From: Pseudomonas oryzihabitans
Lineage (GTDB): Bacteria; Pseudomonadota; Gammaproteobacteria; Pseudomonadales; Pseudomonadaceae
Length of the DNA stretch: 64,000 nt
Assembly: GCF_024652905.1 (NCBI RefSeq)
Contig: NZ_CP102428.1
Span: 3,050,501-3,114,500 of the forward strand
Direction: 5' to 3'
Shown here: in pieces, positions 1 to 64,000 of the stretch
Layout of the letters: every line of letters starts with the position of its first letter
How positions within the stretch are numbered: position 1 is the first letter of the stretch
Translations under genes and position numbers: made by a program
The notes under the pieces: generated by a model
Seen by the model: the letters and a program-made list of their open reading frames with translations, nothing else
The model's database searches: none
What the model was told of the DNA's origin: nothing

Positions 1-1166
1 CGGCTGGGCAGTTCGTCCTCGTCACTGATGGGTGGGGCATCGGTGGTCACGGTCGGCGGCACGCCGCCCGCACCCATGTCGTTACCCGCGGCGGTACCCG
101 CCTGCCGACCGCCCGCCGCTTCCGCGAGGGGTTCACGGATGACCGGCTGCGACTCGCCCACCAGCGGCAGGGGCAGCGGTTTGGAAGAGCCGTCGAACTG
201 GATGGGCGCCCCCTGGGCGTCCTTACCGGCAGAGGCGGTGTTCTGGCCACCCATGGGCAGGTCCTGTCCGGCCGTGCCGGTGGCCGGGGCCTCGCTCTTG
301 CCGCCCTTGAGCGACAGCGCCGCGGCACCCACCGCCAGCACCACCACCCCGAGAATGACCAGGTGCTTGCGCGGCAGGGCCGCCAGCAGATTGCGCGAGC
401 CTTTCGCCGGTGCCGCGGCCTTCTTGCGCCGGGCGCTCATGCCGGCCACCAGCACATCCCGGGCTTCTTCGTTGAGCCGACCGGGCCAGCCGCCGGAGCG
501 CTCGTGGATGGTCGTGAGCTGCTCGTCGGTAAAGATCTCCAGGCCCTGGCCGGCACCTTCCAGGCGCTGGGCCAGGTACTCCTCGGCCTCGCTCTCGCTG
601 TAGGGCAACAACTCGATGGCGTGATAGCGCTCTTCGCCCTGGGCAATGTCCTCCAGGCGCATCACCACTTCCGCTTCGCCGAACAGGAAGACGTGCAGGC
701 GCTCCTTTTCGCTGCCCCCGGCCAGCTCCAGCAGAGCTTCCAGCGCGGGCGTGGCCAGGGCCTCGGCGTCATCCACCAGGATGTAGACCTCCTGCCCCGC
801 CAGGCGCACTTCCGCCGCCTGTTCGAGAATGGCTGCAGGCGTCTGGCTGTCGGCACCCACGCCCTTGGCGACCTGGGCCAACACCGTGCGGGCGTCACCG
901 CCGTTCTGCGCGGAAATCACCACGCAGTGCACGGCTTCCTTCTTGGTGCTGGCCGCCAGCGCCTGGCGCAACAGCGTCTTGCCACTGCCCTCGGGACCAC
1001 TGACCACCAGCAGCAGCTGGCTGTAGCGGGCCAGGTGATGCAACTGGCCCAGCACCGGCTTGCGCTGGGCCGGAAAGAATTTGAAACCGGGAACGCGGGC
1101 GGCGAACGGGTCGTGAGTGAACTGATAGTGACCGAGGAAGGCTTCGTCGGCGTGCAGATTGGACAT
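1..1166 (-). CDS. DamX-like SPOR-domain AAA ATPase (partial, 3' end outside window)
   Basis: About 388 N-terminal residues are visible and the gene runs off the left edge. It begins with an ExeA/GspA-like AAA ATPase region carrying the P-loop GPEGSGKT at residues 57-64 and a Walker-B-like VDDAEA stretch. A positively charged RKK segment and one transmembrane helix near residues 267-286 follow, then a low-complexity Gly/Ala/Pro linker. In this family a C-terminal SPOR domain that binds denuded septal peptidoglycan would come next, but it lies outside the window. The gene is 18 bp downstream of aroB in the same direction, the usual aroK-aroB-damX order. The likely role is cell division at the inner membrane. 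The ATG at 1166 is the first start after the aroB stop. Confidence 0.85.
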   Translation of the reverse strand, partial: MSNLHADEAFLGHYQFTHDPFAARVPGFKFFPAQRKPVLGQLHHLARYSQLLLVVSGPEGSGKTLLRQALAASTKKEAVHCVVISAQNGGDARTVLAQVAKGVGADSQTPAAILEQAAEVRLAGQEVYILVDDAEALATPALEALLELAGGSEKERLHVFLFGEAEVVMRLEDIAQGEERYHAIELLPYSESEAEEYLAQRLEGAGQGLEIFTDEQLTTIHERSGGWPGRLNEEARDVLVAGMSARRKKAAAPAKGSRNLLAALPRKHLVILGVVVLAVGAAALSLKGGKSEAPATGTAGQDLPMGGQNTASAGKDAQGAPIQFDGSSKPLPLPLVGESQPVIREPLAEAAGGRQAGTAAGNDMGAGGVPPTVTTDAPPISDEDELPS

Positions 1167-1184
1167 GGGACTCTCTTGTTCTCC

Positions 1185-2279
1185 TTACTGGGCGGTCAGC
1201 GCTTGGTAATCGGTACGCAGCGTCTGCTCGAGAATGTCGCGGGCGAAGTCGGCGGTCACCACGGCCTGGCCCAAATCACTGAGCAGCACCAGCCGGAGTT
1301 GTCCATCCAGGACCTTCTTGTCCACCGCCATGAGGCGTTCGAAATCGGCCGGCTGCATGTCCGCCGGCGGTACCACGGGCAGCTTGGCCTTAACCAGCAG
1401 GCGAATGGCGCGGTCGCGCTGCGCGGCACTGAGCCAGCCCAGCAGCAGGGACATCTGCAGCGCCATGACCATGCCGGCGGCAACCGCCTCGCCGTGCAGC
1501 CAGACGCCATAGCCCTGGTGGGTCTCGATGGCGTGACCGAAGGTATGGCCGAGGTTGAGGATCGCCCGCAGACCCGACTCGCGCTCGTCGCTGCCCACCA
1601 CTTGGGCCTTGGCCGCACAGGAGCGCTCGATGGCTTCGGTGAGCGCGCTTTGGTCCAGTGCCAGCAGCGCCTCGACATGCTCTTCGAGCCAGCCGAGAAA
1701 GGGTTCGTCGCAGATCAGGCCGTACTTGATGACCTCGGCCAGACCCGCCGACAGTTCGCGAGCCGGCAGGGTCGCCAGGCTGTCGGTATCGATGACCACG
1801 GCCTTGGGCTGGTAGAAGGCGCCGATCATGTTCTTGCCCAGCGGGTGGTTGATGCCGGTCTTGCCGCCCACCGAGGAATCGACCTGGGACAGCAGCGTGG
1901 TCGGCACCTGGATGAAGTCCACCCCGCGCTGATAGCAGGCCGCGGCGAAACCGCCCATGTCGCCGATCACCCCGCCGCCCAGGGCGATGAGGGTGGTCTT
2001 GCGATCATGGCGATCCTGCAGCAGGCCGTCGAAGATCAGCTGCAGGGTTTCCCAGTTCTTGTGCGCCTCGCCATCGGGCAGCACGATCGAGCTGATCGGG
2101 CGATCGCCCAGGGTGCGCAACAGACGCTCCAGATAGAGCGGCGCGATGGTTTCGTTGGTGACGATCGCCACCTTGCGCCCGGCGAGATGGGGCAGGACGC
2201 ATTCCGGTCGATCCAGAAGGCCCTGGCCGATGTAGATCGGGTAGCTGCGCTCACCGAGCTCGACGTGAAGAGTCCGCAT
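1185..2279 (-). CDS. aroB: 3-dehydroquinate synthase
   Basis: This enzyme converts DAHP to 3-dehydroquinate, the second step of the shikimate pathway, using NAD and a divalent metal in the cytoplasm. The protein is 364 residues with the start used here, normal for the family. The NAD-binding motif [11 protein letters not shown] is at residues 101-111, and the metal-ligand region shows the [11 protein letters not shown] motif. An upstream in-frame ATG exists at 2297, but ATG 2279 is preferred: it gives the conserved start [18 protein letters not shown] and has AAGGTG just upstream. It follows aroK in the same direction and precedes the damX-like gene. Confidence 0.95.
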
Positions 2280-2331
2280 GCCGTCACCTTGATTCAAAGG
2301 GCGCCTAGCATAGCGCAGAACGCTCGCGGCT

Positions 2332-2850
2332 TTAATGCGGTGCCAGGGCTTTCAGACGGTCGAGTATCTGCAGCACGACCATCCGGGGGGGCCGCTCGTC
2401 GGTCTCGATGATGATGTCGGCGATCTCCCGATACAGCGGATCGCGCATGGCCATGAGATTGCGCAGCACCGCCGCGGGATCGGCGGTCTGCAGCAGCGGT
2501 CGATTGCGATCCCGGGAGGTGCGCTCGATCTGTTGCTCGATGGAAGCATGCAGGTAGATGACCCGCCCGCCGCGCTTGAGCGCCTGGCGATTGTCCTCGC
2601 GCAGCACGGCGCCCCCACCGGTGGCCATCACCAGGCCGTTCTCCGCGCACAGCTCGGCGATCGCGGCGCGTTCGCGCTCGCGAAAGCCCTGCTCGCCTTC
2701 CACATCGAAGATCCAGGGGATGTCGGCACCGGTGCGTTCTTCGATTACCTTGTCGGAATCCTTGAACGGCAGCCGCAATTCCTTCGCCAGGAGCCGGCCG
2801 ATGGTGCTCTTGCCCGAGCCCATCGGTCCTACGAGAAACAGATTACGCAC
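2332..2850 (-). CDS. aroK: Shikimate kinase
   Basis: This kinase phosphorylates shikimate at the 3-OH with ATP. The 172-residue protein matches the family length. The P-loop GPMGSGKS is at residues 8-15, followed by the shikimate-binding Asp region ([10 protein letters not shown]) and the GGG motif (MATGGGAVL). The lid arginine region RDRNRPLLQ is present. It sits 5 bp after the pilQ stop on the same strand, so it can be read from the pil transcript. This pilMNOPQ-aroKB arrangement is conserved in Pseudomonas. Confidence 0.96.
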
Positions 2851-2855
2851 TTATG

Positions 2856-5105
2856 TCATCGACCAACCGCTATCGCCTGGTTGTTCATGATACGCGGCGT
2901 GAGGAAGATCAGCAGCTCGACTTTGCTGTCGGTGACCGAATCCCGGCGGAACAGCCGACCGACATAGGGAATATCCCCCAGCATCGGCACCTTGGTGGTG
3001 GACTTGGTCTGGGTGTTGGAGAACACCCCGCCCAGCACGATGGTCTCGCCATCGCTCACCAGGACCTTGGCATTGACCTCGTTCTTGCTGATCGGCGGCA
3101 CGCCATTGAGCGCGTTCTGGTAGTCAGGTGCATCCTTGTTGACCTTGACCTCCATGATGATGCGGTTGTCCGGAGTGATCTGCGGCGTGACCTCCAGCGA
3201 CAGAGCGGCCTGCTTGAAGCTGGTGCTGGTGGCACCGCTGGAGCTGGCTTCCTGGTAGGGGATTTCGGTACCGCGCAGGATCTTGGCGGTCTCCTTGTCC
3301 GAGGTCACCACCTTGGGCTGGGAGATGATCTCGCCATTGCCGCTAGATTGCAGAGCGGACAGCTGCAGGTCGAGCATCTGACCACCAGCCATGAAACCGA
3401 TGCCGATGCCCGAAGTGCTGCCGGAGACGCCCATGTCCACGAAGGGCGTGGGCGCGAGGCCAGTGGCAGAGGTGACGTTACCGATGGTACTGGTTCCAGG
3501 CAGGAAAGCCTGGTTAGTGGTGCTATCAACGGTCGTCGCGCCATCCTTGCCATAGACCGCGAAATTGCCCTGGCGAGTATTGCCGCCCCAGCGAACGCCC
3601 AGCTGCTTGCTGTAGTCGACGTTGGCTTCCACCAGCCGCGCCTCGATCATCACCTGACGTACCGGGATGTCCAGCTGCGAGACGATGCGCCGCAGTTCGT
3701 CCAGGCGATTCTGGGTCTGGTAGGCGATGATGCTGTTGGTACGCTCGTCCACCGAGATGGAGCCACGCTCGTCGGCGGTCTTGTCGGCACTGGTCACCGA
3801 CTGGAACAACTTGGCGATGTCGGCGGCCTTGGCATAGTTGACCTGGATCAGGTCGCGCCGCAGGGGAGCGAGCTGCTGGATCTGTTTCTGGGATTCCAGC
3901 TCCTGGCGCTCACGCGCGGCGATCTCGTCGGCCGGCGCGACCAGCAGCACGTTGCCGATCTGGCGCTTGTCCAGGCCCTTGGTCTTGAGGATCAAGTCCA
4001 GCGCCTGATCCCAGGGTACGTTCTGCAGGCGCAGGGTGATGTTGCCCTGCACGGTGTCGCTCGCCACCAGGTTGAGGTTGGTGAAGTCGGCGATCAGCTG
4101 CAGCACCGAGCGGACGTCGATGTCCTGGAAGTTCAGCGACAGCTTTTCGCCGGTGTAGGTGAAGCGATCGGCTGCGCGCTTTTCCTTTTCCTCGGTGGTG
4201 AGCGGCTTGACGCTCAGGGTCAGGCGATTGTTGGTCTGGTAGGCCAGGTAGTCGTAGGTTCCGGTCGGCTCGATGACGATGGACGCCCCGCTGCTGTCGG
4301 CGGAGGCGTTGACGAACTGCACCGGGGTGGCGAAGTCCTTGACGTCCAGCCGTACCCGCAACTCCTCGGGCAACTGAGTGCCGGCGAAGGTCAGGCGGAT
4401 CTTGCCGCCCTGCTCCTGGATGTCCGGGTTGATGCCGGTCTCGCTCAGGTCGATGACCACGTTGCCCTCGCCCTGGGGACCCCGCTGGAAGTCGAGATGA
4501 CGGATCGCCTTGCCGCGCAGTTGCGGCCGCGGCGCGGTCATGGCCGCCACGGTGGAAGTGGCCTGAGTCGGCGGCAGTGGCGTGCGGGTGACGGCGCTGG
4601 GCAGCGGGGCGGACGACGGCGCGGTCACGGTGGCCGGCGCCGCGGCACGCGGCAGGTTCGGCGTCAGGTTGGCCTGGGCGCCGGCCGCCTGGCGACCCGC
4701 GGTACCGCCGATGGTGACGAACAGGTTGCGACCGTCGGCACGGGTGTCGTAGCTGGCCAGATTGGTGAGGTTGATGATCAGCCGGGTCCGGTTGCCCGCC
4801 TCGACCACCGTCACGCTGCGGGCATTGCCATTGCCCAGCTCGCGGCTCTTGGTACCCAGCTTGTTGGCCACGCCGGGCAGGTCCAGAGCGATCCGCGCCG
4901 GCTGCTCGATGGTGTAGCCCTTGGGGATCGGCACCGGCTGATCGAAGGTCAGCTTGAGTTCGATGCGATCCCCGGGCAGGGAGGCGACGTTCAAGGCCTG
5001 CAGATCGGCGGCCAGGACCTGGCCGGCCAGGCTACCCAGCAACAAGGCCAATCCCAGTCCCAGCCGTCTTGCGCTATTCGTCTTCACTGTACTTGCCCCG
5101 CCCAT
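2856..5105 (-). CDS. pilQ: Type IV pilus secretin PilQ
   Basis: PilQ forms the outer-membrane ring through which the type IV pilus passes. The protein is 749 residues. An N-terminal signal peptide (hydrophobic GLGLALLLGSLAGQVLAA) is followed by two AMIN peptidoglycan-binding domains near residues 35-290. An STN/secretin N-terminal region (SLNFQDIDVRSVLQLIADF) comes next, then the C-terminal secretin domain with VPMLGDIPYVGRLF near the end. Its ATG shares one base with the pilP stop (TAATG), which suggests translational coupling. An in-frame GTG six codons downstream (MGGAST-V) is an alternative start. It works with PilP and PilMNO encoded upstream. Confidence 0.95.
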   Translation of the reverse strand: MGGASTVKTNSARRLGLGLALLLGSLAGQVLAADLQALNVASLPGDRIELKLTFDQPVPIPKGYTIEQPARIALDLPGVANKLGTKSRELGNGNARSVTVVEAGNRTRLIINLTNLASYDTRADGRNLFVTIGGTAGRQAAGAQANLTPNLPRAAAPATVTAPSSAPLPSAVTRTPLPPTQATSTVAAMTAPRPQLRGKAIRHLDFQRGPQGEGNVVIDLSETGINPDIQEQGGKIRLTFAGTQLPEELRVRLDVKDFATPVQFVNASADSSGASIVIEPTGTYDYLAYQTNNRLTLSVKPLTTEEKEKRAADRFTYTGEKLSLNFQDIDVRSVLQLIADFTNLNLVASDTVQGNITLRLQNVPWDQALDLILKTKGLDKRQIGNVLLVAPADEIAARERQELESQKQIQQLAPLRRDLIQVNYAKAADIAKLFQSVTSADKTADERGSISVDERTNSIIAYQTQNRLDELRRIVSQLDIPVRQVMIEARLVEANVDYSKQLGVRWGGNTRQGNFAVYGKDGATTVDSTTNQAFLPGTSTIGNVTSATGLAPTPFVDMGVSGSTSGIGIGFMAGGQMLDLQLSALQSSGNGEIISQPKVVTSDKETAKILRGTEIPYQEASSSGATSTSFKQAALSLEVTPQITPDNRIIMEVKVNKDAPDYQNALNGVPPISKNEVNAKVLVSDGETIVLGGVFSNTQTKSTTKVPMLGDIPYVGRLFRRDSVTDSKVELLIFLTPRIMNNQAIAVGR

Positions 5106-5623
5106 TAAGTCTTTTCCTTCAAGGTGATGGTGCGCGGCCGTTCCAGCCAGCCACCCTCGCCATCCGGGACGATTTCGATCACGTCGATCTCACCGTCGGT
5201 GATCTTGGTGATGCGCCCGTCGTTGCGGCCCAGGTAGTCCCCCACCTTGACGCGATGTACGCCCCCGGCGCCGTTGACCAGCGCATAGCGGCCACTGGCG
5301 TTGGCCAGGATGCCCACCATGCTGAAGGTCTCGATGTTGAAGCCTTCGAGAAACTGCTTCGGCCGATTCACGTCCGGCTTGATGTTGCCGGTCCCGCGCT
5401 GGCGCACCGTGGGGTCGATGCGTACCGGCGCCTGGAAGGGGCTGCGCAGCGCCGCAGCGGCATAGGTGAAGGGTTCGTAGGCGCGGAACTGCGGCAGCGG
5501 CTCGATGGAACCGCGCGGCTTGGCGCGGGTTTCGTCCATGAAGGCCTGCAGATCGCTGGTATCGCTGGAACCGCAGCCGACCAGCACGCCGGTCAGCAGG
5601 CAGAGCAACAGAGGCGTCCTCAT
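5105..5623 (-). CDS. pilP: Type IV pilus assembly lipoprotein PilP
   Basis: PilP is an inner-membrane-anchored lipoprotein that links the PilNO heterodimer to the PilQ secretin. The 172-residue protein starts with a lipoprotein signal ending in LVGC, with the lipidated Cys at residue 17. A proline-rich linker and a PilP-type beta domain follow (YALVNGAGGVHRVKVGDYLG). Its start overlaps the pilO stop by 4 bp and its stop overlaps the pilQ start by 1 bp, consistent with a tightly coupled pilMNOPQ operon. Confidence 0.95.
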   Translation of the reverse strand: MRTPLLLCLLTGVLVGCGSSDTSDLQAFMDETRAKPRGSIEPLPQFRAYEPFTYAAAALRSPFQAPVRIDPTVRQRGTGNIKPDVNRPKQFLEGFNIETFSMVGILANASGRYALVNGAGGVHRVKVGDYLGRNDGRITKITDGEIDVIEIVPDGEGGWLERPRTITLKEKT

Positions 5624-6273
5624 TTGCCGAGCCCCTTGTCGTTGTAGCGATAGGTCTTGGCCAGGACGTTCATGCGCAACTTGCCACCGGTCCCGGATAC
5701 CGTGCCGCCGCCATTGGCGTTTCGGTCATCCACCGGCTTGAGGTCGAAGTCGTGCAGGGTGACGATGCGCGGCAGGCTGGAGACGCTGCTGACGAAGGTC
5801 GCCAGGTCATGATAGTTGCCCACCACGGTGATCTGGATCGGCAACTCCACATAGAACTGCTGGGTCACCTCGGGCAGGAGCTTGATCTGCTCGAATTCCA
5901 GGCCACTGCCCAGGCCGGTCCGGGTGATGTCCTCCAGCAGCGCCGGCACCTCGGTATCGCCGGGCAGCTGACGCAGCAGCGCGCCGAAGGACTCTTCCAT
6001 CTCGACCATCTGCTGCTTGTAGGCATCCAGATTGGCGGCCTGGAAGGCCTTGCTGGCGTATTGCTGCTTGAGGGTCTCTTCCTGGGTGCGCTGGCTGTCC
6101 AGCTGCGCCTGCATGTCGCTGAGGTGGAACTGATAGCCGAGCAGGAGCACCACCAGCACGATCAGCAAGCAGGCGATGACCTTGACCGGCTTGGGCCAGG
6201 AACCGAGGTTCTCCAGGCTGAGTTCGTTGATGTCGACCTTGCGCAGGCTGGCCAGGGAATCGGCGAGACTCAT
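5620..6273 (-). CDS. pilO: Type IV pilus inner-membrane protein PilO
   Basis: PilO is a bitopic inner-membrane protein that dimerises with PilN and transmits force and alignment between PilM and PilP/PilQ. The 217-residue protein has a short cytoplasmic N-terminus, a transmembrane helix near residues 30-50 (VIACLLIVLVVLLLGYQF), a periplasmic coiled coil, then a ferredoxin-like fold ending in a short disordered tail. Its ATG overlaps the pilN stop by 4 bp. Confidence 0.95.
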   Translation of the reverse strand: MSLADSLASLRKVDINELSLENLGSWPKPVKVIACLLIVLVVLLLGYQFHLSDMQAQLDSQRTQEETLKQQYASKAFQAANLDAYKQQMVEMEESFGALLRQLPGDTEVPALLEDITRTGLGSGLEFEQIKLLPEVTQQFYVELPIQITVVGNYHDLATFVSSVSSLPRIVTLHDFDLKPVDDRNANGGGTVSGTGGKLRMNVLAKTYRYNDKGLGK

Positions 6274-6857
6274 GGTTTGCCTCCCTTGGCGAGCGGGGCC
6301 GGCGCAGGAGCGCCGGGCTGGGTCTGCTTGACGGTGAGCTGGAAGGTGTTGGCCTGATCCACCGCCCCGGCAGTGGTCGCCTTCACCTCGATCAGCGTAG
6401 GCGAAGCGAACCAGTCGGAGGCGTCCAGATTACGCATCAGGTTGGAGACCCGGTTGTTGGATTCCGCCTCGCCGCTGATGGACAGGGTGTCGCCCTGCAT
6501 CTTCAGCTCGCGGAAGTACACGCCGTCCGGCAGGGTGCGCACCAGTTGATCGAAGACGTGGCCGATGACCGGGCGGTTGCCCTGCAGGTCCTGGATGATC
6601 TTCATCCGTGCCAGCAGTTGCTGGCGCCGGGTCTTGAGCTCGCTGATCTCCTTGATGCGCACGTCCAGCTGGGCGATGTTCTGCTGGATGAAGGCATTGC
6701 GCGCCTCCTGACGGGCGATCTCGCCGGACAGGTACTGATCCCCGAGAAACACGGCGCCGCACGAGAGCACGAAGATGCCGCCCAGGATCACCAGGAACTG
6801 CTTGCGCCTTTCTTCGCGCAGCTGCTCCCGCCAGGGCAAGAGGTTGATGCGGGCCAT
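6270..6857 (-). CDS. pilN: Type IV pilus inner-membrane protein PilN
   Basis: PilN has the conserved cytoplasmic peptide ARINLLPWREQLR at its extreme N-terminus, the segment that docks into a groove of PilM. One transmembrane helix (FLVILGGIFVLSCGAVFLG), a periplasmic coiled coil and a small alpha/beta domain follow. The length of 195 residues is typical. It starts immediately after pilM (no gap between the pilM stop at 6858 and this ATG) and overlaps pilO by 4 bp. Confidence 0.95.
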   Translation of the reverse strand: MARINLLPWREQLREERRKQFLVILGGIFVLSCGAVFLGDQYLSGEIARQEARNAFIQQNIAQLDVRIKEISELKTRRQQLLARMKIIQDLQGNRPVIGHVFDQLVRTLPDGVYFRELKMQGDTLSISGEAESNNRVSNLMRNLDASDWFASPTLIEVKATTAGAVDQANTFQLTVKQTQPGAPAPAPLAKGGKP

Positions 6858-7931
<1,074 letters not shown>

Positions 7932-7963
7932 CTATGAGCGACGGTGGTCTTCCGCGGACGGGC

Positions 7964-7992
7964 ATTAGATAACAGACTTGACACCCGAGCAA
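7964..7992 (-). promoter_or_regulatory. Candidate sigma-70 promoter for pilMNOPQ
   Basis: Read on the minus strand there is TTGCTC (7992-7987), a 17-bp spacer, then TCTAAT (7969-7964), which is 5 of 6 to the -10 consensus but only 3 of 6 at -35. It lies 42 bp upstream of the pilM start. The call rests on match and spacing only. Confidence 0.35.
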
Positions 7993-8017
7993 ATAGCGGC
8001 CAACCGCCAAACGCGCC

Positions 8018-8023
8018 TATAAT
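8018..8023 (+). promoter_or_regulatory. Candidate -10 element for ponA
   Basis: A perfect TATAAT lies 66 bp upstream of the ponA ATG in the pilM-ponA divergent gap. No good -35 is seen at 16-18 bp. The nearest TTGACA (7978-7983) is 34 bp away, too far to act with it, so this is a partial promoter call. Confidence 0.35.
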
Positions 8024-8089
8024 GGCGACGCCGTGTAGGCTGACCGTCACCTGTCGCCCTTTCCTTCTTTCCATTCGAAAAGTCTCTTG

Positions 8090-10510
8090 ATGCGTGTTCT
8101 GAAATTTTTCTGGTGGTCGTTGGTCGCCCTGGTCTGCAGCCTGTTGCTGGGTCTCAGCGGTGCCTTCCTCTACCTCAGCCCCAGCCTGCCCTCCATCGAT
8201 GCCCTGCGTAACGTGCAACTGCAGATCCCTCTGCGGGTGTTCAGCGCGGACGGCAAACTCATCGCCGAATTCGGCGAAATGCGCCGCTCGCCGCTGCGTT
8301 TCAACGAGATACCGCCCGATTTCATCCATGCCCTGCTCTCCGCCGAGGATGACAACTTCGCCAATCACTATGGCGTGGATGTGAAAAGCCTGGCACGGGC
8401 AGTGAGCCAGCTGGTCAAGACCGGACACATCCAGACCGGTGGCAGCACCATTACCATGCAGGTCGCCAAGAACTACTTCCTGACCAGCGAGCGCAGCTTC
8501 TCGCGCAAATTCACCGAGATCCTCCTGGCGCTGCAAATCGAGCGCCAACTGACCAAGGACGAGATCCTCGAGCTCTATGTCAACAAGATCTACCTGGGCA
8601 ACCGCGCCTACGGCATCGAGGCCGCCGCCCAGGTCTACTACGGCAAGTCCATCAAGGACCTGACCGTCGCCCAGATGGCGATGATCGCCGGTCTGCCCAA
8701 GGCGCCGTCGCGTTACAACCCGGTCGCTAATCCTGAGCGTAGCCTGGAAAGACGCAATTGGATTCTCGAACGCATGTTCAAGCTCGGTTATATCGATCAG
8801 GCGGCCTACCAGGCCGGCATCGCCGAGCCGCTCGAGGCCTATCATCACGTCGCCGTGCCTGAGCTCAACGCCCCCTACATCGCCGAGATGGCACGGGCGG
8901 AAATGGTTGGTCGCTATGGTGGCGATGCCTACACCGATGGCTACCAGGTCTACACCACCATCGACAGCCGGCTGCAGACGGATGCGTTCGAAGCCGTACG
9001 TGACGGCCTGACCGACTACGACCGCCGCCACGGCTATCGCGGCCCCGAGGCCCAGTGGCCCAATCGCAGCCGCGCCGAATGGACCGCGCTGATCCAGAAG
9101 CAGCGCATCGTCGGCGGTCAGGATCCGGCCCTGGTCACCCAGGTGGAAAAGAGCGGCATCCTGGTCCTGACCCGCGAGGGCAAGGAAGAGGCGGTCTCCT
9201 GGGACTCGATGAAATGGGCACGCCCCTACCTCAGCGCCAACAGCCTGGGGCCACGCCCGAACGGTCCGGCCGACGTGGTCAAGGTCGGCGACCTGATCCG
9301 GGTGCAGCGCCAGGACGATGGCAGCCTGAAGTTCTCGCAGATTCCCAAGGCGCAGAGCGCCCTGGTCTCCCTCGACCCCCAGGATGGCGCCATTCGCGCC
9401 CTGATCGGCGGCTTCTCCTTCGAGCAGAGCAACTACAACCGCGCCACCCAGGCCAGGCGCCAGCCCGGTTCCAGCTTCAAGCCGTTCATCTACAGCGCGG
9501 CGCTGGAGAAGGGCTTTACCGCCGCCAGCCTGGTCAACGATGCGCCCATCGTCTTCATGGACGAGAATCCCGACGAAGCCTGGCGGCCAAAGAACGACAA
9601 CAACACCTTCCTCGGCCCGATCCGCCTGCGCGAGGCCCTCTATCGCTCGCGCAACCTGGTGTCCATCCGGGTGCTGCAGGCCATCGGCATCGACTATGCG
9701 CTGGATTACGTCAGTCGTTTCGGCTTCGAGCGCGACCAGTTGCCGCGCAACCTGTCGCTCGCCCTCGGCACCCCGGGCCTGACGCCGCTGGAAGTGGCCA
9801 CCGGCTGGTCGGTGTTCGCCAACGAGGGCTACAAGGTGACGCCCTACGTGGTCGATCACGTGACCGACCGCGACGGCAAGGTGGTCTATCGCATGGCCGC
9901 GCCACGGGTGCCCCAGCAGGCGCAGGCCACGACCGCGCCGGGCGTCGAGGTCACGCCGGCGGCCGACACCGCCGCCGCCGACCCGGCCAATCCGGCGCCG
10001 GTGTTCGCCCCCCAGGTCATCGATCCGCGCAACGCCTTCATCATGAACAGCATGCTGCAGGACGTGATCAAGCGCGGCACCGGCCGCAAGGCGCTGGAAC
10101 TGGGTCGCAACGACCTGGCCGGCAAGACCGGCACCACCAACGAATCCAAGGACACCTGGTTCTCCGGCTACAACGGCGACTACGTGACCACGGTGTGGGC
10201 CGGCTTCGATCAGCCCGAAACCCTGGGTCGCCAGGAATTCGGTGGCACCGTGGCCCTGCCGATCTGGATGAGCTACATGGGCGCGGCGCTCAAGGACAAG
10301 CCGCCGCATCAGCTCAAGGAACCGGACGGCATCGTCTCCATCCGTGTCGATCCCACCACGGGTCGCGCCGCGCCGCCCGGCACGCCTAACGCCTATTTCG
10401 AGCTGTTCAAGAGCGAAGACACCCCGCCGAGCCTGGACGAACTGCCGCCTGGCGTCGCGCCCGGCACGCCGCTGCCCTCCAGCGAAAACGTGCCCATGGA
10501 CATCTTCTGA
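8090..10510 (+). CDS. ponA: Penicillin-binding protein 1A (bifunctional transglycosylase/transpeptidase)
   Basis: This is a class A PBP that polymerises and cross-links peptidoglycan at the periplasmic face of the inner membrane. The protein is 806 residues with an N-terminal membrane anchor. The GT51 transglycosylase domain has catalytic Glu86 in the EDDNFANHYG motif and TGGSTITMQ. After an OB-like insert comes the transpeptidase domain, with the SSFK tetrad (nucleophile Ser461), SRN (in YRSRNLVSIR) and KTGTT (Lys679). ATG 8090 is preferred over the TTG one codon earlier. It is divergent from pilM and followed by a strong bidirectional terminator. Confidence 0.96.
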   Translation: MRVLKFFWWSLVALVCSLLLGLSGAFLYLSPSLPSIDALRNVQLQIPLRVFSADGKLIAEFGEMRRSPLRFNEIPPDFIHALLSAEDDNFANHYGVDVKSLARAVSQLVKTGHIQTGGSTITMQVAKNYFLTSERSFSRKFTEILLALQIERQLTKDEILELYVNKIYLGNRAYGIEAAAQVYYGKSIKDLTVAQMAMIAGLPKAPSRYNPVANPERSLERRNWILERMFKLGYIDQAAYQAGIAEPLEAYHHVAVPELNAPYIAEMARAEMVGRYGGDAYTDGYQVYTTIDSRLQTDAFEAVRDGLTDYDRRHGYRGPEAQWPNRSRAEWTALIQKQRIVGGQDPALVTQVEKSGILVLTREGKEEAVSWDSMKWARPYLSANSLGPRPNGPADVVKVGDLIRVQRQDDGSLKFSQIPKAQSALVSLDPQDGAIRALIGGFSFEQSNYNRATQARRQPGSSFKPFIYSAALEKGFTAASLVNDAPIVFMDENPDEAWRPKNDNNTFLGPIRLREALYRSRNLVSIRVLQAIGIDYALDYVSRFGFERDQLPRNLSLALGTPGLTPLEVATGWSVFANEGYKVTPYVVDHVTDRDGKVVYRMAAPRVPQQAQATTAPGVEVTPAADTAAADPANPAPVFAPQVIDPRNAFIMNSMLQDVIKRGTGRKALELGRNDLAGKTGTTNESKDTWFSGYNGDYVTTVWAGFDQPETLGRQEFGGTVALPIWMSYMGAALKDKPPHQLKEPDGIVSIRVDPTTGRAAPPGTPNAYFELFKSEDTPPSLDELPPGVAPGTPLPSSENVPMDIF

Positions 10511-10518
10511 TCTCCAGC

Positions 10519-10554
10519 CAATAAAAAACCCCGCCGTGGCGGGGTTTTTTATTG
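10519..10554. terminator. Bidirectional rho-independent terminator between ponA and maeB
   Basis: A GC stem (CCCCGCC/GGCGGGG around a short loop) is flanked by A6 on the left and T6 on the right. It therefore serves both the plus-strand ponA and the minus-strand maeB, which converge here. Confidence 0.93.
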
Positions 10555-10563
10555 CTTCGGGCC

Positions 10564-11832
10564 TTACTTGGCGAAGACGTCATCCACCGACTTCAGCGGA
10601 TAGTTCGCCGGATAGGGCAGCGTGGCCACGCCGGTTTCGATGGCGGCCTTGGCCACGGCATCGGATACCAGGGTGATCAGACGGGCATCCATTGGCTTGG
10701 GAATGATGTACTCACGACCGAAGCTCAGGCTGTCGACGTTGTAGGCGGCGCAGACTTCCTTGGGCACCGGCAGCTTGGCCAGGTCGCGCAGGGCCAGGGC
10801 GGCGGCGATCTTCATCTCTTCGTTGATGACCCGGGCGCGGACGTCCAGGGCACCACGGAAGATGAAGGGGAAGCCCAGGACGTTGTTGACCTGGTTCGGA
10901 TAGTCGGAACGACCGGTGGCCATGATCACGTCGTCGCGAGTGGCGTGGGCCAGCTCGGGGGTAATTTCCGGATCCGGGTTGGAGCAGGCGAAGACGATAG
11001 GGTTGGCCGCCATGCGCTTGAGGCCTTCGGCCGACAGCAGGTTGGGGCCGGACAGACCGACGAAGACGTCAGCGCCTTCGAGGGCGTCGTCCAGGGTGCG
11101 CTTGCTGGTCTCGGTGGCGAAGGCCGCCTTGTACTGGTTCAGGTCGTTGCGGCCGCTGTGAACCACGCCCTGACGGTCGATCATGTAGATGTTCTCGACC
11201 TTGGCGCCCATGCTCGCCAGCAGGCGCATGCAGGAGATGGCGGCGGCACCGGCACCCAGGCAGACGATCTTGGCGTCTTCCAGGCGCTTGCCGGCGATTT
11301 CCAGGGCGTTGAGCATGCCGGCGGCGGTGACGATGGCGGTGCCGTGCTGGTCATCGTGGAAGACCGGGATGTCGCACTGCTCGATCAGGGCGCGTTCGAT
11401 CTCGAAGCACTCGGGCGCCTTGATGTCTTCCAGGTTGATGCCACCAAAGGTGATGGAGATGCGCTTGACGGTGTCGATGAAGGCCTGGGGGCTCTCGGCG
11501 TCGACCTCGATGTCGAAGACGTCCACACCGGCGAAGCGCTTGAACAGCACGCCCTTGCCTTCCATCACCGGCTTGGAGGCCAGCGGGCCGAGGTTGCCCA
11601 GGCCGAGGATGGCGGTACCGTCGGAGATCACGGCGACCAGGTTGCCTTTGCCGGTGTAGCGGTAGGCCAGTTCGGGATCGCGGCCGATCTCGCGGACCGG
11701 TTCGGCGACGCCGGGGCTGTAGGCCAGGGACAGGTCACGAGCGGTCGCGGTGGGCTTGGTCAGCTCGACGCTGAGTTTGCCGGGACGCGGCTGAGCATGG
11801 TATTCGAGGGCGGCGGTTTTGAGATCAGACAT
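10564..11832 (-). CDS. maeB: NADP-dependent malic enzyme (short form)
   Basis: This enzyme oxidatively decarboxylates malate to pyruvate and supplies NADPH. The 422-residue protein has the malic enzyme N-terminal domain (LSLAYSPGVAEPV, NLGPLASKPVMEGK), a metal/substrate motif (FHDDQHGTAIV) and a Rossmann NAD(P) site (VCLGAGAAAISCM). It lacks the C-terminal phosphotransacetylase-like domain of the long MaeB form, as does the short Pseudomonas enzyme. It converges with ponA. A possible promoter (TTGTGG, 17 bp, TATTCT) lies in the 112-bp upstream gap. Confidence 0.93.
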   Translation of the reverse strand: MSDLKTAALEYHAQPRPGKLSVELTKPTATARDLSLAYSPGVAEPVREIGRDPELAYRYTGKGNLVAVISDGTAILGLGNLGPLASKPVMEGKGVLFKRFAGVDVFDIEVDAESPQAFIDTVKRISITFGGINLEDIKAPECFEIERALIEQCDIPVFHDDQHGTAIVTAAGMLNALEIAGKRLEDAKIVCLGAGAAAISCMRLLASMGAKVENIYMIDRQGVVHSGRNDLNQYKAAFATETSKRTLDDALEGADVFVGLSGPNLLSAEGLKRMAANPIVFACSNPDPEITPELAHATRDDVIMATGRSDYPNQVNNVLGFPFIFRGALDVRARVINEEMKIAAALALRDLAKLPVPKEVCAAYNVDSLSFGREYIIPKPMDARLITLVSDAVAKAAIETGVATLPYPANYPLKSVDDVFAK

Positions 11833-11944
11833 TATTGGTATATCCGCGTGGTGTGGGTCTTGGGTCGGGCGAGAATACGCAAAGACTCAAGGTGCCACAA
11901 GCAATCGGCCACATGCCTGAAATCAATCGCAATACGACTTTCGG

Positions 11945-12628
11945 CTAAAACGATTCAACCCGCAAACCCAGCATGTGCGGATCGCTCAGGGTCAGCTGCC
12001 AGCGTGCCCGCCCCGCTTCCTGGCGACGGCTGCGATCGACGATCCAGCCCCGTGCCTCGAGCTGGCGCCCGATCCATTGCTGCAGTGGCAGCTCAGCGAA
12101 GGCATCCACAAAGCGATTCGGCACATTGACCACCAGATCGCCGTCGAACTGCAGCCAGAGTCCGCCCCGGTTGCGTTCGATCCCCTGCAGGCGCCCCTGC
12201 ACCACGGCGAAACCACTCTCCTGGATATGCGTGGCGGAAAGGGTGGGGTCCTTTTTCCAAACACCGAGTCGAGCCTTGCGCGCCGTGCCTTCCGCCGCGA
12301 CCTGACAGCCGGCCAGTCGGGTATTGGGCGCGATGGCCACCGCGTAGCCGAGACCCTCGGCGATCAACTGGGCTTCGAGATTGCGGCCCTGTCGGTCATA
12401 GAGATGGGCCAGGGTGCGACCGTAGTGGTCGGTCGCCTCACGACCCGGGACCAGGCGCAGGCGGTCGTCACTGGCGTCCACCAGCGCCTGCAGGCGTCGA
12501 CGTGCATCCTCGGCATAGGGCTGCGCCGTGCCGCCGGACCTGCCCAGCTCCGGTGCGTTGATGCCGATCAGGCGCACGGAGCGACCATCGACCAGGCGCA
12601 GGGTATCGCCGTCCACCACCTGCCGCAC
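11945..12628 (-). CDS. Thermonuclease (SNase)-like protein, separated from its signal peptide by an in-frame stop
   Basis: The 227 residues from GTG 12628 contain a staphylococcal-nuclease fold: VVDGDTLRLVDGRSVRLIGINAPE carries the Asp/Thr metal site, then GREATDHYGRTLAHL (Arg/Asp/Tyr catalytic region). An extra C-terminal segment also occurs in Pseudomonas relatives. Upstream in the same frame, TAG at 12640-12638 separates it from a signal-peptide segment that starts at ATG 12772. Without the TAG the protein would be 275 residues and secreted. As it stands, only reinitiation at GTG 12628 (no good ribosome binding site seen) would give a cytoplasmic product. It is probably a recent pseudogene, or a sequencing error. 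Confidence 0.6.
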   Translation of the reverse strand: MRQVVDGDTLRLVDGRSVRLIGINAPELGRSGGTAQPYAEDARRRLQALVDASDDRLRLVPGREATDHYGRTLAHLYDRQGRNLEAQLIAEGLGYAVAIAPNTRLAGCQVAAEGTARKARLGVWKKDPTLSATHIQESGFAVVQGRLQGIERNRGGLWLQFDGDLVVNVPNRFVDAFAELPLQQWIGRQLEARGWIVDRSRRQEAGRARWQLTLSDPHMLGLRVESF

Positions 12629-12637
12629 CTCGACCTC

Positions 12638-12772
12638 CTAGCCGCCCGGCAGCAAGGGGCACGCCGCGGCCAGGGCCAGCGGCGCAATTGCCAGGGTAGA
12701 AACGAAAAAGGCGCCCCAGAGGGACGCCTTTTTCAGTGTCGAACCATGCGGAGATGGTCGACGGCAGCGCAT
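12638..12772 (-). pseudogene. Detached signal-peptide leader of the nuclease gene
   Basis: A 44-codon frame starts at ATG 12772, which overlaps the rpmE stop (TAATG). It encodes a basic start, then KKASLWGAFF and a hydrophobic stretch VSTLAIAPLALAAA with a likely signal-peptidase site before ACPLLPGG, and ends at TAG 12640-12638. Continuing in the same frame past the TAG gives EVEVRQVVDGDT, the nuclease start, so leader and nuclease are one broken gene. A CTG at 12733 is an alternative, shorter start. Confidence 0.6.
12704..12734 (-). terminator. Rho-independent terminator of rpmE, inside the nuclease leader
   Basis: GAAAAAGGCG and CGCCTTTTTC are perfect 10-bp arms around an 11-nt loop, with a run of T on either strand. 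It sits 38 bp after the rpmE stop. The same bases encode KKASLWGAFF of the nuclease signal peptide, so the hairpin and the coding sequence overlap. Confidence 0.75.
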
Positions 12773-12987
12773 TACTTGCTGCTGCCGAACACGCCGAAGC
12801 GCTGCTTGAAGCGATCGATACGGCCGCCAGCGTCCAGGACCTTCTGCTTGCCGGTGTAGAACGGGTGGCATTCGGAGCAGACGTCCAGGTGAATGTTCTT
12901 GCTCAGGGTCGAGCGGGTCTTGATGACGTTGCCACAGCTGCAGGTGGCTTCGATGGCATCGTACTGCGGATGGATATCAGCTTTCAT
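12772..12987 (-). CDS. rpmE: 50S ribosomal protein L31 (zinc-binding C+ type)
   Basis: The 71-residue protein begins [20 protein letters not shown] and carries the zinc-type cysteines CSC and CSEC, so this is the C+ paralogue used when zinc is available. ATG 12987 is chosen over more upstream starts because it matches the universal L31 N-terminus and has GAGG eight bases upstream. The stop overlaps the ATG of the broken nuclease frame. It is divergent from priA. Confidence 0.96.
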
Positions 12988-13060
12988 GGAACTATCCTCG
13001 GGGTCTAGCTGTGCCGCCACCCGGCGCCATTGCCGGATACCGCACAGATTTGGGCTGCAA

Positions 13061-13088
13061 ATCATACCAGAGCGGATAGGAGGCGCAA
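13061..13088 (-). promoter_or_regulatory. Candidate sigma-70 promoter for rpmE
   Basis: On the minus strand, TTGCGC (13088-13083), a 16-bp spacer and TATGAT (13066-13061, 5 of 6 to consensus) lie 74 bp upstream of the rpmE ATG in the rpmE-priA divergent gap. Confidence 0.45.
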
Positions 13089-13144
13089 GCAGCCCCCTCA
13101 CCGCCTGTCTGCTACCATCGGGCTTTACGTCTGCGAGCCCTGCC

Positions 13145-15358
<2,214 letters not shown>

Positions 15359-15370
15359 CGGCATTGGCTT

Positions 15371-15512
15371 AGAGCTTGTTCAGCGTCTGCTGCGCGTCGG
15401 CCAAGCGGCGTTAGAAATGCCTTCGGAATGCTCATTTACCACTCGTAAACTCCGCTTCCTCAGGCATTTCCGCCTTGTTTGGCTCTAGCTCGCGAGACGT
15501 TGAACAGGCTCT
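15371..15512. repeat. Dispersed intergenic hairpin element, copy A
   Basis: This 142-bp copy lies between priA and argS, 12 bp after the priA stop. Its 18-bp ends are inverted repeats (16 of 18 match). The core, read on the minus strand, is GAGGAAGCGGAGTTTAC, five variable bases, then GTAAATGAGCATTCC (15461-15425). The core is enclosed by GAAATGCCT/AGGCATTTC and further out by GCCAA/TTGGC, so the whole unit can fold into one long interrupted hairpin. Four other copies occur in this window. Confidence 0.9.
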
Positions 15513-15597
15513 TACCATTGGCAAGGCCGGGCTCGCCACGGATAATGCCGGGTTTTCATCGCAGTGCGCGCCCGGCGCACGCCGAAGGCCAATGACC

Positions 15598-17355
15598 ATG
15601 AAAGACAGCATCCGCCAGCTCATCCAGCACGCCCTCGACCGCCTGATCGCCGACGGCACCCTGCCGGCCGACGTGGCGCCGGCCATCCAGGTCGAGAACA
15701 CCAAGGACAAGAGCCACGGCGACTTCGCCAGCAACGTCGCCCTGCTGCTGGCCAAGCCGGCCCGCGCCAAGCCCCGTGACCTGGCCGAGAAGCTGCTGGC
15801 CGCCCTGCCCGCCGATCCGGCGGTGAGCAAGGTGGAGATCGCCGGCCCCGGCTTTCTCAACTTCTTCCAAAATCACGCGCAACTGGCCGCGCGGCTGGAT
15901 GCGGCCTTCGCCGATCCGCAACTGGGCGTGCCCACGCACGACCCACGCCAGCGCGTGGTGGTGGACCTCTCCTCGCCGAACCTGGCCAAGGAGATGCACG
16001 TCGGCCACCTGAGATCCACCATCATCGGCGACGCCGTGGCGCGGGTGCTGGAATTCCTCGGCGACGAGGTGATCCGCCAGAACCACGTCGGCGACTGGGG
16101 TACCCAGTTCGGCATGCTGCTGGCCTACATGGAAGAACAGCCCCAGGCCGCCGAAGGCGAGCTGGCCGACCTGGAGGTCTTCTACCGCGCGGCCAAGGGC
16201 CGCTTCGACGCCTCGCCGGAGTTCGCCGCGCGGGCCCGCGAGCTGGTAGTGGCGCTGCAGGCGGGCGATGCCCACTGCCTGCGCCTCTGGGAGCGCTTCA
16301 ACGCCGTCTCCCTGTCCCACTGCCAGGAGGTCTATGACCGCCTCAACGTCAAGCTGACCCCAGCTGACGTCAAGGGCGAGAGCGCCTACAACGACGACCT
16401 GGCCCAGGTGGTCGCCGATCTGGAGGCCGCCGGACTGCTAACCGAAAGCGACGGCGCCCGTTGCGTCTTCCTCGACGAATTCAAGAACGCCGAGGGCAAT
16501 CCGCTGCCGGTGATCGTACAGAAGGCCGGCGGTGGCTATCTCTATTCCACCACCGACCTGGCCGCCATGCGCTATCGCAGCCGCCAGCTGCAGGCCGATC
16601 GCGCGCTCTACTTCGTCGACCAGCGCCAGGCCCTGCACTTCCAGATGGCCTTCGAGGTCGCGCGCCGCGCCGGCTTCGTCGATCCGGCCATGCAACTCGA
16701 ACACATGGGCTTCGGCACCATGAACGGCGCCGATGGCCGCCCCTTCAAGACCCGTGATGGCGGCACCGTCAAGCTGGTCGACCTGCTCGACGAAGCCGAA
16801 GAGCGTGCCTACCAACTGGTCAAGGAGCGCAATGCCGGACGCGCCGAGCGTGGCGAGACACCCTTCAGCGAAGACGAACTGCGCCACATCGGCCGCGTGG
16901 TGGGTATCGCCTCGGTCAAGTACGCCGACCTGTCCAAGCACCGCACCAGCGACTACAGCTTCAACTTCGAGCAGATGCTCAGCTTCGAGGGCAACACCGC
17001 GCCCTACCTGCTGTACGCCTACACCCGGGTCGCCAGCGTGCTGCGCAAGGCCGGGCAGAGCGAGCCCACCGGCCGCATCCGCCTGGACGCCCCGCAGGAG
17101 CAGGACCTGGGCGGCCGCCTGGCGCAATTCGGCGAGATCCTCGCCAGCGTCGCCGACAAGGGCACCCCGCACCTGCTGTGCAGCTACCTCTATGACCTGG
17201 CCGGGCTGTTCTCCAGCTTCTACGAGAACTGCCCGATCCTGACCGCCGAGGACCCCGAATTGCGCCAGAGCCGCCTGCGGCTGGCCGCGCTCACCGGACG
17301 CACCCTCAAGCAGGGCCTGGAACTGCTCGGTCTGCATACCCTGGAACGCATGTAA
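15598..17355 (+). CDS. argS: Arginyl-tRNA synthetase
   Basis: This is a class Ia synthetase that charges tRNA-Arg. The 585-residue protein has the N-terminal Add-1 domain (FLNFFQNH), the HIGH-type signature [12 protein letters not shown], and a C-terminal DALR anticodon-binding domain ([15 protein letters not shown] onward). A second ATG six bases upstream (15592) has better spacing to AAGG, but [13 protein letters not shown] from 15598 matches the family. In-frame sequence further upstream overlaps repeat element A and is not part of the protein. The SPOR gene follows 18 bp later. Confidence 0.95.
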
Positions 17356-17373
17356 GAGACGGATCACCGCCTG

Positions 17374-18105
17374 ATGGCCAAGAAAGCCCCACCCAAGCGC
17401 GGCGCCAGTCGCAACACCTCGGCTCCCAAGAAACAGCCCCTGCCCGGCTGGGTCTGGCTCGCGTCGGGTCTGGCCATCGGCGCCTTCGTCGTATTCCTGA
17501 TGAAGCTCGAACCGGGTAACAAGTCGGTGCAGCGCGCCAAGCCGGAGGAAGGTCGCCCGGCCGCCACGGCGGGCAATGGCAAGTCGACCGCTGCCGGCAA
17601 GACCGAAGGCACGCCGCCTACGCCGATCAAGCCCAAGTACGATTTCTATACCCTGCTACCCGAATCCGAGGTGATCGTGCCGCCGGACGCCGTGCCACGC
17701 ACGCCGGCCGCCAAGCCGACCACCCCGGCCAAGCCGGATGCCGCGGCGACGCCGGCGCAGCCCGGCCAGCCGACCACCGCGACCCCGACCACGCCAGGTA
17801 CCGCTCCGGGCCAGCCCGCTGCGACGCCACCCAAGGAAGCGACCACCAAGGCCCAGCCGCCAGTGACCCTGTTCTTCCTCCAGGCCGGTTCCTTCCGCAC
17901 CCAGGCCGATGCCGACCGCGTCCGCGCCCAGATCATCATGCTCGGCCAGGACGTGCGCGTGGAATCGGGCAAGGTCAAGGACGACACCTGGTATCGGGTG
18001 CTGGTCGGTCCCTATAGCGATCGTGACCAACTGACCCAGGCACAGAAGCAGCTCGCCGGCAGCGGCTTCAAGAATCTGTTGCTGCAGCAACGCCGCGGTC
18101 ACTAG
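17374..18105 (+). CDS. SPOR-domain cell-division protein (FtsN-like)
   Basis: The 243-residue protein has the layout of FtsN: a basic cytoplasmic N-terminus (AKKAPPKRGASRN), one transmembrane helix near residues 26-45 (WVWLASGLAIGAFVVFLM), a long Pro/Thr/Ala-rich periplasmic linker, and a C-terminal SPOR domain from about residue 165 (FFLQAGSFRTQADADRVRAQ) that would bind denuded septal glycan. It lies between argS and hslVU, the position of PA5052 in P. aeruginosa. FtsN identity is likely but was not tested by search. Repeat element B starts at its stop codon. Confidence 0.88.
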   Translation: MAKKAPPKRGASRNTSAPKKQPLPGWVWLASGLAIGAFVVFLMKLEPGNKSVQRAKPEEGRPAATAGNGKSTAAGKTEGTPPTPIKPKYDFYTLLPESEVIVPPDAVPRTPAAKPTTPAKPDAAATPAQPGQPTTATPTTPGTAPGQPAATPPKEATTKAQPPVTLFFLQAGSFRTQADADRVRAQIIMLGQDVRVESGKVKDDTWYRVLVGPYSDRDQLTQAQKQLAGSGFKNLLLQQRRGH

Positions 18106-18277
18106 GAGTCTGCCCACGGCGTGCTGCGTGCCGGCCAAACGGCGTTGAAAACCCTCTGGATCGCCAGCCCCACCTAGGCGGTCCAGCCGGAATGCTCATT
18201 TACCACGCGCAAACTGCGCTTCCTCGAGCGTTTTCGCCTTGTTTGGTTCTAGCTCGCGAGGCCGTGAACAGACGCTC
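18106..18277. repeat. Dispersed intergenic hairpin element, copy B (with internal hairpin insertion)
   Basis: This 172-bp copy begins at the base after the SPOR gene stop. The core (minus orientation) is at 18225-18189, with G replacing A in TTTGC opposite GTAAA, a G-U-compatible change. The proximal arms are GAAAAC/GTTTTC. It differs from the other copies by an extra segment of about 30 bp that is itself an inverted repeat (CTGGATCGCC/GGCGGTCCAG, 18156-18186). The terminal arms are CTG.CCACGGC against GCCGTGAACAG. Confidence 0.87.
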
Positions 18278-18303
18278 ACCTGCCGAATCCCCTCGCCGTG
18301 ATG

Positions 18304-18332
18304 CTTGAAGGGCGCCGCGGCCATCCCCATAT
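18304..18332 (+). promoter_or_regulatory. Heat-shock (sigma-32 type) promoter of hslVU
   Basis: CTTGAA (18304-18309), a 15-bp spacer, then CCCCATAT (18325-18332) match the sigma-32 consensus for both elements and spacing. It lies 47 bp upstream of the hslV start, as expected for this heat-shock operon. Confidence 0.85.
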
Positions 18333-18334
18333 CT

Positions 18335-18369
18335 CCGCGTAACCGGGGCCGATGCCCCAAGCAACGCGG
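18335..18369 (+). promoter_or_regulatory. 5'-leader stem-loop of hslVU mRNA
   Basis: CCGCGT (18335-18340) pairs perfectly with ACGCGG (18364-18369), enclosing GGGGC-CGAT-GCCCC (18345-18358). The structure starts at about the predicted transcription start. Its 3' arm shares two bases with the hslV Shine-Dalgarno sequence GGAGAG (18368-18373). It could stabilise the mRNA or tune initiation with temperature; this is inference from pairing only. Confidence 0.5.
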
Positions 18370-18379
18370 AGAGATTCCC

Positions 18380-18913
18380 TTGACCACCATCGTTTCTGTA
18401 CGCCGCAACGGCAAGGTCGTGATCGGCGGCGACGGCCAGGTTTCCCTGGGCAACACCGTCATGAAAGGCAATGCCAAGAAAGTCCGGCGGCTGTACCGGG
18501 GCGAGGTGCTGGCCGGTTTCGCTGGCGGTACCGCCGACGCCTTTACCCTCTTCGAGCGCTTCGAGGCGCAACTCGAAAAGCACCAGGGTCATCTGGTCCG
18601 CGCCGCCGTCGAGCTGGCCAAGGACTGGCGCACCGACCGTGCCCTGCGCCGCCTGGAAGCCATGCTGGCAGTCGCCAACAAGGACGCCTCCCTGATCATC
18701 ACCGGCAACGGCGACGTGGTGGAACCCGAAGAAGGCCTGATCGCCATGGGCTCCGGTGGCGCCTATGCCCAGGCCGCCGCCCGCGCCCTGCTCATGCATA
18801 CCGACCTCAGTGCCCGCGAGATCGCCGAGACCTCCCTGAATATCGCCGGTGACATCTGCGTGTTCACCAACCGCAACCTGACCATCGAGGAGCTGGACGC
18901 GCCCCAGGCGTGA
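18380..18913 (+). CDS. hslV: ATP-dependent protease peptidase subunit HslV
   Basis: HslV is the proteasome-like peptidase that forms a double hexamer capped by HslU. The 177-residue protein is read from TTG 18380, preceded by GGAGAG. After removal of the initiator Met the sequence begins [19 protein letters not shown], placing the catalytic N-terminal threonine correctly. The conserved [10 protein letters not shown] and [14 protein letters not shown] segments are present. Frames extending further upstream run into the promoter and leader. hslU starts 19 bp downstream. Confidence 0.96.
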
Positions 18914-18932
18914 TCCGGTTTAGAGACTGCCC

Positions 18933-20282
18933 ATGTCCATGACCCCCCGCGAGATCGTCCACGAACTCAACCGCCACATCATCGGCCAGGACGACGCCAA
19001 GCGCGCCGTGGCCATCGCCCTGCGCAACCGCTGGCGGCGCATGCAGCTGCCCGTCGAGCTGCGCCCCGAGGTCACGCCCAAGAACATCCTGATGATAGGC
19101 CCCACGGGTGTGGGCAAGACCGAGATCGCCCGGCGTCTGGCCAAGCTGGCCAACGCCCCCTTCCTCAAGGTGGAAGCCACCAAGTTCACCGAGGTCGGCT
19201 ATGTCGGCCGCGACGTCGAGTCCATCATCCGTGACCTGGCCGATGCCGCGGTGAAGATGCTGCGTGAACAGGAAATGGTGCGTAACCGCCATCGCGCCGA
19301 AGATGCCGCCGAAGAGCGCATCCTCGATGCCCTGCTGCCGCCGGCGCGGCCTTCGGTGGGCTTCAGCAACGAACCCCAGCCGACCGCCACCGATAGCAAC
19401 ACCCGCCAGCTGTTCCGCAAGCGCCTGCGCGAAGGCCAGCTGGACGACAAGGAAATCGACATCGAGGTGGCCGACACCCCGGCCGGCGTCGAGATCATGA
19501 CCCCGCCCGGCATGGAGGAGATGACCAGCCAGCTGCAGAATCTCTTCGCCGGCATGCACAAGGGCAAGACCAAGCAGCGCAAGCTCAAGGTCAAGGAAGC
19601 GCTCAAGCTGGTGCGCGATGAAGAAGCCGCGCGCCTGGTCAACGAGGAAGAACTCAAGGGCCGCGCCCTGGAAGCCGTCGAGCAGCACGGCATCGTCTTC
19701 ATCGACGAGATCGACAAGGTCGCCAAGCGCGGCAACACCAGCGGTGCCGATGTCTCCCGCGAGGGCGTGCAGCGCGACCTGCTGCCGCTGATCGAAGGCT
19801 GCACCGTCAACACCAAGCTGGGCATGGTCAAGACCGACCACATCCTGTTCATCGCCTCGGGTGCCTTCCACCTGTCCAAGCCCAGCGATCTGGTACCGGA
19901 GCTGCAGGGTCGTCTGCCGATTCGCGTCGAACTCAAGGCGCTGACCCCGCAGGACTTCGAGCGCATCCTCACCGAGCCCCATGCCTCCCTCACCGAGCAG
20001 TATCGCGAACTGCTCAAGACCGAGGGACTGCTCGTGGAATTCGCCGCCGACGGCATCACCCGCATCGCCGAGATCGCCTGGCAGGTCAACGAGAAGACCG
20101 AGAACATCGGGGCCCGCCGCCTGCACACCCTGCTGGAGCGCCTGCTGGAAGAGGTGTCCTTCAGCGCCGCCGACCTCGCCGGTCAGCAGAATGGCGAGCC
20201 CATCGTCATCGACGCGGCCTATGTGAACGGCCATCTGGGTGAACTGGCCCAGGACGAAGACCTGTCGCGCTATATACTATGA
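18933..20282 (+). CDS. hslU: ATP-dependent protease ATPase subunit HslU
   Basis: HslU is the AAA+ unfoldase that feeds substrates to HslV. The 449-residue protein has Walker A GPTGVGKT (56-63), the GYVGRDVES pore loop, the variable I-domain (about residues 110-240) rich in charged residues, Walker [10 protein letters not shown] and the sensor-2 region [10 protein letters not shown]. The C-terminal LSRYIL tail is the conserved peptide that inserts into HslV. It forms an operon with hslV. Confidence 0.97.
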
Positions 20283-20329
20283 CGGCAAGCCTGATGCCTG
20301 GTTGATCGCGGCCATGGCTGCAACAGACC

Positions 20330-20421
20330 GTAGGTTGGGTTGAGACAGCTCTATCGTCGAAGCCCAACGTTGCCTGCGCCCTGAACCCATGGTGGGCTTC
20401 GCTGCGCTCAACCCAACCTAC
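20330..20421. repeat. REP-like inverted-repeat element (GTAGGTTGGGTTGAG type)
   Basis: The 15-bp ends GTAGGTTGGGTTGAG and CTCAACCCAACCTAC are perfect inverted repeats. Inner segments CGAAGCCCAAC and GTGGGCTTCG also pair. This type of dispersed element is common in gammaproteobacterial intergenic regions. It lies 48 bp after hslU. Only one copy is present in this window. Confidence 0.7.
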
Positions 20422-20428
20422 AGCGGTT

Positions 20429-20470
20429 GGTAGGAGCGGCCACATCGGCGGACTGTCATGGCCGCGCTGG
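20429..20470. repeat. Possible Pseudomonas REP half-element
   Basis: GGTAGGAGCGGCCA followed by TGGCCGC forms a 7-bp inverted repeat (20436-20442 with 20459-20465). The left arm resembles the GTAGGAGCGGC head of Pseudomonas REP sequences. The loop is longer than usual, so this may be a degraded copy. Confidence 0.4.
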
Positions 20471-20510
20471 CCTCAAGCAAAGACTGAATCGCCGCCCAGA
20501 GAACCTCAGC

Positions 20511-20882
20511 ATGCGTACCCCTACCGCCATCCAGCTCCACAAGGCCTCCAAGACCCTCAGCGTCAGCTATGGCGCGGAAACCTTCGAGCTGCCCGCCGAA
20601 TTCCTGCGGGTACATTCGCCCTCGGCCGAGGTCCAGGGACACGGCAACCCGGTATTGCAGTGGGGCAAGCAGCAGGTCGGCATCAGCGCCGTCGAACCAG
20701 CGGGGCGCTACGCCATCAAGCTGACCTTCGATGACGGCCACGACAGTGGTCTGTTCAGCTGGGACTATCTTTATGAACTGGGCAGTCGCCGCGACCAGCT
20801 CTGGGCCGACTACCTGGAACAGCTGGCCCGCGCCGGCAAGACGCGGGATCCGCACGTCAGCGCGGTCAAGCTGATACTCTAG
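20511..20882 (+). CDS. DUF971 family protein (gamma-butyrobetaine hydroxylase N-terminal-like)
   Basis: The 123-residue protein is a stand-alone DUF971 domain, the fold found at the N-terminus of gamma-butyrobetaine hydroxylases. Visible conserved parts are LSVSYGAETFELPAEFLRVHSPSAEV and AIKLTFDDGHDSGLFSWDYLY. Its function is not established. In P. aeruginosa the equivalent (PA5055) lies between hslU and the pha cluster; here the pha cluster is missing and the next gene is convergent, 7 bp away. ATG 20511 is used because the DUF971 similarity begins there and upstream sequence belongs to the repeats. Confidence 0.85.
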   Translation: MRTPTAIQLHKASKTLSVSYGAETFELPAEFLRVHSPSAEVQGHGNPVLQWGKQQVGISAVEPAGRYAIKLTFDDGHDSGLFSWDYLYELGSRRDQLWADYLEQLARAGKTRDPHVSAVKLIL

Positions 20883-20889
20883 CGCTGGC

Positions 20890-21168
20890 TCAGGCCGCCA
20901 GGGCCTTGTCCAGCTTGCGCTCGATTTCCTTTTCGATCTGGCCACTGAGCATCGAGAACATCATGCCCAGGGTCGCCAGTACCCGCACCCGGTCTTCACC
21001 GACCTCGATCCGCCCGTCTACGCCGCTGCGCGTGAATGTCAGGGTATCGCCTTCCCAGGCGCAGGCCACCCCATAGTCGCGCGTGAGTTTTTCCGCCAGC
21101 TGGTCGGCTTTCTGGCGAGCGCCTTCCAGGCCGAGCGAATGGCTGCGTTCGATGGTGATCTGGGACAT
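20890..21168 (-). CDS. Polyhydroxyalkanoic acid system family protein (PHA_gran_rgn)
   Basis: The 92-residue protein matches the small family annotated as a polyhydroxyalkanoic acid system protein: ITIERSHSLGLEGARQKADQLAEKL, then a CAWEGDTLTFTRSGVDGRIEV core and an amphipathic C-terminus (GQIEKEIERKLDKALAA). It is cytoplasmic with no catalytic motif. No PHA synthase, depolymerase or phasin gene is nearby, unlike in pha-containing Pseudomonas, so any PHA role here is doubtful. It is convergent with the DUF971 gene and divergent from ubiE. Confidence 0.8.
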   Translation of the reverse strand: MSQITIERSHSLGLEGARQKADQLAEKLTRDYGVACAWEGDTLTFTRSGVDGRIEVGEDRVRVLATLGMMFSMLSGQIEKEIERKLDKALAA

Positions 21169-21319
21169 CGGGGAACTCCGGATAAGGGGCCCTGACTATA
21201 GCGAGGGCCCGCCACGTCGCCAATCGCGAGAACCGAGCGGTCAGCCCCCGTTTTAGCCGGACATCCCGGGCGATCGGCCTGCTAGAATGCCCTCTTGTCC
21301 CTGTCCCAGGTGTAGCCCC

Positions 21320-22090
21320 ATGAGCGATCCGCGCAAAGGCCCCGAGGCCGAATCCCAGACCCACTTCGGCTACCAGAGCGTCCCGGAGAGCCAGAAGGCT
21401 TACAAGGTCGCGGAGGTCTTCCATTCGGTGGCGGCCAAGTACGATGTGATGAACGACCTGATGTCGGCGGGCATCCACCGGCTGTGGAAGAGATTCACCA
21501 TCGAACTGTCCGGCGTGCGCCGCGGCAACCGCGTACTGGACATCGCCGGCGGCACCGGCGACCTGACCAAGCAGTTCGCCCGTCTGGTCGGCCCCACCGG
21601 CGAGGTGGTCCTGGCCGACATCAATGACTCCATGCTACGGGTCGGCCGCGATCGCCTGCTCGACGAAGGCGTCGCCAGCAATGTGCGCTTCGTCCAGGCG
21701 GATGCCGAGAAGCTACCCTTCCCCGACAACCATTTCGACTGCATCACCATCGCCTTCGGCCTGCGCAACGTCACCCACAAGGACCAGGCCCTGGCCTCAA
21801 TGCTGCGCGTGCTCAAGCCGGGTGGCCGGCTGCTGGTGCTGGAATTCTCCAAGCCCACCAACCCGCTGGTGTCCAAGGCCTATGACGCCTACTCCTTCGG
21901 CTTCCTGCCGCTGATGGGCAAACTGGTGGCCGGTGACGCCGAAAGCTATCGCTACCTGGCGGAATCGATCCGCATGCACCCCGATCAGCAGACCCTCAAG
22001 GCCATGATGGAAGAGACCGGCTTCGCCCGGGTCACCTTCCACAACATGACCGGCGGCGTGGTCGCCCTGCATCGCGGCATCAAGCCCTGA
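21320..22090 (+). CDS. ubiE: Ubiquinone/menaquinone biosynthesis C-methyltransferase UbiE
   Basis: UbiE is a SAM-dependent methyltransferase for the C-methylation step of ubiquinone synthesis. The 256-residue protein has the UbiE signature [17 protein letters not shown], the SAM-binding motif [11 protein letters not shown] and [16 protein letters not shown] 21320 gives the standard 256-residue form. Its stop overlaps the ubiJ start (TGATGG), so ubiE-ubiJ-ubiB is a coupled operon. Confidence 0.96.
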
Positions 22091-22725
22091 TGGCCCTCGT
22101 CACCCAGGCGTTGCTGGCCGCACTGGAGCGTGGCCTGAATCCGCTGCTGGCGCTCGACCCGGTGGCCTTGCCGCGCCTGGCCGGCCTGACCGGACGGGTG
22201 ATCGCGGTCCAGCCCCGGCAACCGGCGCTGCGCCTGTACATCCTGCCCGCGGGTGACGGCCTGCACTTCGCCGCCCATCACGAGGGCGACATCGACTGCA
22301 CCCTCAGCGCCCCGGCGACGCGCCTCGCTGAACTGGCTCTGGCCCGCGACAAGCAGCGCGTGCTGCACCAGCCGGACGTGCGCCTGGAGGGCGACAGCGC
22401 CCTGCTGATCGAACTGTCCGACATCCTGCAGAAGCTGGAGCTGGACTGGCAGCACGAAGTCAGTCGCTGGCTCGGCCCGCTGCCAGCCGCACTCCTGGGT
22501 GATCTGGCCCGACGCAGCCAGGCACTCGGCGAACAGACGCGTGACAGTCTGCAGCTGACGCTGTCCAACTGGCTGAACGAGGAGAGTCGTCAGCTGGTCG
22601 GCCGCCTGGAAGGCGAGGCCCGCTTCGCCGAGATCGATGCCCTGCGCCTGGACGTGGATCGTCTCGACGCTCGCCTCGCCCGCCTGGGCACCGCCCGCAA
22701 CGCCAGGGATAACCCCGACGAATGA
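22090..22725 (+). CDS. ubiJ: Ubiquinone biosynthesis accessory factor UbiJ (SCP2 domain)
   Basis: The 211-residue protein has an N-terminal SCP2 lipid-binding domain ([27 protein letters not shown]) and a C-terminal coiled-coil helix ([19 protein letters not shown]). UbiJ is an assembly factor of the cytoplasmic Ubi complex that presents hydrophobic intermediates. It lies between ubiE and ubiB and overlaps both by a few bases. Confidence 0.92.
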
Positions 22726-24320
22726 AGCTGTTCGCTGCCCTCAACCGCCTGTTGCGGATCTTCTTCGTGGTGATCCGCTATCGGCTGGACGACATCGTCT
22801 ACGCCCTGCCGCTGCCCTGGTACCTGCGCGCCACCCGCTACGTGCTGCCCTGGCGCTGGCTGCCGCGGCCGAGCAAGACCCTGCCGCGCGGTGCCCGCCT
22901 GCGCCTGGCGCTGGAAGGTCTGGGACCGGTGTTCGTCAAGTTCGGCCAGATCCTCTCCACCCGGCGCGACCTCATGCCCGAGGATATCGCCGACGAACTG
23001 ATGTTCCTGCAGGACAAGGTCCCGCCCTTTCCGCCGGAAAAGGCCGTGGCGCTCATCGAGTCCCAGCTTGGCGTACCCATCAAGCAGGCCTTCGCCCGCT
23101 TCGATCACCAGCCGCTGGCCTCGGCCTCGGTGGCCCAGGTCCATGCCGCCCAGTTGCGCACCGGCGAGGAAGTGGTGGTCAAGGTGGTGCGGCCCGGGTT
23201 GAAGAACATCATCAGCCAGGACATCGCCTGGCTGTTCCTGCTGGCGCGCACCGCTGAAAAGCTCTCCGCCGAAGCCCGCCGCCTGCATCCGATGGACGTG
23301 GTCAGCGACTACGAGAAGACCATCTACGACGAACTGGACCTCCTGCGCGAGGCGGCCAACTCCAGCCAGCTCAGACGCAATTTCGAGGGTTCCGAGCGCC
23401 TCTACGTGCCCCAGGTGTACTGGGACTGGTGCCGCGAGCGGGTGCTGGTCATGGAGCGCATCTACGGCATCCCGGTGACCGATCTGGCCGCCCTGCGCGA
23501 CCAGGGCACGGACTTCAAGCTGCTGGCCGAGCGCGGCGTGGAGATCTTCTTCACCCAGGTGTTCCGCGACAGCTTCTTTCACGCCGACATGCACCCGGGC
23601 AACATCTTCGTCAGCACCGCCAAGCCCTGGGATCCGCTCTACATCGCCGTGGACTGCGGCATCATCGGCAGCCTGACCCCCGAGGACCAGGACTACCTGG
23701 CGCGCAACCTCTGGGCCTTCTTCCAGCGCGACTACCGCAAGGTCGCCCAGCTGCACATCGACTCCGGCTGGGTACCGGCCAACACCCAGGTCAACGAACT
23801 GGAAGCGGCCATCCGCACCGTTTGCGAGCCGATCTTCGAGAAGCCGCTCAAGGACATCTCCTTCGGCCAGCTGCTGCTGCGGCTGTTCCAGGTGGCGCGC
23901 CGTTTCAACATGGAGATCCAGCCGCAACTGGTGCTGCTGCAGAAGACCCTGCTCAACATCGAAGGGCTGGGTCGCCAGCTCTATCCGGACCTGGACCTCT
24001 GGTCCACCGCCAAGCCCTATCTGGAAAAGTGGATGCGCAAGCGGCTGAGTCCGCCGCAGGTCGCCCGCAACATCCAGCAGCAACTGGAACAGATCCCGCA
24101 TCTGGCGCAGATGGCCCGCGATACCCTGGAACGCATCACCCAGCCGCATCGCAAGGATCCACCCAACCCTTGGGGCAGACGCAACGACGACTGGATCGTG
24201 CGGGTCATCGGCGCGGTCCTGCTGGTCGGTGCCGCCCAATTGGGCCTCGAACCCCAGCCCCATGCCTGGCCCGCCTGGGCCATGCTGGTCGGTGGCCTGG
24301 TTCTGGTGATCAGGCGCTGA
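22722..24320 (+). CDS. ubiB: Ubiquinone biosynthesis kinase-like protein UbiB
   Basis: UbiB is an atypical ABC1/ADCK ATPase needed for ubiquinone synthesis at the inner membrane. The 532-residue protein has the family KxGQ motif in [16 protein letters not shown], the Ala-rich loop ASVAQVHAA, the catalytic-loop-like [10 protein letters not shown] and the DCG metal motif (VDCGIIGSL). Two C-terminal transmembrane helices end the protein. It overlaps ubiJ by 4 bp. Repeat element C lies 105 bp downstream. Confidence 0.95.
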
Positions 24321-24425
24321 ACTCCTTAAGCTGTAACCGTCCTGTCATTTTTATCGGGCGAAATACACGCCCTCAGCCACTGGTGCCCTGCCGCTGTATT
24401 CGAGTTGCGTCTTATGCGAGGCTAG

Positions 24426-24565
24426 GGCCTGTTTGAAAAGTCGCCGAGCGAAGGTCAGGCAAGGCAAAAATCCGTGAGGAAGCGGAGTTTACGAACGGTA
24501 AATGAGCATTCCGAACGGATTTTTAACGCCGCATGACCGAGCGCAAGCATTTTTCGGACAGAGCC
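24426..24565. repeat. Dispersed intergenic hairpin element, copy C
   Basis: This 140-bp copy lies between ubiB and hisI in plus orientation, with the core at 24476-24512. It is the most diverged copy in its arms: the proximal stem is AAAAATCCGT/ACGGATTTTT, a perfect 10 bp of different sequence from copy A, and the middle stem is GGTCA/TGACC where copy A has GCCAA/TTGGC. The core GAGGAAGCGGAGTTTAC...GTAAATGAGCATTCC is unchanged. The outer ends are an imperfect inverted repeat (GGCCTGTTTGAAAA with TTTTCGGACAGAGCC). Confidence 0.88.
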
Positions 24566-24597
24566 AAGTACCCTAATTCGTAGTATTGAACAGACTC

Positions 24598-24999
24598 ATG
24601 AGCGACTGGTTAGACGAGATCCACTGGAACAGCGACGGCCTGGTACCGGCCATTGCCCAGGACCCCACCTCGGGGCGCATCCTGATGATGGCCTGGATGA
24701 ACCGCGAATCCCTGGCCCTGACCGCCGCCGAAGGCCGTGCGGCCTACTGGTCGCGCTCGCGCAATCGCCTCTGGCGCAAGGGCGAGGAATCCGGTCACGT
24801 GCAGCGCGTCATCGAATTGCGCCTGGACTGCGACGCCGATGTGGTGGTACTGCAGGTGGAGCAACTGGGTGGCATCGCCTGCCACACCGGCCGGGAAAGC
24901 TGTTTCTATCGCGTGTTGCGCGATGGCCAGTGGGCAACCGTCGACCCGGTGATCAAGGATCCCCAAGCCATCTATGCCGGAGGGCACGGCCATGACTGA
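24598..24999 (+). CDS. hisI: Phosphoribosyl-AMP cyclohydrolase
   Basis: This enzyme opens the adenine ring of phosphoribosyl-AMP, the third step of histidine synthesis. The 133-residue protein shows the conserved [28 protein letters not shown] and the zinc-site cysteines ([16 protein letters not shown]). ATG 24598 is used rather than TTG 24586 because it gives the family start [14 protein letters not shown]. The ribosome binding site is weak, and repeat C ends 32 bp upstream. It is a separate gene from hisE, as in other Pseudomonas, and overlaps it by 8 bp. Confidence 0.95.
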
Positions 25000-25324
25000 C
25001 ACCCTTGCGCGCCTGGCGCAGGTGCTGGAAGAACGCAAGCAGGCCGCTCCGGACTCCTCCTATGTGGCCAGCCTCTATCACAAGGGCCTGAACAAGATCC
25101 TGGAAAAAGTCGGCGAAGAAAGCGTCGAGACCATTCTCGCCGCCAAGGACGCCGCCATCAGTCAGCAGTACGACGACGTCATCTACGAGACCGCCGATCT
25201 CTGGTTCCACAGCCTGATCATGCTCTCGGCCCTTGGCCAGCATCCCCAGGCCGTGCTGGACGAACTGGATCGTCGTTTCGGCCTCTCCGGGCACGCCGAA
25301 AAGGCCGCCCGCACTCAATCCTGA
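24992..25324 (+). CDS. hisE: Phosphoribosyl-ATP pyrophosphatase
   Basis: This enzyme hydrolyses phosphoribosyl-ATP to phosphoribosyl-AMP, the second step of histidine synthesis. The 110-residue all-alpha MazG-like protein carries [15 protein letters not shown], whose acidic residues bind Mg, and [20 protein letters not shown] 24992 has GGAGGG upstream (CCGGAGGGCACGGCC) and overlaps hisI by 8 bp. tatA starts 27 bp after its stop. In Pseudomonas hisIE and tatABC are adjacent and may be co-transcribed. Confidence 0.95.
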
Positions 25325-25351
25325 CCCCAAGCTTCGCAACGAGGAAAGACC

Positions 25352-25618
25352 ATGGGTATCTTCGACTGGAAACACTGGCTCGTCATCCTGCTCGTCGTGG
25401 TGATCGTCTTTGGCACCAAACGCCTGAAGCATCTGGGCTCCGACGTGGGCGAGGCCATCAAGGGCTTTCGCAAGGCCATGCACACCGACGAGGACGACAA
25501 GACCGAACAGCCGGCGCCCACCGCCAGCACGGCCAACCCCAACGCCCCGCTGAATCGCCCCCAGACCTTCGATGCCGAGCACCGCAAGGTCGAAGAGCCG
25601 GTGGTGCGCAAGGACTAA
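25352..25618 (+). CDS. tatA: Sec-independent translocase subunit TatA
   Basis: TatA oligomerises to form the transport-active element of the Tat pathway for folded proteins. The 88-residue protein has a short N-terminus (GIFDWKHW), one membrane helix ([16 protein letters not shown]), the hinge and an amphipathic helix ([15 protein letters not shown]), then an acidic and Pro-rich tail. It is the first gene of tatABC. Confidence 0.95.
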
Positions 25619-25627
25619 GGCCCACCC

Positions 25628-25984
25628 ATGTTCGGAATCAGCTTTCCCGAAATGATGCTGGTGGGGTTCGTCGCCTTGCTGGTGCTGGGTCCGGAACGCC
25701 TGCCAGGCGCGGCGCGCACCGCAGGCTTGTGGATCGGTCGCCTGCGGCGCAGCTTCAACAGCATCCGCCAGGAAGTGGAGCGCGAGATCGGCGCTGACGA
25801 AATTCGCCAGCAGCTGCGCAACGAGCATATCCTGTCCATGGAACAGCGCGACAACCGGCCCAAGCCTGCCGCTTCCACCCCGGAAGCCCAGACGCCGCCC
25901 GCTGCCGCTGCTCCGCCCATGCCCCAGGACGTGGTTGCCGAACGCCCGCAGGATCCGCCCCAGACGCCGCCAAGAGCACCATGA
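25628..25984 (+). CDS. tatB: Sec-independent translocase subunit TatB
   Basis: TatB forms the twin-arginine receptor with TatC. The 118-residue protein begins [22 protein letters not shown] with the Glu8 typical of TatB, then [14 protein letters not shown] and an amphipathic helix ([17 protein letters not shown]), then a Pro/Ala-rich tail. It starts 9 bp after tatA, and its end overlaps the tatC ATG by 4 bp. Confidence 0.95.
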
Positions 25985-26778
25985 GCGACAAGCCTTCCGA
26001 TCACGATGACCAGGAAATGCCCCTGGTCTCGCACCTCACCGAATTGCGCACCCGCATCCTCAGATGCGTGCTGGCGACCTTTCTGATCTTCCTCGGCCTG
26101 TTCTACTTCGCCCAGAAGATCTATGCCTTCGCCTCCGAGCCGATCCGCCGCGTCCTCCCCGAAGGCGCGACCATGATCTCCACGGACGTCACCTCCCCCT
26201 TCCTGGCGCCCTTCAAGCTGACCCTGGTGGTGTCGCTGTTCATCGCCATGCCGGTGATCCTGCACCAGGTCTGGGGCTTCGTCGCGCCCGGGCTCTATCG
26301 CCATGAGAAGAAAGTCGCCATCCCGCTGCTGATCTCCAGCATCGTGCTGTTCTACGCCGGTATGGCCTTCGCCTACTTCCTGGTGTTCCCGATCATCTTC
26401 CACTTCTTCAGCAGCATCACGCCGGAAGGCGCCATGATGATGCCGGACCTGAACGCCTATCTGGATTTCATCCTGACGCTGTTCTTCGCCTTCGGCGTGG
26501 CCTTCGAGATTCCCGTGGCCACCGTGCTGCTGATCTGGATCGGCGTGGTCGATGTGGCCTACCTGAAGAAGATCCGTCCCTACGTCATCATTGGCTGTTT
26601 CGTGGTCGGCATGATCCTGACGCCGCCGGACGTCTTCTCCCAGACCATGCTGGCCGTGCCCATGTGGCTGCTGTTCGAGATCGGCCTGCTGTTCGGTCGC
26701 TTCGTGCAGAAGCGCGAGCGCCCACTGGCCGACGAAGACGCCAGCCCTGAAGCCCAGCCGCCCGCCGAACGCCCGTGA
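25981..26778 (+). CDS. tatC: Sec-independent translocase subunit TatC
   Basis: TatC binds twin-arginine signal peptides. The 265-residue polytopic protein has six predicted transmembrane helices. The cytoplasmic N-terminus [15 protein letters not shown] contains the signal-peptide-binding HLxELRxR motif, and the loop [16 protein letters not shown] is conserved. It overlaps tatB by 4 bp and rsmE by 4 bp. Confidence 0.96.
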
Positions 26779-27485
26779 ATCTGATCCTGCTCGAAGCGGC
26801 CGACTTCACGGCCGCTGACCGGGTCGTGCTGCGCGATCCGCGCCGTCTCGCCCATCTGCGCGAGGTCCATCAGGCGGCCGCGGGTGACCGGATGCGCGTC
26901 GGCCTGCTGGATGGGCTGATGGGTATCGGCCAGATCGAGTCCCTCGACACCGGCCAGGCCTGCCTGACCGTCACCCTCGACCAGCCACCGCCGGCCAAGC
27001 TGCCGCTCACCCTGCTGCTCGCTCTGCCCCGCCCCAAGATGCTGCGCCGGGTGCTGCAGACCGTGTCCGCCATGGGGGTCGCACGCCTGGTGCTGCTCAA
27101 CAGCTACCGGGTGGAAAAGAGCTTCTGGCAGACCCCCTTTCTCGAACCTGCGGCTATCGAGGAGCAACTGCGTCTGGGGCTGGAGCAGGCGCGGGACACG
27201 GTGCTGCCGGAGGTGCTGATCGAAAAGAGATTCAAGCCCTTCGTCGAGGACCGCCTGCCCGCACTGGCAGCCGGCACCCGCGGCCTGGTCGGCCATCCGG
27301 GCAGTTATCCCGCCTGCCCACGCGCCCTCAGCGAGCCCGTGACGCTGGCGATCGGTCCCGAGGGTGGCTGGATACCCTATGAGGTCGAGAAGCTACAGGA
27401 AGCCGGCCTGGCGCCCGTGCAGCTCGGTGAGCGCATCCTGCGCGTCGAGAACGCCGTACCCGCCCTCCTCGCCCGCCTGTTCTAG
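26775..27485 (+). CDS. rsmE: 16S rRNA (uracil(1498)-N(3))-methyltransferase
   Basis: RsmE is a SPOUT-class methyltransferase that methylates U1498 of 16S rRNA. The 236-residue protein has an N-terminal PUA-like RNA-binding region (LRDPRRLAHLREVHQAAAGD) and the knotted SPOUT core with IGPEGGWIPYEVEKLQEAG and LGERILRVENAVPALLA. It uses GTG 26775, overlapping the tatC stop. A strong terminator follows 15 bp after the gene. Confidence 0.93.
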   Translation: MNLILLEAADFTAADRVVLRDPRRLAHLREVHQAAAGDRMRVGLLDGLMGIGQIESLDTGQACLTVTLDQPPPAKLPLTLLLALPRPKMLRRVLQTVSAMGVARLVLLNSYRVEKSFWQTPFLEPAAIEEQLRLGLEQARDTVLPEVLIEKRFKPFVEDRLPALAAGTRGLVGHPGSYPACPRALSEPVTLAIGPEGGWIPYEVEKLQEAGLAPVQLGERILRVENAVPALLARLF

Positions 27486-27499
27486 CTCGATTCACGGAC

Positions 27500-27539
27500 A
27501 AAAAAAGCCCCGGTGTCTCGCGACACCGGGGCTTTTTTA
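27500..27539. terminator. Bidirectional terminator between rsmE and opgH
   Basis: A GC-rich stem (GCCCCGGTGTC/GACACCGGGGC) is flanked by A7 on the left and T6 on the right. It serves rsmE on the plus strand and opgH on the minus strand. Confidence 0.95.
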
Positions 27540-27555
27540 TGCGCGAAGCGCCTCC

Positions 27556-30153
27556 TCAGGAGGCGGGCCGCGGGGTCAGGCTGGCTGGACTGGCCGCGGC
27601 ATCCGCCGCCGAGTCGCTGTGAGAGCGCGGTCGCAGGGTCGCATAGGCCTCGCGCCAGTTGCGATGCTCCTCGGCTTTCCAGACCTGCAGGTGCAGTTGC
27701 GCCATGCCGTCTGGATCGCTCAGTAGGCGCCATTGGTCGTCGCCCTTGGTCTTCTCCGGACCAGCGGCCAGGACCCGCGCCACCCGCTCTTCGCGCAGCC
27801 GGCGGGCCGGCTCCACCACCTTGCCGTGGCGACCGCGGGCCATGCCGATGGCCAGGGCATTGAGCACCGGATCGACAGTCGCGCGCAGGAAGCCCTTGGT
27901 CAGGGCGTTGCGGTTGTTCAGGTGCAGGTACTCGTCGGTCGCCACCAGCTCGCGCGGCGGAGCGTACTCTTCCGGGATCAGGAACAGGTGATGCCGGCGA
28001 CTGCCCAGCCCCAGGTTGGTACGGCTGGAAATCACCGACACCGGCGCCGACAGGATCAGCGACACCACGATGGGCGACAGCCACCAGAGGAAACGCGGAT
28101 CCAGCCAGGCCACGCCGGCGGTCCAGATCAGACCAAGCAGCATCTGCGAACCATGGCGGCGGAACGCTTCGCTCCAGGGCGTGTCGTTGTCGTCCCGCTG
28201 GGGCGAATTCCACTGCACCGACCAGCCCAGGAAGGCGGCGGTCACGAACACCGTGTGGAACAGCATCCGCACCGGTGCCAGCAGCACCGAGAAGAGCATC
28301 TCCAGCATCATGGAAAGGAACAGCCGCAGACCGCCACCGAATTCCTTGGCACCCTTGGCGATGATCAGCACCACGCTGAGCAGCTTGGGCAGGAACAGCA
28401 GGATCAGGGTGGTGGAGAACAGCGCGATGGCCTGCTCCGGATGCCACTGGGGCCAGACCGGGAACAGCTGGCGGGGCTGGAAGAAGTACTGGGGCTCCAG
28501 CAACTTGTGGATCGCCAAGAGCGCCGTGGACAGCACCAGGAAAAGGAACCACAGCGGCGCCGACAGGTAGGACATCACCCCGGTGAGGAACACCGCGCGG
28601 TGTACCGGGTGCATCCCCTTGACCAGGAACAGCCGGAAGTTCATCAGGTTGCCATGGCACCAGCGACGGTCACGCTTGAGTTCGTCCAGCAGGTTGGGCG
28701 GCAGTTCTTCGTAGCTGCCCGGCAGATCGTAGGCGATCCACACGCCCCAGCCGGAACGGCGCATCAGCGCGGCTTCGACGAAGTCGTGGGAGAGAATCGC
28801 GCCGGCGAAGGAGCCCGTGCCTGGCAACGGAGCCAGAGCACAATGGTCGATGAACGGCTTGACCCGGATGATCGCGTTGTGACCCCAGTAGTGAGATTCA
28901 CCCAGCTGCCAGAAATGCAGGCCGGCGGTGAACAGCGGTCCGTACACCCGGGTGGCGAACTGCTGCAGGCGCGCGTACAGGGTATCCATGCCGGACGCCT
29001 TGGGCGCGGTCTGGATGATGCCGGCACGGGGATTGGCTTCCATCAGCCGGACCAGACTGGCCAGGCACTCGCCGCTCATCACGCTGTCGGCGTCGAGCAC
29101 CACCATGTACTTGTATTGGCTGCCCCAGCGACGGCAGAAGTCGTCGATGTTGCCGCTCTTGCGCTTCACCCGACGCCGACGGCGGCGATAGAAGATGTGG
29201 CCGAAGCCACCGACCTCGCGGCACAGCTCCAGCCAGGCCTTCTCTTCGGCCACGCACTTGTCCGGATCGTTGCTGTCGCTGAGGATGAAGAAGTCGAAGT
29301 GCTCCAGCTCGCCACTGGCACGGACCGACTCGTAGGTGGCTCTCAGACCGGCGAATACCCGCGGAACGTCTTCGTTGGCGATGGGCATCACCAGGGCGGT
29401 ACGCGACTGGGGATCGATCGGCTCGGTACCGGTGGAGCTGGCCGAGATGCTGTACTTGTCGCGCCCGCTGAGCAGTTGCCAGAAGCCCATCAAGGCGGTC
29501 CAGAAACCGGCGGACACCCAGCAGAACAGCAAGGCGAAGAGCAGCAGGATGCTGGTCTGCACCACATAGGGCAGCACCTGGCGAATGGATTCGCCCCAGC
29601 CCTGACTGTAGATCTCGCTGAGATCGACCAGCGCCCAGCCCTGATAGGGCAGCACGGCCTTCATGTACCAGGTGGCGATGCCGGTCTGTACCAGCATCAG
29701 GATCAACAGGATGAAGCGGCGGAAGGACCCTACCTTGCGCCAGTGCGCATGGGCATCGGCTTCCGGATCGGGTTGCCAGCGACTGTGGTCCTTGCGGCCG
29801 AGCAGGCGCTTCCAGCTCCGCGCCACGGGATTGGTGCGCCAGGGATCGGGCACCATCATGGAGCGGGTCATGGGCGGGGTGGCCTTGATGAACACCCGAC
29901 CCTGGGCATCGCTGCCCAGCAGCTCGCCATCGTCCAGGGTATCGTCCCAACCGGCGGCCAGGCGTGCCTCGGTGGAAGCGATCACCGCGTCGGCGCCCTG
30001 GGCACCTTCGCCGCGGGCACCGGCCAGTTGCCGGTGCAGCGACTCGACGTCGGCGGTCTGGTCCAGCACCTGCCGTTGCCCGGCGGGCAACGGCAGGTGT
30101 TCGAGGTAGTCGCCAGCAGCGGCGACCGAGGTATCGCGGGTGGTGTTATTCAT
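27556..30153 (-). CDS. opgH: Glucans biosynthesis glucosyltransferase OpgH (MdoH)
   Basis: OpgH is the inner-membrane glycosyltransferase that polymerises the beta-1,2 backbone of osmoregulated periplasmic glucans from UDP-glucose. The 865-residue protein has two N-terminal transmembrane helices near residues 125-210, then a GT2 domain with [22 protein letters not shown] (DxD) and the acceptor-site motif RDRRW, then several C-terminal helices. ATG 30153 is chosen (MNNTTRDT) because it overlaps the opgG end by 8 bp; an upstream in-frame start at 30198 would overlap opgG further. Confidence 0.94.
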
Positions 30154-31711
30154 TGGCAGGTAGCTGGTAAGTCCAGGTTTCGCTGAGCGGTTTATCACCC
30201 TGGGCGAGATTGGCGCGCATTTCCACCGGCTTGGTCTGATCCTTGACCTTGAGTCTCAGGGTCAGGCGATAGCCCTTGGTAACCGGGTTATAGCGCACAG
30301 AGTTCTCGACCAGTTCACCGTTGGCGTCCAGGCTGACCTGGGAGCCGACCTGCGAATCCTCGGGCAGATCGTCGAGATTCGGCCCTTCGAAGTCGATGAT
30401 GTAGGCCAGGCTGCCATCGGTCTGGCGCACCAGGTTGGATTGACGCACGTCGCCGGTGGACAGGCGGGTCTGGGCGACCCAGGCCAGGTCCTTGGTGTGC
30501 AGGTTGGGTTCGTCGGTGGTGAAGTGCAGACGATAGCTGACATCGATCGGCTGGCCCTTCTCCGGCAGGGTGTCCGGCGTCCAGAAGGCCACGATGTTGT
30601 CGTTGGTCTCGTCCGGGGTGGGGATTTCCACCAGTTCGACGTGCCCCTTGCCCCAGTCGCCCTTGGGCTCTACCCAGCCGCTGGGACGCTTGTCATAACG
30701 CTCGTCCAGGTCCTGGTACTTGTAGAACTCGTGACCACGTTGCAGCAGACCGAAACCGCGCGGATTCTCGATGGTGTAGGTGCTGACCGACAGGCGGCGC
30801 GGGTTGTTCAGCGGACGCCACAGCCACTCGCCGTTGCCGGCATGGATCGCCAGGCCGTTGGAGTCGTGCAGCGCCGGCCGGTAGTTGACCTGGGCGCTCG
30901 GCTGGTTGGGGCCGAACAGGTACATGCTGGTCAGCGGCGCGATGCCGAGCTTGTTGACGTTGTCGCGCAGGAACACCTTGGCTTCGACGTCGACGGTGCT
31001 GTCCTTGCCAGGCGTCAGCACGAAGCGATAGGCACCGGTGGCCCGCGGCGAATCGAGCATTGCATAGATCACCAGGTTGCGACGATCCGACTGGGGCTGT
31101 TCGACCCAGAATTCGGTGAAGCGCGGGAATTCCTCGCCGGACGGCAGGGCGGTGTCGATGGCCAGGCCACGGGCGGACAGGCCATAGACCTGGTTCTTGC
31201 CGATCACCCGGAAATAGCTGGCGCCGAGCATGGTCATCAGCTCGTCATGCTTGTCCGCCTTGTTCAACGGATAGAGCACCTTGAAACCGGCGAAGCCGAG
31301 ATCCTTGAGCTGGGCCTGGTCGATCTGCAGGTTGCCGAAGTTGAACATCGAGGGATCGTATTTGATCTCCTCGACACTGCTGGCAGTGACCTCGTTGATC
31401 TTCACCGGCACGCTGTAGTGCATGCCCTCGTGATAGAAATTCAGCCGGAAGGGCGTCTTGGCATCCTTCCAGTAGGCCTTGTCCTGATTGAAGGTGATCT
31501 GCTGATAATCGGCATACTTCATGCCGCTGAAGGATGCGGGCAGGTTGCTCTTGGGCGCGACGAATTTCTGGCCGGAGAGTTCTTTGGCTTTGGCGGCCAC
31601 GTCGTCCAGGCTGAAGGCCAGGGCCTGGGCACTGAAGAGACCCAGTGCAACGGAGAGCCCGATCAGGGCGAAGCCCTGCTTGCCCGGCTTAACTTTGGAA
31701 TGAGATAACAC
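30146..31711 (-). CDS. opgG: Glucans biosynthesis protein G
   Basis: OpgG is the periplasmic factor required for synthesis or branching of osmoregulated periplasmic glucans. The 521-residue protein starts at GTG 31711, which has a near-perfect AGGAGG six bases upstream; longer in-frame starts lack this and give no signal. A Sec signal peptide ([20 protein letters not shown]) precedes [15 protein letters not shown] and a beta-sandwich catalytic-like domain. It is the first gene of opgGH. Confidence 0.95.
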
Positions 31712-31879
31712 GCAGCCTCCTAAATCAGCGTACGAATACGTTCGGCGACCGGTGGTCGCGAAACGGATAGGCAGAGGTCCGACTCCCGCAAGGGTCAATG
31801 ATTCCCCAGTTGGACGACCGTTCAAACTCGAACTGCGCAATCATAGACACTTGGCAGGGCGCTGTAAGGGGCGCCCTCA

Positions 31880-32317
31880 CTAAATCGACAATAAAAATGT
31901 CACCGGTCCGTCGTTGACCAGGGAAACCTGCATGTCGGCGCCGAAACGACCGGTCTGGACCTCGGGATGCAGGTCACGGGCGAGGCTCACCAGGTGATCG
32001 AACAACCGTTCGCCCTGAGCCGGCGGTGCGGCGGTGGAAAAGCTCGGCCGCCGCCCGCTGCGGGTATCGGCGGCCAGGGTGAACTGCGAGACCAGCAGCA
32101 GCCCGCCGCCGACGTCCTGCAGCGACAGATTCATGCGCTGCTCGCCGTCGGCGAACACCCGGTACTCCAGCAGGCGCTTGAGCATCCGGGCGCAGGCGGC
32201 CTCGTCATCCGCCGGCTCGATGCCGACCAGGACCAGCAGGCCCGGGCCGATGGCGCCGACCGTATCCCCCGCCACCTCGACGCTGGCGCGAGCGACCCGT
32301 TGCAGCAACGCCTTCAC
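31880..32317 (-). CDS. dtd: D-aminoacyl-tRNA deacylase
   Basis: This enzyme recycles mischarged D-aminoacyl-tRNA. The 145-residue protein shows both family signatures: [20 protein letters not shown] and the Gly-cisPro motif NDGPVTFLL at the C-terminus. Its ATG overlaps the pip stop by 4 bp, so pip-dtd is a coupled pair transcribed toward opgG. Confidence 0.95.
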
Positions 32318-33279
32318 TCGGCCTCCTGGGGCAGATCGAGCAGCTGGCGGGCGATCTGGTCGGTCGCCCGCACCAGGGCGTCACAGATACCGGGTTCGCT
32401 GGCCGCATGGCCGGCATCGCGGATGATCTGCAATTCGCTGCCGGGCCAGGCATGGTGCAGGGCCCAGGCATTGTCCAGGGGACAGACCATGTCATAGCGG
32501 CCGTGCACGATCACCGCCGGGATATGGGCGATCCTGGGCATGTCGCGCAGGAGCTGGTCGGGTTCGAGAAAAGCGTCGTTGACGAAGTAGTGGCACTCGA
32601 TACGGGCGATGGCCAGGGCGTGCTCGCTGAATTTCTCCAGCACGTCGGGATTGGGCCTCAGGGTCACGGTGCGGCCTTCCCAGCACGACCAGGCGCGCGC
32701 CGCGGACATCTGCGCCAGCTCGTCCGGACCGGTCAGCCGCCGGTAGTAGGCCTGAATGAGATTGCCGCGCTCTTCCTCGGCGATGGGGTGCAGATAGTCC
32801 TGCCAGAAATCCGGAAAGAGCCGGCTCGCGCCGTCCTGGTAGAACCAGTGCAGATCCACCGGGCGACAGAGAAAGATGCCGCGCAGGATCATGGCGCGGA
32901 CCCGCTCGGGATGGCGCTGGGCATAGGCCAGCGCCAGGGTCGATCCCCAGGAGCCGCCGAACAGCACCCATTGCTCGATACCCAGGTGCTCGCGCAGGCG
33001 CTCGATGTCCTCGACCAGGTGCCAGGTGCTGTTGTTTTCCAGACTGGCATAGGGCGTGGAGCGACCGCAGCCACGCTGATCGAAGGTGACGATGCGGTAG
33101 AGATTGGGATCGAAGAAACGCCGACTCAGGCGATCGCATCCGGAGCCGGGTCCGCCGTGGATGAACAGCACCGGCAGACCGTCGGGCGAGCCACTCTCAT
33201 CGACATAGAGCACATGGGGGGCTTCGACGGCCAGCTCGTGGCGGGCGTAAGGCTTGATTTCCGGGTACAGATTCAGCAT
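32314..33279 (-). CDS. pip: Proline iminopeptidase
   Basis: This is an alpha/beta-hydrolase that removes N-terminal proline from peptides. The 321-residue protein has the oxyanion motif HGGPG (41-45), the nucleophile elbow GGSWGS with Ser110, and the late His in [12 protein letters not shown]. No signal peptide is seen, so it is cytoplasmic. The following gene dtd overlaps it by 4 bp. Confidence 0.93.
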
Positions 33280-33410
33280 GTCGCGCTCCGCGGGGCAGGG
33301 TCGGCCCCTTCATCATAGACCTGCACCTTACCGGGTTTCCACGCTGCCCGGGCTTGCCTCGCGTCCAGCGGCACCCGCACCATCGACGGCCAGTCGCCAA
33401 GGAGATCGCC

Positions 33411-34214
33411 ATGTCCCACGCCAAGCTGCAGTTGCTGCTGATCGATCCGCAAAACGATTTCTGCGACCTGCCGGGTGCGGCCCTGCCGGTACCGGGCGCG
33501 GTAGCCGGCCTGCAGCGCGTCGCCGCTCTGATCGAGCGCCTCGGGCCTCGGCTCACCGCGGTGCATGTCACCCTGGATTCCCACCAGCCGCTGCACATCG
33601 CCCATCCGCACGGCTGGCAGGACGCCGCCGGGCAGCCACCGGCGCCCTTTACCCAGATCAGCGCGGACGAGGTGGCCGATGGTCGCTGGCAGACCCGCGA
33701 GCCGAGCGAGCGCGCCCGGGCGCTGGCCTATGTGCAGGCGCTGGAGGCTGGCGGTCGCTATCGCCTGGTGATCTGGCCGGAACACTGCCTGGTAGGCGGC
33801 TGGGGCCATGGGGTGCAGGAGGATGTCCACCAGGCGCTCAATGCCTGGGGCCGAGAGCAGGGGCGCCTGGTGGAGTTCATCGCCAAGGGCGGCAATCCCC
33901 ATACCGAACACTATTCGGCCCTGCGCGCCGAGGTGCTGGATCCGGCGGACCCGGGCACCGCGGTGGACGCCGGGCTGATCGCCCGGCTACAGGCGGCTGA
34001 CACTCTGTTAGTGGCGGGCGAGGCGCTGTCCCATTGCGTGGCCAGCACCCTACGCGACCTGCTGGAATTCTGGCCGGTGGAGCGGCGCCAGGACCTGGTG
34101 CTGTTGACCGACTGCAGTCATTCGGTGCCAGGCTTCGAAGCCCAGGGTGAAGCCTTCCTGGCCGAGATGCGCGCCGCCGGCATCCGCCTGGCGGCCTCGA
34201 CGGACGAGTTCTAG
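33411..34214 (+). CDS. Isochorismatase-like cysteine hydrolase (nicotinamidase fold)
   Basis: The 267-residue protein has the nicotinamidase/isochorismatase fold: IDPQNDF with the catalytic Asp, a metal-binding-like LDSHQPLHIAHPH segment, and the nucleophile Cys209 in GEALSHCVAST. It is longer than PncA (about 210 residues). The substrate is unknown; nicotinamide is possible but not supported by context. ATG 33411 has AAGGAG seven bases upstream. It is divergent from pip and convergent with the PEBP gene. Confidence 0.8.
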   Translation: MSHAKLQLLLIDPQNDFCDLPGAALPVPGAVAGLQRVAALIERLGPRLTAVHVTLDSHQPLHIAHPHGWQDAAGQPPAPFTQISADEVADGRWQTREPSERARALAYVQALEAGGRYRLVIWPEHCLVGGWGHGVQEDVHQALNAWGREQGRLVEFIAKGGNPHTEHYSALRAEVLDPADPGTAVDAGLIARLQAADTLLVAGEALSHCVASTLRDLLEFWPVERRQDLVLLTDCSHSVPGFEAQGEAFLAEMRAAGIRLAASTDEF

Positions 34215-34231
34215 CCCGTCCGTGCTTTGTC

Positions 34232-34726
34232 CTACTTGATCTCGTAGAGACCGGTGTAGGTCGCCGCAGCCAGCTGGTTGAGGTGGATCATGAAGCGGCC
34301 GACCGCATTGGTCGCCTCGGCCGGCACCGGCAGCTGCTCGACCTTGAGCGCATGCAGCTGGAAGATGTAGCGGTGCGGCTTGTCACCCTTGGGCGGCGCC
34401 GCGCCACCGAAGCCGCGGGTGCCGTAGTCGTTGATCAGTTGCAGGGCGCCTGCCGGCAGGCCCGAGCCATCGGCGCGGCCGGCGTCTTCCGCCAGGCCCT
34501 GGGTGCCGACCGGGATGTTGACCACCACCCAATGCCAGAATCCGCTGCCGGTGGGGGCATCCGGATCGTAGACGGTCAGCGCCAGACTCTTGGTATCAGC
34601 CGGCGGGTCGGACCACTGCAGCGCAGGCGAGATGTTGTCGCCGTGGGCGCCGAAGTCGGCCACGTCGAACTCGTGGCGCTTGGGCATGAAGCCGTTGTCG
34701 GTGAAGGCATCGGTCCAGAGTTTCAC
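34232..34726 (-). CDS. YbhB/YbcL family Raf kinase inhibitor-like protein (PEBP fold)
   Basis: The 164-residue protein matches the bacterial PEBP family: NISPALQWSDPPADTKSLALTVYDPDAPTG with the DPDAP ligand motif, then FWHWVVVNIP and DYGTRGFGGAAPPKGDKPHRYIFQLHAL. Its biochemical role is unknown. GTG 34726 is preferred over longer starts: AGGAG lies eight bases upstream and the family N-terminus follows. It is 16 bp downstream of the lipocalin gene on the same strand. Confidence 0.88.
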   Translation of the reverse strand: MKLWTDAFTDNGFMPKRHEFDVADFGAHGDNISPALQWSDPPADTKSLALTVYDPDAPTGSGFWHWVVVNIPVGTQGLAEDAGRADGSGLPAGALQLINDYGTRGFGGAAPPKGDKPHRYIFQLHALKVEQLPVPAEATNAVGRFMIHLNQLAAATYTGLYEIK

Positions 34727-34742
34727 GGAGAGCTCCTGTGGC

Positions 34743-35306
34743 CTAGGGCATATGGGCGTCGGTCTCGCGCCAGACCAGACGATTGAGGTTGTAACCCTTC
34801 TCGCGGGCGATGCGCAGCAGCTTCTCGCTCTGCGCCGCGGAGATCTCGGGCTTGCGCGCCAGCAACCAGAGGTACTTGCGATCCGGACTGCCGACCAGGG
34901 CGGTCTTGTAGTCGTCGTCGACATAGAGGATCCAATAGGGTCCCTTGGCCACGTTGGGCAGGACGCCGCTGAACCAGGTGTCGAAGCGCACTTCGAGACG
35001 ATCGGTCACGCCCGGCTTGATCGGGGTGGCGGTGCCCGTGGCTTCCTGCACCTTGCCGTCCAGGGTGCGGCAGCGGTTGAACACGGCGACCGAGCCATCG
35101 GCCATGACGTGATAGTTGGCTTCGGACTGGGCGCACTTGCGCTGGAAGAACATCGGCAGCCGCGCCACTTCGTACCAGTGCCCCTGGTAGCGCTGCAGAT
35201 CGACATTGCCCGCGGTGAGCGGCGGGACCTCGCGCGGGCCACTGGCACAGGCCGCGAGCAGCCCGGCAGCACCCGCCAGCAGTAGAATCTTGGTAGAGGT
35301 TTTCAT
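34743..35306 (-). CDS. blc: Outer-membrane lipocalin (Blc type)
   Basis: The 187-residue lipoprotein has a signal peptide ending in the lipobox LAAC, then VDLQRYQGHWYEVARLPMFFQRKC with the lipocalin GxW motif, and YLWLLARKPEISAAQ typical of Blc. It probably binds fatty acids or lysophospholipids at the outer membrane. Its ATG overlaps the stop of the small upstream lipoprotein by 4 bp (ATGA), so the two are translationally coupled. Confidence 0.9.
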   Translation of the reverse strand: MKTSTKILLLAGAAGLLAACASGPREVPPLTAGNVDLQRYQGHWYEVARLPMFFQRKCAQSEANYHVMADGSVAVFNRCRTLDGKVQEATGTATPIKPGVTDRLEVRFDTWFSGVLPNVAKGPYWILYVDDDYKTALVGSPDRKYLWLLARKPEISAAQSEKLLRIAREKGYNLNRLVWRETDAHMP

Positions 35307-35557
35307 CGCAGACCCTGCCCGGCGAACATCGCCACCTTGTCGTTGAGATACTGCACGCTGATGAAGGAGCCGCGATCGCCCCAGGTACAGGTGGTGACGC
35401 CCAGGGCGCCCGCGCATTCCGTGGGCGCACCCAGGATCTGCTCCACCTCGACCTTGGTCTGGCCAGCCTTGAGCCGGGAATAGTTTTCCTGATTGACCTT
35501 GCCGCAGCCGGCCAATACCAGGCTGCCCACCAGCAACAGCGCCAAGCGCCACTTCAT
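35303..35557 (-). CDS. Small BamE/DUF3862-like lipoprotein
   Basis: The 84-residue protein starts at ATG 35557 with AGGAGG just upstream. It has a lipoprotein signal ending LVLAGC, followed by VNQENYSRLKAGQTKVEVEQILGAP, the helix-turn segment shared by SmpA/OmlA (BamE)-like and DUF3862 proteins, and an aromatic beta hairpin (TCTWGDRGSFISVQYLNDKV). It is shorter than BamE and not at the usual bamE locus. It is coupled to blc by a 4-bp overlap; its function is unknown. Confidence 0.8.
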   Translation of the reverse strand: MKWRLALLLVGSLVLAGCGKVNQENYSRLKAGQTKVEVEQILGAPTECAGALGVTTCTWGDRGSFISVQYLNDKVAMFAGQGLR

Positions 35558-35623
35558 ACCTGCCTCCTCCATCCTGACGGCAAGGCTATAGAGCCCGCCT
35601 GGCCGCCAGGGTTCGCTTCGTCA

Positions 35624-35763
35624 GAAGCCGTTCACGATCTCGCGAGCTAGAGCCAAGCAAGACGACAATGCCTGAGAAAGCGGAATTTACAGATAGTAAA
35701 TGAGCATTTCGAAGGCATTTTCAACGCCGCTTGGCCGACGCGCAGCAGATCGTGAGCGGCTTC
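35624..35763. repeat. Dispersed intergenic hairpin element, copy D
   Basis: This 140-bp copy in plus orientation ends at the base before the speA stop codon (read on the minus strand it starts directly after speA). The ends GAAGCCGTTCACGATCT and AGATCGTGAGCGGCTTC pair at 16 of 17 positions. The core (35674-35710) carries three changes (GAGAAAGCGGAATTTAC and GTAAATGAGCATTTC). The proximal stem is AATGCCT/AGGCATT. Confidence 0.9.
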
Positions 35764-37677
35764 TTAGCCGGCGAGGTAGGAGGAACGGGTCAGGCCCAGG
35801 CGCATGGCGTCGAGGAACTGGGTGCGCTCGCGCGCGGTGAGACGGGCGCTGGCGACCTTGTCGCGGTAGTAGGTCATCAGCTCCTCGGGCGAGAGGTGCA
35901 CGTACCTGAGCATGTCCTCGATGGTGTCGTGGGTCTCGATGCCGCCATGGCGCACGCTGCCGTCGGCGTCTTGGTAGACGTTCACCGAATCGGTGTCGCC
36001 GAACAGGTTGTGCATGTCGCCAAGGATCTCCTGGTAGGCGCCCACCAGGAACACCGCCAGCAGATAGTCCTCGCCCTCGCGCACCTCGTGCACCGGCAGG
36101 CTGGTCTCGATGCTCTGCTCGTCGACGTACTGCTTGATCTTGCCATCGGAATCACAGGTCAGGTCCTGCAGCACGGCGCGACGCACCGGCTCCTCGTCCA
36201 GGCGGGTCAGGGGCACGATCGGCAGGATCTGGTCGATGGCCCAGGTATCGGGCAGGCTCTGGAACACCGAGAAGTTGCAGATGTACTTGTCGGCCAGCTT
36301 GTCGTTGAGCTCGTCGAGCACCTGGCGGTGGGAGCGCTGGCGCGCCTTGAGCTGGTTGTACAGGCGGCGGCAGATGGCGAAGTAGCACTGCTCGGCCAGG
36401 GCCTTGTCGCTCAGGCTCAGGGTGCCGGCGGCATACTGGGCGGCGGCCTCGCTGACGTACTGGGTGGCGCGCCAATAGGTCTCGGTGACCATCTCCGGAT
36501 CGGTGTCGCCGAGCAGCTCGGCCAGCCACTGCACCACCTCGGCCTTGCCTTCGAAGCGCTCGCTGGCCGGCACGCTGTCGTTGTGGCGCTCGACGTCGGT
36601 GACCTGCATCACCAGCATGGCGTGGTGGGCAGTCATGGCACGGCCGCTTTCCGAGAAGATGTTGGGATGCGGCAATTCCTGCTGGTCGCAGAACTCCTTG
36701 AGCATGCCGACCACGGTACCGGCGTAGTCGTCCATGTCGTAGTTGATCGAGCTGGCGTTGCGCGAGTGGGTACCGTCGTAGTCCACGCCCAGGCCGCCGC
36801 CCACGTCGATGTGATCCAGCGGCAGGCCCAGGGCGCGCAACTCGGCGTAGTAGCGGATGGCTTCGCGGAAACCCTGGCGATAGTCGGCCAGGTTGGCGAT
36901 CTGCGAGCCCATGTGGAAGTGCAGCAGGCGCACGCCCTGCTCCAGGCCGGCGGCGCGGAAGCGTTCGATCACCGACAACAGCTGGGCGGCGGAGAGGCCG
37001 AACTTGGACTTCTCGCCACCGGTATCGGCCCATTTGCTCGACGCCAGGGACGACAGCCGCACCCGCAGGCCGACCTGGGGCGTGACCTTGAGCTCGGCCG
37101 CCTCCTCGATCACCAGCGGGACCTCGGATTCCTTCTCGATGACGATGAAGACGCTGTGACCGAGCTTCTGGCCCATCAGCGCCAGACGGATGAATTCGCG
37201 ATCCTTGTAGCCATTGCAGACGATGGTACCGCCCTTGGGCGCCAGCGCCAGCACCGCCATCAGCTCCGGCTTGGAGCCGGCCTCCAGGCCGATGGAGACG
37301 TCGCGGGTGGCGATGATGTTTTCCACCACCGCTTCCTGCTGGTTGACCTTGATCGGATAGAGGGCGGTGTAGCGGCCCTGGTAGTCGAGGCGTTCGATGT
37401 TGCGATCGAAAGCGCCGGTCAGGTGCCGCACCTGGCCCTGGAGAATGTCGGGGAAACGGACTAGCAGCGGCAGCGACAGCCCCGCTTCGCGCAGCTGGCC
37501 GACCAGCACATGGAGGTCGATCGGCTGGCCGTCCGGGCCGTGGGGGCGGACTTCGACGTTGCCGGCATCGCTGATGGCGAAGTAGCCGGCACCCCAGTGG
37601 CGAATACCATAGACGCTGCGGCTGTCCGCCACGGTCCACTGGCTGCCGTCATCTTTGCGCGTGCGTCGTGGGGACAT
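35764..37677 (-). CDS. speA: Biosynthetic arginine decarboxylase
   Basis: This PLP enzyme converts arginine to agmatine for putrescine synthesis. The 637-residue protein has the PLP-lysine segment ALYPIKVNQ (Lys110), the HFHMGSQI motif, the glycine-rich [13 protein letters not shown] and the C-terminal active-site cysteine region [15 protein letters not shown] lies upstream of the ATG. It follows the SUI1-type gene in the same direction with an 86-bp gap, and repeat D abuts its stop. Confidence 0.96.
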
Positions 37678-37763
37678 TCGCGGGAATCTCCTGTAGGGAA
37701 TCTTGCTTTGGATGGACCGCCGCCAGGGGCGGTAAGTTGTACGCGGGGGCTGGAAGGCCTGGC

Positions 37764-38108
37764 CTAGCCGCCCGACCGCTTGGTCTTGAAGCCGCGCTTT
37801 TCGAGTTCGCCGAGCAGCAGGTCGACATGATCGCCCTGGATCTCGATGACGCCATCCTTGAGCGCCCCACCGGTCCCGCAGCGACGCTTGAGCGCGCTGG
37901 CCAGGTCCTTGAGCTCTTCCTCGCCCAGGGGGACGCCGCTGACCGTGGTCACCGTCTTGCCGCCGCGGCCCTTGGTCTCGCGCCGCACGCGGGCGATGCC
38001 GTCACCGGCCGGGGTCGGTGCCTGGGGTTCTTCCGGACGAATGCGGCCGACGTCGGTGGAATACACCAGCCGGCTGAGATCCGACAGCGAGGAGGTTTTC
38101 TTGCTCAA
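37764..38108 (-). CDS. SUI1/eIF1-type translation factor (YciH-like)
   Basis: The 114-residue protein has a variable N-terminus and a SUI1 domain: [53 protein letters not shown]. YciH-type proteins affect start-codon fidelity on the 30S subunit. TTG 38108 ([18 protein letters not shown]) is the likely start; longer frames upstream do not resemble the family. speA follows on the same strand. Confidence 0.88.
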
Positions 38109-38251
38109 GGGACGGTTCTCCCAGTTCGATTCAGACGCCGGGCGCCTGGAGGAAACCTTGGATGCAGCGCCGGCCGGCACGGGCCGCGCTAGTCCGGGGC
38201 CGCGCAATGTAGCAGCATCGCCCGCGGATGCTAAGGCGCGAATGCGAGAAA

Positions 38252-38803
38252 TTAAGGCAGGGATGCGACATCCGACCGACTGACGGCCAGGCGCAGGGCC
38301 TCCAGCGAATCCGGGCAATAGGGTCGCTGGCGAGCCTCATCGAGAATGGCGGCCGGCGCCAGGAAGCGTGCCTCCAGTACCTCTTCCGGCTGCAGCCGCA
38401 GCGGGCCGTTCCAGCGCGCGCTGAACACGCCGCCCCAGAGGCGATTGCCGGGCTCTTCGAAATAGAAGGTGCCATGCTCGCGCAAGGCCACGCCGCTGAC
38501 GCCCAGCTCCTCGGCCAGCTCGCGGGCCGCCGATTGCGCATAGCTCTCGCCGGGCGCCACCATGCCGCCGGCAGCGACGTCCCAGTAGCCGGGATAGAGC
38601 GCCTTGCTCAGGGTGCGCCGATGTACGCAGAGTTCGCCGGCGTCATTGAACAGCAGGATGAAGGTGCAGCGGCCGATCAGGCCACGGGCACGCAGTTCTG
38701 CCCGCGGCAATTCGCCCTGGATGCAGTCCTGGTGATCGACCCAGACCACCAGTTCCCGGTCAGAGGCGGCGCGATGCGCCGCCTCGCGTGCGTCCGGCGT
38801 CAT
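38252..38803 (-). CDS. Nudix hydrolase (YfcD-like)
   Basis: The 183-residue protein contains a complete Nudix box: G-MVAPG-E-SYAQSAA-RE-LAEE-LGV. FILLFNDAGELCVHRRTLSKALYPGYWD precedes it, which is typical of the IPP-isomerase-like YfcD branch. The substrate is unknown. Its ATG overlaps the DUF2333 stop by 1 bp, so the two are coupled. Confidence 0.88.
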   Translation of the reverse strand: MTPDAREAAHRAASDRELVVWVDHQDCIQGELPRAELRARGLIGRCTFILLFNDAGELCVHRRTLSKALYPGYWDVAAGGMVAPGESYAQSAARELAEELGVSGVALREHGTFYFEEPGNRLWGGVFSARWNGPLRLQPEEVLEARFLAPAAILDEARQRPYCPDSLEALRLAVSRSDVASLP

Positions 38804-39825
38804 CAGCCCTGTTCCAGCAACTGGCGCAGGTCGATGATGGCGGCGTTGGCGCGGGAGATGTAGTTGGCGATCACCAGCGAATGGTTGGCCAGGATGCCGA
38901 AGCCGCTGCCGTTGAGGATCATCGGACTCCAGACCGGCTGCTGCGCCGCTTCCAGTTCGCGGATGATCTCGCGCACGTTGACCGTAGCGTTCTTCTTGGC
39001 CAGGGTGTCGGCGAAGTCCACCTCGATGGCGCGCAGGATGTGCGACAGCGCCCAGGCCTGACCGCGGGCCTCGTAGAAGACGTTGTCGATCTGCAGCCAG
39101 GGCGTCTCGACGCGCTGCTCATGCACCTCGGGCACCTGGCCGGCAGGGATGTCCTGGTTCGGCCGCACCTCGGCATCGAGGCGTACGCGACCGACGCTGG
39201 CGGAGAGTCGCTGGGACAGCGAGCCCAGCCGGGTCTCGACATCGCCCAGCCAGTTGCGCAGGTTGTCCGAGCGCGAATAGAAGTAGGCGGCGGGCTGACC
39301 CTGGGCGTTCTGGCCACCCAGGCGCGCCAGGTAGCGATCCAGGGAGGCGATGCCGGCGCGGTACTCGGATTCCGACGAGGGCATCGCCCAGCTGTGGTTG
39401 TCGAAGTTGAAGCGCGGCTCGGCCTGGGCCAAATCGACGTCTTCGGTGGACTGCGACTGGGAACGGGCGAAGTCCTTGCGCAGGGCGCGTGCCAGGTCAC
39501 GGGTCTGCACCAGCACGCCATATTCCCAGGACGGCATGTCGTCGAGCCAGAGGCCCGGCGGGAAGATGTCGTTGGAGAGATAGCCGCCCGGCTTGTCCAG
39601 CAGGGTGCCGGCCACCTGCTTGAGGGTCTCGACCGTGGTGTAGCCAAGTACCAGCTTGCGACCACTGGCCGTGGCCGCCTCCTGGGCATGCTGCTGCACC
39701 GGGAAGAAATCCGGCTCACGACTCCAGTACCAGCCTATCGCCAGGCTGACCAGCAGGTAGAGCGCGACGAGCGCTGCTACCAGCCGGAGCCATCCCGATC
39801 TCAAGTTCCACTCCCGCATGGGCAA
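38803..39825 (-). CDS. DUF2333 family membrane-anchored protein
   Basis: The 340-residue protein has an N-terminal transmembrane helix (LVAALVALYLLVSLAIGWYW) and a large soluble region with the conserved PGGYLSNDIFPPGLWLDDMPSWEYG and HSLVIANYISRANAAIIDLRQLLEQG. This matches DUF2333, found next to the Nudix gene in other Pseudomonas. Its function is unknown; it is likely anchored in the inner membrane facing the periplasm. Confidence 0.88.
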   Translation of the reverse strand: MPMREWNLRSGWLRLVAALVALYLLVSLAIGWYWSREPDFFPVQQHAQEAATASGRKLVLGYTTVETLKQVAGTLLDKPGGYLSNDIFPPGLWLDDMPSWEYGVLVQTRDLARALRKDFARSQSQSTEDVDLAQAEPRFNFDNHSWAMPSSESEYRAGIASLDRYLARLGGQNAQGQPAAYFYSRSDNLRNWLGDVETRLGSLSQRLSASVGRVRLDAEVRPNQDIPAGQVPEVHEQRVETPWLQIDNVFYEARGQAWALSHILRAIEVDFADTLAKKNATVNVREIIRELEAAQQPVWSPMILNGSGFGILANHSLVIANYISRANAAIIDLRQLLEQG

Positions 39826-40072
39826 TTCCTTGCAATGATTTCAAAGGTGTCGGCGCTTGGACCCCTGCCCGCGGCGCCGGTTGCGCAGCCCTCGCAGGCC
39901 GCTCGGGCGCAATGCACCTGGGCAGCCGCCTCCGAGCCTAGGGTAACAGGCGACAAACGCTACTCCAGAAGCGACCGACAGTGTCCATGCGAGCGGCATC
40001 GCCGCCGCTAACCAGGGTACCGCCTCTCCCCTGCCAGCCAGCAATTGGTAGCATAGGGCCACCACCTCAAGA

Positions 40073-41707
40073 ATGACGGAACAATTCGTGAGCGAACCAG
40101 ATGATCCGAGCCGGGACCGCCTCAAGCTGCACTTCGCGCAACGGGTCATCCACCAGTCGCGCCAGGTGCTGGAGATCTGGCAGCGGCTGCAACGAGACGA
40201 ATGGACGGCCGGCAGCCTGGCCGAACTGACCGACGCCAATGCGCGCCTGCTGCAATACGCGAAGCGCTTCGAGCAGCAGGGCCATGCCGAGCTCGCCGAG
40301 ACCATCGGCGCTTCCCTGGCCCAGGTCGCCGCCAATCGCGGCCGCCTCAACAGCCAGGCCATCACCGAACTTAGCCAGGCCATGCAGAGCCTGTCGCGCA
40401 CCGGGCTGCGCCAGGGCGACCAGCTGGAAACCACCAGCCTGCCGCCGCTGCGCAAGCCGATCTACATCGCCCTGCTCGACAGCGAGCGCGCCGAGCGCCT
40501 GGCGCAGCAGATGGAGTACTTCGGCGTCACCATCCAGATCGTCCACCATGCCGACGACTTCCGCGCGATGATGGACAGTCGCCATCCGGCGGTCATCGTC
40601 ATGGACGTGGACTTCGGCGGCGCAGGCGCTGGCATCCAGCTGGCGCTGGAGGCCCAGACCGGTCTCGAACGTAAGTTGCCGGTGCTGTTCTACAGCCACC
40701 AGGAGGCCGATACGCCCTTTCGCCTGGCGGCGGTGCGCGCCGGTGGCCAGGAGTTCTATACCGGCACCCTGGATTCGGCGCGGCTGCTGGAAAAGATCGA
40801 GACCCTCACCCGCACCGTCTACTACGATCCAATCCGCGCCCTGGTGGTGGACGATTCCCGCGCCCAGGCCATGGCCACGGAAATGGCGCTCAACAGCGCC
40901 GGCATCGTCACCCGCACCCTGATGCAACCCGGGGCGGTGATGGCGCACCTGGCGGAATTCGCCCCCGATCTGATCATCCTCGACATGTACATGCCCGAGT
41001 GCATTGGCACCGAGCTGGCCAAGGTCATCCGCCAGCACGAGCGCTATGTCAGCGTGCCCATCATCTATCTGTCGGCCGAGGACGATCTCGACAAGCAGCT
41101 GGATGCCATGAGCGAAGGCGGTGACGACTTCCTCACCAAGCCGATCAAGCCGCGCCACCTGATCGCCACGGTGCGCACCCGCGCCGCCCGGGCGCGCAGC
41201 CTGCAGGCACGCATCGTCCAGGACAGCCTCACCGGGCTGTACAACCACACCCATACCCTGCAATTGCTGGAAGACGCCTGCTTCCGCGCGCGGCGCAGCC
41301 AGCGACCGATCACCTTCGCCATGCTGGACATCGACCATTTCAAACAGGTCAACGACCACTACGGCCACCCCATGGGCGATCGGGTGATCAAGAGCCTGGC
41401 GCTGTTTCTCAAGCAGCGCCTGCGCAAGTCCGACCATATCGGCCGTTATGGCGGCGAGGAATTCGCCGTCGTACTGCCCGACACCGACCTGGCCACCGCC
41501 ACCCGCCTGATCGACGAGATCCGCCAGCGCTTCGCCGAGATCCACTATCCGGCACCGCCCAAGGAACTCAGCTGCACCTTCAGCGCCGGCGTGGCGCAGC
41601 TGCAGCCCGGCCAGGAGATGCCCGCGCTGGCCAAGCAGGCGGACGAAGCCCTCTATGCCGCCAAGCATGCGGGACGCAATTGCGTGCGTCAGTACGGCCA
41701 GGACTGA
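40073..41707 (+). CDS. gcbA: Tandem-receiver diguanylate cyclase (GcbA type)
   Basis: The 544-residue protein has an N-terminal helical region (to about residue 125), two receiver domains and a GGDEF domain. REC1 (about 128-250) is degenerate: the acidic pocket is reduced and the conserved Lys region reads EFYTG. REC2 (about 256-375) is canonical, with VVDDSR, LDMYMPE and FLTKPI. The cyclase has GGEEF at 460-464 and an I-site RKSD upstream, so it should make c-di-GMP with product inhibition. Its domain order and genome position match GcbA (PA4843), which acts in attachment and dispersal. Confidence 0.85.
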   Translation: MTEQFVSEPDDPSRDRLKLHFAQRVIHQSRQVLEIWQRLQRDEWTAGSLAELTDANARLLQYAKRFEQQGHAELAETIGASLAQVAANRGRLNSQAITELSQAMQSLSRTGLRQGDQLETTSLPPLRKPIYIALLDSERAERLAQQMEYFGVTIQIVHHADDFRAMMDSRHPAVIVMDVDFGGAGAGIQLALEAQTGLERKLPVLFYSHQEADTPFRLAAVRAGGQEFYTGTLDSARLLEKIETLTRTVYYDPIRALVVDDSRAQAMATEMALNSAGIVTRTLMQPGAVMAHLAEFAPDLIILDMYMPECIGTELAKVIRQHERYVSVPIIYLSAEDDLDKQLDAMSEGGDDFLTKPIKPRHLIATVRTRAARARSLQARIVQDSLTGLYNHTHTLQLLEDACFRARRSQRPITFAMLDIDHFKQVNDHYGHPMGDRVIKSLALFLKQRLRKSDHIGRYGGEEFAVVLPDTDLATATRLIDEIRQRFAEIHYPAPPKELSCTFSAGVAQLQPGQEMPALAKQADEALYAAKHAGRNCVRQYGQD

Positions 41708-41763
41708 TCTGGCGAGCCGGGTGCCTCTGCTATGATCGGCCGCTGCCGATCATCGAGAAGCCC

Positions 41764-43527
41764 ATGCGTGTCCTGCTGTTCCTGCTCACCCTGCTGCTGA
41801 CCCTGCCCGCCGCCGCCGGCCTGTTCGATGCACCGCGCCCGACCGCCACGCTGGGCCTGGACGGTCAGCGCGGGGGCCAGCAATTCCTGCCGGTGGATCA
41901 GGCCTTTCGCCTGGAGCAGCGCCGTGATGCCGAGGGCCGCCCCCTGGTGCGCTTCACCATCGCCGAGGGCTACTACCTCTATCGGCAGCGCTTCGCCTTC
42001 GACGCCGATCCCGGCCTGCTGAGCGCACCGGTGGTCCTGCCGCCCGGCGAGCCCAAGCACGATGAATGGTTCGGCGATGTCCAGGTCTATCACGCCGGCG
42101 TCGACATCCCCCTGCCCCTCGCGCCCGGCCGCGGCGGTCGGATCACGGTCACCTACCAGGGTTGCGCCGACCGAGGTCTCTGCTATCCACCGGAAACCCG
42201 CATCCTGGATATCGCCAGCTCCGCGGCCTTGCCCACGGCGAGCCCGGCGACCAGCGCCCCTGCCCCCGATCAGGTCGGCTGGAACAGACTCCTGCTGGCC
42301 TTCCTCGCGGGGCTGGGACTGACCTTCACCCCCTGCGTCCTGCCGATGCTGCCCATCGTCTCGGCGGTGGTGCTGGCCGGCAAGGCGCGTCCGGGCCGTG
42401 GCCTGCTGCTGGCGCTGGCCTACGTGGTACCCATGGCCCTGAGCTTCGCGGCCCTGGGCGCGCTCATGGGCGTCTTTGGCGCCAGTCTCAATCTGCAGGC
42501 GCAACTGCAGTCGGCCTGGGTGCTGATTCCCTTCGCCGCGCTGTTCCTGCTGTTCGCCCTGGCCATGTTCGGCCTTTTCGAACTGCGCCTGCCGGCGGCC
42601 CTGCGCGAGCGCCTGGAACAGCTGGCCAGTGGCACCCGCGGCGGCTCCCTCGGCGGCGCGGCCACCCTGGGCGTGCTCTCCAGCCTGATCGTCTCGCCCT
42701 GCGTCTCGGCGCCCCTGGCGGGCCTGCTGCTCTACATCAGCAGCACCGCCGACTGGCTTGGCGGCGGACTCGCCCTGTTCGCCCTGGGCCTGGGCATGGG
42801 TACCCCGCTGGTCCTCATCGCCGCCGGTGGCGGCGCCCTGCTGCCACGCAGCGGCGCCTGGCTGGTGGGCATGCGCAACGCCTTTGGCGTGCTGCTGCTG
42901 GCGGTGGCCCTGTGGCTGCTCGAACGGCTGTTGCCGGGACCACTGGCCTTGGCCGCCTGGGGCCTGCTGGCGGCCGGCGTCGGGTTGTTTCTAGGGGCCC
43001 TGGAATTGGTGCCCAAGCCGCCCCGTCAGCGCCTGCTGCAACTCGCCGGGCTGGCCCTGGTGGTCTATGGCGTGGCGGCGGGTATCGGTGCCCTGCACGG
43101 CGCCAGCGATCCGCTGCGGCCCCTGGGTGACTCGACGGCGCCTGGAGTGGCTGCGCACCCCGACGGCATGCGCAGCCTCAGCGATCCGGCTGCTTTAACC
43201 AGCAGTCTCGGCGGCGGTCGACCGGTGCTGGTGGACGTCTACGCCGACTGGTGCATCAGCTGCAAGATCATCGAGCGCGAGGTATTCGGCAACCCCGAAG
43301 TCCAGGCACAACTCAGGGACTTCGAGCTGATCCGCTTCGATATGACGCAAAGCACCCGGGAGCAGCGGCAGTGGCTGCAGCAGCACGGCCTGTTCGGCCC
43401 GCCGGCGATCCTGTTCTATGCGGCCAACGGCCAGGAACAGGCAAAGGGACGCATCGTCGGCGAAATCGACGCCGCGGGCTTTCTCGCCCGACTGGACGAA
43501 GCAAAAAGGCTTATCGCCAGCGATTAA
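41764..43527 (+). CDS. dsbD: Thiol:disulfide interchange protein DsbD
   Basis: DsbD moves electrons from cytoplasmic thioredoxin to periplasmic proteins. The 587-residue protein has a signal peptide ([16 protein letters not shown]) and an N-terminal DsbD-alpha domain with the cysteine pair in [12 protein letters not shown]. The eight-helix membrane domain has its cysteines in TPCVLPMLP and [10 protein letters not shown], and the C-terminal thioredoxin domain has Cys497 and Cys500 in DWCISCK. ATG 41764 gives the signal peptide; upstream in-frame sequence overlaps the cyclase gene. Confidence 0.95.
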
Positions 43528-43574
43528 AAGAATTTCGCCCAACGTGCGGCTATTTCCGGCAAACGTCTAGCGAC

Positions 43575-43603
43575 TGGACAGTCACCTCTGGTTGCGGCAT
43601 AGT
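43575..43603 (+). promoter_or_regulatory. Candidate sigma-70 promoter for aroQ-accB-accC
   Basis: TGGACA (43575-43580), a 17-bp spacer and CATAGT (43598-43603) lie 40 bp upstream of aroQ, after the dsbD stop. The match is 5 of 6 and 4 of 6. Confidence 0.38.
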
Positions 43604-43643
43604 CCGCGGCCAATCTGGTTGCGAAATCGCGAGGCAAGTGGCT

Positions 43644-44090
43644 ATGGCGCATCTGCTGGTACTGCACGGGCCCAACCTGAATCTGCTGGGTACCCGCGAG
43701 CCGGGCGTCTACGGTGCCACCACCCTGGCCCAGATCAATGCCGATCTCGAAGCCCGCGCCACCGCGGCGGGGCATCGCCTGCAGTCTCTGCAAAGCAACG
43801 CCGAGCACCTGCTGATCGAACGCATCCACGCCGCGCGCGACGAAGGAGTGGATTTCATCCTGATCAATCCGGCCGCCTTCACCCATACCAGCGTCGCGCT
43901 ACGTGACGCCTTGCTCGCGGTGAGCATCCCATTCATCGAAGTGCACCTGTCGAACGTGCACAAGCGCGAAGCCTTCCGCCACCACTCCTATTTTTCCGAC
44001 GTGGCGGTCGGTGTCATCTGCGGGCTCGGTGCCAGTGGCTATCGCCTGGCCCTGGAAGCCGCCTGCGAACAGCTCGCCGCCCGCGGCTGA
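43644..44090 (+). CDS. aroQ: 3-dehydroquinate dehydratase, type II
   Basis: This enzyme dehydrates 3-dehydroquinate to 3-dehydroshikimate. The 148-residue type II protein has [17 protein letters not shown], the Tyr of GVYG, the [16 protein letters not shown] motif, and [21 protein letters not shown] 43644 is used, with GAGG nine bases upstream; a GTG two codons earlier is possible. It precedes accBC, a conserved gammaproteobacterial order. Confidence 0.95.
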
Positions 44091-44143
44091 GCGCGACTCA
44101 ATATCCAGAACATCACCTGAACCCGAGGGGAGAGCCAACGCCA

Positions 44144-44605
44144 ATGGACATCCGTAAAGTCAAGAAACTGATCGAGTTGCTGGAAGAGTCCGGTATCGAC
44201 GAGCTGGAAATCCGCGAAGGCGAAGAGTCCGTCCGCATCAGCCGCAACACCGGCCGCAACCAAGGCATGCAGACCGTCTACGCCGCTGCTCCCGCGCCGG
44301 TCGCCGCTCCGGCTCCGGCCGCTGCGCCGGCCGCCGCCGCTCCTGCCGAAGCCGCCGCTCCGCAACTGACCGGTAACGTGGCTCGCTCGCCCATGGTCGG
44401 CACCTTCTACCGCGCGTCCTCGCCCACCACCCCGGCCTTCGTCGAAGTCGGCCAGCAGGTGAAGAAAGGCGACATCCTGTGCATCGTCGAAGCCATGAAG
44501 ATGATGAACCACATCGAAGCCGAAGCCAGCGGTACCATCGGCCAGGTGCTGGTCGAGAACGGTCAGCCCGTCGAATTCGACCAGCCGCTGTTCACCATTG
44601 TCTAA
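44144..44605 (+). CDS. accB: Biotin carboxyl carrier protein of acetyl-CoA carboxylase
   Basis: The 153-residue protein has an N-terminal dimerisation segment ([23 protein letters not shown]), an Ala/Pro-rich swinging linker, and a biotinyl domain with EAMKMM. Lys119 is the biotin attachment site, and the thumb sequence [11 protein letters not shown] is present. GAGGGGAGAG lies upstream. accC follows after 16 bp; together they form the biotin carboxylase part of fatty-acid synthesis. Confidence 0.97.
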
Positions 44606-44621
44606 GCCCGTGGAGCCCACG

Positions 44622-45968
44622 ATGCTGGAAAAAGTCCTGATCGCCAACCGTGGGGAAATCGCCCTGCGCGTGGTGCGTGCCTGCAAGGAGCTGGGCATCA
44701 AGACGGTGGCGGTTCATTCCACCGCCGACCGCGAACTGATGCATCTGTCCCTCGCCGACGAATCGGTGTGCATCGGCCCGGCCCCCTCGCCCCTGTCCTA
44801 CCTGAACATCCCGGCCATCATCAGCGCCGCGGAAGTCACCGGTGCCACCGCCATCCATCCCGGCTACGGCTTTCTCGCCGAGAACGCCGACTTCGCCGAG
44901 CAGGTGGAGCAGTCCGGTTTCGCCTTCGTCGGCCCCACCGCCAGCGTGATTCGCCTGATGGGCGACAAGGTCTCCGCCAAGAACGCCATGAAGCAGGCCG
45001 GCGTACCCACCGTACCGGGCTCCGATGGCGCCCTGCCGGATGACGAGGCCGAGTGCCTGCGCATCGGCCGCGAAGTCGGCTATCCGGTGATCATCAAGGC
45101 CGCCGGTGGCGGTGGTGGTCGTGGCATGCGCGTGGTGGAGGACGAGGCCGAGCTGATCAAATCGATCAAGCTGACCCAGACCGAAGCCGGCGCCGCCTTT
45201 GGCAACTCCATGGTCTACATGGAGAAGTTCCTCGGCAATCCGCGTCACGTGGAAGTCCAGGTGCTCTCCGATGGCCAGGGCAATGCCGTGCACCTCTACG
45301 ATCGCGACTGCTCGCTGCAGCGCCGCCATCAGAAGGTCATCGAAGAGGCGCCTGCGCCCCAGATCGACGAAAAGGCCCGTGAAGAAGTCCTGGCGCGCTG
45401 CGTCAAGGCCTGCATCGACATCGGCTACCGGGGCGCCGGCACCTTCGAATTCCTCTACGAAGACGGCCGCTTCTACTTCATCGAGATGAATACCCGCGTG
45501 CAGGTGGAGCATCCGGTGACCGAGATGATCACTGGTGTCGACATCGTCAAGGAGATGCTCAGCATCGCCGCTGGCAACAAACTGTCGATCAAGCAGGAAG
45601 ACATCAAGATCACTGGTCACGCCATCGAGTGCCGGATCAACGCCGAAGACCCCAAGACCTTCATGCCCTCCCCGGGCCTGGTCAAGCATTTCCATGCCCC
45701 GGGCGGCAACGGCGTGCGGGTCGATTCGCACCTGTACAGCGGCTACAAGGTTCCGCCGAACTACGATTCGCTGATCGCCAAGCTGATCACCTGGGGCAAG
45801 ACCCGCGACGAGGCCATGGCCCGGATGCGCAACGCCCTGGACGAGCTGATCGTCGACGGCATCAAGACCAACGCCGATCTGCACCGGATGCTGACCCGCG
45901 ACCAGGCCTTCGGCCAGGGCGCGGTGAACATCCACTATCTGGAGAAGAAGCTCGGCATGCGCCACTAA
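44622..45968 (+). CDS. accC: Biotin carboxylase subunit of acetyl-CoA carboxylase
   Basis: This ATP-grasp enzyme carboxylates biotin on AccB. The 448-residue protein has [15 protein letters not shown], the glycine-rich ATP loop [15 protein letters not shown], the [19 protein letters not shown] catalytic strand and [14 protein letters not shown] with the catalytic Arg. ATG 44622 gives the standard start [11 protein letters not shown] and follows GTGGAG. Repeat element E begins 2 bp after the stop. Confidence 0.97.
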
Positions 45969-45970
45969 CT

Positions 45971-46097
45971 AGCGTGACGGCTGCGCGTCGGCCAGGCTGC
46001 GTTGGAAACCGCCTCGGAATGCTCATTTACTCTATGTAAACTGCGCTTCCTCAGCGATTTCCGCCTTGCCTGACCTAGCTCGCTCGCCCCGTCGGCT
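45971..46097. repeat. Dispersed intergenic hairpin element, copy E
   Basis: This copy of about 127 bp in minus orientation follows accC almost directly. The core is 46052-46016, with C for G in GCGCAGTTTAC. The proximal arms GGAAATCGCT/GGCGGTTTCC pair over 10 bp including two G-U pairs, and the middle arms GGTCAGG/CCTGGCC also pair with one G-U. The outermost inverted repeat is short and weak compared with copies A and D, so its ends are approximate. Confidence 0.82.
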
Positions 46098-46110
46098 TCT
46101 TACCTAGTAA

Positions 46111-46137
46111 ACGGGCTGCCTTCGGGCAGCCCGTTTT
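46111..46137 (+). terminator. Rho-independent terminator after accC and repeat E
   Basis: ACGGGCTGCC-TTCG-GGCAGCCCGT forms a perfect 10-bp stem with a TTCG tetraloop, followed by TTTTC. It ends the aroQ-accB-accC transcript, 42 bp before prmA. Confidence 0.93.
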
Positions 46138-46178
46138 CATTTACCCTCCCCGCTTTGACCCGATTCAGGTAGCCCACC

Positions 46179-47054
46179 ATGTCCTGGCTGCAAGTCCGCC
46201 TCGCCCTCACCCCCGCTCAGGCGGAAACCTACGAAGACCTCATGCTCGAATTGGGCGCCGTCTCGGTGACCTTCATGGACGCCGAGGACCAGCCGATCTT
46301 CGAGCCGGATCTGGGCACCACCCCGCTGTGGTCCCAGACCCACCTGCTGGCGCTGTTCGAAGGCGACACCGACGCCGCGGCCCTGGAACAGCGCGTGCAG
46401 CTGCTGGCCAACGGCCTGACCTACGAGGTGGAGCGCCTGGAAGACCAGGAGTGGGAGCGCAGCTGGATGGACAACTTCCAGCCCATGCGCTTCGGCCAGC
46501 GGCTGTGGATCGTGCCCAGCTGGCACGAGGCCCCGGAACCCGAGGCGGTCAATCTGCTGCTGGATCCGGGCCTGGCCTTCGGTACCGGCACCCATCCCAC
46601 CACCTCGCTGTGCCTGCAATGGCTGGACGGCGAACCGGTCGCAGGTCGGCAAGTGCTGGATTTCGGCTGCGGCTCGGGCATCCTCGCCATCGCCGCCCTG
46701 CTGCTGGGCGCCGAGCGCGCCGTGGGCACCGACATCGACGTCCAGGCCCTGGAAGCCTCGCGGGAGAACGCCAATCGCAACGGCATCGACCCGGCACGCT
46801 TTCCGCTCTATCTGCCCGCCGATCTGCCAGACGAGCCGGCCGACGTGGTGGTGGCCAACATCCTTGCCGGTCCGCTGGTCGGCCTGGCCGAGCAAATCAC
46901 CCGCCTGACCCGCATCGGTGGGCGCCTGGCGCTTTCCGGCATTCTCGCCGAGCAGGCCGAGGACGTGCGTGCCGCCTACGCCGGCTGCTTCGACCTGGAG
47001 CCCACCGCCACCCTGGACGGCTGGGTGCGCATCAGCGGGACCCGCCGCCGCTGA
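46179..47054 (+). CDS. prmA: Ribosomal protein L11 methyltransferase
   Basis: PrmA methylates several amino groups of ribosomal protein L11 using SAM. The 291-residue protein has the N-terminal L11-binding domain ([26 protein letters not shown]), the linker [18 protein letters not shown], the SAM motif [20 protein letters not shown] and [11 protein letters not shown]. It follows the accC terminator and precedes the zinc-ribbon gene. Confidence 0.96.
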
Positions 47055-47164
47055 TCGGCCAAGGCTCCACCAGGCCGCTTACCCGGCGGCCCGGTGGAGC
47101 CCCTTCTTTCGCCTGGGCCTTCGGGTACACTAGCGCGCTTAAATTCCCTGGCTGTCGCCTCGCC

Positions 47165-48595
47165 ATGACCGAATCCCTCGTCGCCCAGTGTCCGCATTGC
47201 CATACCCGCTTCCGCGTCACCCAGGAACACCTGGCCGCCGCGGATGGCGACGTACGCTGTGGCGTCTGCCTGGAAGTGTTCAACGCCAGCAATCAGGCCG
47301 CGCCTTTGACGGCACCGGAACCCGTGCCCGCGCCGCCCATGCCGGCGCCGACGCCCAGTGAAGCGGCCTGGCCCCATGACGAACTGGACCTGAGCCATCT
47401 GGAATTGGACGCCGAGGTTGCTCGCCTGGGCGCCCTGGAAGAACAGCGCCGCGCGCCGACTGCGCCTTCCGCCATCGCCGCGCCGCCTGCCGTCACCACG
47501 CCCCGGGAAGAACCGGCACCGGCCCAAGGCCTGGCTGCCCGCCGCCTCCAGGAAGACGAGGAGGCCTTCGCGCTGCCTTCGCTTGGCGCCCTATCCGCCG
47601 CACGCGAACCCGAGCCGGAATCCCTACGCCTGCCGACCGAGCCCGAAGTGGCGTTCGAGCCCGAACCGCTGTCTGTGCCCCTCACCGCCGCCGAACTGGA
47701 ACCAGCGCTCGCGCCGGAACCCGCATTCGCATCGGAACCCGAGCCCGAGCCGGCCATCAGCCCCTTGCCTGCCGTCGCGCCGGCGGCCCCGCTCACGGCC
47801 CTGCGCGCCCCACTGAAACCGGCCCCGGCCACGCCGCCCGCGCCCCTCACCGCCGCCCCGACCGAGCGCCAGGAGCCGGCACTCGGCCGGGTCGAAGCCG
47901 ACGAAGACGAACGCGCCGAACCCGGCCTGGGCCGCCTCGACGATTGGCAGGAGCCCGCAGCCGAACCTCTCAGCGCCGACCGCGACCGCGACGACGAGGC
48001 GCCGGCGGCCAAGTCCGCGGGCGTCCTGCGCAGCGAGCCGGAATGGCAGGACGATCCGCTGCTGGACCTGCACGACGAACCGCTGCAACTGGACAGTCAC
48101 CAGCAGCGCCCACACTGGGGGCGCCGCCTGCTGTGGCTACTGCTCTGCCTGCTGGCACTGCTCGGCCTGGCCGGCCAGTACGTCTATTACCACTTCGACG
48201 AACTGGCACGGCAGGACAGCTATCGCCCGCTGTTCGTCCAGGCCTGTGCCAGCCTGGGCTGCAAGGTGCCGTCCAAGGTCGATGTCCAGCAGATCCGCAG
48301 CAGCAACCTGGTGGTGCGCAGCCATCCGCAATTCTCCGGCGCCCTGCGCGTCGATGCCATCCTCTACAACCGGGCGCCCTTCTCGCAGCCCTTTCCGATG
48401 CTGGAATTGCGCTTCGCCGACCTCAACGGCCAGCTGCTCGCCAGCCGCCGTTTCAAGCCGGGCGAATACCTGAATGGCGAACTGAAAGGCCAGGACGAGA
48501 TGCCGCCGCAGACGCCGATCCACATCGCGCTGGACATTCTCGACCCCGGCCCGCGGGCGGTGAACTACAGTCTGAGCTTCTTCTCGCCGGAGTAG
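47165..48595 (+). CDS. Zinc-ribbon (MJ0042) and DUF3426 membrane protein
   Basis: The 476-residue protein starts with an MJ0042-type zinc ribbon (CPHC at 9-12, CGVC at 32-35). A long disordered Glu/Pro/Ala-rich region of about 270 residues follows. It then has one transmembrane helix near residues 322-342 (LLWLLLCLLALLGLAGQYVYY) and a C-terminal DUF3426 domain (FSGALRVDAILYNRAPFSQPFPMLELRFADLNG). The reading frame stays open upstream across prmA, but the family start is MTESLVAQCPHCHTRF at 47165. Its function is unknown; it occupies the PA4851 position between prmA and dusB. Confidence 0.88.
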   Translation: MTESLVAQCPHCHTRFRVTQEHLAAADGDVRCGVCLEVFNASNQAAPLTAPEPVPAPPMPAPTPSEAAWPHDELDLSHLELDAEVARLGALEEQRRAPTAPSAIAAPPAVTTPREEPAPAQGLAARRLQEDEEAFALPSLGALSAAREPEPESLRLPTEPEVAFEPEPLSVPLTAAELEPALAPEPAFASEPEPEPAISPLPAVAPAAPLTALRAPLKPAPATPPAPLTAAPTERQEPALGRVEADEDERAEPGLGRLDDWQEPAAEPLSADRDRDDEAPAAKSAGVLRSEPEWQDDPLLDLHDEPLQLDSHQQRPHWGRRLLWLLLCLLALLGLAGQYVYYHFDELARQDSYRPLFVQACASLGCKVPSKVDVQQIRSSNLVVRSHPQFSGALRVDAILYNRAPFSQPFPMLELRFADLNGQLLASRRFKPGEYLNGELKGQDEMPPQTPIHIALDILDPGPRAVNYSLSFFSPE

Positions 48596-48750
48596 CCCCA
48601 GGGTGAATTGCTCATAAACTAGCCAACTCGCGCTTTATCCCGAGGCGGCGAGCGGGTATCATTCCCAACCCTTTTCAAGCACAGCAGCCCCTGTCCGCGG
48701 CCGGTTTCCGGCGCAGGCGGAACAGGCGCCTATTCGCCAGGGAAAAAGAT

Positions 48751-49743
48751 ATGTCGATGGTACGCATCGGCCCTTATACCTTGCCCAATCCGCTGATTCT
48801 CGCGCCCATGGCCGGGGTCACCGACCTGCCCTTCCGGCGCCTGTGCCTGGCACTCGGCGCCGGCATGGCCGTGTCGGAAATGGTGACCAGTGACGTGCGG
48901 CTCTATGACAGCCGCAAGTCGCGGCTGCGCCTGATCCACGCCAGCGAGCAGGAACCGCGTTCGGTGCAGATCGCCGGCGGCGATCCGGCGATGCTGGCCG
49001 AAGCGGCCCAGCGCAATGTCGAACTGGGTGCCCAGATCATCGACATCAACATGGGCTGCCCGGCGAAAAAGGTCTGCAACAAGGCCGCCGGCTCCGCGCT
49101 GATGAAGGACGAGGCCTTGGTGGCCGAGATCCTCGCCGCCGTGGTGGCGGCAGTGGACGTGCCCGTGACCCTGAAGATCCGCACCGGCTGGAATCCCGAC
49201 AATCGCAACGGCCTGCGCATCGCGCAGCTGGCCGAGGCGGCCGGCATCCAGGCCCTGGCCGTGCATGGCCGCACCCGTGACGACCGGTTTCTCGGCGCCG
49301 CCGAGTACGACACCATCGCCGCCATCAAGCAGGCGGTCGGCATCCCGGTGTTCGCCAATGGCGACATCGACAGCCCGGAAAAGGCCCGCAAGGTGCTCGA
49401 ACACACCGGCTGCGACGGCCTGTTGATCGGCCGCGCCGCCCAGGGTCGGCCCTGGATCTTCCGCGAGATCGCCCACTACCTGGCGACCGGTGAACACCTG
49501 GCGGCGCCCAGCGCTGCCGAGGTGGAGGCCATCCTGCTGGAGCACCTCGACGCCCTGCACGCCTTCTACGGCCCGGAAATGGGCGTGCGCATCGCCCGCA
49601 AGCACGTCGGCTGGTACCTGGCCGACCGGCCGGGCGCCGCGGAATCGCGCGCCCAGTTCAACCGACTGCAAGACACCCAAGCCCAGCACGCCAGCATTCG
49701 CGCGTTCTTCGCGCAGCCCCCGACCGGGAAGCAGGTGGCATGA
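48751..49743 (+). CDS. dusB: tRNA-dihydrouridine synthase B
   Basis: This FMN enzyme reduces specific uridines in tRNA. The 330-residue protein has [40 protein letters not shown] with the catalytic Cys, the [12 protein letters not shown]-binding segment and [11 protein letters not shown]. fis begins inside its stop codon (ATGA), the conserved dusB-fis operon. Confidence 0.96.
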
Positions 49744-50057
49744 ATTCGATGACCGAGACTTTGACTGGAACAGCGCCCGTGAGTGACAACGGCGACCTCA
49801 AGCAGCACCTGACCGCTCCCCTGCAGGAAGGCCAGACGCTGCGCGACAGCGTGGAAAAGGCGCTGCGCAATTACTTCGCCCACCTCGATGGGCAGCCGGT
49901 GACCGACGTCTACAACATGGTGCTCTGCGAAGTGGAAGCACCCCTGCTCGAAAGCGTGATGAATTACGTCAAGGGCAACCAGACCAAGGCGTCGGAGATG
50001 CTCGGGCTTAATCGCGGCACCCTGCGCAAGAAGCTCAAGCAGTACGACCTGCTCTGA
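49740..50057 (+). CDS. fis: DNA-binding protein Fis
   Basis: Fis is a nucleoid protein that bends DNA and activates rRNA and other promoters. The 105-residue protein has the Fis dimer region and a C-terminal helix-turn-helix ([26 protein letters not shown]). It overlaps dusB by 4 bp and is translated after it. A further in-frame ATG at 49749 (MTETLTGT) is possible. Confidence 0.96.
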
Positions 50058-50123
50058 TCTGCCTCCTCGCCGGCGGCCCAGGGGGCTTGACCGGCGGTCT
50101 TCTTCCTCCTGATGGACATGACC

Positions 50124-51716
50124 ATGACCGACCAGACCTCTCGCCTCCCCGTCCGCCGTGCGCTGATCAGCGTGTCCGACAAGACGGGCGTCGTCGACTT
50201 CGCCCGTGAACTCGCGGCCATCGGCGTGGAAATCCTGTCCACCGGCGGCACTTACAAGCTGCTGCGCGATGAAGGCATCCCAGCGGTGGAAGTCGCCGAC
50301 TACACCGGCTTCCCGGAGATGATGGACGGTCGCGTCAAGACCCTGCATCCCAAGATCCACGGCGGCATCCTCGGTCGTCGTGGCGTCGACCACGAAGTGA
50401 TGAGCGAACACGGCATCCGTCCGATCGACCTGGTCGCGGTCAATCTCTACCCCTTCGCCGCCACCGTGGCCAAGCCCGGCTGCAGCCTGGCCGACGCCAT
50501 CGAGAACATCGACATCGGCGGGCCGACCATGGTCCGCAGCGCGGCCAAGAACCACAAGGACGTCGCCATCGTGGTCAATGCCAGCGACTACGCGGCCATC
50601 CTCGACGACCTCAAGGCCGGCGGCCTGACCTATGCCCAGCGCTTCGACCTGGCGCTCAAGGCCTTCGAGCACACCGCCGCCTACGACGGCATGATCGCCA
50701 ACTACCTGGGCAGCATCGACCAGCAGGCCGAGACCCTGTCCACCGCAGGCCGCGCCGCCTTCCCGCGCACCTTCAGCGCCCAGTTCATCAAGGCGCAGGA
50801 CATGAGATACGGCGAGAACCCGCACCAGCAGGCCGCCTTCTATGTCGAGCACGCCAGCGAAGCCTGCGTGGCCACCGCCACCCAGTTGCAGGGCAAGGAA
50901 CTGTCCTTCAACAACGTCGCCGACACCGACGCCGCCCTGGAAACCGTGAAGAGCTACGACGCGCCGGCCTGCGTCATCGTCAAGCACGCCAACCCCTGCG
51001 GCGTGGCCGTGGCCGGCGACATCCGCCAGGCCTATGAACTGGCCTATGCCACTGACAGCGAGTCGGCCTTTGGCGGCATCATCGCCTTCAACCGCGAGCT
51101 GGACGCCGAGACCGCCCGCGCCATCGTCGAACGCCAGTTCGTCGAGGTGATCATCGCCCCGCGCGTCAGCGCCGAGGCCCGCGAGGTGGTGGCGGCCAAG
51201 GCCAACGTCCGCCTGCTGGAGTGCGGCGAATGGCCCGCCGAGCGCAAGCCCGGCCTGGACCTCAAGCGCGTCAACGGTGGTCTGCTGGTGCAGAGCCGCG
51301 ACATCGCCATGATCACCGCCGACGACCTCAAGGTGGTGACCCAGCGCGCGCCCAGCGAGCAGGAGCTGCAGGACCTGATCTTCGCCTGGAAGGTGGCCAA
51401 ATTCGTCAAATCCAATGCCATCGTCTACGCCAAGGGCCAGCAGACCGTGGGTATCGGTGCCGGCCAGATGAGCCGCGTCAACTCGGCACGCATCGCCGCC
51501 ATCAAGGCCGAACACGCCGGTCTGGCCGTGGCCGGGGCGGTCATGGCCTCGGACGCCTTCTTCCCCTTCCGTGACGGCATCGACAACGCCGCGGCCAATG
51601 GCATCACCGCGGTGATCCAGCCGGGCGGCTCCATGCGCGACGCCGAAGTCATCGCCGCCGCCGACGAAGCCGGTATCGCCATGGTCTTCACCGGCATGCG
51701 CCACTTCCGTCACTAA
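50124..51716 (+). CDS. purH: Bifunctional AICAR transformylase / IMP cyclohydrolase
   Basis: PurH performs the last two steps of IMP synthesis. The protein is 530 residues from ATG 50124 ([22 protein letters not shown], the usual start); two more ATGs at 50112 and 50118 are in frame with no clear ribosome binding site to decide. The N-terminal IMP cyclohydrolase (MGS) domain carries [17 protein letters not shown] and [18 protein letters not shown]. The C-terminal transformylase has KHANPCGVA and [12 protein letters not shown]. purD follows after 90 bp. Confidence 0.96.
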
Positions 51717-51726
51717 GGCCCGCTCC

Positions 51727-51749
51727 GCCGAAGGCATCGGGCCTTCGGC
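51727..51749 (+). other. Hairpin in the purH-purD gap
   Basis: GCCGAAGGC-ATCGG-GCCTTCGGC is a perfect 9-bp inverted repeat 10 bp after the purH stop. No T-run follows, so it is not a standard intrinsic terminator. It may stabilise the upstream mRNA or reduce readthrough into purD. Confidence 0.5.
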
Positions 51750-51806
51750 GTCGACTCCATCGTCAACGGCGGATGGCCACATGCAGTCCGCCCAGAGGAA
51801 AGCTTC

Positions 51807-53090
51807 ATGAACGTACTCATCATCGGCAGCGGCGGTCGCGAACACGCCTTGGCCTGGAAGGTCGCCCAGGACACGCGGGTCACCAAGGTCTACGTCGCCC
51901 CCGGCAACGCCGGCACCGCCACCGAGGCCAAGTGCGAGAACGTCGCCCTCGACGTCCTGGCCCTGGACCAGTTGGCCGACTTCGCCGCCGCTAACGTCGA
52001 GCTGACCATCGTCGGTCCCGAGGCGCCGCTGGTGGCCGGGGTGGTCGATCTGTTCCGCCGCCGCGGCCTGCCCTGCTTCGGCCCCACCGCCGGCGCGGCC
52101 CAGCTGGAAGGCTCCAAGGCCTTCACCAAGGACTTCCTGGCCCGGCACCAGATCCCCACCGCCGCCTATGCCAACTTCACCGAGGTGGAGCCGGCCCTGG
52201 CCTATCTGCGCGAGCAGGGTGCGCCCATCGTGATCAAGGCCGATGGCCTGGCCGCCGGCAAGGGCGTGATCGTCGCCATGACCCTGGCCGAAGCCGAGGA
52301 CGCCGTGCGTGACATGCTTTCCGGCAACGCCTTCGGCGATGCCGGGGCGCGGGTGGTGATCGAGGAATTCCTCGACGGCGAGGAAGCCAGCTTCATCGTC
52401 ATGGTCGACGGCAAGAACGTGCTGCCCATGGCCACCAGCCAGGACCACAAGCGCGTCGGCGACGGCGACAGCGGCCCCAACACTGGCGGCATGGGCGCCT
52501 ACTCCCCGGCGCCGGTGGTGACCCCCGAGGTCCACGCCCGGGTCATGCGCGAAATCATCGAACCCACCGTGGCCGGCATGGCCCGCGAAGGCAATGTCTA
52601 CACCGGCTTTCTCTACGCCGGTCTGATGATCGACCAGAGCGGTGCGCCCAAGGTCATCGAATTCAACTGCCGTTTCGGCGATCCCGAGACCCAACCGGTG
52701 ATGCTGCGCCTGCAGTCCAGCTTGGTGCTGCTGGTGGAAGCCGCCCTGGCCGAGGCCCTCGACAAGATCGAAGCCTGCTGGGATCCGCGCCCGAGCCTGG
52801 GCATCGTCCTGGCCGCTGGCGGCTACCCAGGCGACTACGCCAAGGGTGATGCCATCGCCGGTCTCGAAGCTGCCGCGGCCCTGCCGGGCAAGGTGTTCCA
52901 CGCCGGCACCAGCCTGCGCGACGGTCAGGTCGTGACGGCCGGCGGTCGGGTGCTGTGCGCCACGGCCCTGGGCGAAACGGTCTCCGCCGCCCAGCAGAAC
53001 GCTTCTGTGCTAGCCCGGGAAATCTCCTGGAAGGGCTGCTTCTACCGCAGCGACATCGGCTACCGCGCCATCGCTCGCGAGCGACAGTGA
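51807..53090 (+). CDS. purD: Phosphoribosylamine-glycine ligase
   Basis: This ATP-grasp enzyme joins glycine to phosphoribosylamine in purine synthesis. The 427-residue protein has MNVLIIGSGGREHALAWK, GPEAPLVAGVVD, the ATP-binding IKADGLAAGKGVIVA, SQDHKRVGDGDSGPNTGGMGAY and the EFNCRFGDPETQ metal region. AGAGGAAAG lies upstream. It pairs with purH and precedes retS. Confidence 0.96.
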   Translation: MNVLIIGSGGREHALAWKVAQDTRVTKVYVAPGNAGTATEAKCENVALDVLALDQLADFAAANVELTIVGPEAPLVAGVVDLFRRRGLPCFGPTAGAAQLEGSKAFTKDFLARHQIPTAAYANFTEVEPALAYLREQGAPIVIKADGLAAGKGVIVAMTLAEAEDAVRDMLSGNAFGDAGARVVIEEFLDGEEASFIVMVDGKNVLPMATSQDHKRVGDGDSGPNTGGMGAYSPAPVVTPEVHARVMREIIEPTVAGMAREGNVYTGFLYAGLMIDQSGAPKVIEFNCRFGDPETQPVMLRLQSSLVLLVEAALAEALDKIEACWDPRPSLGIVLAAGGYPGDYAKGDAIAGLEAAAALPGKVFHAGTSLRDGQVVTAGGRVLCATALGETVSAAQQNASVLAREISWKGCFYRSDIGYRAIARERQ

Positions 53091-53149
53091 AGCTCGCCCA
53101 AGGGATCAGCCTGTTACACTGTTACGTCAACAGACGTGACTAGCTGATC

Positions 53150-53155
53150 TATACT
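53150..53155 (+). promoter_or_regulatory. Candidate -10 element for retS
   Basis: TATACT lies 29 bp upstream of the GTG start of retS in the 94-bp purD-retS gap. No good -35 is present. An 8-bp near-perfect inverted repeat (GTTACGTC-AACA-GACGTGAC, 53121-53140) ends 9 bp before it. Confidence 0.35.
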
Positions 53156-53184
53156 CGACGTCCGCATTCGCGAAGGGAACTCTC

Positions 53185-55959
53185 GTGCACCGGCTCTGGA
53201 TCGCCATAGGCTTTGTGATCAGCTGGCTGCTGTTGCTGCTGGTGGCCAATTCCGTACAGGCCGAGAACACGCCGGATGCGGGCTGGGCGCAGTATGAGGA
53301 CGTCACCGGCGAATTCTCGCTCGACGACGTCCGCGACCGCCTGTCCGCCTTCAAGCCACTGACCGCCGCCAAGGCCCACCGCCCCGCCGGCACCGGCGCG
53401 CTCTGGCTGCACACCCGTATCCAGCCCGATACCCAACAGCGTCTGCTGCGCATCATTTCCCCCAATGTGGGCTATCTCGACTTCTTCGCCTACCGCGACG
53501 ATCAACTGCTCAGCGAGATCCGCGATGGCCTGTCGCGACCGCTGCTCAATCCGCAACAGCTCAGTCGCGACTTCGTCTTTCCGATTCCGCACAGCGATGA
53601 GCCGCTCGACCTCTTCCTGAGATTCGAATCGCCCCAGCCGCTGCGGATCGCCCTGACCCTGAGCAGCAGTGCCGAAGCCGAGGTCACCCACCGCCTGGTG
53701 ATGTTCGGCGTACTGCTGGGTTGCCTGGCCATGCTGGCGCTGTACAACGGCGTCCAGCTGCTCTATCACCGCAGTCGTGCCACCAGCGCCCTGACCCTGC
53801 TGCTGGTGATGCTGGTGGGCGTGGCGCTGAACCTGTTCGGCTTGAGCAAGTTCCTACTCGGCAGCTTCAAGGGCCAGGCGCCCTTGCTGACCGATCTGTC
53901 GGTGCTGGCCTGCAGCGCCGCCGGGCTGAATCTGATCGGCGCCTTCTTTGGCTGGCGGCGCCTGCCACCCTGGATGCGTCAGCTGGTCAGAGTCCTGCTG
54001 GCCGTGGTCGGCCTGGCCGCGGTGGGTCGCATCGCCGCCGGCGATATCTACGTCGGCGACTGGTTGATGGCCGTCAACGGCCTGGCCCTGCTCGCCTGCC
54101 TGGGCATCGCCGTGGAGCGCTGGCACCAGGGCGCCCGCTATGCCCGCCTGCTGGTGGTGAGCTGCGCCCTGCTGGCCCTGGCCGGGCTGATCGCGCTGCC
54201 GATCCTGGCCGGCTATGCCAACCCCCCGGTGTGGATGGGCCGCGGCCTGATCGCCAGCTGCATGTTCAGCGGCATCCTGCTCACCCTGGCCCTGGAGGAG
54301 CGCCGTCGCTACCTGCGCGAAGAGCACTTCACCCGTACCCGTGATCGCGTGGCCAACCATGCGGAGCTCAAGGGCAAGGCCGAATTCCTCTCGCGCATCA
54401 GCCACGAGATCCGCACCCCCATGAACGGCGTGCTGGGCATGACCGAATTGCTGCAGGGCACCGCCCTGTCGGCCAAGCAGCGCGACTATGTGCAGACCAT
54501 TCACAGCGCCGGCGCCGAGCTGCTCAACTTGATCAACGAGATCATCGACATCACCCGCCTGGAAAGCGGCCAGATCGAACTGGAAGAGGTCACCTTCGAC
54601 CTCAATGCCCTGCTCGACGACTGCCTGGACATCTTCCGGCCCCGCGCCGAGGAACACCGCGTCGAATTGCTCAGCTTCATCCAGCCCCAGGTACCCCGGC
54701 GCTTCATCGGCGATCCCACCCGCCTGCGCCAGATCCTGCTCAACCTGCTGGAAAACGCCTTCCAGCGCACCGAAGAAGGCGAGATCCTGCTGGTGATCTC
54801 TCTGGAAGAGGCCACCGGCCAGGCGCCGCGCCTGCGCATCTCGGTGCAGGACAGCGGCACCCCGCTGGACGCGGCGCTGAGTCGCCAGCTGCTGTCCACC
54901 CACCTCAACAGCCGCGACTTCCTCACCGGCGATACCGACAGCCTGGATTTCGGCCTGATCATCGCTCGCCAGCTGGTGCTGTTGATGCAGGGCGACTTCG
55001 GCATCCAGAACAACGCCGAGGGGGGGTCGAGCTTCTGGATCAGCCTGCCCATCCCGGCCCAGGCCCTGGTGCTGTCGCGCGGCGACAGCGACTATCCGCT
55101 GCAGGACGTGCGGGTGCTGGTGGTCGATGACAACGAACTGTGCCGCAAGGTCCTGCAGCAGCAGTGCAGCGCCTGGGGCATGCAGGCGGTCACCGCCGCC
55201 TCTGGGCGCGAGGCCCTGGCCCTGCTGCGCACCCAGTCGCACCTGCGGGAATACTTCGACGTGGTGCTGCTCGATCAGCAGATGCCGGGCATGACCGGCA
55301 TGCAGCTCGCCGCGCGCATCAACGAAGACGAGAATCTCAACCACGACCTGCTGCTGATCATGCTCACCGGCCTGAGCAATGCGCCGAGCAAGGTCATCGC
55401 CCGCAACGCCGGCATCAAGCGGGTGCTGGCCAAGCCGGTGGCCGGCTATACCCTCAGGGCCACTCTGGCCGACGAGCTGTCGCGCCGCGGCCAGCGGGTC
55501 AGCGAACCCGAGCCCCAGGAACAGCCCAGCGGCATTCCCAGCGACTTCCGCGTGCTGGTGGCCGAGGACAACAGCATCTCGGTCAAGGTGATCCGCGGCA
55601 TGCTCAAGAAACTCGGGGTCGAACCTGACACCGTGAGCAACGGCCTGGAGGCCTTCGAAAAGCTCCAGCAGAACACCTATGACCTCATCCTGATGGACTG
55701 CGAGATGCCCTTGCTGGACGGCTTCGGCGCCACCCGCCGGCTACGCGCCTGGGAACAGCAGAATCACCGCTCGCGCACCCCGGTGGTGGCCCTGACCGCC
55801 CATATCCTCGCCGAGCACAAGGATCGCGCCCAGGAGGCCGGCATGGACGGCCACATGGGCAAACCGATCGAACTCTCCCAGCTGCGCGAACTGCTGCTCT
55901 ACTGGGCCGAGCGGCGCCGACTGGACGTGACCCGTGGGGGGCTCAGGGCGAGTCCTTGA
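53185..55959 (+). CDS. retS: Hybrid sensor kinase RetS
   Basis: RetS controls the acute/chronic switch by acting on GacS and so on the small RNAs RsmY/RsmZ. The 924-residue protein has a signal/anchor helix, a periplasmic 7TMR-DISMED2 sensory domain, seven transmembrane helices (about 170-375), a HisKA domain with His407 in [11 protein letters not shown], a degenerate ATPase domain, and two receivers with Asp697 ([10 protein letters not shown]) and Asp838 ([10 protein letters not shown]). Site spacing matches the P. aeruginosa protein as I recall it (H424, D713, D858). GTG 53185 follows GAAGGGAA. Position after purD also fits. Confidence 0.92.
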
Positions 55960-56338
55960 ACCTGTCCTCGACATAGGTGATCCGGGTTTTGCCGTGGGGC
56001 ACCGGATTGCCTTCCTCGTCCAGGTTGACGAAGACGATCTTGTCGATGGTGAGGATGCTCTTGCGGGTGATCTTGTTGCGCACCTCGCATCTCAGGGTGA
56101 TTGAGGTCCGGCCGAACTCGGTGGCGGTGATGCCCAGTTCGATGATGTCGCCCTGACGCGAGGCGCTGATGAAATTGATCTCCGAGATGTACTTGGTCAC
56201 CACCTTGGGATTTTCCAGCTGCACGATGGCGTAGATCGCCGCCTCCTCGTCGATCCACTTGAGCAGGCTGCCGCCGAACAGGGTGCCATTGGCGTTGAGG
56301 TCTTCGGGTTTCACCCACTTGCGGGTATGGAAGTTCAT
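55943..56338 (-). CDS. Acyl-CoA thioesterase (hotdog fold)
   Basis: The 131-residue protein is a single hotdog domain of the YciA/acyl-CoA hydrolase type: NANGTLFGGSLLKWIDEEAAIYA with the catalytic Asp region, NFISASRQGDIIELGITATEFGRTSITL and KSILTIDKIVFVNLDEEGNPVPHG. It should hydrolyse acyl-CoA in the cytoplasm; chain-length preference cannot be judged. Its 3' end overlaps the retS 3' end by 17 bp in convergent orientation, so there is no room for a terminator between them. Confidence 0.88.
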   Translation of the reverse strand: MNFHTRKWVKPEDLNANGTLFGGSLLKWIDEEAAIYAIVQLENPKVVTKYISEINFISASRQGDIIELGITATEFGRTSITLRCEVRNKITRKSILTIDKIVFVNLDEEGNPVPHGKTRITYVEDRFKDSP

Positions 56339-56426
56339 CAGGGCTCCTTGAATTTCCGGGGGGTTTGAGCATCAGATCGGGGTGCGCGCGGTAGATTCCG
56401 CCGGACCTGAGGCAGAGCGCCACCCT

Positions 56427-56454
56427 TTGGGTTTATCGCGATCCTCGTTATACT
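56427..56454 (+). promoter_or_regulatory. Candidate sigma-70 promoter for ahcY-metF
   Basis: TTGGGT (56427-56432), a 16-bp spacer and TATACT (56449-56454) would start transcription about 30 bp before the SAH riboswitch. The -10 is good and the -35 weak. The gap 56339-56653 (315 bp) contains this promoter and the riboswitch and no gene. Confidence 0.45.
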
Positions 56455-56492
56455 GCCCGCGCATCGCGGCCACCAGGCCGCTCCGCCTTCCG

Positions 56493-56632
56493 TTCGAGGG
56501 GCGCTGCAGCACGCTGCGTTATCCCATCCTAGCCGACCCGCCGCTGGCGCGGACCCTCGGCGGGCATGACGCCAGACGTTGTCAGGCTCGAGCGGAGCGT
56601 TATCAGAACGCATCAACGGCGCCCATTCGCAC
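56493..56632 (+). ncRNA. S-adenosylhomocysteine (SAH) riboswitch
   Basis: The leader of ahcY shows the SAH riboswitch layout. TCGAG (56494-56498) pairs with CTCGA (56587-56591) as the closing stem. GGGCGC (56499-56504), followed by the conserved TGCAGC, pairs with GCGCCC (56619-56624) as the pseudoknot. The 3' part CAACGGCGCCCATTCGCAC fits the conserved end. In this family SAH binding turns on downstream genes that recycle SAH, here ahcY then metF. The internal variable hairpin is longer than average. Confidence 0.85.
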
Positions 56633-56653
56633 CTAACGAATGGAGACTCTTCA

Positions 56654-58060
56654 ATGAGCGCTGTCCTCACGCCTGCCGCTTTCAACGATTTCAAGGTCGC
56701 CGACATCTCCCTGGCCGACTGGGGTCGTCGCGAAGTCATCATCGCCGAATCGGAAATGCCCGCCCTGATGGGTCTGCGGCGCAAGTACGCCGGTGAACAA
56801 CCCCTGGCCGGCGCCAAGATCCTCGGCTGCATCCACATGACCATCCAGACCGCCGTGCTCATCGAGACCCTGGTGGCCCTGGGCGCCGAAGTGCGCTGGT
56901 CCAGCTGCAACATCTTCTCCACCCAGGACCAGGCCGCCGCCGCCATCGCCGCCGCCGGCATCCCGGTGTTCGCCTGGAAGGGCGAGACCGAAGCCGAATA
57001 CGAGTGGTGCATCGAGCAGACCATCCTCAAGGATGGCCAGCCCTGGGACGCCAACATGGTGCTGGACGACGGCGGTGACCTGACCCAGATCCTGCACGAC
57101 AAGTACCCCCAGGTGCTGGAACGCGTGCACGGCATCACCGAAGAGACCACCACCGGCGTGCACCGCCTGCTGGACATGCTCAAGGACGGCTCCCTCAAGG
57201 TCCCGGCGATCAACGTCAACGACTCGGTCACCAAGAGCAAGAACGACAACAAGTACGGCTGCCGCCACAGCCTCAACGACGCCATCAAGCGTGCCACCGA
57301 CCACCTGCTGTCCGGCAAGCAGGCGCTGGTGATCGGCTACGGCGACGTGGGCAAGGGTTCGGCTGCCTCGCTGCGTCAGGAAGGCATGATCGTCAAGGTC
57401 TCGGAAGTTGACCCGATCTGCGCCATGCAGGCCTGCATGGACGGCTACGAGCTGGTCTCGCCCTATGTCGACGGCCTGAACGACGGCACCGAAGCCTCCG
57501 TGGATCGCGCCCTGCTGGGCAAGATCGACCTGATCGTCACCACCACCGGCAACGTCAACGTCTGTGACGCCAACATGCTCAAGGCACTGAAGAAGCGTGC
57601 CCTGGTGTGCAACATCGGTCACTTCGACAACGAGATCGACACCGCCTTCATGCGCCAGCACTGGGGCTGGGAAGAGGTGAAGCCGCAGGTGCACAAGATC
57701 CACCGCACCGGCCTGACCGTCGATCCGACCAACGACGACTACCTGATCCTGCTGGCCGAAGGCCGTCTGGTGAACCTGGGCAATGCCACCGGCCATCCCA
57801 GCCGCATCATGGACGGTTCCTTCGCCAACCAGGTGCTGGCGCAGATCCACCTGTACCAGGAGAAGTTCGCCGACCTGCCGGTCGCCGAGAAGACCGCCAA
57901 CGTCACCGTCATGGTCCTGCCCAAGAAGCTCGACGAAGAGGTGGCGCTGGAAATGGTCAAGGGCTTCGGTGGCGTGGTGACCCGCCTGACCGAGGCTCAG
58001 GCCAAGTACATCGGCGTGACCCAGGAAGGCCCCTTCAAGCCCGACAGCTACCGTTACTGA
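56654..58060 (+). CDS. ahcY: Adenosylhomocysteinase
   Basis: This enzyme hydrolyses S-adenosylhomocysteine to adenosine and homocysteine. The 468-residue NAD-dependent protein has [37 protein letters not shown], the NAD site [15 protein letters not shown] and the C-terminal PFKPDSYRY with the Lys/Tyr pair that closes the cofactor site. ATG 56654 is the family start with GGAG 15 bp upstream. It is controlled by the SAH riboswitch and followed by metF. Confidence 0.97.
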
Positions 58061-58067
58061 TGGCCAA

Positions 58068-58093
58068 GCCTCCCGCTCCCCGGAGCGGGAGGC
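58068..58093 (+). other. Intercistronic hairpin between ahcY and metF
   Basis: GCCTCCCGCTCC and GGAGCGGGAGGC form perfect 12-base arms separated by two bases, 7 bp after the ahcY stop and 19 bp before the metF GTG. There is no T-run. It probably protects the 3' end of the ahcY part or reduces metF expression relative to ahcY. Confidence 0.6.
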
Positions 58094-58112
58094 TGCTCAC
58101 GAGAGAGACGCC

Positions 58113-58949
58113 GTGAAACCCAGTCTGAGTTTCGAATTCTTTCCCTGCAAGACCGAAGCGGGCCACGAGAAGCTGATCGCCACGGCGCGGCAGCTGGCTG
58201 GCCACGGGCCGGAGTTCTTTTCCTGCACCTACGGCGCCGGCGGTTCCACCCGCGACGGCACCTATCGCACCGTGCGCCAGCTCAACGACGAGGTCGGGGT
58301 ACCGACCGCGCCGCACCTGTCCTGCGTCGGCGACAGCAAGGCCAAGCTGCGCGAGTTGCTGCAGCAGTACCAGGAAGCCGGCATCAACCGCATCGTCGCC
58401 CTGCGCGGCGACCTGCCGTCCGGCATGGGCCTGTCTGGCGGTGGCGAATTGCGCTATGCCAGCGATCTGGTCGCCTTCATCCGCGAGGAGACCGGCGATC
58501 ACTTCCATATCGAAGTCGCCGCCTATCCGGAAACCCATCCGCAGGCGCGCAGCTTTACGGACGACGTGCGCAATTTCGTGTACAAGATGGAGGCCGGTGC
58601 TGACCGCGCGGTCACCCAGTACTTCTTCAACGCCGACTGCTACTTCCATTTTGTGGAACGTGTCCGCAAACTGGGAGTCGAAGCCCCGGTGATCCCTGGC
58701 ATCATGCCGATCACCAACTACAGCAAGTTGGCACGCTTCTCCGATGCCTGTGGCGCTGAACTGCCACGCTGGCTGCGGAAGCAACTGGAAGCCTACGGTG
58801 ACGATACCCAGAGCATCCAGGCCTTTGGCGAAGAAGTCATGACCGCCCTCTGCGAGCGACTGCTCGAAGGCGGGGCACCTGGTGTGCACTTCTACACCCT
58901 GAACCAAGCGGAGCCGTGTATCGCCATCTGGCGAAACCTCGGTTTTTGA
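58113..58949 (+). CDS. metF: Methylenetetrahydrofolate reductase
   Basis: This FAD enzyme makes 5-methyl-THF for methionine synthesis. The 278-residue protein has [51 protein letters not shown] and [18 protein letters not shown] 58113 follows GAGAGAG. It is the second gene behind the SAH riboswitch, linking SAH recycling to remethylation of homocysteine. In P. aeruginosa a further small gene lies between ahcY and metF; it is absent here. Confidence 0.95.
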
Positions 58950-59052
58950 AGTCGGCCAGGCGAACTGGCGGCGACTTCGCCCAATCGTGATTACCGCTAC
59001 CGGTCATCGCCCGACTCTTCATCCAGCGCAGGATGATGAGGGTGGGCGAGAC

Positions 59053-59070
59053 GTCCGAAACCTTTCGGAC
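59053..59070 (+). other. Inverted repeat in the rhlE leader
   Basis: GTCCGAAA-CC-TTTCGGAC is a perfect 8-bp inverted repeat 63 bp upstream of the rhlE ATG. A second one, TCATCC-AGCGCA-GGATGA, lies at 59020-59037. Either could be an operator or a leader hairpin. Confidence 0.4.
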
Positions 59071-59133
59071 ATCAACCGGCAGCGCAACCGCGCCCCCACG
59101 TCGGCGGGACGCCGACAGAGACAGGAACCCCGC

Positions 59134-61011
59134 ATGTCCTTCATTTCCCTCGGTCTCTCCGAGGCCCTTGCCCGCGCCGTGGAAGACGCTGGCTACACAA
59201 ATCCCACGCCTGTTCAGCAACGCGCCATTCCGGCCGTCCTGCAGGGTCGCGATCTGATGGTGGCTGCCCAGACCGGCACCGGCAAGACCGGCGGCTTCGC
59301 GCTGCCGGTGCTCGAGCGCCTGTTCCCCAACGGTCATCCCGATGGTCACCACTATGTGGCCAAGCAGCCCCGCGTGCTGGTACTGACGCCGACCCGCGAA
59401 CTGGCGGCTCAGGTGCACGACAGCTTCAAGGTCTATGCCCGCGACCTGCCCATGCGCAGCGCCTGCGTCTTCGGTGGCGTCGGCCTCAAGCCGCAGGTCA
59501 CCGCCCTGGCCAAGGGTGTCGATGTCCTCGTCGCCTGCCCGGGTCGGCTGCTGGACCTCGCCGGCCAGCAAAGCGTCGATCTGTCCGCCGTCGAGGTGTT
59601 GGTGCTGGACGAAGCCGACCGCATGCTCGACATGGGCTTCATCCATGACGTGAAGAAGGTCCTGGCCCGCCTGCCGGCGCAGCGCCAGAATCTGCTGTTC
59701 TCGGCCACCTTCTCCAAGGACATCACCGACCTCGCCGGCAAGTTGCTGCAGGATCCCGAGCGGATCGAGGTCACCCCGCCGAACACCACCGTCGAGCGCA
59801 TCGAACAGCGGCTGTTCCGCATTCCGGCCAACCAGAAGCGCGCCCTGCTCGCCCACCTGATCACCCTGGGTGCCTGGGAACAGGTGCTGGTGTTCACCCG
59901 CACCAAGCACGGCGCCAACCGTCTCGCCGAATACCTGAACAAGCATGGCCTGCCGGCCGCGCCGATCCATGGCAACAAGAGCCAGAATGCCCGCACCAAG
60001 GCCCTGGCCGACTTCAAGAGCAACGAGGTTCGCGTCCTCGTCGCCACCGACATCGCCGCCCGCGGCCTGGACATCGACCAGTTGCCCCACGTGGTCAACT
60101 TCGAGCTGCCCAATGTCGAGGAAGACTATGTGCACCGCATCGGCCGTACCGGCCGGGCCGGTCGCAGTGGCGAAGCCATCTCGCTGGTGGCGCCGGACGA
60201 AGAGAAGCTGCTCAAGGCCATCGAGCGCCTGACCAAGCAGAGCATTCCGGATGGCGACATGCAGGGCTTCGATCCGCAGTCCGTGCCGCCCGAGCAGCCG
60301 GAAGTGCGCGCCCCGCGCGAACCCCGTGGCAAGCCGCAGCAGAATCGTCAGAAGAAGGCCGACAAGCCGGCGCGCAGCGAAGGCAAAGGCCAGAATCAGG
60401 GCCAGAACCAGGGCAAGGCCGCCGGTAGCGAGCAGTCCGGCGCCCAGCCCCAGGGCGAGCGTAAGGGTCGTTCCCGCAATCGTCGCGACCGCCGCGATCG
60501 CGATGACGCCGGTCAGGCCAATGCGCAACCCGGCCAGGCCGTTGTGCAGCAGCCGCGCAATCGTGATCCGGAAGAATTTCTGGATGACGCCTACGACAAC
60601 TTCGGCAACAGCGTCGACTACGTGAGCCCCTACCAGGGCAAGGGCCGCAAGGGTCCGCGCAGTGGCAACGGCGGCAACGCGCCGCGCGCCGCCACGACCG
60701 GCGGCCAGGGTCAGCCCCGTCAGGGTCAGGGCCAGGGCGCTGCCCGCGGTCCGCGCAGCCAGCAACAGCAGCAGCCCGGCAAGCGTCGTGGTCAGAACGG
60801 CCAGCCCCGTGCCGCCCGGCCCTATGAAGCCGCGCCCAGCGAGCCACGCGCCTATGCCACGGAAGAGCGGGCGTCGAACAAGCCGCAGCCGAAGATCGTG
60901 CACAAGCCGTCGCGTGCCGATCGCCTGCCGACCCTGGAGCAGCTGGAAGAGATGCCAAGCCGGCCGCGCAGCGAGAAGCCCGCGCTGCTGACCCGCAACC
61001 GCGACGCCTGA
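59134..61011 (+). CDS. rhlE: DEAD-box ATP-dependent RNA helicase RhlE
   Basis: The 625-residue protein has the full DEAD-box set: the Q motif ([14 protein letters not shown]), [47 protein letters not shown] and [13 protein letters not shown]. The core ends near residue 375. A long basic and Gln/Gly/Arg-rich tail of about 250 residues follows ([21 protein letters not shown]), likely for RNA binding, as in Pseudomonas RhlE. ATG 59134 gives the family start [22 protein letters not shown] terminator follows. Confidence 0.93.
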
Positions 61012-61047
61012 TGGCCGACGGGCCGCTCAGGCGGCCCGTTCACCAGG

Positions 61048-61080
61048 CAAAAAAAACGCCGCCATGGCGGGGTTTTTTTA
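61048..61080. terminator. Bidirectional terminator between rhlE and the PA4642-like gene
   Basis: A run of eight A, a CCGCCATGGCGG stem, then GTTTTTTT serves both convergent genes. A second GC hairpin (GGGCCGCTCAGGCGGCCC) lies just before it. Confidence 0.92.
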
Positions 61081-61089
61081 TGCGGCCAT

Positions 61090-61377
61090 TTAGGCGTGGG
61101 CGGCGCGCAGGGCGTCAATGTAGGGCTCGGCCTGACGATGGCTGCGGATCAGTTCGATGAAGTCCTCGCCCTGGTCGTTGCGGGCATCCAGGTCGTAGCC
61201 GGCCTCGACGAAGAAGCCGACGAAGCGCTCGAAATCGTCCGGACGCAGGCCGCGATAGGCCTTGACCAGCTTGTGCAGAGACGCGGGGGTATCGTCCGCC
61301 GGTTCGACATCGAGGAACAGCCTGATCTGCTCGTCGCTGATCGCTTCACCGATGACCTGCTTTTTATCCTTGCGCAT
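61090..61377 (-). CDS. PA4642 family protein
   Basis: The 95-residue acidic protein starts MRKDKKQVIGEAISDEQIRLFL and ends RSHRQAEPYIDALRAAHA. Length and sequence match the small Pseudomonas family typified by PA4642. The core (DTPASLHKLVKAYRGLRPDDFERFVGFFVEAGYDLDARN) resembles an ankyrin-like or PB1-like helical repeat, but no function is known. AAAGG lies directly upstream of ATG 61377. Confidence 0.85.
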   Translation of the reverse strand: MRKDKKQVIGEAISDEQIRLFLDVEPADDTPASLHKLVKAYRGLRPDDFERFVGFFVEAGYDLDARNDQGEDFIELIRSHRQAEPYIDALRAAHA

Positions 61378-61493
61378 CCTTTGGCTACCTGTGCTGGGGG
61401 ATTCTTTGGAGAAAAGGAGGACCGATTCTAACCCTGCCCCTCGCCTGCCCGCCAGTGACAAACCGTGGTGATACCGCGACCCTGGTCGAAAGT

Positions 61494-61964
61494 TCAATCG
61501 AATTGAGCGCGCATCCAGCTGCGATAGCGCTTGGCGTCGGGTGCACCCTCCAGCGGGGCCCAGGCCGGTCGTTCACCCTCGCCCAGCGGCACGAAGGGCC
61601 CGGCCTTGCATTCGAAGAACAGGCAGTCGCCGTCCAGGGCCACCAGCGCATGGTAGTGCCCGGGGGCGAGATCGACGCCCGGGCAACCGGCGCGCTGGGA
61701 CAATTCGCGGCGCACCAGCACCTGCCCCTCGTCGCTGAAGGTCAGCAGCCCCAGCCGGCCCTGCAGCACCAGCAGACTCTCGGCCTTACGCGGATCCAGA
61801 TGGCGGTGGGGCGGTATGTAGCTGTCTTCGCACATCCCCACCACCAGGCGATGGCAGGGCTCATCCATGCTGTGCAGGTTGTGATGGGCGCGCCGTCGCG
61901 GGCTGGCCGCCGCCTGCCGGAGCAGGTCGGCGAACAGCGCCTGATCGAACAGCCGCGCGGTCAC
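61494..61964 (-). CDS. WbuC family cupin-fold metalloprotein
   Basis: The 156-residue protein has a cupin core with MCEDSYIPPHRHLDPRKAESLLVLQGRLGLLTF, including the His cluster that binds a metal, and an N-terminal segment HHNLHSMDEPCHRLV typical of WbuC. The family is often near polysaccharide genes, but here it is next to hpt and the function is unclear. GTG 61964 overlaps the hpt stop by 4 bp, which implies coupled expression. Confidence 0.85.
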   Translation of the reverse strand: MTARLFDQALFADLLRQAAASPRRRAHHNLHSMDEPCHRLVVGMCEDSYIPPHRHLDPRKAESLLVLQGRLGLLTFSDEGQVLVRRELSQRAGCPGVDLAPGHYHALVALDGDCLFFECKAGPFVPLGEGERPAWAPLEGAPDAKRYRSWMRAQFD

Positions 61965-62515
61965 AGCCCCTTCACGGCATAGATGCCGGGTGCGTTGCGC
62001 CAGTAGCCCTTGTAGTCCATGCCGTAGCCGAAGATGTAGCGATCGATGCAGGGCAGGCCGACGTAGGTGGCCTCCAGGCCCTTGACCTTGCGGTCGTGGG
62101 TCTTGTCGATCAACACGGCGGTATGGACCTCGCGAGCACCGGCGTGGCGGCAGAAGTCGATGATGGCCTTGAGGGTGTGGCCCTCGTCGAAGATGTCGTC
62201 GACGATCAGCACGTCGCGATCGATGAAGGACACCTCGGGCTTGGCCTTCCAGAACAGCTCGCCGCCGGTGGTCTCGTTGCGATAGCGGGTAGCGTGCAGA
62301 TAGGACATCTCCAGCGGAAAATTCAGCCGGGTGGCCAGCTTGCCGGTCAGGATCAAGCCGCCGTTCATGACGCAGAAGACCACCGGATTACGCTCGGCGA
62401 GATCGGCGGTGATGGATGCGGCGAGCCGGTCGATGGCCGCTTCGACCTGGGCTTCGTCATACAGGCAGTCGGCTTCCTGCATGACCTGGCGGATGTGGGC
62501 GAGATCGGCGGACAT
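61961..62515 (-). CDS. hpt: Hypoxanthine-guanine phosphoribosyltransferase
   Basis: This enzyme salvages hypoxanthine and guanine with PRPP. The 184-residue protein has the PRPP-binding motif DVLIVDDIFDEGHTLKAI, the VFCVMNGGLILTGKL loop and the base-binding Lys region VLIDKTHDRKV. ATG 62515 is preferred over longer in-frame starts because it gives the family N-terminus (MSADLAHIRQVMQEADCLY). It is divergent from upp across a 255-bp gap in which I see no further gene. Confidence 0.93.
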   Translation of the reverse strand: MSADLAHIRQVMQEADCLYDEAQVEAAIDRLAASITADLAERNPVVFCVMNGGLILTGKLATRLNFPLEMSYLHATRYRNETTGGELFWKAKPEVSFIDRDVLIVDDIFDEGHTLKAIIDFCRHAGAREVHTAVLIDKTHDRKVKGLEATYVGLPCIDRYIFGYGMDYKGYWRNAPGIYAVKGL

Positions 62516-62770
62516 GGGGCTTCTCCGGGGGACGGGGCGCCGGCCTGATGGTTGGCGCGGATAAAAGGCGGCAAAGGTACAGACACCGCGGACCGATCTC
62601 AAGCGCCGCCAGGCGGCTACTATTGTCGCAGGGTACTGCCCACCTCGAGTCGGATGCTTTAATGTACCGCGGTTTTTTTGTGCGCCTGCCCTTCCTGCGG
62701 CAGGCCTTCGGGCCGCCGGTCGTACCGAAACCGTCCTCGATCCGCTGCCCTACCGTCTCTGGAGAATCCC

Positions 62771-63409
62771 ATGCCCGTTCACGAAATCCGCCATCCGCTC
62801 ATCCGTCACAAGCTCGGCCTGATGCGGCGCGCCGACATCAGCACCAAGAACTTTCGCGAACTGGCCCAGGAAGTCGGCGCCCTGCTCACCTACGAGGCGA
62901 CCAAAGACCTGCCGGTGGAAGAGGTGGACATCGAGGGCTGGTGCGGCACCGTCAAGGTGGAAAAGATCTCCGGCAAGAAGGTCACCGTGGTGCCCATCCT
63001 GCGCGCCGGCATCGGCATGCTCGACGGCGTGCTCAGCCTGATCCCCAGCGCCCGGGTCAGCGTGGTCGGCCTCGCCCGCAACGAATCCACCCTGCAGGCC
63101 CACACCTACCTGGAAAAGCTGGTGGGTGAACTGGACCAGCGGATGGCCATGATCATCGATCCCATGCTGGCCACCGGCGGCTCCATGATCGCCACCATCG
63201 ACCTGCTGAAGAAGGCCGGGGCCAAGGAAATCCGCGCCTTGGTGCTGGTGGCGGCGCCCGAAGGCATCGCCGCGGTCGAGGAAGCCCATCCGGACGTGCG
63301 CCTCTACACCGCCTCCATCGACGAGCGCCTCAACGAGCACGGCTACATCCTGCCGGGGCTGGGCGATGCCGGTGACAAGATCTTCGGCACCAAGCAGAAG
63401 GACGCCTGA
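62771..63409 (+). CDS. upp: Uracil phosphoribosyltransferase
   Basis: This enzyme converts uracil and PRPP to UMP. The 212-residue protein has [39 protein letters not shown], the PRPP motif [20 protein letters not shown] and the C-terminal [17 protein letters not shown] 62771 follows GGAGAA. It is followed 2 bp later by uraA, the classic uracil-salvage pair. Confidence 0.97.
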
Positions 63410-63411
63410 GC

Positions 63412-64000
63412 GTGACCGCGCGGGAACCGCTCTGGCGGGAGATCGTGGTGGGCGCCCAGATGCTCTTCGTGGCCTTTGGCGCCCTGGTGCTGATGCCGCT
63501 GATCACCGGCATGGACCCCAATGTGGCCCTCTTCACCGCAGGCTTCGGCACCCTGCTGTTCCATCTGGTCACCGGCCGCCAGGTACCGGTGTTCCTGGCA
63601 TCGAGCTTCGCCTTCATCGCCCCGATCATCGCCGCCAAGGCGGAATTCGGCCTGCCGGCGGTACTGGGCGGGGTAGTGGCGGCCGGCTTTGTCTACACCT
63701 TCCTCGGCCTGGCGGTGAAGGTGCGCGGCGTGGGCTTCATCGACCGCCTGCTGCCGCCGGTGGTGATCGCCCCGGTGATCATCTCCATCGGCCTGGGTCT
63801 GTCGCCGGTGGCGGCCAACATGGCCATGGGCAAGGCTGGTGACGGCAGCGCCCAGCTGGTGCCCTATGCCACGGCGATGCTGATCTCCATGCCGGCGCTG
63901 GTCACCACCCTGCTGGTGGCCATCTACGGCAAGGGCATGTTCCGCCTGGTGCCCATTCTGGCGGGCGTCTTCGTCGGCTACGCGCTGGCCTTCGTCTTCG
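63412..64000 (+). CDS. uraA: Uracil permease UraA (partial, 3' end outside window)
   Basis: The first 196 residues are visible from GTG 63412. They show a nucleobase:cation symporter-2 transporter: short N-terminus, VGAQMLFVAFGALVLMPLITGMDPN, FLASSFAFIAPIIAA and the LPPVVIAPVIISIGLGLSP loop, with about six membrane helices before the window edge. It starts 2 bp after upp and supplies uracil to it. Confidence 0.92.
   Translation, partial: MTAREPLWREIVVGAQMLFVAFGALVLMPLITGMDPNVALFTAGFGTLLFHLVTGRQVPVFLASSFAFIAPIIAAKAEFGLPAVLGGVVAAGFVYTFLGLAVKVRGVGFIDRLLPPVVIAPVIISIGLGLSPVAANMAMGKAGDGSAQLVPYATAMLISMPALVTTLLVAIYGKGMFRLVPILAGVFVGYALAFVF

What the first reader, a model, noticed from the sequence alone, without database searches (positions are those of the whole stretch)
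15371..46097. Five-copy intergenic element (A-E) with an invariant core and co-varying paired arms
Copies are at 15371-15512, 18106-18277, 24426-24565, 35624-35763 and 45971-46097, in both orientations. All share GAGGAAGCGGAGTTTAC-N5-GTAAATGAGCATTCC with few changes, yet the arms around it differ and still pair. The proximal stem is GAAATGCCT/AGGCATTTC in A, GAAAAC/GTTTTC in B, AAAAATCCGT/ACGGATTTTT in C, AATGCCT/AGGCATT in D and GGAAATCGCT/GGCGGTTTCC in E. The middle stem is GCCAA/TTGGC in A and GGTCA/TGACC in C, and the terminal repeats covary too (A, B, D). Conserved core with compensatory arm changes is what a selected structure gives: either a structured RNA near gene 3' ends, or a small mobile hairpin whose core a transposase in trans recognises. 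I do not recognise a named family.
Basis: partly seen in the sequence, partly recalled or inferred. Interest (0 to 1): 0.72.

Follow-up and report, generated by a model that had tools for sequence, protein, structure and literature searches.

The report
Mobile DNA hairpin with constant core
The five repeats belong to a family of about 140-base hairpin-shaped jumping DNAs that carry no gene, bear the ends of several different insertion sequences, and keep one nearly unchanging folded centre in many groups of Proteobacteria; why that centre is kept is unknown.

Summary
Observation confirmed. The five copies are among 72 core matches in this chromosome (Pseudomonas oryzihabitans group). Covariation is very strong: 36 of 55 pairs change on both sides in 90 plain copies, 490 two-sided cells against 148 in shuffles.

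They are mobile. Copies A and D are cleanly absent from seven fetched relatives each; A is flanked by a 3-bp target duplication, TTA. The ends of 50 of 69 copies fall into three classes, each also the ends of IS5-family insertion sequences in sister genomes. They are best read as MITEs moved in trans by IS5-type transposases, although this genome has no match to two IS5-type models.

An ordinary MITE does not explain the interior. A 70-base interior model matches 106 of 274 gammaproteobacterial genomes, inside differing terminal repeats. The core stem covaries too, and mismatches favour one strand.

I read this as a single-strand-folding core that has survived changes of transposase. Its function (ssDNA or RNA) is unproven. 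45 of 69 copies sit against a stop codon.

The parts
15372..15511 (-). Copy A, 140 bp, end class T1 (GAGCY..RGCTC)
   Evidence: empty in 7 of 7 relatives fetched for this site; present in G006
15369..15371 (.). Target duplication TTA, left of A
   Evidence: empty site GGCTTACC
15512..15514 (.). Target duplication TTA, right of A
15425..15461 (-). Core of A
18106..18277 (-). Copy B, 172 bp, with a nested 30-bp insert; begins directly after the stop codon of ORF 17374-18105
   Evidence: G003 orthologue lacks the insert; arms differ on both sides
18189..18225 (-). Core of B
   Evidence: 2 mismatches
24426..24565 (+). Copy C, 140 bp; ends (GGCCTGTTTGAAAAG) look T3-like by eye
   Evidence: shared site in G003, where the left half carries a longer nested module
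24476..24512 (+). Core of C
   Evidence: 0 mismatches
35624..35763 (+). Copy D, 140 bp, end class T1; abuts the stop codon of minus-strand ORF 35764-37677
   Evidence: empty site TCA in 7 of 7 relatives fetched for this site; filled TCA..TTA; present in G003
35674..35710 (+). Core of D
   Evidence: 3 mismatches
45971..46097 (-).
   Evidence: decayed in G003 and G006, absent in the 4 other relatives fetched
46016..46052 (-). Core of E
   Evidence: 1 mismatch

Best explanation
[quoted passage not shown] Shown: it inserts cleanly, duplicates a 3-bp TNA target in its commonest end class, and carries terminal repeats found on IS5-family insertion sequences in sister genomes. Inferred: those IS5-family transposases, acting in trans on the terminal repeats, move it. 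Stop codons TAA and TGA are themselves TNA sites and the duplication leaves them intact, so insertion there is harmless and such copies persist. Shown: interior stems covary while internal-loop motifs stay nearly fixed, across many Pseudomonadota and across different terminal repeats. Inferred: one strand folds into a hairpin with a fixed internal loop (GCGSAG opposite TGAGCA) that does something useful to the element (not necessarily to the host), and it has been kept while the ends changed from one transposase to another. Copying one arm from the other by template switching would explain how both ends and both sides of each stem change together.
For: Empty sites and TTA duplication. 3-bp duplications, all TNA, at 40 of the 77 T1 copies whose ends could be anchored (of 209 copies), shuffled mean 14.0, maximum 24 in 2000. 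The same ends on IS5-family elements: T1 in L253 (833 bp) and, as a close variant, L260 (846 bp); T2 in L244, L248 and L254 (905-910 bp); T3 in L261 (908 bp). NF033580 (IS5 family): two pieces of L254 score 125 and 173 bits, over the cut-off of 110; two pieces of L260 score 83 and 43, below it; the G001:C39 element of L253 reaches 146 bits with its neighbours in frame. In this genome both ends are T1 in 32 copies, T2 in 10, T3 in 8, of 69. G006 has the most copies of 13 genus members (209) and the most NF033580 matches (46); all 7 loci fetched there carry a T2 end. Covariation. Distribution with differing ends. Core stem covaries. G.U over A.C 142:63 outside the core. Both sides of a stem changed at one orthologous site, copy B in G000 against G003.
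Against: This genome has no match to PF01609 or NF033580 at E<=0.001, nor do G002, G003, G008, G009 and G011, yet these have 38-75 copies. G005, G001 and G012 have 29, 15 and 7 NF033580 matches but 11, 3 and 1 copies. So copy number does not simply follow resident IS5. In 12 distant genomes, 30 PF01609 loci (the part of the matches that was fetched) held no match, up to 3 mismatches, to the ends of that genome's one sampled element. The end match is only about 17 bp. With copy A as query the element is nearly absent from plasmids (1 of 72,556 records) and phages (0 of 50,697), unusual for a transposon. T2 duplications (TA) are not distinguishable from end conservation (18 of 22 against 17.3 shuffled). 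Strand asymmetry counts related sequences and is weak in the middle helix (31:24).
Confidence: 0.7

Rival explanations
1. A structured RNA at gene 3' ends: the transcribed hairpin stabilises or ends mRNAs, and copies are kept because hosts benefit.
For: 45 of 69 copies abut a stop codon, while 34 of 214 non-coding TNA sites in the window are stops; only 3 of 69 lie between divergent genes; left core 2 changes in 162 bases against 422 in 7492 in flanks at 18 shared sites, p=0.009.
Against: The abutting gene more often reads the strand opposite to the folding one (35 right against 15 left, p=0.007). Arms evolve at the flank rate, 6.5% and 5.3% against 5.6%. Copies decay: E in G003 and G006, B in G006 and L070 against L132. 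Presence is patchy among close relatives. The core pattern was required to find both partners, which inflates its conservation.
Confidence: 0.15
2. Covariation without selection on structure: replication template switching keeps copying one arm of the quasi-palindrome to the other, and the core is conserved only because copies are young.
For: Arms change at the flank rate yet keep pairing; changes on both sides of a stem at an orthologous site; internal modules differ at 11 of 18 shared sites by script, 12 if L010 with its 16-base gap is added. The mechanism is published for RNA hairpins (PMC8794818, abstract and start of the introduction seen).
Against: It should erase the internal-loop mismatches too, but AAGCGSAG/TGAGCATT and CAAGGC/AACGC stay largely unpaired and conserved in distant genomes. 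It predicts no strand asymmetry, yet G.U exceeds A.C 142:63. It may be how the arms change, not why the core stays.
Confidence: 0.2
3. A REP/REPIN-like element moved by a single-strand (HUH, Y1) transposase that recognises the hairpin.
For: Conserved hairpin with fixed mismatches, chromosomal restriction and intergenic placement resemble REPs; 9 of 13 genus genomes have a Y1 match.
Against: This genome with 72 matches has no Y1 match at E<=0.001, nor do G001, G008 and G010 (G008 and G010 have 73 and 89 copies). Insertions duplicate 3 bp and carry IS5-type ends. No bias between replication strands (19+/17- and 18+/15-, taking the contig start as origin).
Confidence: 0.05

Closest known systems
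MITEAba12 and other IS-derived bacterial MITEs (PMC6382973, passages seen; review PMC10969869, passages seen)
   Same: Gene-free, about 110-140 bp, terminal repeats and target duplications matching an insertion sequence (ISAba12 there), inferred movement in trans.
   Different: MITEAba12 is reported with weak predicted structures and 9-bp duplications; here three end classes in one genome share a strongly covarying, conserved interior. That ISAba12 is itself of the IS5 family is recalled, not from the passages.
P. fluorescens intergenic repeat families R0-R200 (PMC2718517, passages and section 9 seen)
   Same: Intergenic, some with inverted-repeat ends, tail-to-tail gene bias, proposed MITEs.
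   Different: Consensus sequences are in supplements not held, so identity with R178 or others could not be tested. No cross-phylum core or change of ends is described in the passages seen.
REP/REPIN with RAYT (PMC3116915 and PMC8266576, search listing with abstract starts only)
   Same: High copy, hairpin, thought to be mobile in trans.
   Different: 3-bp duplications and IS5 ends here; no Y1 match in this genome.
Stem-loop families Pae-1, Ppu-9 and others (PMC2267715, passages seen)
   Same: Structured repeats in Pseudomonas, some of similar size (Ppu-9: 124 bp).
   Different: Sequences not held; membership untested.
Coxiella QMITE1/QMITE2 (PMC5896051, passages seen)
   Same: Gammaproteobacterial MITEs, QMITE2 mainly in 3' untranslated and intergenic regions.
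   Different: Larger (300-400 and 150-190 bp), other direct repeats; QMITE1 reported without orthologues in other genomes.

Membership tests
MITE | Short, no gene of its own | tested here: met
   127-172 bp in the window; among proteins of 188 loci no recurrent transposase was seen, judged by eye from the clusters
MITE | Terminal inverted repeats | tested here: met
   175 of 209 copies score 10 or more for a terminal repeat (no shuffled control); both ends in one class in 50 of 69
MITE | Target-site duplication shown by an empty site | tested here: met
   Copy A TTA; D is TCA in the empty site and TCA..TTA filled, so one copy has changed; 40 of 77 anchored T1 copies
MITE of IS5-family elements | Ends shared with a known IS family | tested here: met
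   T1, T2 and T3 ends in sister genomes; NF033580. Distant genomes: 0 of 30 loci
MITE of IS5-family elements | Interior is a deletion remnant of the IS | tested here: not met
   The 160 bases printed at each end of 8 elements diverge from the repeat just inside the ends, by eye; core pattern absent at up to 4 mismatches in 41 loci, 11 hits at 5 mismatches against a shuffled mean of 5.7, range 1-14
MITE of IS5-family elements | Transposase present in the same genome | tested here: not met
   0 matches to PF01609 and NF033580 in G000; present in sister genomes
MITE of IS5-family elements | Actual transposition by that transposase | not testable with these tools
   Needs a bench assay
REP/REPIN (RAYT system) | Resident Y1 (TnpA-REP) gene | tested here: not met
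   PF01797: none in G000; 9 of 13 genus genomes positive
REP/REPIN (RAYT system) | GTAG foot and REP consensus | not tested
   Feature recalled and partly in the listing; not searched for
Rfam families | Match to a curated model | tested here: not met
   No gathering hit over the copies; no E<=5 hit over the element in 5 loci
P. fluorescens R families; Ppu/Pae stem-loop families | Sequence consensus | not testable with these tools

The most novel reading that the evidence does not exclude
A transposase-independent parasitic hairpin: a single-strand structural core, conserved across Pseudomonadota, that persists by repeatedly swapping both terminal repeats at once for those of whatever DDE transposon is active in its host. 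Its palindromic shape makes the double swap possible, because one arm can be rewritten from the other. The core itself would supply a general function (for example a folded ssDNA or RNA bound by a widespread host factor) that helps any such element to spread or be tolerated.
Probability: 0.35. Interest if true: 0.85.

Novelty: new variant of a known kind. Interest (0 to 1): 0.62.

Why it matters
MITEs are usually seen as dead-end deletions of one insertion sequence. A family whose interior outlives its transposases would be a different way for selfish DNA to persist. It would also give a clean system to ask whether compensatory change in hairpins comes from selection or from template switching, since many orthologous and paralogous copies evolve side by side. 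In practice, covariation alone, often taken as proof of functional RNA, could mislead annotators here.

Tried and rejected
Y1/RAYT mobiliser: rejected as the common mobiliser, since G000, G001, G008 and G010 lack a Y1 match and three of these four have 69-89 copies. Replication-strand preference: none seen (contig start assumed to be the origin). A gene travelling next to the element: an all-against-all comparison of proteins of 188 loci gave clusters that look like ordinary chromosomal genes by eye. Plasmid or phage spread: with copy A as query, one plasmid record of 72,556 and no phage record of 50,697; 7 IMG/VR contigs hold an exact core pattern, not examined further. Known RNA: Rfam negative. 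Matching distant ends to local PF01609 elements: 0 of 30 loci in 12 genomes (16 genomes were searched, 12 had matches and only 30 loci were fetched); a first version of that test was flooded by too short a query and is not used. In G158, pattern hits to the element's ends led to a nested pile of small elements, not to an autonomous IS. A looser core pattern (up to 5 mismatches) pulled in chance sites (L072:1026 and its partners), so its pair counts are not used. The same loose pattern hits 8 of 41 transposase loci, one inside the L253 element; this is within shuffled range and vanishes at 4 mismatches.

Rows dropped: for covariation 90 of 259 distinct core-bearing stretches were used, those of plain T1 form and fixed length, so copies with inserts and other end classes are not in that count. 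The covariance model used 30 of 151 plain interiors, chosen to differ (of the 31 chosen, L295 was left out). In one search only copies with anchored ends (77 and 22 of 209) were counted. The 28 copies called distant are those of 37 loci (L341-L377) with a core score of 24 or more; several are Pseudomonadaceae. Gene calls come from my own codon-score script, not a standard gene finder. The module patterns partly match one another, so single module names there are not reliable, only presence against absence.

Full report
WHAT IS THERE. The chromosome holds 72 core matches at up to 3 mismatches and none to the reversed control; all 72 listed are on the 4.88-Mb contig and none on the other two. 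Of 37 genomes searched (this one and 36 relatives), 27 have at least one match at up to 2 mismatches, from 1 to 209 per genome. Sixty-nine copies were read out with their surroundings.

STRUCTURE. The element is one long hairpin: terminal repeat, a middle stem, a proximal stem, and a tip with a 5-base loop. Ninety plain copies of the commonest class align over 142 columns. Of 55 pairs, 36 have changes on both sides; 490 cells carry such changes, against a shuffled mean of 148; 94.3% of cells pair, against 35-41% when partners are slid by 1-3 columns. Of the 15 strongest mutual-information pairs, 12 are predicted pairs. Related copies inflate such counts; the sliding control keeps relatedness, but the structure was taken from the consensus of these copies, which favours it.

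IT MOVES. At copy A, seven relatives have GGCTTACC where this genome has GGCTTA-element-TTACC, a clean 3-bp duplication. At copy D, seven relatives have a TCA that is the stop codon of the gene on the right; the filled site has TCA on one side and TTA on the other. The fetched relatives were chosen because the alignment broke there: A is present in G006, and D is present in G003 and continuous in G011. Across 77 class-T1 copies with anchored ends, 40 have identical 3-mers on both sides, all TNA, against a shuffled mean of 14 and a maximum of 24 in 2000.

WHO MOVES IT. Searching the genus for DDE_Tnp_1 (PF01609) found, in sister genomes, insertion sequences with the same ends: GAGCCTGTTCACGATCT in an 833-bp element flanked by TGA and a close variant in an 846-bp element flanked by TTA; TAGGYTCTGTACGAAAART in 905-910-bp elements; TAGGGTTTGTCTGAAAAGT in a 908-bp element. 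Pieces of L254 match NCBIfam NF033580, IS5 family transposase, over its cut-off; pieces of L260 match below it; the L253 element scores 146 bits with its neighbours in frame. In this genome both ends are T1 in 32 copies, T2 in 10 and T3 in 8, of 69; the other 19 were one-sided, unclear or without a class. The 160 bases printed at each end of eight ISs do not continue into the repeat's interior (by eye). The core pattern is absent at up to 4 mismatches from 41 transposase loci; 11 hits at 5 mismatches, one inside the L253 element, lie within the shuffled range of 1-14. So the repeat is not a simple deletion remnant of these ISs.

RESULTS AGAINST THAT READING. This genome has no PF01609 or NF033580 match, and neither do G002, G003, G008, G009 and G011, which have 38 to 75 copies. 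G005, G001 and G012 have 29, 15 and 7 NF033580 matches but only 11, 3 and 1 copies. G006 has the most of both, 46 and 209, and all seven of its loci fetched carry a T2 end. In 12 distant genomes none of 30 PF01609 loci had the ends of the one sampled local element. So movement by IS5 in trans is a strong inference for Pseudomonas, not yet for the rest.

THE CORE OUTLIVES ITS ENDS. A covariance model of the 70-base interior matches 106 of 274 gammaproteobacterial genomes drawn across the class, this one included (91 of 222 genera; E<=0.001), and 64 of 299 drawn across the phylum (27 of 154 genera; E<=0.0001) (calibration is short, so E-values are rough, and the weakest matches may include chance). 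In 38 loci read out, most keep the motifs CAAGGC-AAAA, AAGCGSAG, TGAGCATT and TTTT-AACGC, while the outer inverted repeats fall into many types: some recur in several families (for example CAGGCTGTTGAAA and close variants), others were seen in one or two genomes, and a few loci show no clear outer repeat (by eye). In 28 of these copies the core stem itself varies with pairing kept: TA to GC at one pair in 4 copies, CG to GC or TA at another in 4. Nearly fixed loop, changing stems is the mark of a folded strand. G.U pairs exceed A.C mismatches 142 to 63 outside the core in the strand that carries AAGCGSAG (88:26 in the terminal repeat, 31:24 in the middle, 23:13 in the proximal stem), and 43 to 24 in the proximal stem of 151 copies. 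This points to that strand, as ssDNA or RNA. The counts are not corrected for relatedness, and in the terminal repeat differences between left and right transposon ends could add to them.

WHERE IT SITS. With my own gene calls, only 3 of 69 copies lie between divergent genes. In 45 of 69 a stop codon lies against an end of the element; among non-coding TNA sites of the window 34 of 214 are stop codons. The comparison is imperfect: of the 50 abutting ends 31 are TAA or TGA, which are TNA sites, and 19 are TAG, which fits the CTAG-type sites of the other end classes. A duplication of TNA keeps the stop. The abutting gene is on the right in 35 copies and on the left in 15 (p=0.007), which is unexplained.

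EVOLUTION AT ONE SITE. Eighteen sites are shared by G000 (70 copies) and G003 (63 fetched of 75). The left 9 core bases, not used in the search, differ at 2 of 162 positions against 422 of 7492 in the flanks (p=0.009), while arms differ at about the flank rate. Because both partners had to carry the core pattern, this overstates conservation; E in G003 and G006 and B in G006 have decayed cores. Short modules of about 14-16, 30 or 57 bases inside the element are present in one genome and absent in the other at 11 of 18 sites by script, 12 if L010 is added from its alignment. At copy B the proximal stem differs on both sides between G000 and G003. Template switching is a published route for such double changes (PMC8794818; abstract and start of the introduction seen).

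HOW IT MOST LIKELY WORKS. Shown: clean insertion, 3-bp duplication, IS5-type ends, covariation, widely conserved interior. Inferred: IS5-family transposases act on the ends; insertions into stop codons are tolerated; arm-to-arm copying lets both ends change together; the core gives the element an advantage as a folded strand. The last step is the weakest, and its molecule is unknown.

WHAT IS KNOWN. MITEs inferred to be moved in trans by an IS with matching ends are known (MITEAba12 and ISAba12, PMC6382973, passages seen). Structured Pseudomonas repeats with a tail-to-tail bias are known (PMC2718517; stem-loop families in PMC2267715), but their sequences are not held here, so this family may already be listed under another name. 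Searches for core letters found no paper, with 11-12-base pieces, listed 8 papers whose titles are unrelated (listing only). Topic searches listed no paper that I could recognise as describing a core shared across end classes. Most subscription papers and ISfinder were not searched.

Noticed in passing
window 8065-8359 (-): Rfam asponA (anti-ponA RNA), 141.6 bits.
   Followed up: no
window 56490-56631 (+): SAH riboswitch aptamer, 46.1 bits.
   Followed up: no
22 of 70 G000 copies and 28 of 63 G003 copies: Short hairpin-like modules sit at fixed junctions inside the element and differ between orthologous sites at 11 of 18 (12 by eye), much faster than base substitution. Their origin is unexplained.
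   Followed up: partly
L419 (G158), about 1500-2200: A nested pile: a related element whose loop region is interrupted by further palindromic elements with other terminal repeats (by eye).
   Followed up: no
69 copies in G000: The abutting stop codon is on the right of the core strand in 35 copies and on the left in 15; no explanation for this orientation bias.
   Followed up: partly
G000 contigs C2 and C3: No copy on the two smaller contigs (about 0.34 Mb together) although about 5 would be expected from the density on C1.
   Followed up: no
Sites A and D across the ten close genus members (G000, G002-G004, G006-G011): Presence is patchy and does not follow overall identity (A in G000 and G006; D in G000, G003 and G011), suggesting recombination, precise loss or repeated insertion.
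   Followed up: partly
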